Source: Siphonodentalium dalli (taxonomy: Eukaryota > Mollusca > Scaphopoda > Gadilida > Siphonodentaliidae). Taken from it: a stretch of DNA of 64,000 nt. Location: contig CP136069.1 of assembly GCA_032622095.1 (NCBI GenBank), forward strand, positions 186,795,122 to 186,859,121, given 5' to 3'. The translations under genes and the position numbers were made by a program. The notes under the pieces were generated by a model, which searched no databases, was not told the origin of the DNA, and saw only the letters and a program-made list of their open reading frames with translations. Below are positions 1 to 64,000 of this stretch, piece by piece (position 1 is the first letter of the stretch; each line of letters starts with the position of its first letter).

Positions 1-178
1 ACAATAAAGCAGTTTATGTTAAAAAATCGGACATCGACTTCCCAAATGTCATCATACGAGTTATCAACGGTATTCGGATGTTAGATTGCATTTCACACTG
101 TCTCCCCGTGATTGAGTGTGGCGCTGTCGTTTTTGAAGTAGCGCGTATATTTATTAACCCTTTACCCAACAGAACGGT

Positions 179-468
179 CCTGTGCCAATGAATTCTCTTA
201 TATATGCGAGTCGACCATAGGTCGCCTCGCATATATAAGAGAATGCATTGGATTAACACATATTAAAAATGATAAAATTGTCAAAGAATGTAGAACAAAA
301 TTATAAAAATTGTTAAAAAATGTAAGAAAAAATTATAAAATTGTTAAAGAATGTAAGAATACATGGTAAAAAGTGTTAAAACTGATTTTTTTAGGCCAAT
401 GCATTCTCTTATATATGCGAGGCGACCTATGGTCGACTCGCATATATAAGAGAATGCATTGGCACAGG
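179..468. mobile_element. Palindromic inverted-repeat (MITE-like) element
   Basis: Arms 179-251 and 396-468 (73 bp) are inverted repeats differing at one position. Each arm is itself an almost perfect palindrome (185-251 and 396-462), so the element holds four nested half-palindromes. Outer ends are CCTGTGCC / GGCACAGG. The interior (252-395) is AT-rich with about three degenerate copies of an AAAATTGTTAAAGAATGTAAGAA-like unit. No target duplication is evident. No ORF is credible. The layout suggests a fold-back or MITE-type DNA element of unknown superfamily. Confidence 0.7.
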
Positions 469-565
469 GCATAACTGTAAGCTTATTAAACAAGAGGTGA
501 GGGGCTATTTCAAAAACGTCCCTATCAGGAGCGCCAGAGATTTTGGGGTTGTACGATATGTGAAG

Positions 566-1265
566 TTACCTAGGGTGAGTTATTTTATTCCACCTGCACC
601 CGACCCCCGGAGGTTCTGGTCCCGTCCGTCCGTATGAATACTTCAACTTGTAAGCCTGATGTAAACTATTGGATAGCCCACCATGGGAAAAAGATTCCCA
701 CGTACTAAAGGTTCGTCCATGTATTCTTCCAGAGTTACGACCCTTGTTGACTTGGAAGTTTGTGTCCGCATATGAACAATTCACATTGTAACCCGGTGTG
801 AATAACCGGTTGTCATTTGGTGTGGTGATACCACAACTTTGGGAAATGATACTTACATGCTACTGGTTTCGTCCATTTGTTTGTTCTTACGGGAGTTGTT
901 GCACCTGTTGGACCTGGAAATTTGTGAATATTTTGTCAGTACGAACATTTCACCTGGTAACTTGGATCCGAATTATCTTAATTAGTTTGTGTTATGATAA
1001 TATGACGGCATAGCTTAGTGGTACCCACACGAATCGGGCTTTGTACAATTATTCTTGGCAGTGTTGTGGTATTTGTTGGACTCCGAAAGCTGTGAATATT
1101 GTGTCGGTTCTATACCTTGTAACTCAGGTGTCCATCATCGAATTTGATTGTGCTTTGGTATGGCTTGGGAGAGGGTGCCACTTACTTGAAACCCTTGTTG
1201 GACTTCAAAATGTTCACGCAATACAGACATGTTGCAATGCATGCACATTTAAAATCAAATATTAA
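566..1265. repeat. Degenerate tandem repeat with CCGTCCGTCCG start
   Basis: Three to four diverged units of roughly 200-230 bp. They share blocks such as 'acgacccttgttg(g)acttgg', 'tttgtgaatattttgtc' and 'acattgtaac', near 620, 740-800, 900-960, 1060-1130 and 1190-1230. A 'gtccgtccgta' string begins the first unit. Short ORFs across it are not conserved between units, so I read it as non-coding. A related family lies at 63381-63830. Confidence 0.55.
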
Positions 1266-2386
1266 TGGTCAAACGTAAATGCTAATTATATTAATAATAG
1301 TGTAAAAAATGTTTTATTTGAACAAAAGAATAGAAGATCACAATTTATACATCAAAGAACAAAAAGTTCAAATGAGGATGCGATAACAAGCCATAACCCC
1401 CAAAATCGCCTGTTGCCACGTCCTGGGGTCTGAATTTTCCATTCGCTCCTTTAAATCTATATGTTCTAGATAAATGTGTTCACAACTATATGTTCTAGTA
1501 TGTAACCGGGGACATTGGGATTCTGTGAAATTATTTTACACTTTAGTCAAGACATCAACATTTTAAACGCACACTCAATTTGATTAATTTTTCCCGCTAT
1601 ATTTCAGAAATGGTCAGCCATGACGGCGAGTTTGCTTCACGATAACATTAATTGTATATTATTCGAACTCGACTTTATCTCAACTCGACATTATCTCAAT
1701 ATCAGGGGTGGCACCAAGATAGTGGTCATGGAGGGCTATAACAACCTGTCGGGGAGGGTTAGCCACCGCCCCCCCCCCCCGTCTGGGAGATCTGCAATGG
1801 TCAGCCCGGTAGCTATATCCCGATGTCGTGGGGTCGTAGGCTCTGCGTCGGGGAAATCATAGCGCCACCCCTGCTCAATAGTGTCGAGTTATTGCTTAAT
1901 AATGCTCAGTACTGTTCTCCGAACGTCGACTCGTTGCTACCGCTTGTCGGTTCTGAAATAGAACTCACTCAATAAAACAAAGGGATTGTGATTTAACTAC
2001 ATACATTTACATAGCCCGTCTGTGTTTCACTAAATCTTGTTTGGTGATTGGTCAACCGCCATTGGGTCACCCGTTTATATCCCAATAAAACGAAGAGTGT
2101 AACACGAACACGACGTCACAAAGTGTAGTCCTAATCTGACATAATCAATAAAAGCGGTCAGCAGAATAATTGGGCGTGCTTAGTTTAGCCAAATTGCATT
2201 TTATGCCAGTTATTTATATCTATCACGTTTTCGTTGCTTTGAGGTTGGACATCTTATGTTTGCTTGACTTGTGCTGCGTGGGCTAGTCTCATATTATCGG
2301 CAGATTTTGTGACAATAAATACGAATAAGCTCAGCTGTTTTATGGAAATAAATCATCAAAACATTATATACATATAAGAGGGACTA
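1266..2386. other. No gene seen
   Basis: AT-rich sequence with a poly-C run at about 1768-1780. I see no credible ORF, RNA gene or structured repeat. Confidence 0.5.
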
Positions 2387-2497
2387 TAGCGTGTGTGTTA
2401 TTGAGGGATATGGCGCTGTCCTCGTTTTGGGACACTTCGCTGTTTACACAATGTAACCCAACGACCACATCGCCGTATCCCCAAATAGCACACCCAC
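2387..2497. repeat. Short inverted repeat
   Basis: Arms at about 2390-2413 and 2474-2497 (around 24 bp, roughly three mismatches) read GTGTGTTATTGAGGGATATGG-like on the left and its complement on the right. A loop of about 60 bp separates them. It could be a small hairpin or a MITE remnant. Nothing else supports a function. Confidence 0.5.
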
Positions 2498-2958
2498 CAC
2501 ATTCATTTTTTTAATTAAAGACTCGTATCAAGAACGCATTGACATATTTGACATTAATTATTAGCAACGAATCTGTTAAATCTCTTTATCACACGTGTTT
2601 ATATTATTATCTTTGGACTCCACAACCGAAATTCAAAACCCTATAAAACTGACACTATTGTAAGTGGATAAACATGGTCCACTGCGTCTGCTAATCGGGC
2701 TCACTCGACATTATTGGATATCAGTATTACTCGCACAATACAGGGGGTGTTACTTACATAAATATTCTCTCATAATTAACTTTGGGATAACTCATTGACC
2801 ATGTTAACAATGCCAGTGTGTTTGGTAGAACAGACAGAGTTGTTTTGAAACATGTTTTATTGATATAATACTACAAAAGGAATTGGGACACAAGTTTTGT
2901 CAACGTATGAAGCCACTCTGACAATACAACTGTTAAGGGGTTTCCACGCCAAGGTTAT

Positions 2959-3827
2959 GTCAGGAGGTGGACAGTTTAGATGAACCTACACAGAAGACTA
3001 CTTAATTGTTAAGATAGTGCACCACCTGACGGAGTCTATGATATATGAAGACCACATCAAGCATTGTATGTAAAAATGTCAGAAAGAGGAAATAACAGTA
3101 TTAGAAGGGCAATTATCCGACCACCGTTCTTAGCAAATTCACGAATTGATTGGAAATGAATAACTGCCATAAAAAGTACATTATATGAACTAGTGAAAGG
3201 CTCGAATTTATTTTTTTAATTAAGAGCAACTCTGCTTAAAAAATTCCAAAAGGAGTGGTATTTGGGTACCTAACAATGGTGATCAGCCATTTACATGAAC
3301 TAGAACTATGAAGAACCAGCACAATGAATACACATATTTGTTTAGTTAAGCAAGGAGCAATACACCAGAAATAGGTCACAGTGCTGAGAGATAGCTCCAC
3401 AGTCGGATGTTTGCTTTTAACAGTAATTGGACTAACTCATCTCAGCCCAAAATTGTACATCATTTCTTGTAAATATGGCAGCTCACCATTATCCAGAACC
3501 CACAGGCATCCAACTACCACTCTTTTATAATTGTTGATGCAGTGTTGCACTTAATTAATTACATATTCGGGCCTTTCACTTGTTCAGATAATTGTCTTTT
3601 TATAGAAGTTGTTCACGTCCAAGTAATTGGTGTATTTGCTGACAACGCTGTTCTGAAAATTTCCCTTCTAAAAATATTATTTCCTCTTTTTGACATTTTG
3701 ACATACTATGCTTGATGTGATCTTCAGAAACCATAGCTTCCCTCAGATGGTGTCAACCATCTTAACAATTATCTTAACAATTAAGTAGTATTCTGTGTAG
3801 GTTCATCTAAACTGTCCACCTCCTGAC
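2959..3827. mobile_element. Long fold-back (imperfect palindrome) element
   Basis: The left half from 2959 (TGTCAGGAGGTGGACAG...) matches, inverted, the right half ending at 3827 (...CTGTCCACCTCCTGACA). The homology runs at least 300 bp into each side: the 'AGAAGGGCAATTATC', 'ACTAGTGAAAGGC.CGAAT' and 'GAGTGGTA.TTGG' blocks all have inverted partners at 3480-3680. Arms differ by indels and many substitutions, so the duplication is old. No ORF or target duplication is clear. It may be a fold-back transposon or an old head-to-head insertion of one short element. Confidence 0.65.
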
Positions 3828-3837
3828 AAAGCCTTTG

Positions 3838-4176
3838 ATGATATACCGCCCAGTTGGGGTTAGTCTAGACATATTATTGCGTCACGGAAGTACATGACCT
3901 TGTATTCTCTGCAGTACCCCTGTTTGGGGTCAGCCTATTATGTTGCATCATGGTCTATTTGTATAATTAACATAATTTAGGTCACACTCTATGAATGGTA
4001 TATTATCTACATGTATGTCACATGATGATCTCGGTGGGGTAGCTTCAGCCTTGAATGTTAAAGGGACACTCGGTATTCATAAAGTGAATTTAAAGAGACA
4101 CTCGGCACTCACTGTAAATGAATGTTAAAGTGACACTAGGCACTCACTATGGATGAATGCTAAAGTGACACTCGCA
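3838..4176. repeat. Two small tandem repeats
   Basis: At 3850-3965 two diverged copies of an approximately 80-bp unit share 'ttggggttagtcta...catattattgcgtca' / 'ttggggtcagcctattatgttgcatca'. At 4052-4176 about four copies of an approximately 40-45-bp unit repeat 'aatgttaaagtgacactcggcactcact'. A purine-rich AAAATTT-type low-complexity tract follows (4185-4350). Confidence 0.6.
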
Positions 4177-4401
4177 GTGAAAAACTTTGTTTTAAAAAAT
4201 GGAAAAGTTTAAAAACTTCAAAAATTTCAAAAATTAAAAAAAAATCTTAAATTAACAAACAAAAATGAAAAACTTCAAAAACTTAACTTGTTTCTAAAAT
4301 TGAAAAATAATTTTAAATGTTCAAAAATTTCAAATTTTTCAGGATTTAGTCGGAAATATGGCTTGTTACCATTCATCGGAAAGCTCTGGGGTACCATGCT
4401 A

Positions 4402-4419
4402 CGGTGGCGAGCGCCACCG
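4402..4419. repeat. Perfect GC-rich hairpin
   Basis: CGGTGGCG, a two-base loop, then CGCCACCG: an 8-bp perfect stem in an otherwise AT-rich stretch. It is too small to assign. Confidence 0.5.
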
Positions 4420-4662
4420 AAAAGAGCAAGTGAGCAAGGGAAAAAGAGAAAAATAACATGACATGTGGTACATACTACAATTTTTTTGTATTATATTAAC
4501 TATTCACTGTCACTTTCGTCCGAATTGTCATCACTTTCATCAGATGTGTCATTTGTTTCGTCCATATATAACATTTATAATCTCCATAAGGACAGCGAGC
4601 ACCCAGATTAACAGAATGGGGTGAAATATGATGACAACAATAGCCCGGGTTAATGGAATGGG

Positions 4663-5134
4663 ATGAAATACGATGACAGAGAACTCCCTGGTCAACAGGA
4701 GGCCATGACATATAATTATATTGTGCCCCATGGTCAACATAATGGCTATACTAAGGACATAAGGACACCTGGTGAACTCGATGAAATTAATAAGGAAAAC
4801 CGTCAAAACATAGACATTCGAGAAGACATGTCGTACCCTTGTAATAACTGCGGGCTTTTGTTCGAAGATCAGCATGATGTTCAGAGACACGTAAAAAAAA
4901 CTGGTGTCAAGAAAATAAGTTAAAACGAAAATTAACTGAGGACACGGATGATAGTCAGAATAAGAAAATTAAATTGAATGAAGATAAATACTTCAAAAGT
5001 TTGTGTGATGAGAGTAGAGATAAAGCACAAGAGAATGGAGTGATAAATTGGAAACGTATACAGAAAATGGCTCGACAGAAAAAGAGGCAAAAGTACAAGC
5101 TGACAAGGACCTTAAAAGTGAAGGCATCAGGCAA
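4663..5134 (+). pseudogene. Degenerate C2H2 zinc-finger fragment
   Basis: The open part (4663-4923) encodes a Cys-x2-Cys...His...His-type motif beginning YPCNNCGLLFEDQHDVQRH, preceded by an acidic, polar stretch. After a frame change near 4900 the sequence continues in another frame through a Lys/Arg-rich region with NWKRIQKMARQKKRQKYK-like residues to a stop near 5130. A single finger followed by a basic tail resembles repeat-associated C2H2 fragments in invertebrate genomes. I infer a decayed transposon or repeat-encoded protein, not a host gene. A different C2H2 ORF lies in the gypsy element at 59456. No splice model was found that restores a longer protein. Confidence 0.4.
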
Positions 5135-5239
5135 TTTATGAATGGTTATGCTAGGACAATAAGTGTGATTTGTTGCCCGGCACGTGACAGGAAATGGGCC
5201 AATCAGAAGGGTGGAAAATAGGGAGGAGGGTAACAAAAT

Positions 5240-6302
5240 ACTTTGTGTGGGATTTTTAATGGCTTCCAGAGCGCATTACTATGTATACATTATTATTGTG
5301 TCCTCTTCGATCGATACATCCTATACGAAATCAATCAATGCACGATCCAGGTAAGAACCGATACATATAGACACTACCCTAGCTTCTCAGTGCATATAAC
5401 ATGTCACTAATTGATCGTATTATATTACCAGACAATTCCAGAAAATATATATATATTAAATATGGATTATCTCCTCCTATAAAAATGTTTATATAATTTC
5501 ATGGGTGTAAAATATTAGATATGCATCGAAGACCCCTGTCCGGTAATACTTACTATCATTCATATTTGGAGTTTTCTGGTAAAAAAAAAACTACGACCAA
5601 TTAGTGACATTTTACGGCTCGCAGAGTGTAGCAAGCGAGTGAAGCCTATCTCTATCTGAGCTTACCTGAACTTCTCATTACGGCATATTCTAAAAATAGT
5701 AACTAAAAAATGTTCCATGGAATAATCGCATTATATAAGAAAATATCGATATAATATCAATATTAATTGCTAGATGCCTCCGATAATCCATCTTTAATAT
5801 CATCATATATATTATTTTTATAACTTATCTTCTAATCTGACAGATGCATGAGTACTGTTAGAGGGTGTCACCCCCACCATGTTGGTCCGCTGATCCCTGC
5901 CATTCCCATGCTGTATGCGGGATTCATACCCCGCTGTGCAGGATACATACCCCGGTTTTAACTTGTAAATGGTAATCGCGGGATTAAAATAAAAGACTAG
6001 TATTAGACTTAGATGTCGATTGTGGTATCTGATGGCTAGAATCGGCTGTTCCCAATTTTAATCCTTTTTTGGGTATCGTTATGTTAATTGGGCCCCAGAC
6101 ATTCATTCACAGATAAACCGCGTCGCGTCCGCTCACATTGTTATAAGTAGAGTAATGTTCGGCTATCGATATTTTTTCTGGTAATACATTGTGCTAATGT
6201 TAAATACAGTTTGTTAGATTACTCTATTGAAGAAAGCGATGACAATATATCGTATTGACGCGTGAAATCTACAATGCACATGCATATCTTTCAGCACATA
6301 TG
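5240..6302. other. No gene seen
   Basis: AT-rich non-coding sequence. A short internal repeat of 'ggattcataccccg / ggatacataccccgg' lies at about 5928-5960. No supported ORF. Confidence 0.5.
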
Positions 6303-6632
6303 TTCTTAACAAACTGGTATTCATTAGTAACCCCCATCTGTTAACTGCTATTCAGTATTTACCACTCTGTTAACTGGTATATTCATTAATCACCCCATTT
6401 GTTAACTGGCATACAGTATTCACACCCTCTGTTAACTGGTATTCAGGAATCCCACATCTGTTAACAGGCATGTAGTATTCACCCATATGTTAAATGGTAT
6501 TCAGGAATCACCCCTTTTTAACTGGCATGCAGTATTCACCCCCTCTGTTAACTGGTAGTCATAGTCACCCCTTTTGGTTAGCTGGTAATCAGTATAAACC
6601 CCTCCCCTGTTAACTGGGATTCAGTATTCACC
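6303..6632. repeat. Minisatellite, about 30-bp unit
   Basis: Around ten imperfect copies of a unit close to 'TGTTAACTGGTATTCAGTAT' plus 'TCACCCCC'. Units alternate between TGGTATTCAG and TGGCATGCAG variants. The array abuts the endonuclease scrap at 6633, so the non-LTR element is lost immediately upstream. Confidence 0.8.
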
Positions 6633-6681
6633 CGCAATCAGTAGATCTCGGCGTTTCAGACCACTTAGGTGTTTATGCTAG
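6633..6681 (+). pseudogene. Non-LTR retrotransposon endonuclease fragment
   Basis: The last codons before the LTR read D-L-G-V-S-D-H-L-G-V-Y-A, the conserved C-terminal motif (SDH) of apurinic-type endonuclease domains in jockey/CR1-like non-LTR elements. The frame (…GTT TAT GCT A) rejoins the reverse-transcriptase frame at 61061 once the LTR element and the duplicated target bases are removed. This is the 5' side of the site split by the gypsy insertion. Upstream coding sequence is missing and replaced by a minisatellite. Confidence 0.75.
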
Positions 6682-6889
6682 TGTGGTAATGTTGGGTGAT
6701 TTCACCCACTTGTTAACAGGTCTTACCTGTAAGGTGTCTTTTTTCTAAAGGCCCATTATTGGTGAGCTGGTCACCACGTCAACTTTGGACTGATCCAATG
6801 GGTGCAAAGGGGCAGTGGTTCTGATTCGTCCATTTGAGCGGTGACCTCCGATTGGTCGGCCAATACGATCTCCTGATCCGCTCAAATCG

Positions 6890-6927
6890 TATAAAAAGGC
6901 CACTGTTTCTTGCAACATTGGTTCAGT
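6890..6927 (+). promoter_or_regulatory. LTR core promoter: TATA box and initiator-like TCAGT
   Basis: TATAAAAA at 6890-6897 is followed by TCAGT at 6923-6927, about 30-35 nt downstream. That is standard TATA-to-start spacing. The same pair occurs in the 3' LTR (TATA 60296-60303). Transcription would therefore start about 240 bp into the LTR. Confidence 0.6.
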
Positions 6928-7037
6928 CAGAATTATCCCGAGTATGGTCACCATCTCTTACTAATAGCTCTGACTACCCAGCCAAAGGCAACAGTTTTGG
7001 GGGACATTATAATTACCACGAAATTGGGGAACATTTT

Positions 7038-7395
7038 ATATTACCGGAAGTTGTATTCTCCGGCTGTTTACACTGTCCGCTAATGCATATTACGGAAGTT
7101 GTATTCTCTGGCTGTTTACACTGTCTGCTAATACATATTTACCGGAAGTAGATTTCTCCGTCCACTTTCTGTACCGGAAGTGGCGTACTCTGACAGTTTA
7201 ACCGGTTCTATGTGGTATATGACCGGAAGTAGGTTATTTTGGACACATTCTGTACCGGAAGTGACGTATTCTGACAGTTTACCCGGTTCTCTCATATATA
7301 TGACCGGAAGTAGGCTATTTTGGACACTTTCTGTACCGGAAGTGACGTATTCTGACAGTTTACCCGGTTCTCTCATGTATGACCGGAAGTAGGTT
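7038..7395 (+). repeat. LTR internal tandem repeat carrying ACCGGAAGT sites
   Basis: About nine occurrences of (A)CCGGAAGT in units of 45-84 bp. The longest units alternate 'gtaccggaagtgacgtattctg' with 'gaccggaagtaggttatt'. The 3' LTR has the same block at 60447-60800. It lies downstream of the predicted start, so it would be in the transcribed leader. CCGGAAGT matches the consensus of ETS-family transcription factors. Function is inferred. Confidence 0.75.
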
Positions 7396-7447
7396 ATTAG
7401 GACATTTATTGTACTAGAAGTTGAGAATATATATATAAAACCAGTAA

Positions 7448-7789
7448 TTATACTTCCATGGTGTAACCAAGGAAGTATATACAGAACTTCCAACTTCGGG
7501 GTTTCGACGGAATCTGAAAGAACTCGAAAAATAAGTGTGACAAACTGGCAACCGTTTTGGCGGCAAATTATTTTTTCCGGTCGTTCCGGGGGTCCGAAAG
7601 TCCGGAACGAGGGTGGAAGTACCTACTCGTTCCGGAACGAACAATGGCAGACTGAAAAAAAAACAAACCGTTGATGGAGAGCATCAAACTCGACCTAACT
7701 AACGTTTCGAAAAAAAAACTTCCTCAAATTGTTTTCTCCCGAGTAAAATTTGCATTGTCACTCGAAATTCGCCGTTTTTCCATCCGTTC
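7448..7789. repeat. Left terminal hairpin and leader of the 46-kb insertion
   Basis: Bases 7450-7478 form an almost perfect hairpin: ATACTTCC and GGAAGTAT stems, then TGGT/ACCA, loop GTA. The left subterminal repeat is its 5' half. The rest to 7789 is non-coding, with several GTTCCGG / CCGGAAC dyads (7588-7640). Part of it resembles a very diverged satellite A unit ('ggcaaattattttttccgg'). Confidence 0.6.
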
Positions 7790-10700
7790 TGGCTCGTTCC
7801 GGCCCGTTCCGGGTTCGATATACAGGCAACGACACACTTTATTCGGAAAAATGCAACGTTATCGACGGAAGGGGTTCGTTATGAGTATCAGCAATGAATT
7901 CCAACGCAAAATTGGCAGGGATGCGGCCGTGACAGGGGTTTGAAGAAAACGGAGAATAAGTAGGCGACGTTATGTCGTCGCCGATTCCAAGCTGTGTGGC
8001 AAAAAAATTATTTTCCGGCAAATCAAAAACATCAAAAATGATTTTTTTTTTCTTTGAAACGGTTAAGCTAATTGACACGCATGGTAGTACAGACACGATA
8101 TTTGTCATGGGATCCCAAGAGAGCTCAAAATGGGATTTATGTCTCGTAAAAAGGCAATTTACATGTTATAACTCAATAATAAAAAACACGCCTAGTCGCC
8201 ATTTTAATATGTTTAGCACCATATACTTCATTTCCGTCGGTTCCATTTGTCACAGGAGTATTTTCGGTAGGTATGACGAACGGGGCGAATCATCTGACCT
8301 GCGTAGGGGAGGGGTTAAAAGATAGGGAGAAAAGTAGACGAAATTCCATTCTAGGTCGTTCCAGACCGTTCCAGACTCGGTGTCCATACAAATTGAGGCG
8401 CGTTTACATGAATGGTGCTATGCTATCAATATAAGGGATGCATTAGAAATATTCGAGCTGAAATCAAGCACAAAATTGACAGGGATGCGGCCGTAAGAGG
8501 GGGTTGAAGAAAACGGAGAATAAGTAGACGACGATATATCGTCGCCTGGCAAGAAATAGATTTTCCGGCAAACCAAAAACATCCAAAATGATTTTTTTTT
8601 CTTTAAATCGGTTAAGCTAATTGACACGCATGGTAGCACAGACAGGATATTTGTCATGGGATCCCAAGAGAGCTCACAACGGGATTTATGTCTCGTAAAA
8701 AGGCAATTTACATGTTATAACTCAATAATTAAAAACTCCCCTAGTCGCCATTTTAATATGTTTAGCACCTTATACTTCATTTCCGTCGGTTCCATTTGTC
8801 ACAGGAGTATTTTCGGTAGGTATGACGAACGGGGCGAATCATCTGACCTGCGTAGGGGAGGGGTTGAAAGATAGGGAGAAAAGTAGACGAAATTCCATTC
8901 TAGGTCGTTCCAGACCGTTCCAGGCTCGGTATCCATACAAATTGATGCGCGTTTACCTGACTGGTGCTATGCTATCAATACAAGGGATGCACTAGAAATA
9001 TTCGAGCTGAAATCAAGCACAAAATTGACAGGGATGCGGCCGTGAGAGGGGGTTGAAGAAAACGGAGAATAAGTAGACGACGATATATCGTCGCCTGGCA
9101 AGAAATTGATTTTCCGGCAAACCAAAAACATCCAAAATGATTTTTTTTTCTTTAAATCGGTTAAGCTAATTGACACGCATGGTAGCACAGACAGGATATT
9201 TGTCATGGGATCCCAAGAGAGCTCACAACGGGATTTATGTCTCGTAAAAAGGCAATTTACATGTTATAACTCAATAATAAAAAACACGCCGAGTCGCCAT
9301 TTTAATATGTTTAGCACCATATACTTCATTTCCGTCGGTTCCATTTGTCACAGGAGTATTTTCGGTAGGTATGACGAACGGGGCGAATCATCTGACCTGC
9401 GTAGGGGAGGGGTTAAAAGATAGGGAGAAAAGTAGACGAAATTCCATTCTAGGTCGTTCCAGACCGTTCCAGACTCGGTGTCCATACAAATTGAGGCGCG
9501 TTTACATGAATGGTGCTATGCTATCAATATAAGGGATGCATTAGAAATATTCGAGCTGAAATCAAGCACAAAATTGACAGGGATGCGGCCGTAAGAGGGG
9601 GTTGAAGAAAACGGAGAATAAGTAGACGACGATATATCGTCGCCTGGCAAGAAATTGATTTTCCGGCAAACCAAAAACATCCAAAATGATTTTTTTTTCT
9701 TTAAATCGGTTAAGTTAATTGACACGCATGGTAGCACAGACAGGATATTTGTCATGGGATCCCAAGAGAGCTCAAAATGGGATTTATGTCTCGTAAAAAG
9801 GCAATTTACATGTTATAACTCAATAATAAAAAACACGCCTAGTCGCCATTTTAATATGTTTAGCACCATATACTTCATTTCCGTCGGTTCCATTTGTCAC
9901 AGGAGTATTTTCGGTAGGTATGACGAACGGGGCGAATCATCTGACCTGCGTAGGGGAGGGGTTAAAAGATAGGGAGAAAAGTAGACGAAATTCCATTCTA
10001 GGTCGTTCCAGACCGTTCCAGACTCGGTGTCCATACAAATTGAGGCGCGTTTACATGAATGGTGCTATGCTATCAATATAAGGGATGCATTAGAAATATT
10101 CGAGCTGAAATCAAGCACAAAATTGACAGGGATGCGGCCGTAAGAAGGGGTTGAAGAAAACGGAGAATAAGTAGACGACGATATATCGTCGCCTGGCAAG
10201 AAATAGATTTTCCGGCAAACCAAAAACATCCAAAATGATTTTTTTTCTTTAAATCGGTTAAGCTAATTGACACGCATGGTAGTACAGACAGGATATTTGT
10301 CATGGGATCCCAAGAGAGCTCACAACGGGATTTATGTCTCGTAAAAAGGCAATTTACATGTTATAACTCAATAATTAAAAACTCCCCTAGTCGCCATTTT
10401 AATATGTTTAGCACCTTATACTTCATTTCCGTCGGTTCCATTTGTCACAGGAGTATTTTCGGTAGGTATGACGAACGGGGCGAATCATCTGACCTGCGTA
10501 GGGGAGGGGTTGAAAGATAGGGAGAAAAGTAGACGAAATTCCATTCTAGGTCGTTCCAGACCGTTCCAGGCTCGGTATCCATACAAATTGATGCGCGTTT
10601 ACATGAATGGTGCTATGCTATCAATATAAGGGATGCATTAGAAATATTCGAGCTGAAATCAAGCACAAAATTGACAGGGATGCGGCCGTAAGAGGGGGTT

Positions 10701-13700
10701 GAAGAAAACGGAGAATAAGTAGACGACGATATATCGTCGCCTGGCAAGAAATAGATTTTCCGGCAAACCAAAAACATCCAAAATGATTTTTTTTTCTTTA
10801 AATCGGTTAAGCTAATTGACACGCATCGTAGCACAGACAGGATATTTGTCATGGGATCCCAAGAGAGCTCACAACGGGATTTATGTCTCGTAAAAAGGCA
10901 ATTTACATGTTATAACTCAATAATTAAAAACTCCCCTAGTCGCCATTTTAATATGTTTAGCACCTTATACTTCATTTCCGTCGGTTCCATTTGTCACAGG
11001 AGTATTTTCGGTAGTTATGACGAACGGGGCGAATCATCTGACCTGCGTAGGGGAGGGGTTGAAAGATAGGGAGAAAAGTAGACGAAATTCCATTCTATGT
11101 CGTTCCAGACCGTTCCAGGCTCGGTATCCATACAAATTGATGCGCGTTTACCTGACTGGTGCTATGCTATCAATACAAGGGATGCACTAGAAATATTCGA
11201 GCTGAAATCAAGCACAAAATTGACAGGGATGCGGCCGTGAGAGGGGGTTGAAGAAAACGGAGAATAAGTAGACGACGATATATCGTCGCCTGGCAAGAAA
11301 TTGATTTTCCGGCAAACCAAAAACATCCAAAATGATTTTTTTTTCTTTAAATCGGTTAAGCTAATTGACACGCATGGTAGCACAGACAGGATATTTGTCA
11401 TGGGATCCCAAGAGAGCTCACAACGGGATTTATGTCTCGTAAAAAGGCAATTTACATGTTATAACTCAATAATAAAAAACACGCCGAGTCGCCATTTCAA
11501 TATGTTTAGCACCATATACTTCATTTCCGTCGGTTCCATTTGTCACAGGAGTATTTTCGGTAGGTATGACGAACGGGGCGAATCATCTGACCTGCGTAGG
11601 GGAGGGGTTAAAAGATAGGGAGAAAAGTAGACGAAATTCCATTCTAGGTCGTTCCAGACCGTTCCAGACTCGGTGTCCATACAAATTGAGGCGCGTTTAC
11701 ATGAATGGTGCTATGCTATCAATATAAGGGATGCATTAGAAATATTCGAGCTGAAATCAAGCACAAAATTGACAGGGATGCGGCCGTGAGAGGGGGTTGA
11801 AGAAAACGGAGAATAAGTAGACGACGATATATCGTCGCCTGGCAAGAAATTGATTTTCCGGCAAACCAAAAACATCCAAAATGATTTTTTTTTCTTTAAA
11901 TCGGTTAAGTTAATTGACACGCATGGTAGCACAGACAGGATATTTGTCATGGGATCCCAAGAGAGCTCAAAATGGGATTTATGTCTCGTAAAAAGGCAAT
12001 TTACATGTTATAACTCAATAATAAAAAACACGCCTAGTCGCCATTTTAATATGTTTAGCACCATATACTTCATTTCCGTCGGTTCCATTTGTCACAGGAG
12101 TATTTTCGGTAGGTATGACGAACGGGGCGAATCATCTGACCTGCGTAGGGGAGGGGTTAAAAGATAGGGAGAAAAGTAGACGAAATTCCATTCTAGGTCG
12201 TTCCAGACCGTTCCAGACTCGGTGTCCATACAAATTGAGGCACGTTTACATGAATGGTGCTATGCTATCAATATAAGGGATGCATTAGAAATATTCGAGC
12301 TGAAATCAAGCACAAAATTGACAGGGATGCGGCCGTAAGAGGGGGTTGAAGAAAACGGAGAATAAGTAGACGACGATATATCGTCGCCTGGCAAGAAATA
12401 GATTTTCCGGCAAACCAAAAACATCCAAAATGATTTTTTTTTCTTTAAATCGGTTAAGCTAATTGACACGCATGGTAGCACAGACAGGATATTTGTCATG
12501 GGATCCCAAGAGAGCTCACAACGGGATTTATGTCTCGTAAAAAGGCAATTTACATGTTATAACTCAATAATAAAAAACACGCCGAGTCGCCATTTTAATA
12601 TGTTTAGCACCATATACTTCATTTCCGTCGGTTCCATTTGTCACAGGAGTATTTTCGGTAGGTATGACGAACGGGGCGAATCATCTGACCTGCGTAGGGG
12701 GGGGGGTTAAAAGATAGGGAGAAAAGTAGACGAAATTCCATTCTAGGTCGTTCCAGACCGTTCCAGACTCGGTGTCCATACAAATTGAGGCGCGTTTACA
12801 TGAATGGTGCTATGCTATCAATATAAGGGATGCATTAGAAATATTCGAGCTGAAATCAAGCACAAAATTGACAGGGATGCGGCCGTAAGAGGGGGTTGAA
12901 GAAAACGGAGAATAAGTAGACGACGATATATCGTCGCCTGGCAAGAAATTGATTTTCCGGCAAACCAAAAACATCCAAAATGATTTTTTTTTCTTTAAAT
13001 CGGTTAAGTTAATTGACACGCATGGTAGCACAGACAGGATATTTGTCATGGGATCCCAAGAGAGCTCACAACGGGATTTATGTCTCGTAAAAAGGCAATT
13101 TACATGTTATAACTCAATAATTAAAAACTCCCCTAGTCGCCATTTTAATATGTTTAGCACCTTATACTTCATTTCCGTCGGTTCCATTTGTCACAGGAGT
13201 ATTTTCGGTAGGTATGACGAACGGGGCGAATCATCTGACCTGCGTAGGGGAGGGGTTGAAAGATAGGGAGAAAAGTAGACGAAATTCCATTCTAGGTCGT
13301 TCCAGGCTCGGTATCCATACAAATTGAGGCGCGTTTACCTGACTGGTGCTATGCTATCAATATAAGGGATGCACTAGAAATATTCGAGCTGAAATCAAGC
13401 ACAAAATTGACAGGGATGCGGCCGTGAGAGGGGGTTGAAGAAAACGGAGAATAAGTAGACGACGATATGTCGTCGCGTGGCAAGAAATTGATTTTCCGGC
13501 AAACCAAAAACATCCAAAATAATTTTATGTTTCTTTAAATCGGTTAAGCTAATTGACACGCATGGTAGCACAGACAGGATATTTGTCATGGGATCCCAAG
13601 AGAGCTCACAACGGGATTTATGTCTCGTAAAAAGGCAATTTACATGTTATAACTCAATAATAAAAAACACCCCTAGTCGCCATTTTAATATGTTTAGCAC

Positions 13701-16094
13701 CTTATACTTCATTTCCGTCGGTTCCATTTGACACAGGAGTATTTTCGGTAGGTATGACGAACGGGGCGAATCATCTGACCTGCGTAGGGGAGGGGTTGAA
13801 AGATGGGGAGAAAAGTAGACGGAATTCCATTCTAGGTCGTTCCAGACCGTTCCAGGCTCGGTATCCATACAAATTGAGGCGCGTTTACCTGACTGGTGCT
13901 ATGCTATCAATATAAGGGATGCACTAGAAATATTCGAGCTGAAATCAAGCACAAAATTTACAGGGATGCGGCCGTGAGAGGGGGTTGAAGAAAACGGAGA
14001 ATAAGTAGACGACGATATATCGTCGCCTGGCAAGAAATTGATTTTCCGGCAAACCAAAAACATCCAAATTTTTTCTTTTTCTTTAAATCTGTTAAGCTAA
14101 TTGACACGCATGGTAGCACAGACAGGATAATTGTCATGTGATCCCAAGAGAGCTCACAACGGGATTTATGTCTCATAAAAAGGCAACTTACATGTTATAA
14201 CTCAATAATAAAAAACACCCCTAGTCGCCATTTTAATATGTTTAGCACCATATTCTTCATTTCCGTCGGTTCCATTTGTCACAGGAGTATTTTCGGTAGG
14301 TATGACGAACGGGGCTAATCATCTGATATGCGTTGGGGAGGGGTTGAAAGATGGGGAGAAAAGTAGACGAAATTCCATTCTAGGTCGTTCCAGACCGTTC
14401 CAGGCTCGGTATTCATATAAATTGAGGCGCGTTAACCTGACTGGTGCTATGCTATCAATATTAGGAATGCATTAGAAATATTCGAGCTGAAATCAAGCAC
14501 AAAATTGACAGGGATGCGGCCGTGAGACGGGGTTGAAGAAAACGGAGAATAAGTAGACGACGATATGTCGTCGCGTGGCAAGAAATTGATTTTCCGGCAA
14601 ACCAAAAACATAAAAAATGAATTTTTTTTCTTTAAATCAGTTAAGCTAATTGACGCGCATGGTAGCACAGACAGGATATTTGACATGGGATCCCAAGAGA
14701 GCTCACAACGGGATTTATGTCTCGTAAAAAGGCAATTTACATGTTATAACTCAATAATAAAAAACACCCCTAGTCGCCATTTTAATATGTTTAGCACCAT
14801 ATACTTAATTTCCGTCGGTTCCATTTGTCACAGGAGTATTTTCGGTAGGTATGGCGAACGGGGCGAATCATCTGACCTGCGTAGGGGAGGGGTTAAAAGA
14901 TAGGGAGAAAAGTAGACGAAATTCCATTCTAGGTCGTTCCAGACCATTCCAGGCTCGGTATCCATAAAAACTGAGGCGCGTTAACCTGACTGGTGCTATG
15001 CTATCAATATAAGGGATGCATTAGAAATATTCGAGCTGAAATCAAGCACAAAATTGATAGGGATGCGGTCGTGATAGGGGGTTGAAGAAAACGGAGAATA
15101 AGTAGACGACGATATGTCGTCGCGTGGCAAGTAATTGATTTTCCGGCAAACCAAAAACATCCAAAATGATTTTTTTTTCTTTAAATCAGTTAAGCTAATT
15201 GACACGCTTAGTAGCACAGACAGGATATTTTTCATGGGATCCCAAGAGAGCTCGCAACGGGATTTCTGTCTCGTAAAAAGGCAATTTACATGTTATAACT
15301 CAATAATAAAAAACACCCCTAGTTGACATTTTAATATGTTTAGCACCATATACTTCATTTCCGTCGGTCCATTTGTCAAAGAAGTATTTTCTGTAGGTAT
15401 GGCGAACGGAGGGAATCACCTGACATGCGTTGGGGAGGGGTTAAAAGATAGGGAGAAAAGTAGACGAAATTCTATTCTAGGTCGTTCCATACCATTCCAG
15501 GCTCGGTATCCATAAACCTTAGGCGCGTTAACCTGACTGGTGCTATACTATCAATAAAATGGACGCATTAAGGATATTCGAGCTGAAATCAAACACGAAA
15601 TTGACAGGGATGCGACCGTGAGAGGTGGTTGAAGAAAACGGAGAATAAGTAGACGACGATATGTCGTCGCGTGGCAGGAAATTGATTTTCCGGCAAACCA
15701 AATACATCCAAAATGAATTTTGTTTCTTTAAATCAGTTAAGCTAATTGACACGCTTGGTAGCAGAGACACGATATTTGTCATGGAATCCCAAGAGAGCTC
15801 GCAACGGGATTTATGTCTCGTACAAAGGCAATTTACATGTTATAACTCGATAATAAAAAACACCTCTAGTTGACATTTTAATATGTTTAGCACCATAACC
15901 TGACTGGTGCTATGCTATCAATAGAGGGGATGCATTAGGAATATTCGAGCTGAAATTAAAAACGACATTGACAGGGATGCGGTCGTGAGAGGGGGTTGAA
16001 GAAACCGGAGAATAAGTAGACGACGATATGCCGCCGCCGATTCCAAGTCATGTTGCAAGAAATTTACTTTCCGCCAAACCAAAAGCATCCAAAA
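7790..16094. repeat. Satellite A: 549-bp monomer array
   Basis: The marker ATGGGATCCCAAGAGAGCTC or a near variant recurs at 8108, 8656, 9205, 9754, 10302, 10851, 11400, 11949, 12498, 13048, 13588, 14138, 14686, 15234 and 15781: 15 monomers with a period close to 549 bp. Central copies differ by few bases. The first (7790-8107) and the last few are increasingly diverged. Each monomer has a CGACGATATATCGTCG palindrome and a doubled CGTTCCAGAC motif. Short ORFs appear on both strands in every copy (105 aa on +, 79 aa on -) because 549 is a multiple of three and the copies are alike. They match no family I know. Confidence 0.95.
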
Positions 16095-17015
16095 TCGGTC
16101 GAAATTTTTACCCTTCTCGAAAATGGTCCATACCCCATGTTCACCCCGCCCCCGATTAAAATTGTTGGGGGTCGGGTGTTTCTAGGGGTATTTGGGGCGG
16201 GCCATCCACCATTAGCGTCAAATCTGTGGAAATCCTTACCATTCTCGAAAATGATAAATCCCCCATTTTCGCCCCTTCGTTGTGGCACCCTCGGGGTTAA
16301 GGGTGGGGAATCGGGTGTTTCTGTGTGGTATTTGAGGCGGGCCACCCACCCATGCCGAAAAATCGGTCGAAATCGTGACCGTTCTCGAAAATGGTCCATT
16401 CCCCGTTTTCACTCACTCGCTGTGCCATCACCGGAGGTAATTGGTGGCGGTCGGATGTTTTCATGTGGTATTCGGGACGGGCCACTCAACCATGCCGTCA
16501 AATCGGTCGAAATCCTTATCTTTCTCGAAAATTGTCCATACCCCATGTTTACACCCTAGGGCTAGCACCCCAGGGGTGATTGGTGTGGTCGGGGTATTTT
16601 GAGCGGGCCACCAACCCATACTGTCAAATCGGTCGAAATCATTACCGTTCTCGAAAATGGTATATACCCCATTTTAATACCCTCGGGTGGCACCCTCAGG
16701 GGTGGCGGTTGGGTCGGGGTGTTTCTAGGTGGTATTTAGGGCGGCCCACCCACGAAATCCTTATGGTTCTCGAAAATGTTCCATACCCACCTCCCCCACT
16801 TGCAATTGGTGCCACCCCGAGGGTGATGGGTAGGGTTCGGGGTGTTTCCAGTGGTATTTAGGGCCGGTCACCTACCCATGCCGTTAAATCGGTCGAAATT
16901 CTTACCGTTCTCGAAAAATGTTTCTTACCCCCATTTTCACCCCTCGTGGTGGCACCCCGTTGTGATAGGTGGGGTCCTGGTGTTTCTATGAGGTTTTTGG
17001 GGCTGGCCATCCACC

Positions 17016-20000
17016 AATGCCATCAAATCGGTCGAAATCCTTACCGTTCTAAAAATGGCCCATACCCCGTTTTTACACCCCTCGGGGTGGCACACCGGGG
17101 GTGATGGTGGGGGATCCGGGAGTTTCTATGGTATTTTGGGCGGATCAACCACCCATGCCGTCAAATCGGTCGAAAACCTTACCGTTTTCGAAAATGGTCC
17201 TTACCACATTTTCAACCCCCTCGGCTGGCACCCAGGGGGTGATGGGTGGGGGTCCGGGAGTTTCTAGGGTATATTAGGCGAATCACCCACCCGTGCCGTC
17301 AAATCGGTCGAAATCCTCACCGTTCTCGAAAATGGTCCATACCCCATTTTCACCTCGTCGGGGTGGCATCCCCGGGATGATGGGTGGGGGTCGGGTGTTT
17401 TAGGGGGTATTTGGGCGGGCCACCCACCCACGACGCCAAATCGGTCAAAATTCGTACTTTCTAGAAAATTGTCCATACCATATGTTCACCCTTCGGGTGG
17501 CACCACATGGAGGTGATTGGTGTGGTCAGGGTGTTTCTAGTGGGTACTTGGGGTGGGCCACTCGCCAATGTCGTCAAATGGGTGGAAGTTCTCACCGTTC
17601 TCGAAAATGGTCCAAACCCCATTCGGTTCGGTGTATTCCTAGGTGGTATTTGGGGCGGGCCACTCACTCATGCCATCAAATCGGTCGAAATCCTAATCGT
17701 TCTCGAAAGTTGTTCATACCCCATTTTCACCCCTACGGAGTGACACCCTCGGTGTGATCGGTCGGGTTCTGTGTGGTTCTGTGTGTTTCTAGATGGTATT
17801 TGGGGCGGGCCATCCATCCGTGTCGTCCAATCCGTGGTATTTGGGGCGAGCTACCCACATTTTCACCAATCGAAGTGGCACCCCCCCCCCCTCGAGTGAT
17901 GGTGGGGGTATGGTGTGTCTAGCGGTATTTGTGGCGGGCCACACACCCATGCAAGGCGTGATATCGGTCGAAATCCACACCGTTCTTGCAAATGGTCCGT
18001 ACCCCATTTCCTACTCCAAGGGTTGCCACCCGGGGTGATGGGTAGGGATCGGGGTGTTTCTAGGGGTATTTGGGGCTGGCCAACCACTCATGCCGTCAAA
18101 TCGGTCGAAATCCTTTCCGTTCTCGAAAATGGTTCATAGCCCATTCTCACCCTCGAGGTGGCAACCCGGGGATGATGGATGGGTGATTCGGGAGTTTATA
18201 TGGTATTTTGGACGTATCACCCACCCATGCCGTCAAATCGGTTCTCGAAAATTGTCCATACCCCATTTTTACCTCATTGGGTGGCATCCGCGTGGTGATG
18301 GTGGGGGTCGGTTGTTTATAGGGGAATTTGGGGCGGGCCACCCACACATGCCGTCAAATTGGTCTAAAACTTGCCGTTTTCGAAAATGGTCCTTACCACA
18401 TTTTCAACCCCCTGGGTGGCACATCGGGGGCGGGAGGGGCGGGTGATGTCCTGGAGTTTCTAGGGTATATTAGGCTGATCACCCACCCATGCCGTCAAAT
18501 CGGTCGAAATCCTTACCGTTCTCGAAAATGGTCAATACCCTATTTTGACCACCTCGGGTGGCACCCAGGGGTGATGGGTGGAGTCGCGTGTTTTTAGGGG
18601 GTATTTGGGGCGGGCCACCCACCCATGACGTCCAATCGGTGGAATTTCTTACCGTTCTCGAATACAGTTCATACCCCATTATCACCCATTCGGGGTGGCA
18701 ACACCCAGGGTGATGGCGGGTTCGGGGTATTTCTAGGGGGTATTTGTGGCGGGCCACCCACCCATATCGTCAAATCGATCGAAATCCTTACCATTCTCGA
18801 AAATTGTCCATACCCCATGTTCACCCCTACGGAGTGGCACCACCGGTGTGATAGGTGGGAGTCGGGGTGTTTCTAGGTGGTATTTGGGGCGGGCCACCCA
18901 CCCATGCCGTCAAATCCATACGGCATTTTCACTCCCTATGGGTGATACCCCCTCCACCGGAGTGATGTGTGGGGGTGGGGTTTTTCTAGTGGGTATTTGG
19001 GACGGGCCACCCACTCTGTGGGCGGCACTCCTCGTGGTGATGTGTGGGAGGATCGGTTGTTCATATGGGGTATTTGGGGCAAGCCACCGACCCATGTCAT
19101 CAAATCGGTCGAAATCCTTACTGTTATCAAAAATGGTTCAAACCCCATGTTCACCCCATTGGGATGGCAGCCCATGGGGTTGATGCGTCGGGGTCGGCTT
19201 GTTTCTAGGAGGTATTTGGGGTGGCATATTTTCACCCACATGCCATCAAATCGGGCGAAATCCTTTATGTTCTCGAAAATGGTCCTTACCCCATTTTCAC
19301 CCCCTCGGGGTGGCAACCCGGGGTGATGGGTGAGGGATCCGGGAGTTTCTAGGGTATTTTGGGTGGATCACCCACACATGCCGTCAAATCGGTCGAAATC
19401 CTTACCTTTCTCGAAAATGAACCATACCCCATTTTCACAACCTCTGGGTGGCACCCCACACGCAGGTGATTGTTATGGGATTAGGGTGTTTCTAAGGTGT
19501 ACTTGAGATGGGCCTCTCACCCATGCCGGCAAATCAATGGAAATTGTTACCCTCCTCGACTTGTCCATACCCCATTTTCACCCATCGGGGTGATGGGTGG
19601 GTTCGGGGTATTTCTAGAGCGGATTTGGGGCGGGCCATCCACCCATGCCGTGAAATCGGTCGAAATCGTTACCGTTCCCGAAAATTGTCCATACCCCATT
19701 TTGACCCGCTCGGGGTGGCACCATTGGGATGATGGTTGGGGTCGGGTGTTTATGAGAGGTATTTGGGGCGGGCCACCCACCCATGCCGTCAAATCGGTCA
19801 AATCCTTACCGTTCTCGAAAATGGTCCATACCTCATTTTCACACCCTCGGGTGGCACTCCCGGGGTAATGGGTGGGGGCCGGGGTGTTTATAGGGAGTAA
19901 TTGGGGCGGGCCACCCACCCATGTCGTCAAATCGTTATAAATCCTTACCTTTATCGAAAATTGTCCTTACACCATTTTACACCACTCGGGGTGGCGCCCG

Positions 20001-20563
20001 CGGGGTGATGGGTGGGGCATCGTGGTGTTTCTAGAGGGTATTTGTGGCAGGCCACCAAATCGGTCGAAACCTTACCGTTCTCCAAAATTGTCCATACCCC
20101 AATTAACACCCACGGGGTGGCACCCAGGTTGATGGGTGGGTGGTCGGGGTGTTTATGCGGTATTTGTGATAGCCTACCCACCCATTCCGTCAAATCGGTC
20201 TAAATTCCTACCCTTCTCGAAAATTGTCTATACCACAAGTTCACCCCTGAGTTTGGGTCGGGGTGTTTCTATGGTAAATTTGGGCGGGCTACCAATCCAT
20301 GCCATGAAATTGGTCGAAATCTTTACCGTTCTCGAAAATGGTCCATACCCATTTTCACCAATCGGGGTGGCACCCCGGGGTGATGGATGGGGGTCCGGTG
20401 TTTCTGGGAGGTATATGGGGCGGGCCACACACCCATGCCGTCAAATCGGTTGAAATCCTTACCGTTCTCGAAAATGGTCCATACCCCAATTGTAACCCCT
20501 CGGGTGGCACCCCGGGTAACGAGTGGCGGTCGGGGTGTTTCAAGGGTGCACTTGGGGCTGGCC
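17016..20563. repeat. Satellite B higher-order unit, copy 1 (3.55 kb)
   Basis: This segment of about 26 distinct B monomers repeats next door at 20564-24113. The period is 3,548-3,549 bp. I count only about six to eight differences, so the pair is over 99.7% identical while neighbouring B monomers differ strongly. Confidence 0.9.
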
Positions 20564-23500
20564 AATGCCATCAAATCGGTCGAAATCCTTACCGTTCTAA
20601 AAATGGCCCATACCCCGTTTTTACACCCCTCGGGGTGGCACACCGGGGGTGATGGTGGGGGATCCGGGAGTTTCTATGGTATTTTGGGCGGATCAACCAC
20701 CCATGCCGTCAAATCGGTCGAAAACCTTACCGTTTTCGAAAATGGTCCTTACCACATTTTCAACCCCCTCGGCTGGCACCCAGGGGGTGATGGGTGGGGG
20801 TCCGGGAGTTTCTAGGGTATATTAGGCGAATCACCCACCCGTGCCGTCAAATCGGTCGAAATCCTCACCGTTCTCGAAAATGGTCCATACCCCATTTTCA
20901 CCTCGTCGGGGTGGCATCCCCGGGATGATGGGTGGGGGTCGGGTGTTTTAGGGGGTATTTGGGCGGGCCACCCACCCACGACGCCAAATCGGTCAAAATT
21001 CGTACTTTCTAGAAAATTGTCCATACCATATGTTCACCCTTCGGGTGGCACCACATGGAGGTGATTGGTGTGGTCAGGGTGTTTCTAGTGGGTACTTGGG
21101 GTGGGCCACTCGCCAATGTCGTCAAATGGGTGGAAGTTCTCACCGTTCTCGAAAATGGTCCAAACCCCATTCGGTTCGGTGTATTCCTAGGTGGTATTTG
21201 GGGCGGGCCACTCACTCATGCCATCAAATCGGTCGAAATCCTAATCGTTCTCGAAAGTTGTTCATACCCCATTTTCACCCCTACGGAGTGACACCCTCGG
21301 TGTGATCGGTCGGGTTCTGTGTGGTTCTGTGTGTTTCTAGATGGTATTTGGGGCGGGCCATCCATCCGTGTCGTCCAATCCGTGGTATTTGGGGCGAGCT
21401 ACCCACATTTTCACCAATCGAAGTGGCACCCCCCCCCCCTCGAGTGATGGTGGGGGTATGGTGTGTCTAGCGGTATTTGTGGCGGGCCACACACCCATGC
21501 AAGGCGTGATATCGGTCGAAATCCACACCGTTCTTGCAAATGGTCCGTACCCCCATTTCCTACTCCAAGGGTTGCCACCCGGGGTGATGGGTAGGGATCG
21601 GGGTGTTTCTAGGGGTATTTGGGGCTGGCCAACCACTCATGCCGTCAAATCGGTCGAAATCCTTTCCGTTCTCGAAAATGGTTCATAGCCCATTCTCACC
21701 CTCGAGGTGGCAACCCGGGGATGATGGATGGGTGATTCGGGAGTTTATATGGTATTTTGGACGTATCACCCACCCATGCCGTCAAATCGGTTCTCGAAAA
21801 TTGTCCATACCCCATTTTTACCTCATTGGGTGGCATCCGCGTGGTGATGGTGGGGGTCGGTTGTTTATAGGGGAATTTGGGGCGGGCCACCCACACATGC
21901 CGTCAAATTGGTCTAAAACTTGCCGTTTTCGAAAATGGTCCTTACCACATTTTCAACCCCCTGGGTGGCACATCGGGGGCGGGAGGGGCGGGTGATGTCC
22001 TGGAGTTTCTAGGGTATATTAGGCTGATCACCCACCCATGCCGTCAAATCGGTCGAAATCCTTACCGTTCTCGAAAATGGTCAATACCCTATTTTGACCA
22101 CCTCGGGTGGCACCCAGGGGTGATGGGTGGAGTCGCGTGTTTTTAGGGGGTATTTGGGGCGGGCCACCCACCCATGACGTCCAATCGGTGGAATTTCTTA
22201 CCGTTCTCGAATACAGTTCATACCCCATTATCACCCATTCGGGGTGGCAACACCCAGGGTGATGGCGGGTTCGGGGTATTTCTAGGGGGTATTTGTGGCG
22301 GGCCACCCACCCATATCGTCAAATCGATCGAAATCCTTACCATTCTCGAAAATTGTCCATACCCCATGTTCACCCCTACGGAGTGGCACCACCGGTGTGA
22401 TAGGTGGGAGTCGGGGTGTTTCTAGGTGGTATTTGGGGCGGGCCACCCACCCATGCCGTCAAATCCATACGGCATTTTCACTCCCTATGGGTGATACCCC
22501 CTCCACCGGAGTGATGGGTGGGGGTGGGGTTTTTCTAGTGGGTATTTGGGACGGGCCACCCACTCTGTGGGCGGCACTCCTCGTGGTGATGTGTGGGAGG
22601 ATCGGTTGTTCATATGGGGTATTTGGGGCAAGCCACCGACCCATGTCATCAAATCGGTCGAAATCCTTACTGTTATCAAAAATGGTTCAAACCCCATGTT
22701 CACCCCATTGGGATGGCAGCCCATGGGGTTGATGCGTCGGGGTCGGCTTGTTTCTAGGAGGTATTTGGGGTGGCATATTTTCACCCACATGCCATCAAAT
22801 CGGGCGAAATCCTTTATGTTCTCGAAAATGGTCCTTACCCCATTTTCACCCCCTCGGGGTGGCAACCCGGGGTGATGGGTGAGGGATCCGGGAGTTTCTA
22901 GGGTATTTTGGGTGGATCACCCACACATGCCGTCAAATCGGTCGAAATCCTTACCTTTCTCGAAAATGAACCATACCCCATTTTCACAACCTCTGGGTGG
23001 CACCCCACACGCAGGTGATTGTTATGAGATTAGGGTGTTTCTAAGGTGTACTTGAGATGGGCCTCTCACCCATGCCGGCAAATCAATGGAAATTGTTACC
23101 CTCCTCGACTTGTCCATACCCCATTTTCACCCATCGGGGTGATGGGTGGGTTCGGGGTATTTCTAGAGCGGATTTGGGGCGGGCCATCCACCCATGCCGT
23201 GAAATCGGTCGAAATCGTTACCGTTCCCGAAAATTGTCCATACCCCATTTTGACCCGCTCGGGGTGGCACCATTGGGATGATGGTTGGGGTCGGGTGTTT
23301 ATGAGAGGTATTTGGGGCGGGCCACCCACCCATGCCGTCAAATCGGTCAAATCCTTACCGTTCTCGAAAATGGTCCATACCTCATTTTCACACCCTCGGG
23401 TGGCACTCCCGGGGTAATGGGTGGGGGCCGGGGTGTTTATAGGGAGTAATTGGGGCGGGCCACCCACCCATGTCGTCAAATCGTTATAAATCCTTACCTT

Positions 23501-24113
23501 TATCGAAAATTGTCCTTACACCATTTTACACCACTCGGGGTGGTGCCCGCGGGGTGATGGGTGGGGCATCGTGGTGTTTCTAGAGGGTATTTGTGGCAGG
23601 CCACCAAATCGGTCGAAACCTTACCGTTCTCCAAAATTGTCCATACCCCAATTAACACCCACGGGGTGGCACCCAGGTTGATGGGTGGGTGGTCGGGGTG
23701 TTTATGCGGTATTTGTGATAGCCTACCCACCCATTCCGTCAAATCGGTCTAAATTCCTACCCTTCTCGAAAATTGTCTATACCACAAGTTCACCCCTGAG
23801 TTTGGGTCGGGGTGTTTCTATGGTAAATTTGGGCGGGCTACCAATCCATGCCATGAAATTGGTCGAAATCTTTACCGTTCTCGAAAATGGTCCATACCCA
23901 TTTTCACCAATCGGGGTGGCACCCCGGGGTGATGGGTGGGGGTCCGGTGTTTCTGGGAGGTATATGGGGCGGGCCACACACCCATGCCGTCAAATCGGTT
24001 GAAATCCTTACCGTTCTCGAAAATGGTCCCATACCCCAATTGTAACCCCTCGGGTGGCACCCCGGGTAACGAGTGGCGGTCGGGGTGTTTCAAGGGTGCA
24101 CTTGGGGCTGGCC
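20564..24113. repeat. Satellite B higher-order unit, copy 2 (3.55 kb)
   Basis: Near-perfect tandem copy of the preceding segment. Differences include one extra C near 21551, G for T near 22517, A for G near 23027 and one extra C near 24029. It ends at a short (CCCA)n expansion at 24110-24133. A third, clearly older copy lies at about 30830-35000. Confidence 0.9.
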
Positions 24114-25310
24114 ACCCACCCACCCACCCACCCATGTCTTCAAATTAGTCGAAATCATTACCGTTCTCGAAAATGGTCCATACCACATTTTCACACCGTC
24201 GGGGTGGCACCCCGGGGTAATAGATGGGAGTCGGGCTGTTTCTAGATGGTATTTGGGGCGGGCCACCCACCCATGCCCTCAAATCGGTGGAAATCCTTAC
24301 ATTTCTCGAAAATTGTCCTTACCCCATTTTCACCCCTCTGGATGGCACCCCCGGGGTGATGAGTGGGGGATCGGGTGTGTTTCTAAGGCTATTTGGGGCC
24401 GGCCACCAACACGGTCGAAATCCTTACCGTTCTCTAAAATGGTTCATACCCGATTTTAACACCACGGGTGGCACCCTCGGTGTGGCACACCCGGGGTGAT
24501 GGATGGGTGTCGGGTGTCGGTGTGTTTATAGGAGGTATTTGGGGCCACCCACCCATGCCGTCAAATCGGTCGAAATCCTTACCGTTCTCGGAAATAGTTT
24601 ATACCCCATTTCACCCCTTCGGGTGGCACCACTCTTGGTGTTTGGGCAGGGATTGGGGTGTTTCTGGGAGGTATATGTGACGGCCCACCCACCCACGCCA
24701 TCAAACCGGTCCAAATCTTTACCGTTCTCGATGATGGTCCATATCCTGAAGTGATTGGAAGGGAGTCGGTTGTTTATAGGGAGTATTTGGGACAGGCCAC
24801 CCACCCATCCGTCAATCGGTCGAAATCCCTACTGTTCTCGAAAATGGTCCACACCCAATTGTTACCCCCCTCGGGGTGGCACCCCGTGGGTAATGGTGTT
24901 GGTTGGGGAGTTTATATGTGGTATTTGGGGCGGGCCACCCACCCATGCAGTCAAATCGGTCGAAACCCCTACGGTTCTCGAAGATGATCCTTATCCCATT
25001 TTCACTCACTCGGGGTAGCACCCCGTGGGTGAAGGGTGGGGTCGGGGTGTTTCTCTGGAGTATTTGGGAGGGCCATGCACCCATGCCGTTAAATCGGTTG
25101 AAACCCTTAGCTTTCTCGAAACTGGTCCATACCCCATGTTTACCCCCTCGGGGTGGCACACCCGGGGTAATGGATGGGTGGGTGTCGGGGTGTTTATTTG
25201 GGGCCACCCACCCATCCAGTCAAATCGGTCGAAACCCCTACGGTTCTTGAAAATGGTCTATACCCATGGGGTATTTCGGGCGGGCCACCCACCAGCCTTA
25301 TCAAATTTGT

Positions 25311-26875
25311 CTTGGGGAGAGACAGAAAGAAGTATATATGCATTCATTTGATAGCGTTTGAGGTGATAGAGTGGGTTTTGAATTGTCCTCGGTTTAGGGG
25401 CACCATTAGGAACCATTTGTTTGACCATATTTGGTCTTATTCCAAAAACATTGGGCGACGGTCATCATAATGTTTTAGTGGTCAGATGTGAATTGGCCGA
25501 AGGGCCCTATTGTAACATTTTGACATAAATTTGTCTTTCGAAAACATATCCTATACTAACACTTCGAATGACTTCCTGTGTTTGTTGGTCCCAAAAATAA
25601 ACAGATCCCACAAAAATTCAACTTCGTAATAATAATGACGTATAATATTTAAGTCGATTTGCGTTTGATTATACAGTCCCGGATCGACTATGGAATTTCA
25701 ACAAATGCGCCAATCGTGGCGATGAAAGGCCAGAACGAAAATGGAAGTTGCCATACCTTAACATATTTGTCTTGGTGAGAGACGCAAATGTGAATTGGCC
25801 GAAGGGCCCTATTGTAACATTTTGACATAAATTTGTCTTTCGAAAACATATCCTATACTAACACTTCGAATGACTTCCTGTGTTTGTTGGTCCCAAAAAT
25901 AAAAAGATCCCACAAAAATTCAACTTCGTAATAATAATGACGTATAATATTTAAGTCGATTTGAGTTTGATTATACAGTCCCGGATCGACTATTGAATTT
26001 CAACAAATGCGCCAATCGTGGCGATGAAATGCCAGAACGAAAATGGAAGTTGCCATACCCTAACATATTTGTCTTGGTGAGAGACGCAAATGTGAATTGG
26101 CCGAAGGGCCCTATTGTAACATTTTGACATAAATTTGTCTTTCGAAAACATATCCTATACTAACACTTCGAATGACTTCCTGTGTTTGTTGGTCCCAAAA
26201 ATAAAAAGATCCCACAAAAATTCAACTTCGTAATAATAATGACTTATAATATTTAAGTCGATTTGAGTTTGATTATACAGTCCCGGATCGACTATGGAAG
26301 TTCAACAAATGCGCCAATCGTGGCGATGAAAGGCCAGAACGAAAATGGAAGTTGCCATACCTTAACATATTTGTCTTGGTGAGAGACGCAAATCGGTTGA
26401 AATCCTTACCTTTCTCGAAACTGGTCCATACCCCAGTTTAACCCACTCGGGTGCGTTGGTGGTTTTGAATTGTCCTCGACTAAGTGGCACCATAAGGAAC
26501 CATTTGTGTGACCATATTTGGTCTTATTCGAAAAACATTGGGCGACGGTCGTCATATTGTTTTAGTGGTCAGATGTGAATTGGCCGAAGGGCCCTATTGT
26601 AATATTTTGACATAAATTGGTCTTTCGAAAAGATATCCTATACTAACACTTCGAATGATTTCCTGTGTTGGTTGGTCCCAAAAATAAAAAGATCTCACAA
26701 AAATTCAACTTCGTAATAATAATGACTTATAATATGTAAGTCGATTTGAGTTTGATTATACAGTCCCGGATCGACTATGGAAGTTCAACAAATGCGCCAA
26801 TCGTGGCGATGAAAGGCCAGAACGAAAATGGAAGTTGCCATACCTTAACATATTTGTCTTGGTGAGAGACGCAAA
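25311..26875. repeat. Satellite C block 1: 302-bp monomers with linkers
   Basis: Monomers start TGTGAATTGGCCGAAGGGCC at 25487, 25789, 26091 and 26574 and end GAGAGACGCAAA. A transition segment (25311-25486) and a 182-bp linker (26392-26573) precede them. Both contain 'ggaaccatttg...tgaccatatttggtcttatt'. The transition looks like the 5' part of a longer ancestral C unit. No coding potential. Confidence 0.93.
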
Positions 26876-27886
26876 TCGGTTGAAGTCCTTACCTTTCTCG
26901 AAACTGGTCCATACCCCAGTTTATCCCACTCGGTGGCACACCCCGAGGGTGGTGGATGGGGGTTCGGGTGTTTCTATGGGGTATTTGGGGTGGTCCACCC
27001 ACCCAAGCCGTCAAATCGGTCGAAATCCCTACGGTTTTCGAAAAGGGTCCATACCCCATTTTCACCCCCTCGGGGTGGCACACCCAGGGTGATGGATTGG
27101 TGTCGGATGTCGGGGTGTTTATAGGAGGTATTTGGGGCCACCCACCCATGCCGTCAAATCGGTCAAAATCCTTACCGTACTCGGAAATAGTTTATACCCC
27201 ATTTCACCCCTTCGGGTGGCACCACTCTGGGTGTTTGGGCAGGGATTGGGGTGTTTCTGGGAGGTATATGTGACGGGCCACCCACCCACGCCATCAAATC
27301 GGTCCAAATCTTTACCGTTCTCGATAATGGTCAATATCCTGAAGTGATTGGAAGGGAGTCGGTTGCTTATAGGGAGTATTTGGGACAGGCCACCCACCCA
27401 TCCGTCAAATCGGTCGAAATCCCTACTGTTCTCGAAAATGGTCCATACCCAATTGTTACCCCCCTCGGGGTGGCACCCCGTGGGTAATGGTGTTGGTTGG
27501 GGAGTTTCTATGTGGTATTTGGGGCGGGCCACCCACCCATGCAGTCAAATCGGTCGAAACCCCTACGGTTCTCGAAGATGATCCTTATCCCATTTTCACT
27601 CACTCGGGGTAGCACCCCGTGGGTGAAGGGTGGGGTCGGGGTGTTTCTCTGGAGTATTTGGGAGGGCCATGCACCCATGTCGTTAAATCGGTTGAAACCC
27701 TTAGCTTTCTCGAAACTGGTCCATACCCCATGTTTACCCCCTCGGGGTGGCACCCCCGGGGTGATGGATGGGTGGGTGTCGGGGTGTTTATTTGGGGCCA
27801 CCCACCCATCCAGTCAAATCGGTCGAAACCCCTACTGTTCTTGAACATGGTCTATACCCATGGGGTATTTCGGGCGGGCCACCCAC
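26876..27886. repeat. Satellite B block 2
   Basis: About eight B monomers. Most of it (27074-27886) duplicates 24481-25292 at an offset of about 2,594 bp with few changes, so B and C were co-amplified as one composite unit. Confidence 0.9.
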
Positions 27887-30073
27887 CAGCCTTATCAAAT
27901 TTGTCTTGGGGAGAGACAGAAAGAAGTATATATGCATTCATTTGATAGCGTTTGAGATGATAGAGTGGGTTTTGAATTGTCCTCGGTTTAGGGGCACCAT
28001 TAGGAACCATTTGTTTGACCATATTTGGTCTTATTCCAAAAACATTGGGCGACGGTCATCATAATGTTTTAGTGGTCAGATGTGAATTGGCCGAAGGGCC
28101 CTATTGTAACATTTTGACATAAATTTGTCTTTCGAAAACATATCCTATACTAACACTTCGAATGACTTCCTGTGTTTGTTGGTCCCAAAAATTAAAAGAT
28201 CCCACAAAAATTCAACTTCGTAATAATAATGACGTATAATATTTAAGTCGATTTGAGTTTGATTATACAGTCCCGGATCGACTATTGAATTTCAACAAAT
28301 GCGCCAATCGTGGCGATGAAATGCCAGAACGAAAATGGAAGTTGCCATACCCTAACATATTTGTCTTGGTGAGAGACGCAAATGTGAATTGGCCGAAGGG
28401 CCCTATTGTAACATTTTGACATAAATTTGTCTTTCGAAAACATATCCTATACTAACACTTCGAATGACTTCCTGTGTTTGTTGGTCCCAAAAATAAAAAG
28501 ATCCCACAAAAATTCAACTTCGTAATAATAATGACTTATAATATTTAAGTCGATTTGAGTTTGATTATACAGTCCCGGATCGACTATGGAAGTTCAACAA
28601 ATGCGCCAATCGTGGCGATGAAAGGCCAGAACGAAAATGGAAGTTGCCATACCTTAACATATTTGTCTTGGTGAGAGACGCAAATCGGTTGAAATCCTTA
28701 CCTTTCTCGAAACTGGTCCATACCCCAGTTTAACCCACTCGGGTGCGTTGGTGGTTTTGAATTGTCCTCGACTAAGTGGCACCATAAGGAACCATTTGTG
28801 TGACCATATTTGGTCTTATTCGAAAAACATTGGGCGACGGTCGTCATATTGTTTTAGTGGTCAGATGTGAATTGGCCGAAGGGCCCTATTGTAATATTTT
28901 GACATAAATTTGTCTTTCGAAAACATATCCTATACTAACACTTCGAATGACTTCCTGTGTTTGTTGGTCCCAAAAATAAAAAGATCCCACAAAAATTCAA
29001 CTTCGTAATAATAATGACGTATAATATTTAAGTCGATTTGAGTTTTATTATACAGTCCCGGATCGACTATGGAATTTCAACAAATGCGCCAATCGTGGCG
29101 ATGAAAGGCCAGAACGAAAATGGAAGTTGCCATACCTTAACATATTTGTCTTGGTGAGAGACGCAAATGTGAATTGGCCGAAGAGCCCTATTGTAACATT
29201 TTGACATAAATTTGTCTTTCGAAAACATATCCTATACTAACACTTCGAATGACTTCCTGTGTTTGTTGGTCCCAAAAATAAAAAGATCCCACAAAAATTC
29301 AACTTCGTAATAATAATGACGTATAATATTTAAGTCGATTTGAGTTTGATTATACAGTCCCGGATCGACTATGGAATTTCAACAAATGCGCCAATCGTGG
29401 CGATGAAAGGCCAGAACGAAAATGGAAGTTGCCATACCTTAACATATTTGTCTTGGTGAGAGACGCAAATGTGAATTGGCCGAAGAGCCCTATTGTAACA
29501 TTTTGACATAAATTTGTCTTTCTAAAACATATCCTATACTAACACTTCGAATGACTTCCTGTGTTTGTTGGTCCCAAAAATAAAAAGATCCCACAAAAAT
29601 TCAACTTCGTAATAATAATGACGTATAATATTTAAGTCGATTTGAGTTTGATTATACAGTCCCGGATCGACTATGGAATTTCAACAAATGCGCCAATCGT
29701 GGCGATGAAATGCCAGAACGAAAATGGAAGTTGCCATACCTTAACATATTTGTCTTGGTGAGAGACGCAAATGTGAATTGGCCGAAGGGCCCTATTGTAA
29801 CATTTTGACATAAATTTGTCTTTCGAAAACATATCCTATACTAACACTTCGAATGACTTCCTGTGTTTGTTGGTCCCAAAAATAAAAAGATCCCACAAAA
29901 ATTCAACTTCGTAATAATAATGACTTATAATATTTAAGTCGATTTGAGTTTGATTATACAGTCCCGGATCGACTATGGAAGTTCAACAAATGCGCCAATC
30001 GTGGCGATGAAAGGCCAGAACGAAAATGGAAGTTGCCATACCTTAACATATTTGTCTTGGTGAGAGACGCAAA
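27887..30073. repeat. Satellite C block 2: 302-bp monomers with linkers
   Basis: Monomers begin at 28081, 28383, 28866, 29168, 29470 and 29772. The transition segment (27887-28080) and the 182-bp linker (28685-28865) are the same as in block 1. Compared with block 1 (3+1 monomers) this block has 2+4, so copy number changed by whole units. Confidence 0.93.
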
Positions 30074-33000
30074 TCGGTTGAAATCCTTACCTTTCTCGAA
30101 ACTGGTCCATACCCCAGTTTAACCCACTCGGTGGCACACATCGAGGGTGATGGCTGGGGGTTCGGGTGTTTCTATGGGGCATTTGGGGTGGGCCACCCAC
30201 ACATACCGTCAAATGGGTCTAAATCACTACTGTTCTCGAAAATGGTCCATACCCCATTGATACCCCATCGGGGTGGCACCCCCGTGGGTGATGGGTGCAG
30301 CCAAATCGGTCGAAACCCCTACGGTTCTCGAAGATGTCCATACCCCATTTTCACCCCCTCCGGGTAGCACTCCCGTGGGTGACGTGCGGGGTCGGGGTCT
30401 TTATATGGGCTATTTGGGGCGGGCCACCCACCCATGCCATTAAATCGATCGAATTCCTTACCTTTCTCGAAAATGGTCCTTTCTCCATTGGTCCGACCCC
30501 CACCCGATGGGTGGGGGTCGGGTGTTTCCATGACTATTTGGGAGGGCCACCCACCCATGCCGTCAAATCGGTTGAAATACTTACTTTTCTCGTAACTGGT
30601 CCCTACCCCAGTTTAACCCCATCGGTTGGCACACCCCGAGGGTGATGGATGGGGGTTCGGGTGTTCCTATGGGGTATTTGGGGTGGGCCACCCACCCATG
30701 CCGTCAAACGGTCGCAATCCCTACGGTTCTCGAAAAGGGTCCTTACGTGGTGGTACCCCCGGGGTGATAGGTTGTGTCCGGGTGTTTCTAGTAGGTTTTT
30801 GGGGCTGGCCACCAAATCGGTCGAAATCCTTACCGTTCTAAAAATGGTCCATACCGTTTTTTACCCCCCCCCCCCTCCGGGTGGCACACCGGGGTGATGG
30901 TGGGGGATCCAGGAGTTTCTAGTGTATTTTGGGCCGTCAAATCGGTCGAAATCCTCACCGTACTCGAAAAAAGGACCATACTCTATTTTCACCTCATCGG
31001 GGTGGCACCCCCGGGGTGATGGGTGGGGTCGGTGTTTTTAGGTGGTATTTGAGGCGGGCCACCCACACATGACGTAAAATCGGTCAAAATTCGTACCCTT
31101 CGCGAAAATTGTCCATACCATATATTCACCTTTCGGTGGCACCCCATGGAGGTGATTGGTGGGGGGGGGGGTCAGTGTGTTTCTATGGAGTACTTGGGCG
31201 GTGACTCGCCCATACCGTCAAATGGGTCGAAATTCTCACCGTTCTCGAAAATGGTCCATACCCCATTCACCCCTTCGGGGTGGCACCCCCCAGGGGTGAT
31301 AGATGGGTTCGGTGAATTTATAGGTGGTATTTGGGGCGGGCCACCCACCCATGCCATCAAATCGGTCGAAATCCTTATCTAAAATTGTCCATACCCCATT
31401 TACACCCATACGGAGTGTCACCCCCGGTGTGATCGGTCGGGTTCGGGGTGTTTCTAGATGGGATTTGGGGCGGGCCACCCATCCGTGTCGTCCAATCGGT
31501 GGTATTTGGGGCGGGCTACCAACATGTTACCCCATCGAAGTTGCACCCCCGAGTGATGGTGGGGGTATGGTGTGTCTATGGGTATTTGGGGCGGGCCAAC
31601 CATCCAAGCTGTGATATCGGTCGAAATCCACACCGGTCTTGTAAATGGTCCGTTCCCCATTTTCACCACCTGCGGTAAAATCGGTTGAAATTCTTACCCT
31701 TCTCGAAAGTTGTCTATACCACATGTTCACCCCCTGGGTGGCACCCCGGGTGATGGGTGGGGTCGGGTGTTTTTAGGGGGTATTTTGGGCGAGCCACCCA
31801 CCCATGCCGTCAAATCGGTCTAAATTCTTACCCTTCTCGAAAATTATCCATACCCCATGTTCATCCCTGGGGTCGCATCCCCCAGGAGGTAATTGGTGGG
31901 GTATCGACGTGTTTCTTCGGGTTACTTGGGCGGACCACTCACCCATGGCGTCCAATCTGTGGAAATTCTTACCGTTCTCGAGTAAGGTCCATACCCCATT
32001 TTCACCCCTTCGGGTGGCACCACCCAGGGGTGATGTCGGGTTCGGGTATTTATATGGGGTATTTGTGGCGGGCCAGCCACCCACGACGTCAAATCGGTCG
32101 AAATCCTTACCATTCTCGAATATTGTCCATACCACATGTTCACCCCTGCGGAGTGGCACCACCGGTGTGATAGGTGGGAGTCGGGTGTTTCTAGGTGGTA
32201 TTTGGGCGGGCCACCCACCCATGCCGTCAAATCCATACGGCATTTTCACTCCCTATGGTGGCACCCCCACCGGAGTGATGGGTGGGTGTGGGGTTTTTCT
32301 AGTGGGTATTTAGGGCGGGCCACACACCCTGTGGGCGGCACTCCTCGTGGTGATGGCTTGGGAATCGGGTGTTCATAGGGGTTATTTGGGGCAAGCCACC
32401 GACCCATGCCATCAAATCGGTCGAAATCCTTACCGTTCTCAAAAATGGTTCATACCCCCCATGTTCACCCCCTTGGGGTGGCAGCCACTGGGGTTGATGC
32501 CTCGGGGGTCGGCGTGTTTCTAGGTGTTATTTGTGGTGGGCCATCACACATGCCATCAAATCGGGCGAAATCCTTTCCGTTCTCGAAAATGGTCCTTACC
32601 CCATGTTCACCTCCTCGGGTGGCAACCCGGGTGATGGGTGGGTGATCCGGGAGTTTCTATGGTATTTTGGGTAGATCACCCACCCATGACGTCAAATCGG
32701 TCGAAATCCTTACCGTTCTCGAAAATGATCCATACCCCATTTTCACCTCCTTAGGGTGGCACCCCCGCAGGTGATTGGTATGGGATCGGTGTGTTTCTAT
32801 GGTGTACTTGAGGTGGGCCACTCACCGTGCCGTCAAATCAGTGGAAATTATTACTCTCCTCGAAAATTTGTCCATACCCCATGTTCACCCCATGGGGTGG
32901 CACCCCCATGAGGTGATTGGTGGTTCGGGTTGTTTCTATGGGGTACTTGGGGTGGGCCACTCACCCACGCCGTCAAATCGGTGCTAATTCTTACCGTTCT

Positions 33001-33429
33001 CGAAAATAGTCCATACCCCATTTTCACCTGTCGTGGTGGCACCATTGAGCTGATGGTTGGAGGCCGGGTGTTTCTGGTGGGTATTTGGGGCGGGCCACAC
33101 ACCCATGCCGTCAAATCGGTCAAAATCCTTACCGTTCTCGAAAATGATCCATACCCCATTTTCACACCCTTGGGGAAATGGGTGGGGTCGGGGTGTTTCT
33201 AGGGGATAATTGGAGCGGGCCACCACCCAGGCCGTCAATTCGGTAGAAATCCTTACCTTTATCCAAATTGTCCTTACACCATTTTACGCCCCTCGGGGTG
33301 GCACCCGCGGGGTGATGGATGGGGCATTGTGCTGTTTCTAGGGGGTATTTGGGGCAGATCGCTCGAAATCCTTACCATTCTCCAAAATTGTCCATACCCC
33401 ATTTAACGCCACGGGGTGGCACCCCGGGG
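30074..33429. repeat. Satellite B block 3, older higher-order copy
   Basis: From about 30830 the monomer order follows 17038-20115: the 'ccgttctaaaaatgg' monomer, the 'ccatatattcac' monomer, the 'gatatcggtcgaaatccacacc' monomer, and so on. Divergence and deletions are much greater than between copies 1 and 2. A poly-G run lies at 31162-31172 and poly-C at 30865-30875. Confidence 0.85.
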
Positions 33430-34211
33430 CCTTGTACTATGGACCATAATAATTTTAATCACAAGGTTAAGGGATGTACACAGGAGGCGGGCAAGTTCAA
33501 TAGACCACTGTATTGTAATAGTGTAGATTATACCCGTGTGCATGTGGGCTCATTGCCGATGGGTGATTGGGTTTGATCAGAATGGCATTCACACTGCGGC
33601 AATCAAGCGGTTGTCTCGTGGCAAACAACCTAAAGTCTGTATTGGAGTATTGACCAATTATGACATTCGTGCAGGGACGTTGTTAGAGGGTCTCCTTTGT
33701 GGGTACACAACTTGGAGTTTAAACCTGCACCTGAGACCTTCTAGCTATACGTCTCTTGTACATATTAGCAATAGAATACTGCAGCGATTCTGAATGACAA
33801 ACCAACTAGAAATTAAATACATCGTACTACTTGAATTGTTGGAACAGACGATAACCATTGATGAAATATAACACAATGCACGAACGGATGCGGTGTACTC
33901 ACTGGGCGATTATTTAAAGGATACCGATTACCACTAATCAAATTGAACACGGCTCACCCATGCACTAGCGATAACATCTCAATGAGTGTCTCCGAGGAAT
34001 CATTTTTTTCATTGGTCAATCAAGTCACATGTGAAAAACTTATTATTTTATTGGTCACCAATTATTGTATTGGTCAACATGCATGTGAAAGCGGAATTAC
34101 AAGAAGTCGCCTATACACTGTTAGAATAAGAGTGGAGGTCTATGGTAATCGACACCTTTTGTGTGCCCCACTGAAGCTTGTGATTACAATAATTGTGTTC
34201 TATAGTATAGG
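33430..34211. mobile_element. 782-bp TIR element inserted in satellite B
   Basis: The left terminus (CCTTGTACTATGG...AATCACAAG) and the inverse of the right terminus (CCCTATACTATAG...AATCACAAG) align over about 37 bp at roughly 75-80%. Satellite B stops at CACCCCGGGG and resumes at GTTGATGGGTGG. The paralogous empty site at about 20111-20130 reads CACCCAGGTTGATGGG. The target duplication cannot be fixed because of the G run. No transposase ORF is seen. Superfamily unknown. Confidence 0.7.
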
Positions 34212-35927
34212 GTTGATGGGTGGGTGGTCGGGGTGTTTTATGTGGTATTTGGGGTGGGCCACCAACCCATTCCGTCAAATCGGTCTAAATTCCTACCCTC
34301 TGGGTGGCACCCCGGTGTGATGGGCGGGGGGTCGGTGTTCTGGAAGGTATATGGGCGGGACACACACCCATGTCGTCAAATCGGTTGAAAACCTTACCGT
34401 TCTCAAAAATGGTCCAAACACCATTTGTACCCCCTCGGGGTGATGGGTGGGGTTGTTTCAAATTGGTGTTTAAATTGTGTATTTAGGGTGGGGCACCCAC
34501 ACACACGCGGTCAAATCGGTTGAAATTCTTACCATTCTCGAAAGTTGTCTATACCACATGTTCACCCCCCTGGGTCGCACACCCAATGTGATTGGTGGGG
34601 GTCGGGTGTTTCTATTGGGTATTTGGGGCGGGCCACCTACCCATGCCGTCAAATCGGTAAAAATATTCACCGTTCTCGAGAATGGTCCATACACTATTTT
34701 CACACCTACGGGGTGTCACTCCCGGGGTGGTGTGGCTGGGGTGTTTGTATGGGGTATTTGGGCGGGCCATCCACCCATGCCGTCACGAAATTTGTCCATA
34801 ACCTATTTTCACCTCTTCGGGGTGCCAACCCCAGAGGTTGATGGGATGGGTCTGGTGTTTCTAGGGGGTATTTGGGGCGGGCCACCCACAAATGCCGTCA
34901 AATCGGTCGAAATTCTTACCGTTCTGGAAAATGGTCGATACTGTTCTCGAAAATGGTCCATACCCCATTTTCACCTCTTCGTTGTTGATGGGCGGGGGTC
35001 TGGTGTCTATAGGGGGTATTTGGGACGAGCGACCCACCCATGCCGTCAAATCGGTCGAAATACTTACCGTTCTCGAAAATGGTTCATCCCCCATTTTCAC
35101 CCCTTCTGTTGTCACCACCCGGGGGTGATGAGTGTTTCTAGTAGGTATTTGGGGCGGGCCACCCACCCAGCATGCAATCAAATCGGTCGAAATCCCAACT
35201 GTTCTTGAAAATGGTTTATACCCCATTTCACCCCTTCGGGGTGGCACCCCCGGTGGTGATAGGTTGCGGTCGGTGTGTTTGTGGCCGGCCACCGAACCGT
35301 TCCGTCAAATTGGTCGAAATCTGTACCGTTCTCGAAAATGGTCAATGCTATTCTCGAAAATGGTCCATATCCCATTTTCACCTCTTCTGGTGGCAATCAC
35401 CGGGTTTGCTGAGTGGGGGTCTGTCGTCTCTAGGGGTGTTTGGGACGAGCCACCCACCCATGCCGTCAAATCGGTCGAAATCCTTACCGTTCTTGGAAAT
35501 AGTTTATACCCCATTTCACCCCTTCGCGTGGTAACACCCGGGGTGATTGGGTAGAGATTTGGGGTGTTTCTGAGAGATATATGGGACGGGCCACCCACCC
35601 ATGCCGTCAAATCGGTCCAAATCCTTACTGTTCTCGAAAATGGTCCATACCCCGAAGTGATTGGAAGGGAGTCGGTTGTTTCTAGGGAGTATTTGGGGTG
35701 GGCCACCCACCGTGCCGTCAAATCGGTTTAAATCCAATACTGTTCTCGAAAATGGTCCATACCCAATTGTTACCCAATCGGGGTGGCACCCCCGTGGGTA
35801 ATGGGTGGGGATGGGAGTTTCTGTGTGGTATGTGGGGCGGGCTACCCACCCATGCAGTCAAATCGGTCGAAACCCCTACGGTTCTCGAAGATGGTCCATA
35901 CCCCATTTTCACCCCCTCGGGTAGCAC
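34212..35927. repeat. Satellite B block 4
   Basis: About 13 B monomers continuing the older higher-order copy: 34212-34300 aligns with 20120-20210. Monomers are more diverged than in block 1. The array ends at '...cgggtagcacggggtatgacg'. Confidence 0.88.
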
Positions 35928-37690
35928 GGGGTATGACGTTCGTGTATGCCAGACACAGTTCTGAAATGTGACATTTCTATCGGTGTGACGTTATGAGAAT
36001 AATACCGACAACTCAATGTACACGGTTTCAACCGAATTATTCCATCGACTTTTGGGAAACCTGAGCATGAGAGATTACAATTAATGCTATGCCGCGGCTT
36101 AATTGGCAAATGATACACTAAGGGATTAGTTAATGTATTTGATTTAGTGTAACGCGGATCCCCAGGGCATAGTGGCACGCGCATCGTCGTGGGGCCAGCC
36201 AACAGCATCCTTTGATTTCACTAAATCGTACAAGGCGACCAGAAATGGCATGGTGCGATATTTGACCCCCCCCTGGTGTTTGAGTTGATCGGGTGTGTTT
36301 TGATGTGTCTTTGGCTTAGAAACAACCTATAACATACCATTTGCTTGACCCTATTTGGCATTTATCGTAGAACCTTGGTCCGCGGCCACCATGATGTTTT
36401 GTTGACGAAATATGTTACGAAAGAAGAGCCCTATTCTAACATTTTGACAAAATCTGTCATGGGGCAGATAATTGGCACGCTGGGCCAATTGCACCCATTT
36501 GGTTGTCGGCCATTTGGGTAGGTCGGATTTTGGGTTTGTTTCAAGAAAAAGAGTCCTGTGCTTTATATACATAGAAATAAATTTGAAATAACAATTTTAA
36601 AAGGAGTGAGTGGTATTTGATCGGGTGTCTAACTACATGACAAAAATAATTAAAATTACCTATCTGTATCCATACCATAAATGTGTTAGCAACGAACGCT
36701 TTTTACTGCTTCGTGCTGATCTCGACTTTTCTATATTCTATATCTAGAATAAGTCGTTTGTTTATGGCATATATAGTCATCATAATAGTATTTCGTGTAC
36801 TTATACCTATATTTATTTCAGAATAGCCAGAAGGAACAAAAGTCAGTTTCGTTGTGTTTCTGCCACTTGCAATGAATATGTGTATTTTATCAGTGTGCTC
36901 TTCAATAACTTTTTAGTGGTTAATGGACATATTGCAGGAAACTCCCCCTGATTATACAGACCCGGAACGACTGTAGAAGTTACTAAATGAGCCAATGATG
37001 GCGATGTGAAGTCAGAACGAATTGGAAGCTCCCTTACCTTATCATATCTCTATGAAAGAAGCGCATATAAACCTGATTGGCTTCGGTTTGATGTGATCGG
37101 GTGGGATAAGTGGCACGATGGGCCAATTACACGCATGTCGTTGTTGGTTATTTAGAGTCGAGTCGGATTTTGGAGTTGTTTCGAGAGAAAAAATGTCACG
37201 CGTGCTTACTCTAGAAATTTCAGCTTTAATTGTTAAATGTGAAATGACCGAAGGGCCCTATTCTAACATATTCACATAAATCAGTCAAATGGCATATAAA
37301 TGGCATAGAAACGCTCTTTATTGCTTCTAAATTCGATATCGCGAATAAGTCTTTTGTACATGACATAATATTTTCCCCAAATTATACCTATTTGGATGAC
37401 GGAAAGCGAGTAAGAAAATAGGTGGCGTTTGACCAAAGACTGTGACGTTCTGACCAAATTGAAATTTGGCCTTTCGTCTGTTCACGTTATGACACAATCA
37501 GCTTATTATAATTTTTCCATCGACCCTGGGAGACCAAAGTATGAGCCATTAGAAGCGACGTCATGCAGCGCCTTAACCGTCAAATCATTATTGTCTATTC
37601 AGGACTAATTAATGTAACTGATTTAGTTTCAAGCTGCTCCACAGGGCATACTGGCAGCTGCCTCGCCATTGGTATACCCCAGTAGTGGCA
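35928..37690. repeat. Degenerate, ancestral-looking satellite C units
   Basis: C landmarks recur but far apart and diverged: 'ccatttgcttgaccctatttgg' (36339), 'gaagagccctattctaacattttgac' (36424), 'gattatacagacccggaacgac' (36950), 'gaccgaagggccctattctaacat' (37248). A second repeat links 36000-36180 with 37490-37665 ('ccatcgac..tgggaaacc', 'gactaattaatgta.ctgatttag'). The layout suggests units of up to about 1.5 kb, of which the 302-bp satellite is a shortened derivative. Confidence 0.6.
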
Positions 37691-38400
37691 TATATTAATC
37701 TCGTCACAGAACGATTGAAGGATGAATATATAAATAAGTATATTACCAGTGCAGACGATCCACACAGTAAACGAAGGCCATACAAACAATTCAAAACCAT
37801 TTTTCGACTCGAACCATATCTAATACATACAATTTCTATCAAAGACCGTGAACAATTATGTAGACTTCGAATCAGCTGTCATTCATTAGAAATAGAAAAA
37901 GGCCAACACAAACGCCCACCGACGCCAGCCAATGATCTGATATTCAAGATGTGCAATACTAACTCAGTGGAAGACGAGAAGCATTTTGTTCTCCATTGTA
38001 TCAAATACGACAAATTGAGAAAAAGGCCTATATGAATCACTAAATTTCTAAGGGCCAGTAGTATCTCAAAATGCCAATACATAATGCGAAACGACCAACC
38101 AAATACAAGTAATGTGATCAGTCGAGCTTTCAAAGAATTCTTTGAAATGAGAAAAGAAGCTCGAAGTTGATGAATAAATTAATAATTAATTTCTATTCCA
38201 CACGATATCATAGGCCTGCATACAGTTTATTTGCATGCTTATATTATTGAGCTCTACTAAGTCATTGTATAACTGTAGTATGAATATGTGGAAAGTTTAT
38301 TATATGAACTATGTATGTGTAAATTATATGTCTTATTATTATGTACTGCATACGGCTCACATGAGTGTTTTATGCTAATAAATATCATATCATAATTCCT
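37691..38400 (+). pseudogene. Non-LTR retrotransposon 3' end (C-terminal zinc-knuckle region)
   Basis: The open stretch 37685-38035 encodes the C-terminal part of a non-LTR ORF2: LCRLRISCHSLEIEKG, then a Cys...His...Cys knuckle ending SVEDEKHFVLHC. In this family the knuckle is usually C-x2-C-x8-H-x4-C. Here the first Cys position is Phe. After a frame change near 38030 the frame continues to a stop near 38167. The tail has AATAAATATCATATCAT (38381-38397), typical of LINE 3' ends. The 5' part is missing. Clade not assigned. Confidence 0.7.
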
Positions 38401-39445
38401 CGCTGCATTGAAGCAATATTCTGAGGAAGAACGTGGATTGAACCCGATTTATTACCTCAACCCAATTTAAAGGTGCTCAATCCGATGCGATGATCCCCAT
38501 ATCATCCGATTCCAACAACAACATTTTTTGAAATGCCGCTTCAGTTGTCATACTGGCACAATTGTCATGCCTCGCCATTGAGATCACAGTAGTGGCATAT
38601 CTCGCGGCAATGAAGCAATATTCCGAGGAAGAACGTGGATTGATCCCCGGTTTATTTCCTCCACCCAGATTAAAGGTACTCAATCCGATTCGATGGTCCC
38701 CATATCATCCGATTCCAACAACAACATTTTTTGAAAAGCCAGATCGATGTTCAATAACAACTCGAATTGCGGTGCCTGCAGATCAACGTATCACAAAGAA
38801 ATTGAACATGTATTATTTACATGTAATGTGCCAGCCATGCATCAATTGAGATACAGTTTCTGGTCAATCACCATTGACTTCTTTGGGGTAGAATGTTTTA
38901 TGTTTCTCGATTCACTCTCGCAAAACCATCTATGTGACTTCCTAATCGGCGGCACAGCCTTCGTTCCTCCACTCGTTGTCATCAATGCTTGGGGAGATAT
39001 TCTCACCTTCGCCGCGAAATTCATGTACAAAGGATGCCAACTTTTACGAAACAGTGCCCGTTAAGACTATACCCGATTTCTTGCGTGTGCTTGCTGCCTG
39101 CCAGAAAAGCAAGTCTTGTTGACATTAAAATATTTGAGGGTGAAAAGGAGCATAGCTTAGTGAACATAAGATCAACATCTATACGCATGCGATATACACT
39201 TTCCTTATCTAAATGTGATCAAACTCTAATATGGTACATAGACCATACGGCTCATACGGCTGTGATGTAGGGGAATTCAGTGTTGTTACTTTTTGCCGCC
39301 ATTTTCTATGCTCAAATGTTGTTTGTATATATACTAAATAATGTTTGTAAATACCACTCTCACCTTTATGTGTACAAAACGCTCCAATTCGTTTATACAA
39401 CACATACAATGTATTGATGTATGATCTCCGTTAATGGAGGTTAAT
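38401..39445 (+). pseudogene. Second non-LTR retrotransposon 3' end with internal duplication
   Basis: Segment 38401-38537 repeats at 38603-38740 with roughly 88-90% identity (EEERGLIPG-type coding). The following stretch (38747-39064) encodes a C-x2-C-x7-H-x4-C knuckle, CGACRSTYHKEIEHVLFTC, then a hydrophobic-rich tail ending LLRNSAR, as in the C-terminus of several LINE ORF2 proteins. A 3' UTR-like region runs to AATAAAGAGATACATA (39433-39448) and a TA microsatellite. Frames before and after 38745 differ, so it is broken. Confidence 0.6.
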
Positions 39446-39448
39446 AAA

Positions 39449-39473
39449 GAGATACATATATATATATACCATC

Positions 39474-39525
<52 letters not shown>
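39449..39525. repeat. TA microsatellite
   Basis: (TA)n at 39449-39467 and about 39477-39525, directly after the LINE 3' end. Probably its tail or a slippage expansion of it. Confidence 0.85.
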
Positions 39526-39527
<2 letters not shown>

Positions 39528-39529
39528 CT

Positions 39530-40038
39530 GTTATTTATAATTTTTTTGTTCAACGAAATTCTGCCAGTTTGTCAAGTATCTGACACAAAAAGCCACTTGA
39601 TTTTAGACAATTTAGTCTTCTCGACTCGAATCGTATATGTTTTAACCCCGGAGCCTGAGAAATCTTAATTTGCGAGCGTTAATTCGGATTTAGTACCTTT
39701 AACCGACTGTTGTGTTCAGCCACCCATTATCACGGCATACAAATAAACGACAATGCGAGAAATACTGTATAATTATAGTTATGGTTCGGCTGTGTTGTGT
39801 TACGCTGGCACAGCATTAATTTTGTCATTAATATTAGTCAGTATGGCATTAACACAATTGATCCTTTCATATTATAACCTGAGATCAGTGCTTATAGTTG
39901 TGGTATGCTGTTCCAAGATAGCGACTGTTGTTTGCACGCAATATGGGGGGGGGGGAGTCACACTGGCAAGAGTTTTTTTTAAACTGTTTTAACTGCCATT
40001 TTATGAATGTTTAGAACGTTCTCAAATTTGCGTATATA
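39530..40038. other. No gene seen
   Basis: A 79-aa hydrophobic ORF (39753-39992) covers part of this, but composition and a poly-G run argue that it is chance. Confidence 0.5.
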
Positions 40039-40422
40039 CAGGGGCGCCGGAAGCATCCAAGGACAGGGGGGCAGAGCCTACAAAAAGGGCACTTTTCCGC
40101 AAAAAAGGGCATTTTCTCCGCACACTCGGGAAAATAACCATAAATTCATTGTGGCAAAATCCCTATTTTAAAGGTATTTGTCGGTTTTTATGGCCGTTTT
40201 GTGATAAAATTGACAAAAAAATTATATTCCTTGTGAAATTGGTGGTATTTGGACCAAAAAAGTCACATTTTGCTATAAAAACATGAGATTAAACACACAA
40301 AAAGCATTTTCTGTCTCCAGAAAAAGGGCAAGTCCTGCCCCCGCTCGCCCCCCTTGGTCAAGGGCAGGGGGGGTCAGCTGCCCCCTCTGCCCCCTCTACC
40401 CCCCCCACTTCCGGCACCCCTG
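40039..40422. mobile_element. hAT-like non-autonomous DNA transposon (384 bp)
   Basis: Termini CAGGGGCGCCGGAAG and CTTCCGGCACCCCTG are inverted repeats with one mismatch. Flanks are CGTATATA (40031-40038) and CCTATATA (40423-40430), an 8-bp target duplication with one mismatch. CAGGGG ends plus 8-bp duplications are hallmarks of the hAT superfamily. The interior has G-rich and C-rich subterminal arms and AT-rich filler, with no transposase. Confidence 0.88.
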
Positions 40423-40430
40423 CCTATATA

Positions 40431-43400
40431 TGATATACTTCCCAGTCCTGCAATCTACTTTCTATTCCACATGTCAATTCAATTTGTTTAATCTTATCGA
40501 CCAATAATACATAGATATTGAGATAACATATATTACATTTATGAACATGACTTACATCATAAATTTTCAAATGATACATTATAATATATAAACAGTATTT
40601 ACAATATAAATAATATACTTGCCTGTTATGTGTCATTGCCATTAATCTGATCCGTTTGGTTTAATTCATTAGGGCTTACCATTCAGGTGTAATGCCATAC
40701 CACGAGAGAGATATTTATTCCTCCAAATATGGGGACCATTATTGTACAATACATGTATATACATATACAAAAGTTAACTTGTGACATATATACACAATAT
40801 AATTTAATTTGAGAAGGCTCATTTGAAGTCGATAGTGCGATCTAGTTTCTTATGTGATAATTAAAATATCAGGAGGTCGGATAACTTTCATGAAAGACAG
40901 ACACAAAACGGAAGCTAATAAAGCCCGGCGTTCCAATGCAGAAACATCTGCTCAACACATTGAGCAACTTTCAAGCATCGGGGCGTTCGTATTACGTAAT
41001 GTATCATCTGGTGGGAATTTCTGGCCTATACAGACAGCACGGAATTCCATGCTTCTTTGATAATGAATAATGACTGGCAGAAATCCACTGCATTTGACCA
41101 CCATGTGTGTTAATATCAGTGTCAAGTCGAATAGATCAGCATATCCACCCGGATAGCCGCCTAGTTCTATACTGTTGCTCAATATTTCATGTGTATTATA
41201 AGTGTTGATCGATGTAGCTTGGAATACATTTAACACTGTAAGCAGACGAGTGGACTTGCTAGTAGGAACACCAGAGGCTAAAGGCACGGGCGGCGTTTTT
41301 TGCAGAAATATTTATATTTGTCCAAATCGGCATTAACAGAAGGAACACAAAAATATATACAGTTCCGCTCGATGCCAAACATAATCAGCGCGTAGATAGT
41401 ATATTGTCGTCAAGACGTACGATGTTGTACGTAAACAAGAGACTGCTCGTGTTACAGAAGTTGTGCTTCTGTTTATATAACACAGTGCAATTATATTGGT
41501 TAACACACACAAATGATATAAACGCTCTTTATTATTTCCATATCAGGAAAACCTTAACAAATAAGGCTCTTTGTGTTTACCATATCCGGACATAAACAAA
41601 ACCAGGAAACGTAACGTTTTTGCTTTCGTTTACTTTTTATGCCATATTTCTGATTGACATAAGAACAAAGGCTCTATATTTTTACTAATCCTTCTGTTTA
41701 TGGCGGTTTTGGACGGATGTGATTATTTTAACAGCATACCCACCACCAACGCCGCCCGTATCTTTAACTTATGTAAAGAAATCATACCTATATAGTATAT
41801 CGAAAATTTGTAATTATATGTTGGATTATGACTATATATGGGCATATCTTGCCTGAAATAAACACAATACAATAGCAGTAATGTTTTTTTCCCCATTTAC
41901 ATACACACACAATATACATCTATTCAATTATATATGACCTGTCAAATGAACAGCGATTTCGTTCTATATTGTTAAATGGCTACGATATACGCTTTAACCT
42001 CTACTTATCCTCTCATCTATGTACATGTACATTGATTTGCAATGGTGTCGATATACCAAAACCATTGCTAGACACCAAATAATTCTGATCAAATTGGTCG
42101 ACATAAACTCAAATGTTTTGTATCTCGTAATTTGCTGTACATTTCAGTTTGATAAGGTTTCGAAAATTCAACCATTTCGTGCTTTATATGCAAACTACTT
42201 GGCTTCAAATTGAATAGGTGCGAAAAGTGTTGTTCCACATGTAAGTCATATTGTAGCTCGAAAGAAATCGAAGATGGTGCACCGTATTACCACTTATGGT
42301 TGCACACCAGGTTGCAGTGAATTATCTCCGAACGCGACCAAATTTACATGGCATGGTCACATGTCACCCCGATAACGATGCCATGAAAATTTTGTAAGCG
42401 AATTACTCGCCCCTGAATGTTCAAAAAATAAATATTTGCTCTCCATAATGGAGGAAAGTTGCTAATGGAGTAGCCGAAGCGCGCGCGAGGGTGAGATCAG
42501 ACCAGAGGAGGCGGTACACGTCATATTTAGCAAAAAGAAATAGGAGTCAAATTGTTGAGCAAACAGTTAAGTCAACAATATTTTCAGTGTATATACTGTT
42601 GCCACGTCCCTACAACGGCGTAAGGTACACGATGCTGGTTGATCGCATCCATGACAGGGGGCGACGCACTCTATTTGTCATTGGTCATAACCAATGATTT
42701 CATGCAATGCATACATAAGCAGATGTTGAGTATATCGATGGATTATATGCGTGATTGATCACCATAATTACGAATTTTATGTTTTCAGTACGCTTTCATA
42801 GTGTTGAACATGAAATCTTGTTTGTCGGTGCCATGAATGTACATTTATATGTGGTGCGCTAATCATTGTTAATGTTAAGTGCTTTTAAAGATGCATTATC
42901 CGATTAAGTGCGTTTTAAGATGCATTATCCGATTGAAGAAATATTGTCGTTGTAACTTGGTGATATGGTGACCGTCTGATAAATTAAAATAACTGGGGTA
43001 AAATATGTATGTATCACATTGTGTCACGCATACATTTGGCGATTTACTACAAAAGCCAAACAGGAGGGAATATCTATCTTGAGCAGAGAGATCGCCTGCC
43101 GGCGCGTGTTAGCCCATCCATAACTAATATAATCCGATGGCGCGCCTTAGGGGCGGCGGCAGATATATCAAATTGTCTCAGCCCATAGTGTGCGCTATAT
43201 ATCTGCCCTGGCGGTTAATAGGAATTATTATTCCCTTCTATATGGCTGTGTTTGTATACACCGTCGGGGTGGTACGCCATAGATGGCGGCAAACACTCTG
43301 GGTTTAAAATTAATAGGTCAGTATATTGCTATGCAATGTTATAGTCCCTATATATAGTTTGTTTATATTAACATCCACATATGTACATGTACGTACACAG

Positions 43401-44155
43401 TCACAACTGATCCCGTCTATCTCAAATCGTAAATGTATTATTTTTTAAAATAATTATTGGCATCGCGTATGATCGATACCTGCAGAATATATCCCACTAG
43501 GACATTGGTATCCATAGTATTCATGCTGTTGTCGTCATACAAACAAAACAAACACAATCATGCGTGATTAGTTCCACAGATTTGTATTGAAGTGCTCTAA
43601 ATTGATAACAAATTACGACACATACTCTTCGTTAAAATATGCAGTCGAAAATGGCGAATCAAGAAGGATGATCTTGGATTCATCGATGTGGCTGGAAAAT
43701 ATTTTTATTCGGCCGTTTCCGAAAATAAAAATACTGACAGACATACGGATTACGACATGTTTCAATGGGTGGAGATGAGGATAATGAGAGTATTCTAAAG
43801 GAACGGCATATAAATAATATAATTGTGAAATTGCCTCGTAATATTGTGGGATAAGTGGGATTAACTTTCATTTTATATATCTAAAGGAACTCCTGCATGC
43901 AAACTACTTATGTCCGCGCTGCGTGACATTCGCATAAATTTGGAGACAGCATGGCGTTTATTAAAATAATTCATATGCCGCCTATATGGAGGAAGCTTTT
44001 ATTTTATGTAATCTTGTGATATATTTCTATAATACCATATGGGCGCACAAAACCTAAATTAAACAGTAAAATATAATATAGACACATAAACAAACTCAAA
44101 TGTTAATGTCGATGCGTACGTGCACATGTACGTCAGTGAGATATCCCGAATTTAA
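40431..44155. other. No gene recognised
   Basis: AT-rich sequence. An ORF on the minus strand (40952-41287, 111 aa) has no domain I know. A short inverted repeat GGCAGATATAT / ATATATCTGCC lies at about 43158-43205. An AAACGCTCTTTAT motif sits at 41520. Confidence 0.45.
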
Positions 44156-44156
44156 G

Positions 44157-44810
44157 TAGTCTTGTTGATTTGCTACGATGCTGGTGGGTATACCACGGAG
44201 TTGAAATATGCTGATATGGTAAACTGATTCTGTTAAGAAAATGTACCGTTATTCTTTCGGAACATACATGTTGCAGTGTCTGGATATATATACAATAACG
44301 GAACAATTTCTTAACACCAATATTTGTCACTACCAGCACAATGGCAAGTCAGCAGGACCCACCAGCATCAGATCAAATTAGCAGGATAACTTAACCGGGA
44401 TGGAAAGTGTTTGCCTCGCAATGACTGGACCTTGAAATCAGCTCTATCTCACCTATGACATACATGCACTGTGTCACACTTATAGTAAGGTGGTCACTTT
44501 CACCGCTGTGGCCTGCTCCCACAACTAATGATACACACGGAGTTACCATAGCTCACATCCCTGTCGACGCGCCCGTGACCTGCCGGGTGTCACCTTGTTG
44601 TCTCGATGTCCGTTTCGATATAGATTGGTGTGTGTGTGTATAGATGATGATCGCCGCTCTTCATTGCTATAAATATTCATTTAACACTGGTTCGCCCTGG
44701 TTATTTGGTCATGTGGTCTTAGCAGCATCAGTTCGCCATATCAGCAGCATGACAGTTCACCTGATCCCACCAGCATCATAGCAAATTAGCAAGACCATTT
44801 AACCAGTGTG
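44157..44810. repeat. Short dispersed repeat in direct and inverted copies
   Basis: The core CCCACCAGCATC..AGCAAATTAGCA occurs at about 44358-44386 and 44765-44793. An inverted copy lies at about 44160-44190 (TTGATTTGCTACGATGCTGGTGGG). The direct copies also share 'taaccggg/taaccagt' just downstream. Likely fragments of one small element. Confidence 0.5.
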
Positions 44811-47800
44811 TGGTTATTATATCACACCATCGTTGACTGACTGTTAGCATATTTTAATATGTTGTGTACACTCGGGCGATTTATATTGGTCCACCGGGAG
44901 GTGTCAATTACCATGTCTAATGACCATGAAGTGATAATTTCGTCTGACGCGTGTCTGTTCCCGGGTGTCCCATCGCAGCCGGCATTTCATTACAAATATT
45001 TGTGCATCTATTTACAATGCATAATGTATATATTTACATGAATTATATTCAACTATGGTCGTATGGTATGCATACATGTACATCAGTATAATAATGTTCA
45101 TAGTGTTCTCCTGCACTTAACTGTGAAAGACTGAAACCAAAGTTTCAGACAAACTAGGACAATCCGGTGTGTGTGTAATTTAGAAATCAGTTTCCACTCA
45201 CGGGAAGTATATTAGTTATAAACGCTCTTTATCGACATACAACTTATAATATTTCGATATTTGCCTCCCACAACTCAACAAAATGCAATGTTAAGAAGAT
45301 AACAGTCCACTGGCATGTATGCTGGAATATGGGAATGAGGACAGACTACCATTGTTCATGGGTCATGTGCTTCCTTTGACCACCCAACTCGGCATACGAT
45401 AGTACAGCAAAGTGATTTATAATGATGCCCCTTGGGTATACGACTATCTGGTTGTACCACGAGGCATGATTGTGTTATATTGAGTAAACTCATAGGAATT
45501 TTTTCGAGAACAGACAAACACCTATCTGGACTAAGAGCCAGTCTGTTAGTTTTTGATGGAAGGTGAATAACTCTATACACTTGTATTTGGTACAATTAAC
45601 CTCACCACCATAAAGACAGCAATTAGAAACACACAAAACGTCATCCCGTATATAGATGTATGTTATCTTCGTCATCTACGTTGTATTTGTTAAAATGTTA
45701 ATGGGAGAGGGGTGGATGTAAGTTGTTAAAATTTGTGCCCCTATCCCTCTTGTAATATTATATTACAATAAAATATGTTTAAAAAAAAGACACGATATAA
45801 GACTTATATATGTATTTGGGGTGGTGGGGTCAATTGTGCGAAATTCCCCTGACTATATATCTCCTAGTTTTTTTTATTTTTATGCATTTTAGTTAAATAA
45901 AGTGGGAGTTTTGGGGTAAATATGAGAATCTCTATCAATTAGTGGAAAATCTTCGGCGTGACGTCATCGCATGCGCTAATATTAAACGTGTGTCTTACCA
46001 ATAATTATGAAGTTGATTTTGTGAGTTAATTATGTGATAAATATAGTTACGATGTACATGTAGGTTGTATACAATGCTATGTATTGGCATCAAGCTAATA
46101 CTATTCCGAAATTTGCCTTGCCAACTCAACATCATGCAATGTTAAAATAGCACATAACAGTCGGGAACATATGATTCAATATAACCATACTGTATTATAT
46201 TGATGCCCAAAGTAAGGTAGACATATATTTTGCATTGTGTTGTGTCGGGGACAGTCAAAAATTATTTTAAAAAACAGGCGTCCTATTTGAACATATATTT
46301 TACAATTAACTTGCGATGAACGCTCTTTATTGGAATAATGCATAGCCCGTGCATACCATGTCCTCAACAGAACAACCAGATAGGACCGAAATAAGAACAG
46401 TCTCACGCATACAGCGATGCGTTCATAAGCACTGCGCTCTCGTCGCACACCGTTCCGATACGTGCGCCGAATCTGGAGCGTAATTAGCTACAGCGCCGAT
46501 CTCAGCGCGTTTGCGCGCTCTATCTGGCGGGCCGGGTAAGGTCAGATCCGATATATCGTAGCCAGGAAGTTTATTGTTTTTCTACTGCGGTCGTTTTCCG
46601 TTTATTTTGAAATACTCAGAAACTAATTGCAGTAGGAACGCGAAATCTCTATCGATTGTAGGCATCTAAGGTCTACTACAAATAAAGGTATCCGCATACC
46701 GGTCCAAGGTTTCTAGACGGAGTTATGGCCCTTTTACGATTATTTTTCATTATTATTTTTTTTATTATACTCCACACTTTTGCAACGCCTTAATATCTGA
46801 AAGTATGGGGAGTATCGAACTGAAAGTTTGTACGTATGTTGGGGTCAATGAGTTCTAACCTATCGGCATACAATGAATATTGTCCGCGTTTACTCCGCGG
46901 AGTTATCTCCCTTTATATGAACAAATTTGATTTTATTATCTCGGAAATTATAAGGAGCAGAACATCGAAAATTGGACCTCAAAGTTTGCAAGTGTCGGTT
47001 CAGTATTGTGGTTTGGGGAGGGGTGTTCTGTGGTACCAATTTTTAATTCTTCTCCGAATCAGATGAAACTTGGAATATAACATAAATTTGTCTATCTAAT
47101 TGTAATGCGGGAACTATGAACGAATGTTGTACAAGCTCACATCTCATTCAACAAACTATCCGTTACTTATTCATAAAAGTCATATTATGCTACACGCGAA
47201 ACGAAGATAACTTTTGGGGAATCCAGTGTCCGAAACGGATCGAAATCGACCTGTTCCAGAAAAGTCATTCATTTTGTTTTCACTTTTTGAAAAAGGTTCC
47301 ATTATTTCAACCTAAACTTTTGGACTTAGAAAATTTCCTCCTATATATATATAATATATATTATCTATATATACGCGAAAAATGTGTCACTCCCCCTTCT
47401 CCTTCCTCCGGCTACCCCATCTCAGGCGGATGGAACCTAGCTCCGATTCGAACGCACCCTTCTCGCGGACCAGGCTCATTCCTCTACCTGGGAACCGATA
47501 GAACGCCCACCGAATTCCAACAATCATTTCCAGACTGGTATATTGGTATGAGTACATATCGGACCTGTTAAAAACCAAATAACTTCGATTTTAATATAAA
47601 CCCACCTATTCGTAAATTTTGTAGCCCATGGTGTGTGCTAAATTATAATTTTAACGTGTATAGTGTGTTATGAGCTATCTGCGTGTGTGCATTTCACTTT
47701 TGAAGTTTCGTTCGCATCTTCAACGCACTGCATCTCATATACATCCAAACAAAATACAACATTACATTAATTTGATCAAACAAACCTTAGTTATACGATG

Positions 47801-48318
47801 TATACTTATACTAACGTAAAGACGACGTATATCCAATTATTTCATTTGCGATAACAACGATAAACACATAGAACAATGCAAACATCATCATTTTCGTAAG
47901 AACAATTTGTATATTGTTATAAACCGTAGCATACTGCAATGGACATTCAATTCTTTCCGCTATTATATGTCTGCCGAATTGGAAATGATTCCTTTTATAC
48001 TTTCACATAATAATACACCACTGATAGTTTCGTAGGCCATCATTTAAGTCTTGTCAAAAAGCAAACGTGAAACAAACGCTCCTTATTCCTACCATAGAGG
48101 AGTGTACTTATAGAGAACCCTCTTTTCTGTTCGATTACGTTCAAACCCAGTGTAGATTGCTTTGTGTGTTGTTGTTTATCATTCATTTTATTCATCGGAT
48201 CGAACGTTCATTGATCGCGCTTCATGTTATGTGCTTGTTCAAACCACTTATCTGCCCATGTTGAGCAAGTCTTATGAGAATGGGACTGATATTTTCGGAG
48301 TGATGTGGAGTGTTCAGG
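44811..48318. other. No gene recognised; weak repeats
   Basis: Segments 45252-45320 and 46110-46165 share 'ATTTGCCT..CAACTCAACA' and 'ATGCAATGTTAA'. AACGCTCTTTAT motifs lie at 45220, 46319 and 48074 (variant). The 151-aa ORF at 47116-47571 crosses low-complexity and TA tracts and shows no domain. Confidence 0.45.
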
Positions 48319-48319
48319 C

Positions 48320-48419
48320 ACCATTTATTTTAGAATTATTACCTGTATTATACCCCTGCAACCAGTTGTTGGTGGGGTGAGGACGGTATACTGGAATCAG
48401 CATGTCCGTCCGTTCATCA
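48320..48419. repeat. 100-bp direct repeat, copy 1
   Basis: Begins ACCATTTATTTTAGAATTAT and ends CCGTCCGTTCATCAATATAT. About 95% identical to 50116-50215. Both copies run directly into TA microsatellites. Confidence 0.85.
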
Positions 48420-48424
48420 ATATA

Positions 48425-48467
<43 letters not shown>

Positions 48468-48536
48468 ATTATATATTTTGGAAGATCTGTTTGTTTGTTT
48501 GTGTGTTTGTGTGTTTGTGTGTTTGTGTGTAATCGA
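48420..48536. repeat. TA and TGTGTTTG microsatellites
   Basis: (TA)n at 48430-48466 is followed by (TGTTTG/TGTGTTTG)n at 48488-48530. Downstream to about 49000 is degenerate sequence of a type common in invertebrates ('cgatttcgatgaaacttgg'). Confidence 0.85.
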
Positions 48537-49074
48537 TGGACTCGAAAATGGCCCAGCCGATTTCGATGAAACTTGGTATGTGGGGGTATTTTCGGGCCAG
48601 GAGCAACATAGGCCTATTAATTTGTCCGTGCGAGGTCAACTTTTCACGTGCCGAGGTCAAATCGGTTTTTACGCCGTTTTGCGCTAATATATTTCAGTTC
48701 GGTGCTTACAAATCGATTCGAAACAGCGCGAATAATAACATGCCAGTCATGATGACACTATGAGAATCTTTCGTGTTTCTTCTTTCCAACGATATATAAT
48801 ATGTATGTATCCGTTTTAGTTATCTGCCTCAATTATTAAGAAGAAGTGGTACGATCTTCTATCAGGGTAAAAACAATGCGTAACTTCTATGACGTCGTTA
48901 GAGGTCATAAAGTTAGATCACGTTAACTCTTACCCGGCCGATGCATTTGACTGTTTCAGACGTCTTGGCGATATCTCGGGCACCGATGGTAATTTATCTT
49001 TACGTTGAAACTTGAGGCGCGTTTATATACTTCAGTGGAAATCAAATCGGGTTAAACTGGCGGATTTTTACGGA

Positions 49075-49370
49075 CGAAATTTGATGCATAGGGTATCTCG
49101 GTATCCGCTGGGCCGATTTCCCGGTATCCGCTGGGCCGATTTCCACCATTTTTGGGGTGTTGGTGTTTGACCCCACCTGACTTTGACCTTCAAAATGGTC
49201 AATTCAAGGTCAAATCGGGTAAAACCGGATGGATTTCGACGGGTACTTTTGTCGGGTACTTTTGTTCGGGCACTGTGTTTTGGACGGGTCAAATCGTGAC
49301 CCCACTTGACCTTGGCCTTCAAAATAGACAATTCAAGGTCAAAGCCCGGACGAAGTCGGGTCACCTTCTA
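49075..49370. repeat. Short tandem duplications
   Basis: GGTATCCGCTGGGCCGATTT occurs twice (about 49099 and 49123) and CGGGTACTTTTGT twice (about 49239). An approximately 120-130-bp unit sharing 'accccac.tgac.ttg.ccttcaaaat.g.caattcaaggtcaaa' occurs at about 49170 and 49300. No coding signal. Confidence 0.65.
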
Positions 49371-49598
49371 GTATATATATATATATATATGTGACTAGTT
49401 TGATAAATCAACATGGCGACTTTTTCTATCAAAAAACGTCTTTAATTCCTAGGCCTTTCATGCCTTCGTTGCAATTTTCAAGGAATGACGTGTATAACAC
49501 TGTGACGTCATATAACAACATGGGGGATAACTCTTGACGTCAAAGTTAAGAACTATTGAGTTTTGTCAGGAATTTGAGTTTGAAATAATCTTCCTTGC

Positions 49599-49808
49599 TC
49601 AGTCTTTCCGAATCACATTATAGAATGGGAAGATTGTGTACATCCCTCTACCACATACATCTATATGTTCGCTTAGAGGGATCATCCTAGTGTTGGGATC
49701 TCTAATTTGTTGTCGATGGATCCGATTTCTCTCGACTAGGGTATCACCTGTCTGTCCGGCGTATGATTCACCACATCCCGAACATGTGATGCAATAAATG
49801 AAATTGCG
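49599..49808 (-). pseudogene. GIY-YIG endonuclease fragment (Penelope-like element?)
   Basis: The minus strand reads IYCITCSGCGESYAGQTGD..., matching the N-terminal GIY-YIG core with a CxxC pair, followed by a conserved-looking basic stretch and SEHIDVCG. About 69 codons are open between stops. CxxC-containing GIY-YIG domains are typical of the C-terminal endonuclease of Penelope-like retroelements, so I infer a fragment of one. No upstream RT is visible. It starts 8 bp from the hairpin at 49816. Confidence 0.6.
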
Positions 49809-49815
49809 TTATTTA

Positions 49816-49894
49816 CAATTTAATGTTGCATTTGGCATTATTTTTTGTCCGTTTTTGAGCCAATTAAAATTGTGCCAAATGCAACATTAAATTG
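49816..49894. repeat. Perfect 22-bp hairpin
   Basis: Arms 49816-49837 and 49873-49894 are perfect inverted repeats built on AATGTTGCATTTGGCA. The loop is 35 nt. Perfect arms in an otherwise degenerate neighbourhood suggest a recent or constrained structure. Confidence 0.85.
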
Positions 49895-50115
49895 TCAATC
49901 ACGCACGCACGGACAAAGCGTTACACAGGATGGTGTAGACAACGTGTTCCGCGCTACTGATCATGTCTTATTCAGGCACCAAGTGTAGGATTCCTTGCAA
50001 TCCGTTAATCATCAGTGTCGGTGATCGCTCGTCGTGTGTAAAACGTTGAGCTAGGTCTGTGGCTCTTTTGTGACCAATATTAAGTCAAGGTTGGTGAGGG
50101 GAATGAGGCCGCTGG

Positions 50116-50215
50116 ACCATTTATTTTAGAATTATTACCTGTATTATACCCCTGCAACCAGTTGTGGGTGGGGTGGGGATGGTACACTGGAATCAGCATG
50201 TCCGTCCGTTCATCA
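50116..50215. repeat. 100-bp direct repeat, copy 2
   Basis: Partner of 48320-48419, same orientation, 1.8 kb away, also followed by TA repeats. The GIY-YIG fragment lies between the two, so they may be terminal repeats of one decayed element or two copies of a dispersed family. Confidence 0.85.
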
Positions 50216-50234
50216 ATATATATATATATATCTA

Positions 50235-51650
50235 ATTGTTCCCGATAGATTTGGGAGGATTATAGTAATCAACATGTCCGTCCGTGCGTCCGTTCGATAT
50301 GGTTTAATATTGATAACTATAGTATTGGTTAACTTATTCGTATGTTACATGTCCGTGGTATTTGGAATTGGAGTATAGTATATCTTCAAGTATACAAATA
50401 TTCGCCTTTATCTCATTCTGGTGAATATAATGATTTCATAGAGACGTTATAAATTAATGGACTGTCCCATTATGCAGAAGAATAACACAGGACGCTCTCT
50501 AAACCAGTCGCGTTCATTCCCCCTGTACGTAATTTCTGTCATTATGTGACTCTTTTCAATGCATATGCCGTCGGCAAATATGTGTCTATACGTATTTCAT
50601 GCAATTGTGTTCGTGCTTCGGCCCATTAACGTCAACAACAGAAACATGAGCAATTACTTGATTAATATGTATCGTTGTTACAGTATTTCACTGTTCACAA
50701 AACAATTTAATTCATATAACTAAATGTATATCAACACGCAATGTGCATTATAATTTGTGTCAGTAATTGCCAGGCGTCAGTGATTTCTACGTGCAGATGA
50801 ATTGTTCTAACGGGAAATCATTTAACTGCACGCAGGAACAACCGTCACTGACATCATATTCCCCAATCCGTGCAAATGTTTTACATTTTACAATTTTTTT
50901 TAAATGGAACCAGCTGCAGCATATATCCGAAGAGATTCGTATGACATATTATGCTACACACATATCCGACTAAGTCACTTCGATCCTACTGTCTTATTTT
51001 AATAGTATTTCATTGAATACAAAACAGTTCTTATGTTAATACATATCACCCATGTAACTAATCCATAACAATATATTCGAGGTGTTTACCAATGCTAACA
51101 GCGAGATGATGTACAAGATTTTTGGCATTCCCTTTTAGTGTAAACGTATTTTATCGCATAATAACGCAACGGGATTGAGACATAAGTTTTGCAACTTACA
51201 AAGGGTCTCTCTCCCCATATAATTGTATTACACAAAATGAAAATAAAATACAATTACACACAAACATGATAATTCATATGTATAACATCGTTTCACTCAT
51301 AACAATATATGATATAATCTAAAGTGTGACCATAACGGTGGATATTTCACTTTATGGGGGGGGGGGGGTCGTCTCGATAGATTTGGGAGCAATATAGTAA
51401 TCAACATGTCTGTCCGTGCGTCCCGATTGATTTACAAAAGTGTAAACACTGGGTTTCGTTACAGCACGTGACTCAAACATATTCCTTTCTTATTGCTCAA
51501 GGAGTAACAATGTATATCAGTGTTTGTCGGGCGTCAAATATGTATCGTGCTGTTGAATCATTCCACCCACAAATCGCCCCACTGCATATAGAAACAACCG
51601 TCATCGTACAGTAACTGACAAACTTTACAAGACGTTTATCCGTAAATCAC
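50235..51650. repeat. Diverged duplication of about 1.1 kb
   Basis: The string 'CGATAGATTTGGGAG..(T)ATAGTAATCAACATGTC' occurs at 50239 and 51378. Further matches follow, for example 'gtcagg/gggcgtcaa', 'gttctaac / gaatcatt' and 'aacaaccgtca' at 50770-50850 and 51530-51610. A poly-G run lies at 51357-51368. No gene seen. Confidence 0.5.
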
Positions 51651-52057
51651 AAATCGACTCTTGTCTGGATTTGAACGATTTGTTGGACGACATATGTGAC
51701 CCAGCTCGCCACAACAATAACAAGCTGATCAACATGATGTCCATGCTGCGATGTAAAGAGTACATGTAGCATTTTGTATATATTTATTGGACATATAATG
51801 GGATATACAGTGGACATGAATATACTCTCCAAGCCACCAATAAATTCAAGGGTTGGCACAATCCTGCCATAGTCTGAGTATAGGGACACACTATACACCA
51901 GGATGAATAAACCGATTTTTTTTCAGCCCTATTATTTTTTTATCGCATATTCCGAATGGGAAGAGTGATTCGGACCCGAATATACATCTTAAAAGGTTTT
52001 TTTCTCCGAGGCCTTTCCGCTATACGGGGAACAGAAAAATTGCACCTATTCTTCCCA

Positions 52058-52990
52058 CCCAATCCAAACGGGCTAATTAAAGAGCAAGGTAATGCCGTAG
52101 CAGGTACATTGGGATATTCTATGCACGCCCCCAAAGCTTGACCGCCATACTATACAAGTAACATATCCAATGGAGGATGCGAGTCGGGTGGATTGAGACT
52201 TTTGGAAAATTCCACCGAAAATCGCAAGCGGGCAAAATTCAAACATCAAGATAAAAACATTTTTATGAGTACATCTGATGGGTAGTGTTCATGCGTAACT
52301 AAAGTGCCATTTTCGAATTTTCAGATTCAACGGTTTACTCGTGAGGACGCTGTATAATATAAATATGTATACTTAAGTAGTCTATCGCTAACCCATTTTT
52401 AGCCCCAAGTCCAAACGTGCTAATCGGTATACTGTAGGTACACCTCCAAGATTTTACCAGTCAACCATAAATGCAACCTGATCAACGGAGAGCTTGTGTC
52501 GGGGTGTGTTCAGACTTGGCAAATTCCACCGGAAACAAATGCAGAAAATTACTCAAAAAATCAAACTTTGCGATAAAAACTTGTTGACGATTGGACGTGG
52601 TTAGTAGTATCCAGGCGCAACTTTAGTACGATTTTATAAGTTTTAGAGTGGACCTTTTAATCCTGGTAGCGCGTAACGTTGTGAACTCGTGATATATATT
52701 ACTCAAATTAAAACGCACTCTTATTGAAGCCAAATTCAAACGGGATTATCACAACGATATACCATAGATACGCCCCCAAATTTTCACTGCTCTACTATGA
52801 AAGCAACCTGCCCGACGGAAAGCGCGTACGCCCTGGGAAGGTCGAGCCTTTTGGAAAATTCCACCGAAACTCGTAAAAGGGAAAAAATGGAAAATCGCGA
52901 ATACAATGTTGTATATCTTGAACACTGCATGTGTTTGGTAGTATATATACGGGCGGCATTAAAGCGGACGGGTAAGCACTCAGGTGGCAT
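52058..52990. repeat. Diverged tandem repeat, three units of about 330-350 bp
   Basis: Units begin near 52058, 52407 and 52734 with 'TCCAAACGGGCTAAT'-like sequence. Shared blocks are 'gcccccaaa.ttt.ac.gc..a.tat', 'GGAAAATTCCACCGAAA' and 'gtagta(t)..c..gcg.aact'. The short ORFs are not conserved. Confidence 0.65.
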
Positions 52991-53474
52991 TATCGATTGT
53001 GATATAGTTATCTATCGATTACAGTTAACTCTATTACAAAGACGTTAATGACTATAATGTAGCGAAGACACCCTTGAATTAATTAATAAGCGGTCTTTCC
53101 TCCTCCATTAAAACTAAACAATTCTGAATCCGAAACTGAAAGAACTATCCAACATAACAGAGTTATGGTACACTAATATGCTTTACACCCTTTTGATATA
53201 CATGTCGATTACTATATATATATAATCCGACATGCCAAATTTCGTAACCGTTGAACAGGATTTGGGCGTCCTGGGGAGGGATTATAATTAGCCCTAAAAT
53301 ATATCCCTACCGAATACAAATGAACTGATGCATTAGACAGTAATTAATCATTATGACATAGACCTTTGGAATATATTTCTTATTTAGAAATGTCAATGCA
53401 AGTCCACCATCGGATCACAAATCACCAATATGCATTCCATGAAGAGAAACACACATATACGCATATACTCACAT

Positions 53475-53534
53475 GGATGGGATGGGATGGGATACCATGG
53501 AAGTATATCTGATTCCATGGAATCTGACCTCTAG
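53475..53534. repeat. Right terminus of the 46-kb insertion
   Basis: A GGATGGGAT microsatellite (53475-53493), the right subterminal repeat ACCATGGAAGTAT (53494-53506), the palindrome GATTCCATGGAATC (53511-53524), TGACCT, and terminal CTAG at 53531-53534. This order (microsatellite, subterminal repeat, hairpin, end) is the one described for Helentron-type non-autonomous elements. Confidence 0.65.
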
Positions 53535-53741
53535 TTGTATTTGAACTTGTCAAACATATCAAACTTAGATATTCAACATATAGCCATATAGATGATATTG
53601 ATTAATAAACTCATAATTACCTCACTATTCTATTCTATTAAACTGGCCCGGGGAGTGTGGAAACAATAAGACATGGGAACCTGCACCCACTAAGTAGTGT
53701 CCACAGCCCCTCCCCGCTTATGGGAACCCCAGTTGACTACA
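53535..53741 (+). repeat. 5' LTR, right part (207 bp)
   Basis: Matches 60854-61060 with a single substitution. It begins exactly at the base after the point where 7447 stops and ends ...GACTACA before the primer binding site. It carries AATAAA at 53605-53610. Confidence 0.93.
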
Positions 53742-53745
53742 TTTA

Positions 53746-53763
53746 TGGTGCCGTGAGCAGGAT
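53746..53763 (+). promoter_or_regulatory. Primer binding site (tRNA-His-like)
   Basis: TGGTGCCGTGAGCAGGAT starts 4 bp after the LTR end. TGG pairs with the tRNA CCA end. TGCCGTGA.CAGGATT resembles the 3' end of metazoan tRNA-His with about one mismatch, recalled rather than searched. Confidence 0.65.
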
Positions 53764-53903
53764 TATTCTTGTCACAATTTAGGACGTCATATATATTCAC
53801 ATTTTCAATATTTATCTTATGTTAAAGTAATATTCAAATTTCAAGTTTGAATTTTGCAAAAATTATATATTTTTGAATAACTGTTTCCCCAAAAGGTTGA
53901 GCT

Positions 53904-55270
53904 ATGGCTGGGAGATATTCCACAGGGTGGGATAGGACTGAACCCCGGGGTTTGTATGACCCCTTAGTCGGGTCTGATGATGAGTCAGAAAGTACTGACA
54001 GGTATATTGCTACACTGTTACACTCAATGGGTATCAATCCAAGGGTTGTATCAAATGATAGTGTTGTAGACACTTCCATAATGGGTCATAATAGGCTGGA
54101 TAGCTCGCTTCCAGATGGGTATACCTTACAAATTACCACTTCGGGTTGGGGTGGACCGACTGTAACCTCGTGTGTGACCTCTGTTGCCTCTGCTCCAATT
54201 TCAACATTTAAGACTACTCCAAGTCAAAGTTTCAATGGGAGTAAATGTTCTTTTACCCATTGTGTACCAGAAACCCCAGCATACAGTAAGTCAATTTCAG
54301 GGTATGTAAATGATACTCCTGGTATTGCAACAGGGCACTCGGCATTGTATGGCCAAGATATATTTTCGCAATATGTACACAAGCGGGACATGGGTCCCAA
54401 TCACACAGTATATAATTCGTCCACAAATGAATCAGTTCACAAGCCATTTTTTCTGAGCAGTTATCATCTTCTAATAAATTTGTCAAACCAATTGTGAACC
54501 CTGAAACTTTTGATGATAAGAAATGGGACATTCAAGATTACCTGACTCATTTTGAAATTATTGCTAAGCTCAATGGTTGGAAGGGACCCGAAATGGCATA
54601 TCATCTATTGATCAAATTGCGACGGAATTCACAGGCCATTCTGGGTAATCTAACTCCAGGGCAAACTCACAATTATGAAATACTTAAAGAAATTTTAACA
54701 CGCCGGTACAGCCCATCTCAACAGTTGTCAACACATCGGTCGAATTTCCGTCAATGCACAAGGAAAGTAGGCCAATCTGTAGTTGAATATGGTTATGAAT
54801 TAACAACATTGGCTAGAAAAGCATACCCTGGCTTATCCCATAATAATGTTGAGCCCTTTTTGGTTGAACAGTTCATTTGGGGTTTGGGGCACTCTGAATT
54901 GAAAAAACATGTCCAATACGGACACCCATTAACACTCAATCATGCTATTGCCTTATCATCTGAATTTGAATCAATTGAAGGCCCGTTGGACAAACCAAGG
55001 TTACCTCAAGATAGCAGTAATGTGGAACGCCAGCTCCTTGATAGAATTTCAACTCTGGAAAACCAACTTAGGGGTCAAGGTCAAACTCAGGGTCAAGGTC
55101 AAACTCAAATGCGCCCTCCACCATCTTACAATAGACCAATCACATGTTACTATTGTAAGAAACTGGGTCATGTGGAGGCTCGGTGTAGGCGGAAAATGTC
55201 AGATCAGCAACAGGAATCAAATTTCGGAAATCAGTCGGAAAACTACGACAGGCTGACTTCAGGGTCGTGA
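53904..55270 (+). pseudogene. gag: gag (capsid/nucleocapsid), frameshifted
   Basis: Gag packages the element RNA into virus-like particles. It starts at the ATG at 53904 in frame 3 and runs open to 54497. The remaining gag is open in frame 2 from 54431 to 55270, so one frame change lies between 54431 and 54497. The second part has a capsid-like helical region (MAYHLLIKLRRNSQAILGNL, QSVVEYGYELTTLARKAYP), a Gln-rich linker with repeated GQTQ, and one CCHC knuckle, CYYCKKLGHVEARC (C-x2-C-x4-H-x4-C), that binds RNA. The frame break would end translation early, so it is presumed non-functional. The N-terminal 197 residues match no domain I know. Confidence 0.85.
55219..55256 (+). promoter_or_regulatory. 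Candidate -1 ribosomal frameshift site between gag and pol
   Basis: The heptamer AAATTTC (55219-55225) is positioned as A AAT TTC in the gag frame, the X XXY YYZ rule for -1 slippage. The pol frame (-1) is open from 55189. Five bases downstream a 6-bp stem (55231-55236 with 55251-55256, one G-U) could stimulate slippage. Gag stops at 55270, so the overlap leaves only this short window. Confidence 0.55.
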
Positions 55271-58092
55271 ACTCAGCCTCCGTAAACCTTTCTAAACAAA
55301 ACCGACCACCCATTGAAAACAAGACTGAAACTGGGTCTGCCTCTACCTACACCAAGACTCCTAATCATGTACCTACTCTGTCAATGCATGGTTCAACATC
55401 TTGTCTATTTTGTCGTGTAGTGATCAATGGCATATGTTTCACTTTTTTGGTTGATACAGGGTCGCCTGTTTCAATTCTGAATGAGACCCTGTGTCAACAG
55501 TTAAAATTGTCTGATATTTCCATGAAATCCTCTGATATAAAACTCTCTACTGCTAATGGTCAGGAATTGAATATTCATGGGACTGTTACCTTGACAATGG
55601 AATTTCCAGTCTTCGCAGTACAGCAAGACTTTTTAGTTGCCAACATCAACAATTTCTCAGGTATTCTGGGCTTAGATTTTCTTATACAAAATCAGGCTAA
55701 ATTAGATATTTCTAAAAGAACACTGACCCTTAAAGAGCGGGATGTACGGCTTTTCCAACAACCCTCTTATTCCAGTGCCTGCTTGAAAATTCAAGATGAT
55801 CAAACAATACCGCCATATTCTGAAGTTATTCTGGAAGGCTCCATTAACCGTCCTATTGATGGCAAAGAGGCCCTCGTGGAACCCCATAAAACACTCTCTG
55901 ATAAAGGGATTCTGATAGCTAAAACAGTGGTTAAATCTTACCAAACAAAGGTGTATGTGTCTGCTTTAAATATGAAAGGTAAAACTGTTCACTTAAAATC
56001 TGGTGATTCAATTGGTCAAGTATCCTCTGTTAGTGTTATGACTGACGCAATTAATTATGACATCACACATCCAGGTATTTCACCCGACAAATTACCCGAT
56101 TTTTTGCAATCTGTATTAGAGGGCTCTTCAGCTGACCTCACTAAACAGGAACAGAGTGAATTAGCAGCTCTTCTTTTGCATTTTCAAGACATTTTTCGTG
56201 CTCCTGGGGGAAAACTTGGGAAAACACATTTGGTATCTCACAAAATTGATACTCAGGGTAACACCCCACATAGGGTTCCCCCGCGACGAGTTCAAATTGC
56301 CCAGCGAGAGATCATTGATAAAGAGCTGGATGAAATGTTGAAAGAGAACATCGTGGAACCTAGTGATAGTGCATGGGCGTCTCCTATATGCATGGTTAGA
56401 AAAAAAGATGGGACCCATAGATTTTGTATTGACTTCCGGTTGGTTAATTCCAAGGTCAGACGGGATGCATTCCCTCTTCCTCGGATAGACGACCCCCTTG
56501 ATTGTTTGGCTAACAAAAAATGGTTCTGTACGCTCGATTTGGCCAGTGGTTACTGACAGGTACCTCTTCATGAACAGGACAAAAACAAGACTGCTTTCAG
56601 TTGTCATAGAGGACTCTTTCACTTTAATGTTATGCCATTTGGCCTGTCTAATGCTCCTGCCACGTTTGAGAGGTTAATGGAAAGAGTTTTACAGGGTTTG
56701 CAATGGAAACAGGCCTTATGCTACCTCGATGACGTCATGGTATTTGGGAATTCTTTTGGAGAAACTCTACAAAATCTTGCCTTGGTTTTCAATCGTTTTC
56801 GACAGGCTCAACTAAAATTAAAGCCATCTAAATGTGCATTGTTCCAAAAGGAGGTCTGCTTTCTTGGACGTATTGTATCAGCAACAGGAATAAAATGTGA
56901 CTCACGCAAGTTAGAAGTTGTTCGTGACTGGCCAGTTCCTTCCACCAAGAAACAAGTACGAGGGTTTTGGGGTTTTTGTGGTCACTACAGAAAGTACATA
57001 ATAAGTTTTGCACAGGTTTCTTTTCCTTTAACTCAGCTGACAAGGAAAAATATTCTCTTCATTTGGGATGAAAAATGTCAACAGTCCTTTGAAAAATTGA
57101 AGTCATCTTTAATTTCATCTCCATTGCTAGTATTGCCTACATCGACAGACAAGTTCATCTTAGACACTGATGCTAGTGGAACTGGAATCGGAGCGATACT
57201 TTCACAAATACAAGATGGTGAGGAACGAGTCGTGGCTTATGCTAGACATTCATTGAGTAATTCACAGAGGCAGTATTGCACTACGAAAAGGGAGCTTTTG
57301 GCAGTAGTAGTCTTTTTAAAGCATTTTAAGCATTATCTAATGGGAGCTCACTTCACAATTCGAACGGATCATGCTTCGCTCATTTGGTTGCGCAACTTTC
57401 GAGAACCAGATGGTATGGTAGCACGTTGGATTCATGAAATTGATATATATTCCTTTAAAATGGAACACCGACCTGGGAATTGTCATATTAATGCAGATTC
57501 ACTGTCTCGGATTGAGTGGAAGAAATGTGTAGGTGTCTATGCTAGTTGTCCCTCTTGTTCAGGTGGACAGGACGTCGGCCACCTTCAAAAACCGAAGAGC
57601 TCACACGACACTGGTGCCTTAATGGTGTCCAAACATCCTGATGAGTTGGTCTCGAAGCGATTGGTTCAATCCATACCACCTGCCCCTGGTTGTTCAGTTG
57701 TAGGAGTTGTAAATTCTGAGTTAACAAACCCACTCAATTCGGGAAGTGAATGTAATCTGATACAGCCCATTGAAGAATCGGTAGATGAAAACCAAGGGGA
57801 AACTTATGCATCATGGGTCATGACCATTTTTCCATTGGAAAACGAGGTACAAAGTGCAAATAAAACTTTAACTAATGAAGATCCCAAAACCAATAGTAGT
57901 AACCCCACCCAATCTAATTGGCTAGATACATGGAGTCACGAGGAGTTAAAACAAGAGCAGCATCAGGATAATAAGATTGCATGGGTACTCAGTAATATAC
58001 AGTTATCTGATGAGCGGCCTCCTAAAACTGAGGTGGATAAACTGGGTTTTAATATAAGGCCTTTCCTTGCCAATGGGAAAGATTGGAAATAG
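55267..58092 (+). pseudogene. pol: pol: protease, reverse transcriptase, RNase H (premature stop)
   Basis: Frame 1, one continuous reading frame except for a TGA at 56554-56556. The aspartic protease active site DTG is at 55453-55461. RT spans about 56250-56900, with the catalytic YLDD at 56722-56733. RNase H begins at TDAS (57166-57177) and continues through the YARHSLS and RTDHASL motifs. The stop falls in the conserved G-Y-(W) position of RT, where a Trp codon is expected. A variable, polar spacer of about 180 residues separates RNase H from integrase. The frame ends at TAG (58090) by a 1-bp frame change before integrase. The polyprotein would copy element RNA into DNA; this copy cannot as it stands. 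Confidence 0.9.
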
Positions 58093-59387
58093 TGAATGGA
58101 TTATTATACCGCCACTCTGAACAGTCAGGCCAAAAACACTTGCAGTTGGTTGCACCCCAGCCACTAAGGGACTTTATTTTTCAGAGGTTGCACAGTGATC
58201 AAATTGCGGGTCATTTTGGGTTTGATCGCACACTTGATTCCATTAAAATGCGCTTTTATTGGCCAGGGATGGGGGAAGACGTCAAAAGGTGGTGTAATGA
58301 ATGTGACCTATGTGCGCAACGGAAACCTGGACCTGGGTTGGGCAAATTCCCACTTCAGCACATTATAAATTCTCAACCCCTGCAGTGTATAGCCATTGAT
58401 ATCTTAGGTCCCTTACCTAAGTCTGATCACGGTAATGAATACATCATAGTCATAGGTGATTATTTTTCTAAATGGAAGGAAGCTTTTCCAAGCCCAAACC
58501 ATACTGCACAAACAGTGGCCAATGTATTAGTTACTCAATTCATTTGTCGATTTGGTTGTCCAACCCGGATACACACTGACCAGGGTCGTGAATTTGAATC
58601 TATTCTTTTTGCAGTGATTTGCTCAAAATTGGGAATAGAAAAGTCCAGAACAACCCCGTATCGCCCTCAATCAGATGGTATGGTCGAGCGATTTAATCGT
58701 ACTCTAATACAAATGTTATCATTATTCGTCAATGGGAACCAAAATAACTGGGATGATCATTTACCCTATCTCCTCATGGCGTATAGGGCCTCTGTACATA
58801 AAAGTACTCGATGTACACCAAATTTAATCATGTTGGGACATGAAATTAACTTCCCCCTGGATGTCATGGTTGAAGACCCAAATGGAAATGGAAATGTATG
58901 TCCTATTCAGTACGTTCACTGGGTGCAGAGTGCAATGAGGGCATCTTTTGAGTATGCTAACCAACAATTGGGTGTTTGTGCCACAAGGAACAAACAGTAT
59001 TATGATATAAATATAAAAACAACTGAGTTCACCGTGGGAGATTGGGTATGGAGATGGTACCCTCCAAATGTAAAGAAAAAATTAGCATTAAATTGGATTG
59101 GCCCCTTCTTAGTAATTGAATTTATATCTGATGTAACAGTAAAAATCCAACGGAATGAGGCAGAAAATCCCAAATCGGTCCATATAGACCACCTTAAACC
59201 ATATAATGGTAGAAATGCACCCCTTTTCTGGGTAGATAATGATTCCGAATCGGATGATATGAATGAGTCATTCGAATCCACTGAGTCAATAAATTGGGAA
59301 GTTGAGCAGACCCCAGTACCGTTACCAAGGACTACAAGGGGAGGGCGTCAAATAAAACCCCAACAGGTGTATAGCCCTACATTGTAA
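58083..59387 (+). pseudogene. pol: pol: integrase, out of frame with RT
   Basis: Frame 3, open to 59387. The zinc-binding HHCC domain is at about 58186-58320 (LHSDQIAGHFG, CNECDLCAQRK). The catalytic triad is D (58398), D (58578), E (58686), giving the canonical D-x35-E spacing. A GPY/F-type module (WIGPFLVIEF) lies near 59095. Integrase joins the cDNA ends to chromosomal DNA. Its own coding region is intact, but it is disconnected from the upstream pol frame by a 1-bp change at about 58090. An apparent internal start here is not meaningful. Confidence 0.9.
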
Positions 59388-59455
59388 ATATGTTTTGTTA
59401 AATGAGGTTGAGTATAATTGATATTTTAATATAAGAATCAGTTTCATTCTAGGAA

Positions 59456-60007
59456 ATGGAGGAAGTCGAGATTGTAGATAACGAGGTTTCGAAGTTTCTA
59501 CAAGAAGAAAGACCAATCTTTCCTATTACCGGTCAAACCTGCCCAGTTAAGGGATGCACAACCTTCACGTATCCGAGATATAACCGCTTTATGGAGCACT
59601 GGACGAAGATTCATCAGCCAACTATATTAAACTTTCAGTGTGGTGGATGCTTATTAAAATTTAAAAGAAAGGATCGCCTGTACCGACACCAGAAGGATGT
59701 TGCACATAGTGGTGTTGTTAACAATCATGTAATTAATTCTTTATATATAAGTCCAGGCGACACTCTGGCACCACGACGACCGGACCAGGAACGAGCTACA
59801 CAAATGCGAGAGGACGAAAGGTTACGAGCTAGTGATAGCAGGCGTGTGATTTTGGCAGAAGCCAAACCGATGAACCTTCCAAGTCAGACTGTTCGTCGGG
59901 ATCAGGAAACATTCATGAGGGGATCAAAGGTCATTGTAAGGACAAAGAAGAACTGGCTTCGACAAAGAGAGGATCCGGAAGAAACAGTGGTTACTGTTGA
60001 CGATTAG
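59456..60007 (+). CDS. C2H2 zinc-finger accessory ORF of the gypsy element
   Basis: A separate 183-codon ORF lies between integrase and the polypurine tract, where retroviruses and some gypsy elements carry env. ATG at 59456 is in good context (GAAATGG). Two Cys/His fingers are visible: C-x4-C-x13-H-x4-H (about residues 24-47) and C-x2-C-x12-H-x5-H (about 58-80). The C-terminal half is basic and rich in Arg, with no signal peptide or membrane segment, so it is not envelope-like. It is intact while gag and pol are broken. It may bind nucleic acid (packaging, targeting or promoter control), which is inference. Expression would need a subgenomic or spliced transcript. Confidence 0.7.
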   Translation: MEEVEIVDNEVSKFLQEERPIFPITGQTCPVKGCTTFTYPRYNRFMEHWTKIHQPTILNFQCGGCLLKFKRKDRLYRHQKDVAHSGVVNNHVINSLYISPGDTLAPRRPDQERATQMREDERLRASDSRRVILAEAKPMNLPSQTVRRDQETFMRGSKVIVRTKKNWLRQREDPEETVVTVDD

Positions 60008-60074
60008 AATAGACAAAACAGTTCGTAGTTACAGGGACGGAATATTCTTTCACAATGTATACATTGTGATTTTT

Positions 60075-60087
60075 AAGGAGGGAGGAG
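60075..60087 (+). promoter_or_regulatory. Polypurine tract
   Basis: AAGGAGGGAGGAG ends immediately before the 3' LTR TGTG start. It primes plus-strand DNA synthesis in LTR retroelements. No gap separates it from the LTR. Confidence 0.9.
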
Positions 60088-61060
60088 TGTGGTAATGTTG
60101 GGTGATTTCACCCACTTGTTAACAGGTCTTACCTGTAAGGTGTCTGTTTTCTAAAGGCCCATTATTGGTGAGCTGGTCACCACGTCAACTTTGGACTGAT
60201 CCAATGGGTGCAAAGGGGCAGTGGTTCTAATTCGTCGATTTGAGCGGTGACCTCCGATTGGTCGGCCAATACGATCTCCTGATCCGCTCAAATCGTATAA
60301 AAAGGCCACTGTTTCTTGCAACATTGGTTCAGTCAGAATTATCCCGAGTATGGTCACCATCTCTTACTAATAGCTCTGACTACCCAGCCAAAGGCAACAG
60401 TTTTGGGGGACATTATAATTACCACGAAATTGGGGAACATTTTATATTACTGGAAGTTGTATTCTCGGCTGTTTACACTGTCCGCTAATGCATATTACCG
60501 GAAGTTGTATTCTCTGGCTGTTTACACTGTCTGCTAATACATATTTACCGGAAGTAGATTTCTCCGTCCACTTTCTGTACCGGAAGTGGAGTACTCTGAC
60601 AGTTTAACCGGTTCTATATGGTATATGGCCGGAAGTAGGTTATTTTGGACACTTTCTGTACCGGAAGTAACGTATTCTGACAGTTTACCCGGTTCTCTCA
60701 TATATATGACCGGAAGTAGGTTATTTTGGACACTTTCTGTACCGGAAGTGACGTATTCTGACAGTTTACCCGGTTCTCTCATATATGACCGGAAGTAGGT
60801 TATTAGGACATTTATTGTACTAGAAGTTGAGAATATATATATAAAACCAGTAATTGTATTTGAACTTGTCAAACATATCAAACTTAGATATTCAACATAT
60901 AGCCATATAGATGATATTGATTAATAAACTCATAATTACCTCACTATTCTATTCTATTAAACTGGCCCGGGGAGTGTGGAAACAATAAGACTTGGGAACC
61001 TGCACCCACTAAGTAGTGTCCACAGCCCCTCCCCGCTTATGGGAACCCCAGTTGACTACA
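60088..61060 (+). repeat. 3' LTR, intact (973 bp)
   Basis: TG...CA termini (TGTGGTAATG...GACTACA). TATA box at 60296-60303, ACCGGAAGT repeat block at 60447-60800, AATAAA polyadenylation signal at 60923-60928. Serves as the reference that proves the split of the 5' LTR. Confidence 0.95.
60923..60928 (+). terminator. LTR polyadenylation signal
   Basis: AATAAA in the last 140 bp of the LTR, also present in the 5' copy at 53605. Position fits the R/U5 boundary. Confidence 0.55.
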
Positions 61061-62316
61061 CTACATTATCATTCGAAAACAAGACCGCGGCGTCTTTTAT
61101 AAGAAATGTGTGGAACTACAGAAAAGGTAACTTTTCCCATGCTAATAGCCTTCTTGTCCATGTCGACTGGAATGAGCTCATAACGCGTGCTACTGGTGTG
61201 AGCACAGCTGCCAATCACTTTAAACTAGAATTTCTATCCATAATGACGAAAACAATCCCACAATCGAAAGTTACAGTAAGAACCTCTGATAAAATTTGGT
61301 TCAATTCGGACATTCGTTTTGAAATACGAAAACGTGACAGAGTTAGGAAAAAAGCCATAAAAACAGGAAACCCCGAAGTCTGGAGGAAATATAAAAACAT
61401 AAGAAACAAAGTCAATAATATGAAGAAGCACGCGAAAATCAAATTTGAAGAATGTGTTGAAGAAAGAATAAGTGAAGCATCTAACCCCGGAGACTTTTGG
61501 CGAATAATACATTACCTGCTACAAAAGAAACGAGCAAAAAACATCCCCCCACTCTACAGCTCATCCGGCACTATCTCGGCGAACAATATCTCATATGCAA
61601 TCGATGACATTGAAAAGGCAAACATTTTGAACGACAGCTTCATTTCGAATTCTACCATTAATGACGCGAATCATAATCTGCCTAACTTTCCGAAACGCAG
61701 CGCAAACACTATGCCAGATTTGGTTTTCACAGAATCCGAAGTTGAGTTAGCCATAAAATCCTTTAAACTTAACAAAGCCCATGGGCACGATGGGATTAGT
61801 GTTAGAATGCTCCGCGAAACAGCAAAATCAATAGCCCGCCCACTCGTCCTTCTATTCAGGAAATCTATCAATACAGAGAAATTCCCCGAGTCCTGGAAAT
61901 CCGCAAACGTGATCCCGATTTTCAAAAAAGATGATCCCGCTGATGCAAAAAATTACCGACCAATTTCACTTCTACCTTGTGTAGCCAAAATCATTGAGAA
62001 AATGGTTCTGAAACAGATTAGAAAATTTTTCACCGAAAATGAACTCTTGTATTTCCATCAATCCGGTTTTCTCTCAGGTCACAGTACAACATACCAGCTA
62101 TTAGACTTATATCACAACCTGTGCCAATCCCTTGATAAAGGACTATTTACATGTTCTATATTCTGTGATATATCCAAAGCTTTTGAAAGGGTTTGACATA
62201 GGGGACTGATTCATAAATTGAATGCTTACGGATTAGAAGGAAACATATTGCATTGGATAGAAGACTATCTAGATAACCGGACACAAAGGGTGCTATTCAC
62301 CAAGCGAGACTATTTT
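61061..62316 (+). pseudogene. Non-LTR retrotransposon reverse transcriptase, split and truncated
   Basis: Continues the coding frame interrupted at 6681. It has a charged linker (about 61100-61520), then RT motifs: HGHDGIS, PESWKSANVIPIFKKDD, NYRPISLLP, HQSGFLSGHSTT and FCDISKAF. This combination is typical of jockey/CR1-type elements. A TGA at 62194-62196 replaces the Trp normally found in the following motif. The same frame then continues (HRGLIHKLNAYGLEGN) to about 62316, where similarity stops before the catalytic YADD motif. The copy is 3'-truncated and dead. The ATG-initiated ORF from 60976 is an artefact of LTR sequence fused to this frame. Confidence 0.88.
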
Positions 62317-62664
62317 ATAAACCAGGTAGTTTATATGGTAGCGGCTGAACGCAAAGGTATCTTTGCTTTAGCGCAAACGACACATGCTGTCGATGGTGTG
62401 ATTGATCCAATCTATCAGATTTGTCACTTGTCAATTGACGCCGTCTTACGACTAATTCATGAACAATCACCGGCCACATCGGCATGTATAGCGGTATAAT
62501 TTTTGGGTACAATTGTGTGGAGACTCATGCTTGCGTTTATATATCTGTAGAATGAGTTCCAATGATATTAATGAGGTTTTTTAATTAGCACAGTGTGAAA
62601 ATGAAGAGCCAAGAAGATAACGTCTCAGAAGAATTTTGTTTGTGTTTTGGTTCTGTTTGGATAT
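62317..62664. other. Unidentified sequence after the RT truncation
   Basis: The RT frame stays open to 62499 but the residues no longer resemble RT. Beyond that, AT-rich sequence. Origin unknown. Confidence 0.4.
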
Positions 62665-62907
62665 TTATTTCCCTGCTATTTCCAAAGAAATTTCTTTCCA
62701 AGCATCATTTTTCCGGCGCTGGTGAATGGTGCCGGTTTCTTTGTTCTTTAATATGTTGATTCTCCTCTCCATAATGCCCAAAAAAGTGTTATGCTCGTCG
62801 GCAGTGGGGGGGGGGGTCTGGAAAACAATTGCACATATAGGGCCCAAAAAGGTTTTTTCCGACCCCGAGGGACCCACCACCCCATTTGTGCAAATTTGTT
62901 CCTCCAA
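62665..62907 (-). pseudogene. Possible Myb/SANT-like domain fragment
   Basis: On the minus strand the C-terminal part reads MERRINILKNKETGTIHQ then RRKNDAWKEISLEI, resembling one helix-turn-helix of Myb/SANT-like domains found in Harbinger-type transposon accessory proteins. The frame then meets a stop. The N-terminal half crosses a poly-C run and is not domain-like. A lone exon or transposon scrap; tentative. Confidence 0.35.
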
Positions 62908-62914
62908 ATGTTAG

Positions 62915-63380
62915 GGACCCACCCCCTTTCTCATGTTTTTATCAAAATTTCAGAGTTTTTTTAGCCGTTCTTCAATAACTGTGTTAACTGCCTTTCAATC
63001 CATTCCACTATCCTTTTTTGGTGCAATGTGTGTAAAATTAAGACTCAAGCAATAAAATCCTTAATCGGTAAAGCACAGGTCATAAAAACGAAAAATAAAC
63101 TGTATTTCCAGGTGTTTCCTGGTGTTTCCAGTATCTAACAACAATAATAAAGCATTGGGTAGGTACACTGTATGTCACAAATTGCCCTAGACCTCAATAT
63201 ATCGAGCGTGTTTAGTCTGACAGAGAACACTGGCCAGTGTAAATAGTGGTAAACAGGTCAGGGGTTCTACATTTATTTGTGCATGATCAAAGAACTCTTC
63301 AGTCTTATCCACCGGGGTGGGTGAGGAGGGGAATTGTTTTGGTTAGGTATACACATAGATATATGGTTATTATACCCCCG
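62915..63380. other. No gene seen
   Basis: AT-rich, with 'ccaggtgtttcctggtgtttcca' (about 63110-63131) as a short tandem repeat. Confidence 0.5.
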
Positions 63381-63830
63381 ATATTAGTCGGCGGGTATAA
63401 GTTGACGTCTCGAGCCGTCCGTGCGTCCGTCCGTACAAACATTTTGCATCATAACCCAAGAGTCGGTTGTCATATTTTGATGCTCTATGACATGTGACGG
63501 ACCAGAAATGGGGAACGAATATGCATAATATCACGGATTGTGAGTACCAATGCCTACCAGAGTCATCCATGGGCCCTATTTATGAAATTCAATCCGTACA
63601 AAGTTTTTGCCATATAAGAGTTGTCGAATTTTGAAGTGGTTTGGTGTGGTGATATACCTGAATGATACGGGAAGGATGTATGCAGATATTACTGCATATC
63701 ACAGGTTTTGCCTGTCGATGCATACCAGAGCTACCAACTTGGTTCCACCCGTAAACACATTTTGTATAATTATAACTCAACCATTTGTATGTATATTTGT
63801 GCACTAGAGTCTGCAGTATAGTCTCAGTCA
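63381..63830. repeat. Degenerate tandem repeat with CCGTCCGTCCG start
   Basis: Three diverged units, about 165-180 bp. Each has a '(t/c)ccgtacaaacattttgcat(c)ata' start (63430, 63593, 63749) and most have 'accaatgcctaccagag' or 'gatgcataccagag' near the end. Shares 'ggtgtggtgata' and the Pyr-rich start with 566-1265. The last 170 bp of the window show nothing more. Confidence 0.6.
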
Positions 63831-64000
63831 GATTTTATTCTTGATTTTAGTTTGAACTTTGAAGACAATGAAGAATGTCATTTCTCAAAGCATCTGAATG
63901 CATCACATTATTTCAGTTTATCTATTTGTAAGCGATAACAGTATACAATTAGTATTGTAGTTTAGTCTTGTTGAGCAGTATTTAAGCTTCAAGATGAAGT

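Follow-up and report, generated by a model that had tools for sequence, protein, structure and literature searches.

A giant satellite-bearing insertion with Helentron-like ends in a gypsy LTR of the scaphopod Siphonodentalium dalli

Helentrons and their non-autonomous derivatives (HINEs) are described, in a study of mite and DINE-1 elements (PMC4067079), as carrying a subterminal inverted repeat (subTIR) of 12–15 bp, a nested inverted repeat in the case of DINE-1, and a 3' stem-loop, with two or more flanking Ts on either side, and autonomous partners have been identified for them. In the oyster Crassostrea gigas, Cg_HINE, as presented in PMC7492417, consists of a 5' subTIR with a complementary inverted repeat, a left module containing a microsatellite that is not required elsewhere, satellite-like arrays in the center, where two kinds may follow one another and the longest array has 29.3 monomers, and a 3' subTIR with a palindrome; it is inserted at TT with no target site duplication. 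Oyster CgiSat01 also forms long satellite arrays between Helitron boxes, with up to 89 monomers (PMC8268682). Among plants, the gene-capturing Helitrons of maize are very large rolling-circle elements of up to 39 kb (PMC6431247, a 2019 review). Plant Helitron arrays with a tandem excess of 5' ends before one 3' end have been described by Xiong et al. (2016), as summarized in the review PMC12628747, where this multiple 5', single 3' organization is attributed to aberrant rolling-circle replication.

The locus analyzed here lies in a stretch of 64,000 nucleotides of Siphonodentalium dalli, the whole of which is called the window. As listed in Table 1, the insertion has the marks of Helentrons and HINEs, namely, subTIRs at both ends, a nested 5' inverted repeat, a 3' palindrome, a TT target, and central tandem repeats with one orientation per array. 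It differs from the DINE-1 and mite elements in size and satellite load. In contrast to Cg_HINE, it contains three satellites and a 17.5-kb tail, the total length of the copies being 46–49 kb, and no microsatellite was found in its left module (7480–7894) in the tandem repeat listing. The CgiSat01 arrays consist of a single satellite and amount to about one third of the present element, by the arithmetic of 89 × ~166 bp. The insertion is longer than the 39 kb given for the maize Helitrons, and its cargo consists of satellites, whereas theirs consists of gene fragments. Compared with the plant arrays, it belongs to a Helentron family in which the unit measures 1.73 kb and some copies are giants that bear satellites. 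The kind of element is already known, and what appears new is the combination of size, three satellites, and giant relatives at other loci, for which no example was found among the titles and abstract openings listed in searches of open-access papers.

Table 1. Features of the insertion and of its LTR host in the window. The array lengths rest on the assembly, and their exact values may be wrong.
Feature	Position	Strand	Remark
Insertion, probably a giant non-autonomous Helentron-like element (HINE)	7448–53534	+	46,087 bp; clean LTR split, copies of the ends and colinear giants elsewhere
5' subTIR, 14 bp	7449–7462	+	Perfect inverted match with 53494–53507
5' hairpin (subTIR and its own inverted repeat 7466–7479, 13/14)	7449–7479	+	Fold test; exact 31-mer common in the genome
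Left module	7480–7894	+	7449–7790 has copies elsewhere in the genome
549-bp satellite array, ~14.6 copies	7895–16037	+	9.7 copies in each of two sisters
138-bp satellite array, broken by 302-bp blocks	16092–35932	+	123/125 unit matches on + strand
3.55-kb tandem duplication	17014–24114 (17014–20564, 20562–24114)	+	Two copies, 99.8% identical
302-bp satellite block 1, 3.0 copies	25486–26393	+	
302-bp satellite block 2, 2.0 copies	28080–28685	+	
302-bp satellite block 3, 4.0 copies	28865–30074	+	
Tail, 17.5 kb	35933–53474	+	Mostly old diverged duplications; common to sister copies
Remnant of the 1733-bp unit (bearer of the 5' end elsewhere)	46564–46978	+	98.8% to unit positions 21–435
3' subTIR, 14 bp	53494–53507	-	Perfect inverted match with 7449–7462
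3' perfect palindrome GATTCCATGGAATC, 14 nt	53511–53524	+	10 nt before the element end
Terminal CTAG	53531–53534	+	Junction; right ends of the family
Left piece of the 5' LTR	6682–7447	+	766 bp; aligns with 60088–60853
Right piece of the 5' LTR	53535–53741	+	207 bp; aligns with 60854–61060
Intact gypsy 3' LTR, stand-in for the empty site	60088–61060	+	973 bp

The insertion splits the 5' LTR of a gypsy-type element, which is cut at one point and resumes 46,087 bp further on, as the preliminary description had stated. The two pieces add up to the length of the intact 3' LTR (766 + 207 = 973 bp), and no base has been lost; the insertion into the LTR is confirmed as real. In the intact LTR, the target reads ACCAGTAA-TT-GTATTTG, and the sequence ACCAGTAATTGTATTTG is broken at its TT. 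The left junction reads AATT followed by ATACTTCC, and the right junction reads CTAG followed by TTGTATT. Since TT occurs a single time in the target and can be read at each junction, zero duplication and a TT duplication give the same sequence; the join described earlier as free of both loss and target duplication therefore holds, apart from this ambiguous TT. The element itself starts with TTATAC or ATAC. The split 5' LTR differs from the 3' LTR by 12 substitutions in 970 aligned bases, with 2 gap positions, a divergence of 1.24% that gene conversion between the LTRs could make look too young, hiding elapsed time. The host element encodes gag, protease, RT, RNase H, and integrase domains among six ORFs that were scanned separately, and Ruditapes and Apostichopus are among the relatives listed for the gypsy protein.

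The perfect subterminal inverted repeats reported earlier are present, but each is 14 bp long instead of 13 bp. The 13-bp core has no further exact match in the window, where two other places match with 2 mismatches. If the element starts at 7448, the 5' subTIR lies 1 nt inside it; the distance of the 3' subTIR from the 3' end is 27 nt when measured at its outer edge and 40 nt at its inner edge. The corresponding distances in the mite elements are 2–4 and 38–60 (PMC4067079). The left hairpin and the right palindrome at 10 nt from the terminal CTAG were likewise recovered, and a GGATG-type run adjoins the 3' subTIR. Folded as single-stranded DNA, the 5' hairpin has a z value of −5.8, which was equaled by none of the 200 shuffles, and the fold of the 3' hairpin is modest (z = −2.0, equaled by 6 of 200). 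A pattern scan of both strands of the window, which combined the hairpin, its inverted copy, a 3' stem, and CTAG, gave 83 positions (36 + 47). Stem and CTAG were found at five overlapping positions at 7449–7453/53494–53498 (stem 7), at five positions in AT repeats at ~39454–39476 (stem 5), and at one position at 49181/49335 (stem 8), the halves of which are just ~150 bp apart. This indicates that the terminal pattern by itself is not unique in the window; the only pair that matches the LTR break is 7449–7453/53494–53498. The exact 5' hairpin had no match in viral contigs; a loose hairpin pattern had five matches in prokaryote genomes and one in viral contigs, which is about the estimated chance level.

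As predicted in the preliminary description, both ends have other copies in the genome (2.23 Gb in 9 contigs searched). The exact 31-bp 5' end was found at 5,588 places and the exact 40-bp 3' end at 1,097 places, a ratio of 5.1 to 1, and the controls gave none in either case; that no other copies exist is thereby excluded. For the left end (7449–7790), the best 40 of 88 candidates were scored, and all of them are full length with 96–100% identity. For the right end (53335–53534), the best 40 of 1,359 candidates show 92–100% identity, and 30 of these 40 loci, including that of the window, were read. The last four bases are CTAG in 27 of the 30 and CTAT or CTAA in the other three, and TT follows directly in every case. 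The 3' flanks are mostly unlike one another; 7 of the 30 match the 1.73-kb unit repeat, and two of the right ends (L026 and L027), whose flanks share 99.9% identity across 1.5 kb, represent a single place that was duplicated.

Pairing the 40 listed left ends with 30 of the 40 listed right ends gave three same-strand pairs within 100 kb, namely, the window copy (46.1 kb), a copy in C6 (48.9 kb), and a copy in C2 (47.7 kb). Both sister copies are colinear with the insert; the match starts at 7447, extends to 53536 in C6 and to 53533 in C2, and takes in the 549-bp array, the 138/302-bp arrays, and the tail. The homology ends at the insert edges, with one base counted outside. Identity is 94–99% in the long pieces and falls to 78% in pieces of the 138-bp array. 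Jointly, the two copies cover 36,065 of the 46,087 insert bases at ≥90% identity; the parts longer than 300 bp without such a match are 15898–24473, 40039–40420, and 48456–49371. The C6 tail holds 5.5 unit copies that are absent from the window copy, and such differences among the giants show that local growth or exchange took place. The C2 giant ends in CTAT, without the final G of CTAG. Judging from these alignments, the giant size is not peculiar to the window copy, and the sister copies of similar size point to an ability of rolling-circle elements to move very large satellite blocks. Among 40 listed left ends and 40 listed mid-tail places within 80 kb of one another, at least 14 left ends, including that of the window, have a mid-tail place downstream on the same strand at 17–60 kb, which is a lower bound, and a mid-tail place lies upstream of one of the 40. 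The closest left copy read (C2:5327026) differs from the window copy at 9 of 1,843 bases, with one gap. It thus differs less than the LTR pair (12/970), which is expected if the movement postdates the LTR pair. Its 3' end had no match in C2:5363300–5366299.

The results on the ends, the targets, and the colinear giants support the earlier reading as a rolling-circle element, and the insert is very probably a giant non-autonomous Helentron (HINE), presumably mobilized in trans by rolling-circle replication. Counted against this are the lack of an autonomous partner among the loci sampled, the CTAT end of the C2 giant, the restriction of a verified 5' insertion point to the window copy, and the differences in content, since the sisters lack large parts of the window copy and contain stretches that it does not have. 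A canonical Helitron, with TC...CTRR ends and an A^T target, would suit the CTAG, which corresponds to the 3' CTRR, and the AATT target of the window permits an A^T reading. However, the 5' TC is absent, subTIRs stand at both ends with a nested inverted repeat, and the target pattern across the family is TT, which follows the four-base end in all right ends read. With the 5' TC missing, the sequence fits a Helentron/HINE better, and a canonical Helitron is highly unlikely. An equally slight chance is given to an assembly artefact, in which satellite-rich DNA was misjoined into the LTR. Satellite arrays are difficult to assemble, but both ends of the insert coincide with the termini shared by the whole family and with a single point of the LTR without loss, and the same giant is present elsewhere; a misjoin would not respect these.

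The growth of the insert bears on a further alternative, in which a small HINE of a few kb entered the LTR, the satellites expanded in place, and nested insertions later built the tail. The three satellite families of the preliminary description are confirmed (549, 138, and 302 bp), but part of the bulk is the 17.5-kb tail, which that description did not mention and which is not a high-copy tandem repeat in the window copy. Growth in place has recent internal duplications in its favor, that is, the 3.55-kb tandem pair in the region of the 138-bp array (99.8%), a 1.6-kb duplication (98.0%), and the 302-bp blocks (mostly 96–99%). The 549-bp array is also longer here, as assembled, than in the two sisters (14.6 against 9.7 copies), and three of the 13 tail-tail matches are 89–95% alike. 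On the other hand, the other 10 are just 62–78% alike, and two further loci of comparable length show the same order of parts. Among the 97 near-full 138-bp monomers, the mean pairwise divergence is 17.7%, against 1.2% for the LTRs, and clustering at 2.5% divergence separates them into 69 groups. At a threshold of 97.5% identity, the non-redundant sequence amounts to 32.6 kb of the 46.1 kb. Compared with the LTR divergence, this monomer diversity and non-redundant content indicate that most of the content should predate the insertion, unless much of the elapsed time has been masked by gene conversion between the LTRs. Growth of a small HINE in place is therefore improbable, and as the main cause it is already contradicted. 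The giant form was present at other loci, and it most likely entered the LTR for the greater part in one piece, after which local duplications arose. As regards the tail, a 600-bp mid-tail segment (42300–42899) has 522 candidate places genome-wide, of which the best 40 were scored and are all 99–100% identical. A by-eye likeness of 37622–38032 to the C-terminal part of a LINE was dropped after an empty homologue search, and the tail matches to Tna_leader, Peptidase_C74, and DUF6094 were each under the Pfam cut-off.

The excess of 5' ends is associated with tandem units. Upstream of the C6 giant, four complete units of 1,733 bp and part of a fifth, at which the read stretch stops, were found; the complete units are 99.9–100% identical and each starts with the 5' hairpin. 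The four complete units in the C6 tail differ from them at 0–3 of 1,733 bases, and the last, partial one differs more. A unit-type repeat also stands directly upstream of all seven other left ends read, with 80–85% likeness, and of the C2 giant (84%). With such a repeat upstream of these seven ends and of both giants, the 5' insertion point is verified in the window copy only. In C1, the spacing was determined from 99 plus-strand places of 100 listed 5' places, a small part of the 5,588. Its median is 1,733 bp, and 57 of the 98 intervals are 1,700–1,770 bp, 12 are 200–230 bp, and 29 have other values. Among the first 12 listed 3' ends in C1, 11 are preceded by 1–22 exact 5' ends; some of these runs include long gaps, so that the run spans are upper bounds, and in two of the 11 the next 5' end begins 2 bp past the 3' end. 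In the stretches read at C1:214.44 Mb and C1:169.46 Mb, the order is units, tail, and 3' end. Tandem 5' ends, several per 3' end, are the pattern that aberrant rolling-circle replication would give, and the 5:1 excess may offer a genome-wide readout of that process.

In the mechanism that we propose, a Helentron Rep/helicase supplied in trans would nick at one of the many 5' ends, and rolling-circle replication would displace the strand through the downstream 549-, 138-, and 302-bp satellites and the tail. Copying would stop at the 3' palindrome and CTAG of the family, and the strand would be joined to a TT target. The ancestor of the giants may have arisen when a 5' end came to stand upstream of satellite DNA, so that replication up to the family 3' end would have included ~39 kb of additional sequence, from 7448 to ~46.5 kb, where the common unit and the tail resume. 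The window copy would have begun at the giant's own 5' end, and any upstream 5' units would have been left behind.

It has long been asked how satellite blocks come to occupy new places on chromosomes. The present 46-kb block of three satellites has colinear relatives elsewhere, and its target can be dated and the empty site read, so that it can be tested directly whether a rolling-circle transposon moves entire arrays. It is conceivable, though we hold it only tentatively, that the satellite DNA is self-mobilizing, with thousands of tandem monomers that each carry a rolling-circle start, any of which runs to the next 3' end. If this were true, satellite blocks of tens of kilobases would be transposable units that spread, also towards chromosome ends.

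No Rep/helicase was found in the insert, where the Pfam scans covered the six frames of 36001–53534 and gave no domain above its cut-off; elsewhere, ORF lengths were considered, and no ORF of the insert exceeds 244 aa, the longest in 7448–36000 having this length and lying within satellite. No autonomous partner with the family ends could be tied to the insert at two intact Rep loci, which were sampled in part, in stretches beside the ORF. The Rep locus at C1:214.418 Mb, with a family 3' end 28 kb downstream, was considered as the partner and dropped; neither the 10 kb that precede the Rep domain nor the 9 kb from about the ORF end contained a family end (sequence outside 214431001–214436354), and the downstream 3' end is the terminus of a 1734-bp unit array. 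A similar case is the locus at C1:169.48 Mb, which was read at its 3' end. At C2:5.304 Mb, no family ends were found in 18 kb, and the search for subTIRs near the ORFs at C1:214 and C2:5.3 yielded weak candidates only. Across the genome, the Helitron Rep domain gave 151 matches, with 150 of 457 candidates scored, many of them in open frames, several of which are 2.2–2.9 thousand aa long. The scanned part of one Rep ORF contains OTU and DUF6570 domains, OTU being a domain associated with Helentrons (PMC4067079).

A 3′ end of the family directly abuts the next 5′ end as CTAG-TT-ATAC at L039 and L042, two genomic loci of the right end, and at two sites on C1, a contig of the host genome; these are head-to-tail joints. 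Near the ends of contigs C1 and C9 in the host genome, the 5′ end occurs in runs and there are several 3′ ends as well (positions in the table); the family may therefore form a subtelomeric satellite. Subtelomeric extensions with Helitrons are reported for Oscheius tipulae (PMC8022731).

The region of the 302-bp (third) satellite and the start of the tail have common stretches that are 68–87% alike, and the tail start carries an old internal duplication, with copies approximately 1.47 kb apart and 69% alike. On sequence likeness, the tail start may be the source region of this satellite. An old tandem repeat, of approximately 315 bp and 62–66% alike, lies close to the right end of the insert.

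The gypsy element is located within or adjoining another retroelement, because a reverse transcriptase domain (RVT_1) lies immediately downstream of its 3′ LTR. Its putative target duplication, CTAG/CTAC, is identical at three of four bases.

Coordinates of the features (window positions unless a contig is named)
Feature	Position
Head-to-tail joints	C1:319943/319945; C1:332314/332316
Family ends near contig ends	C1:1637-351133; C9:214901595-214901797
End of contig C9	214911753
302-bp satellite region	25356-30074
Tail start	36278-37286
Old tandem repeat	52108-52951
RVT_1	61063-62499
Putative gypsy target duplication	6678-6681; 61061-61064
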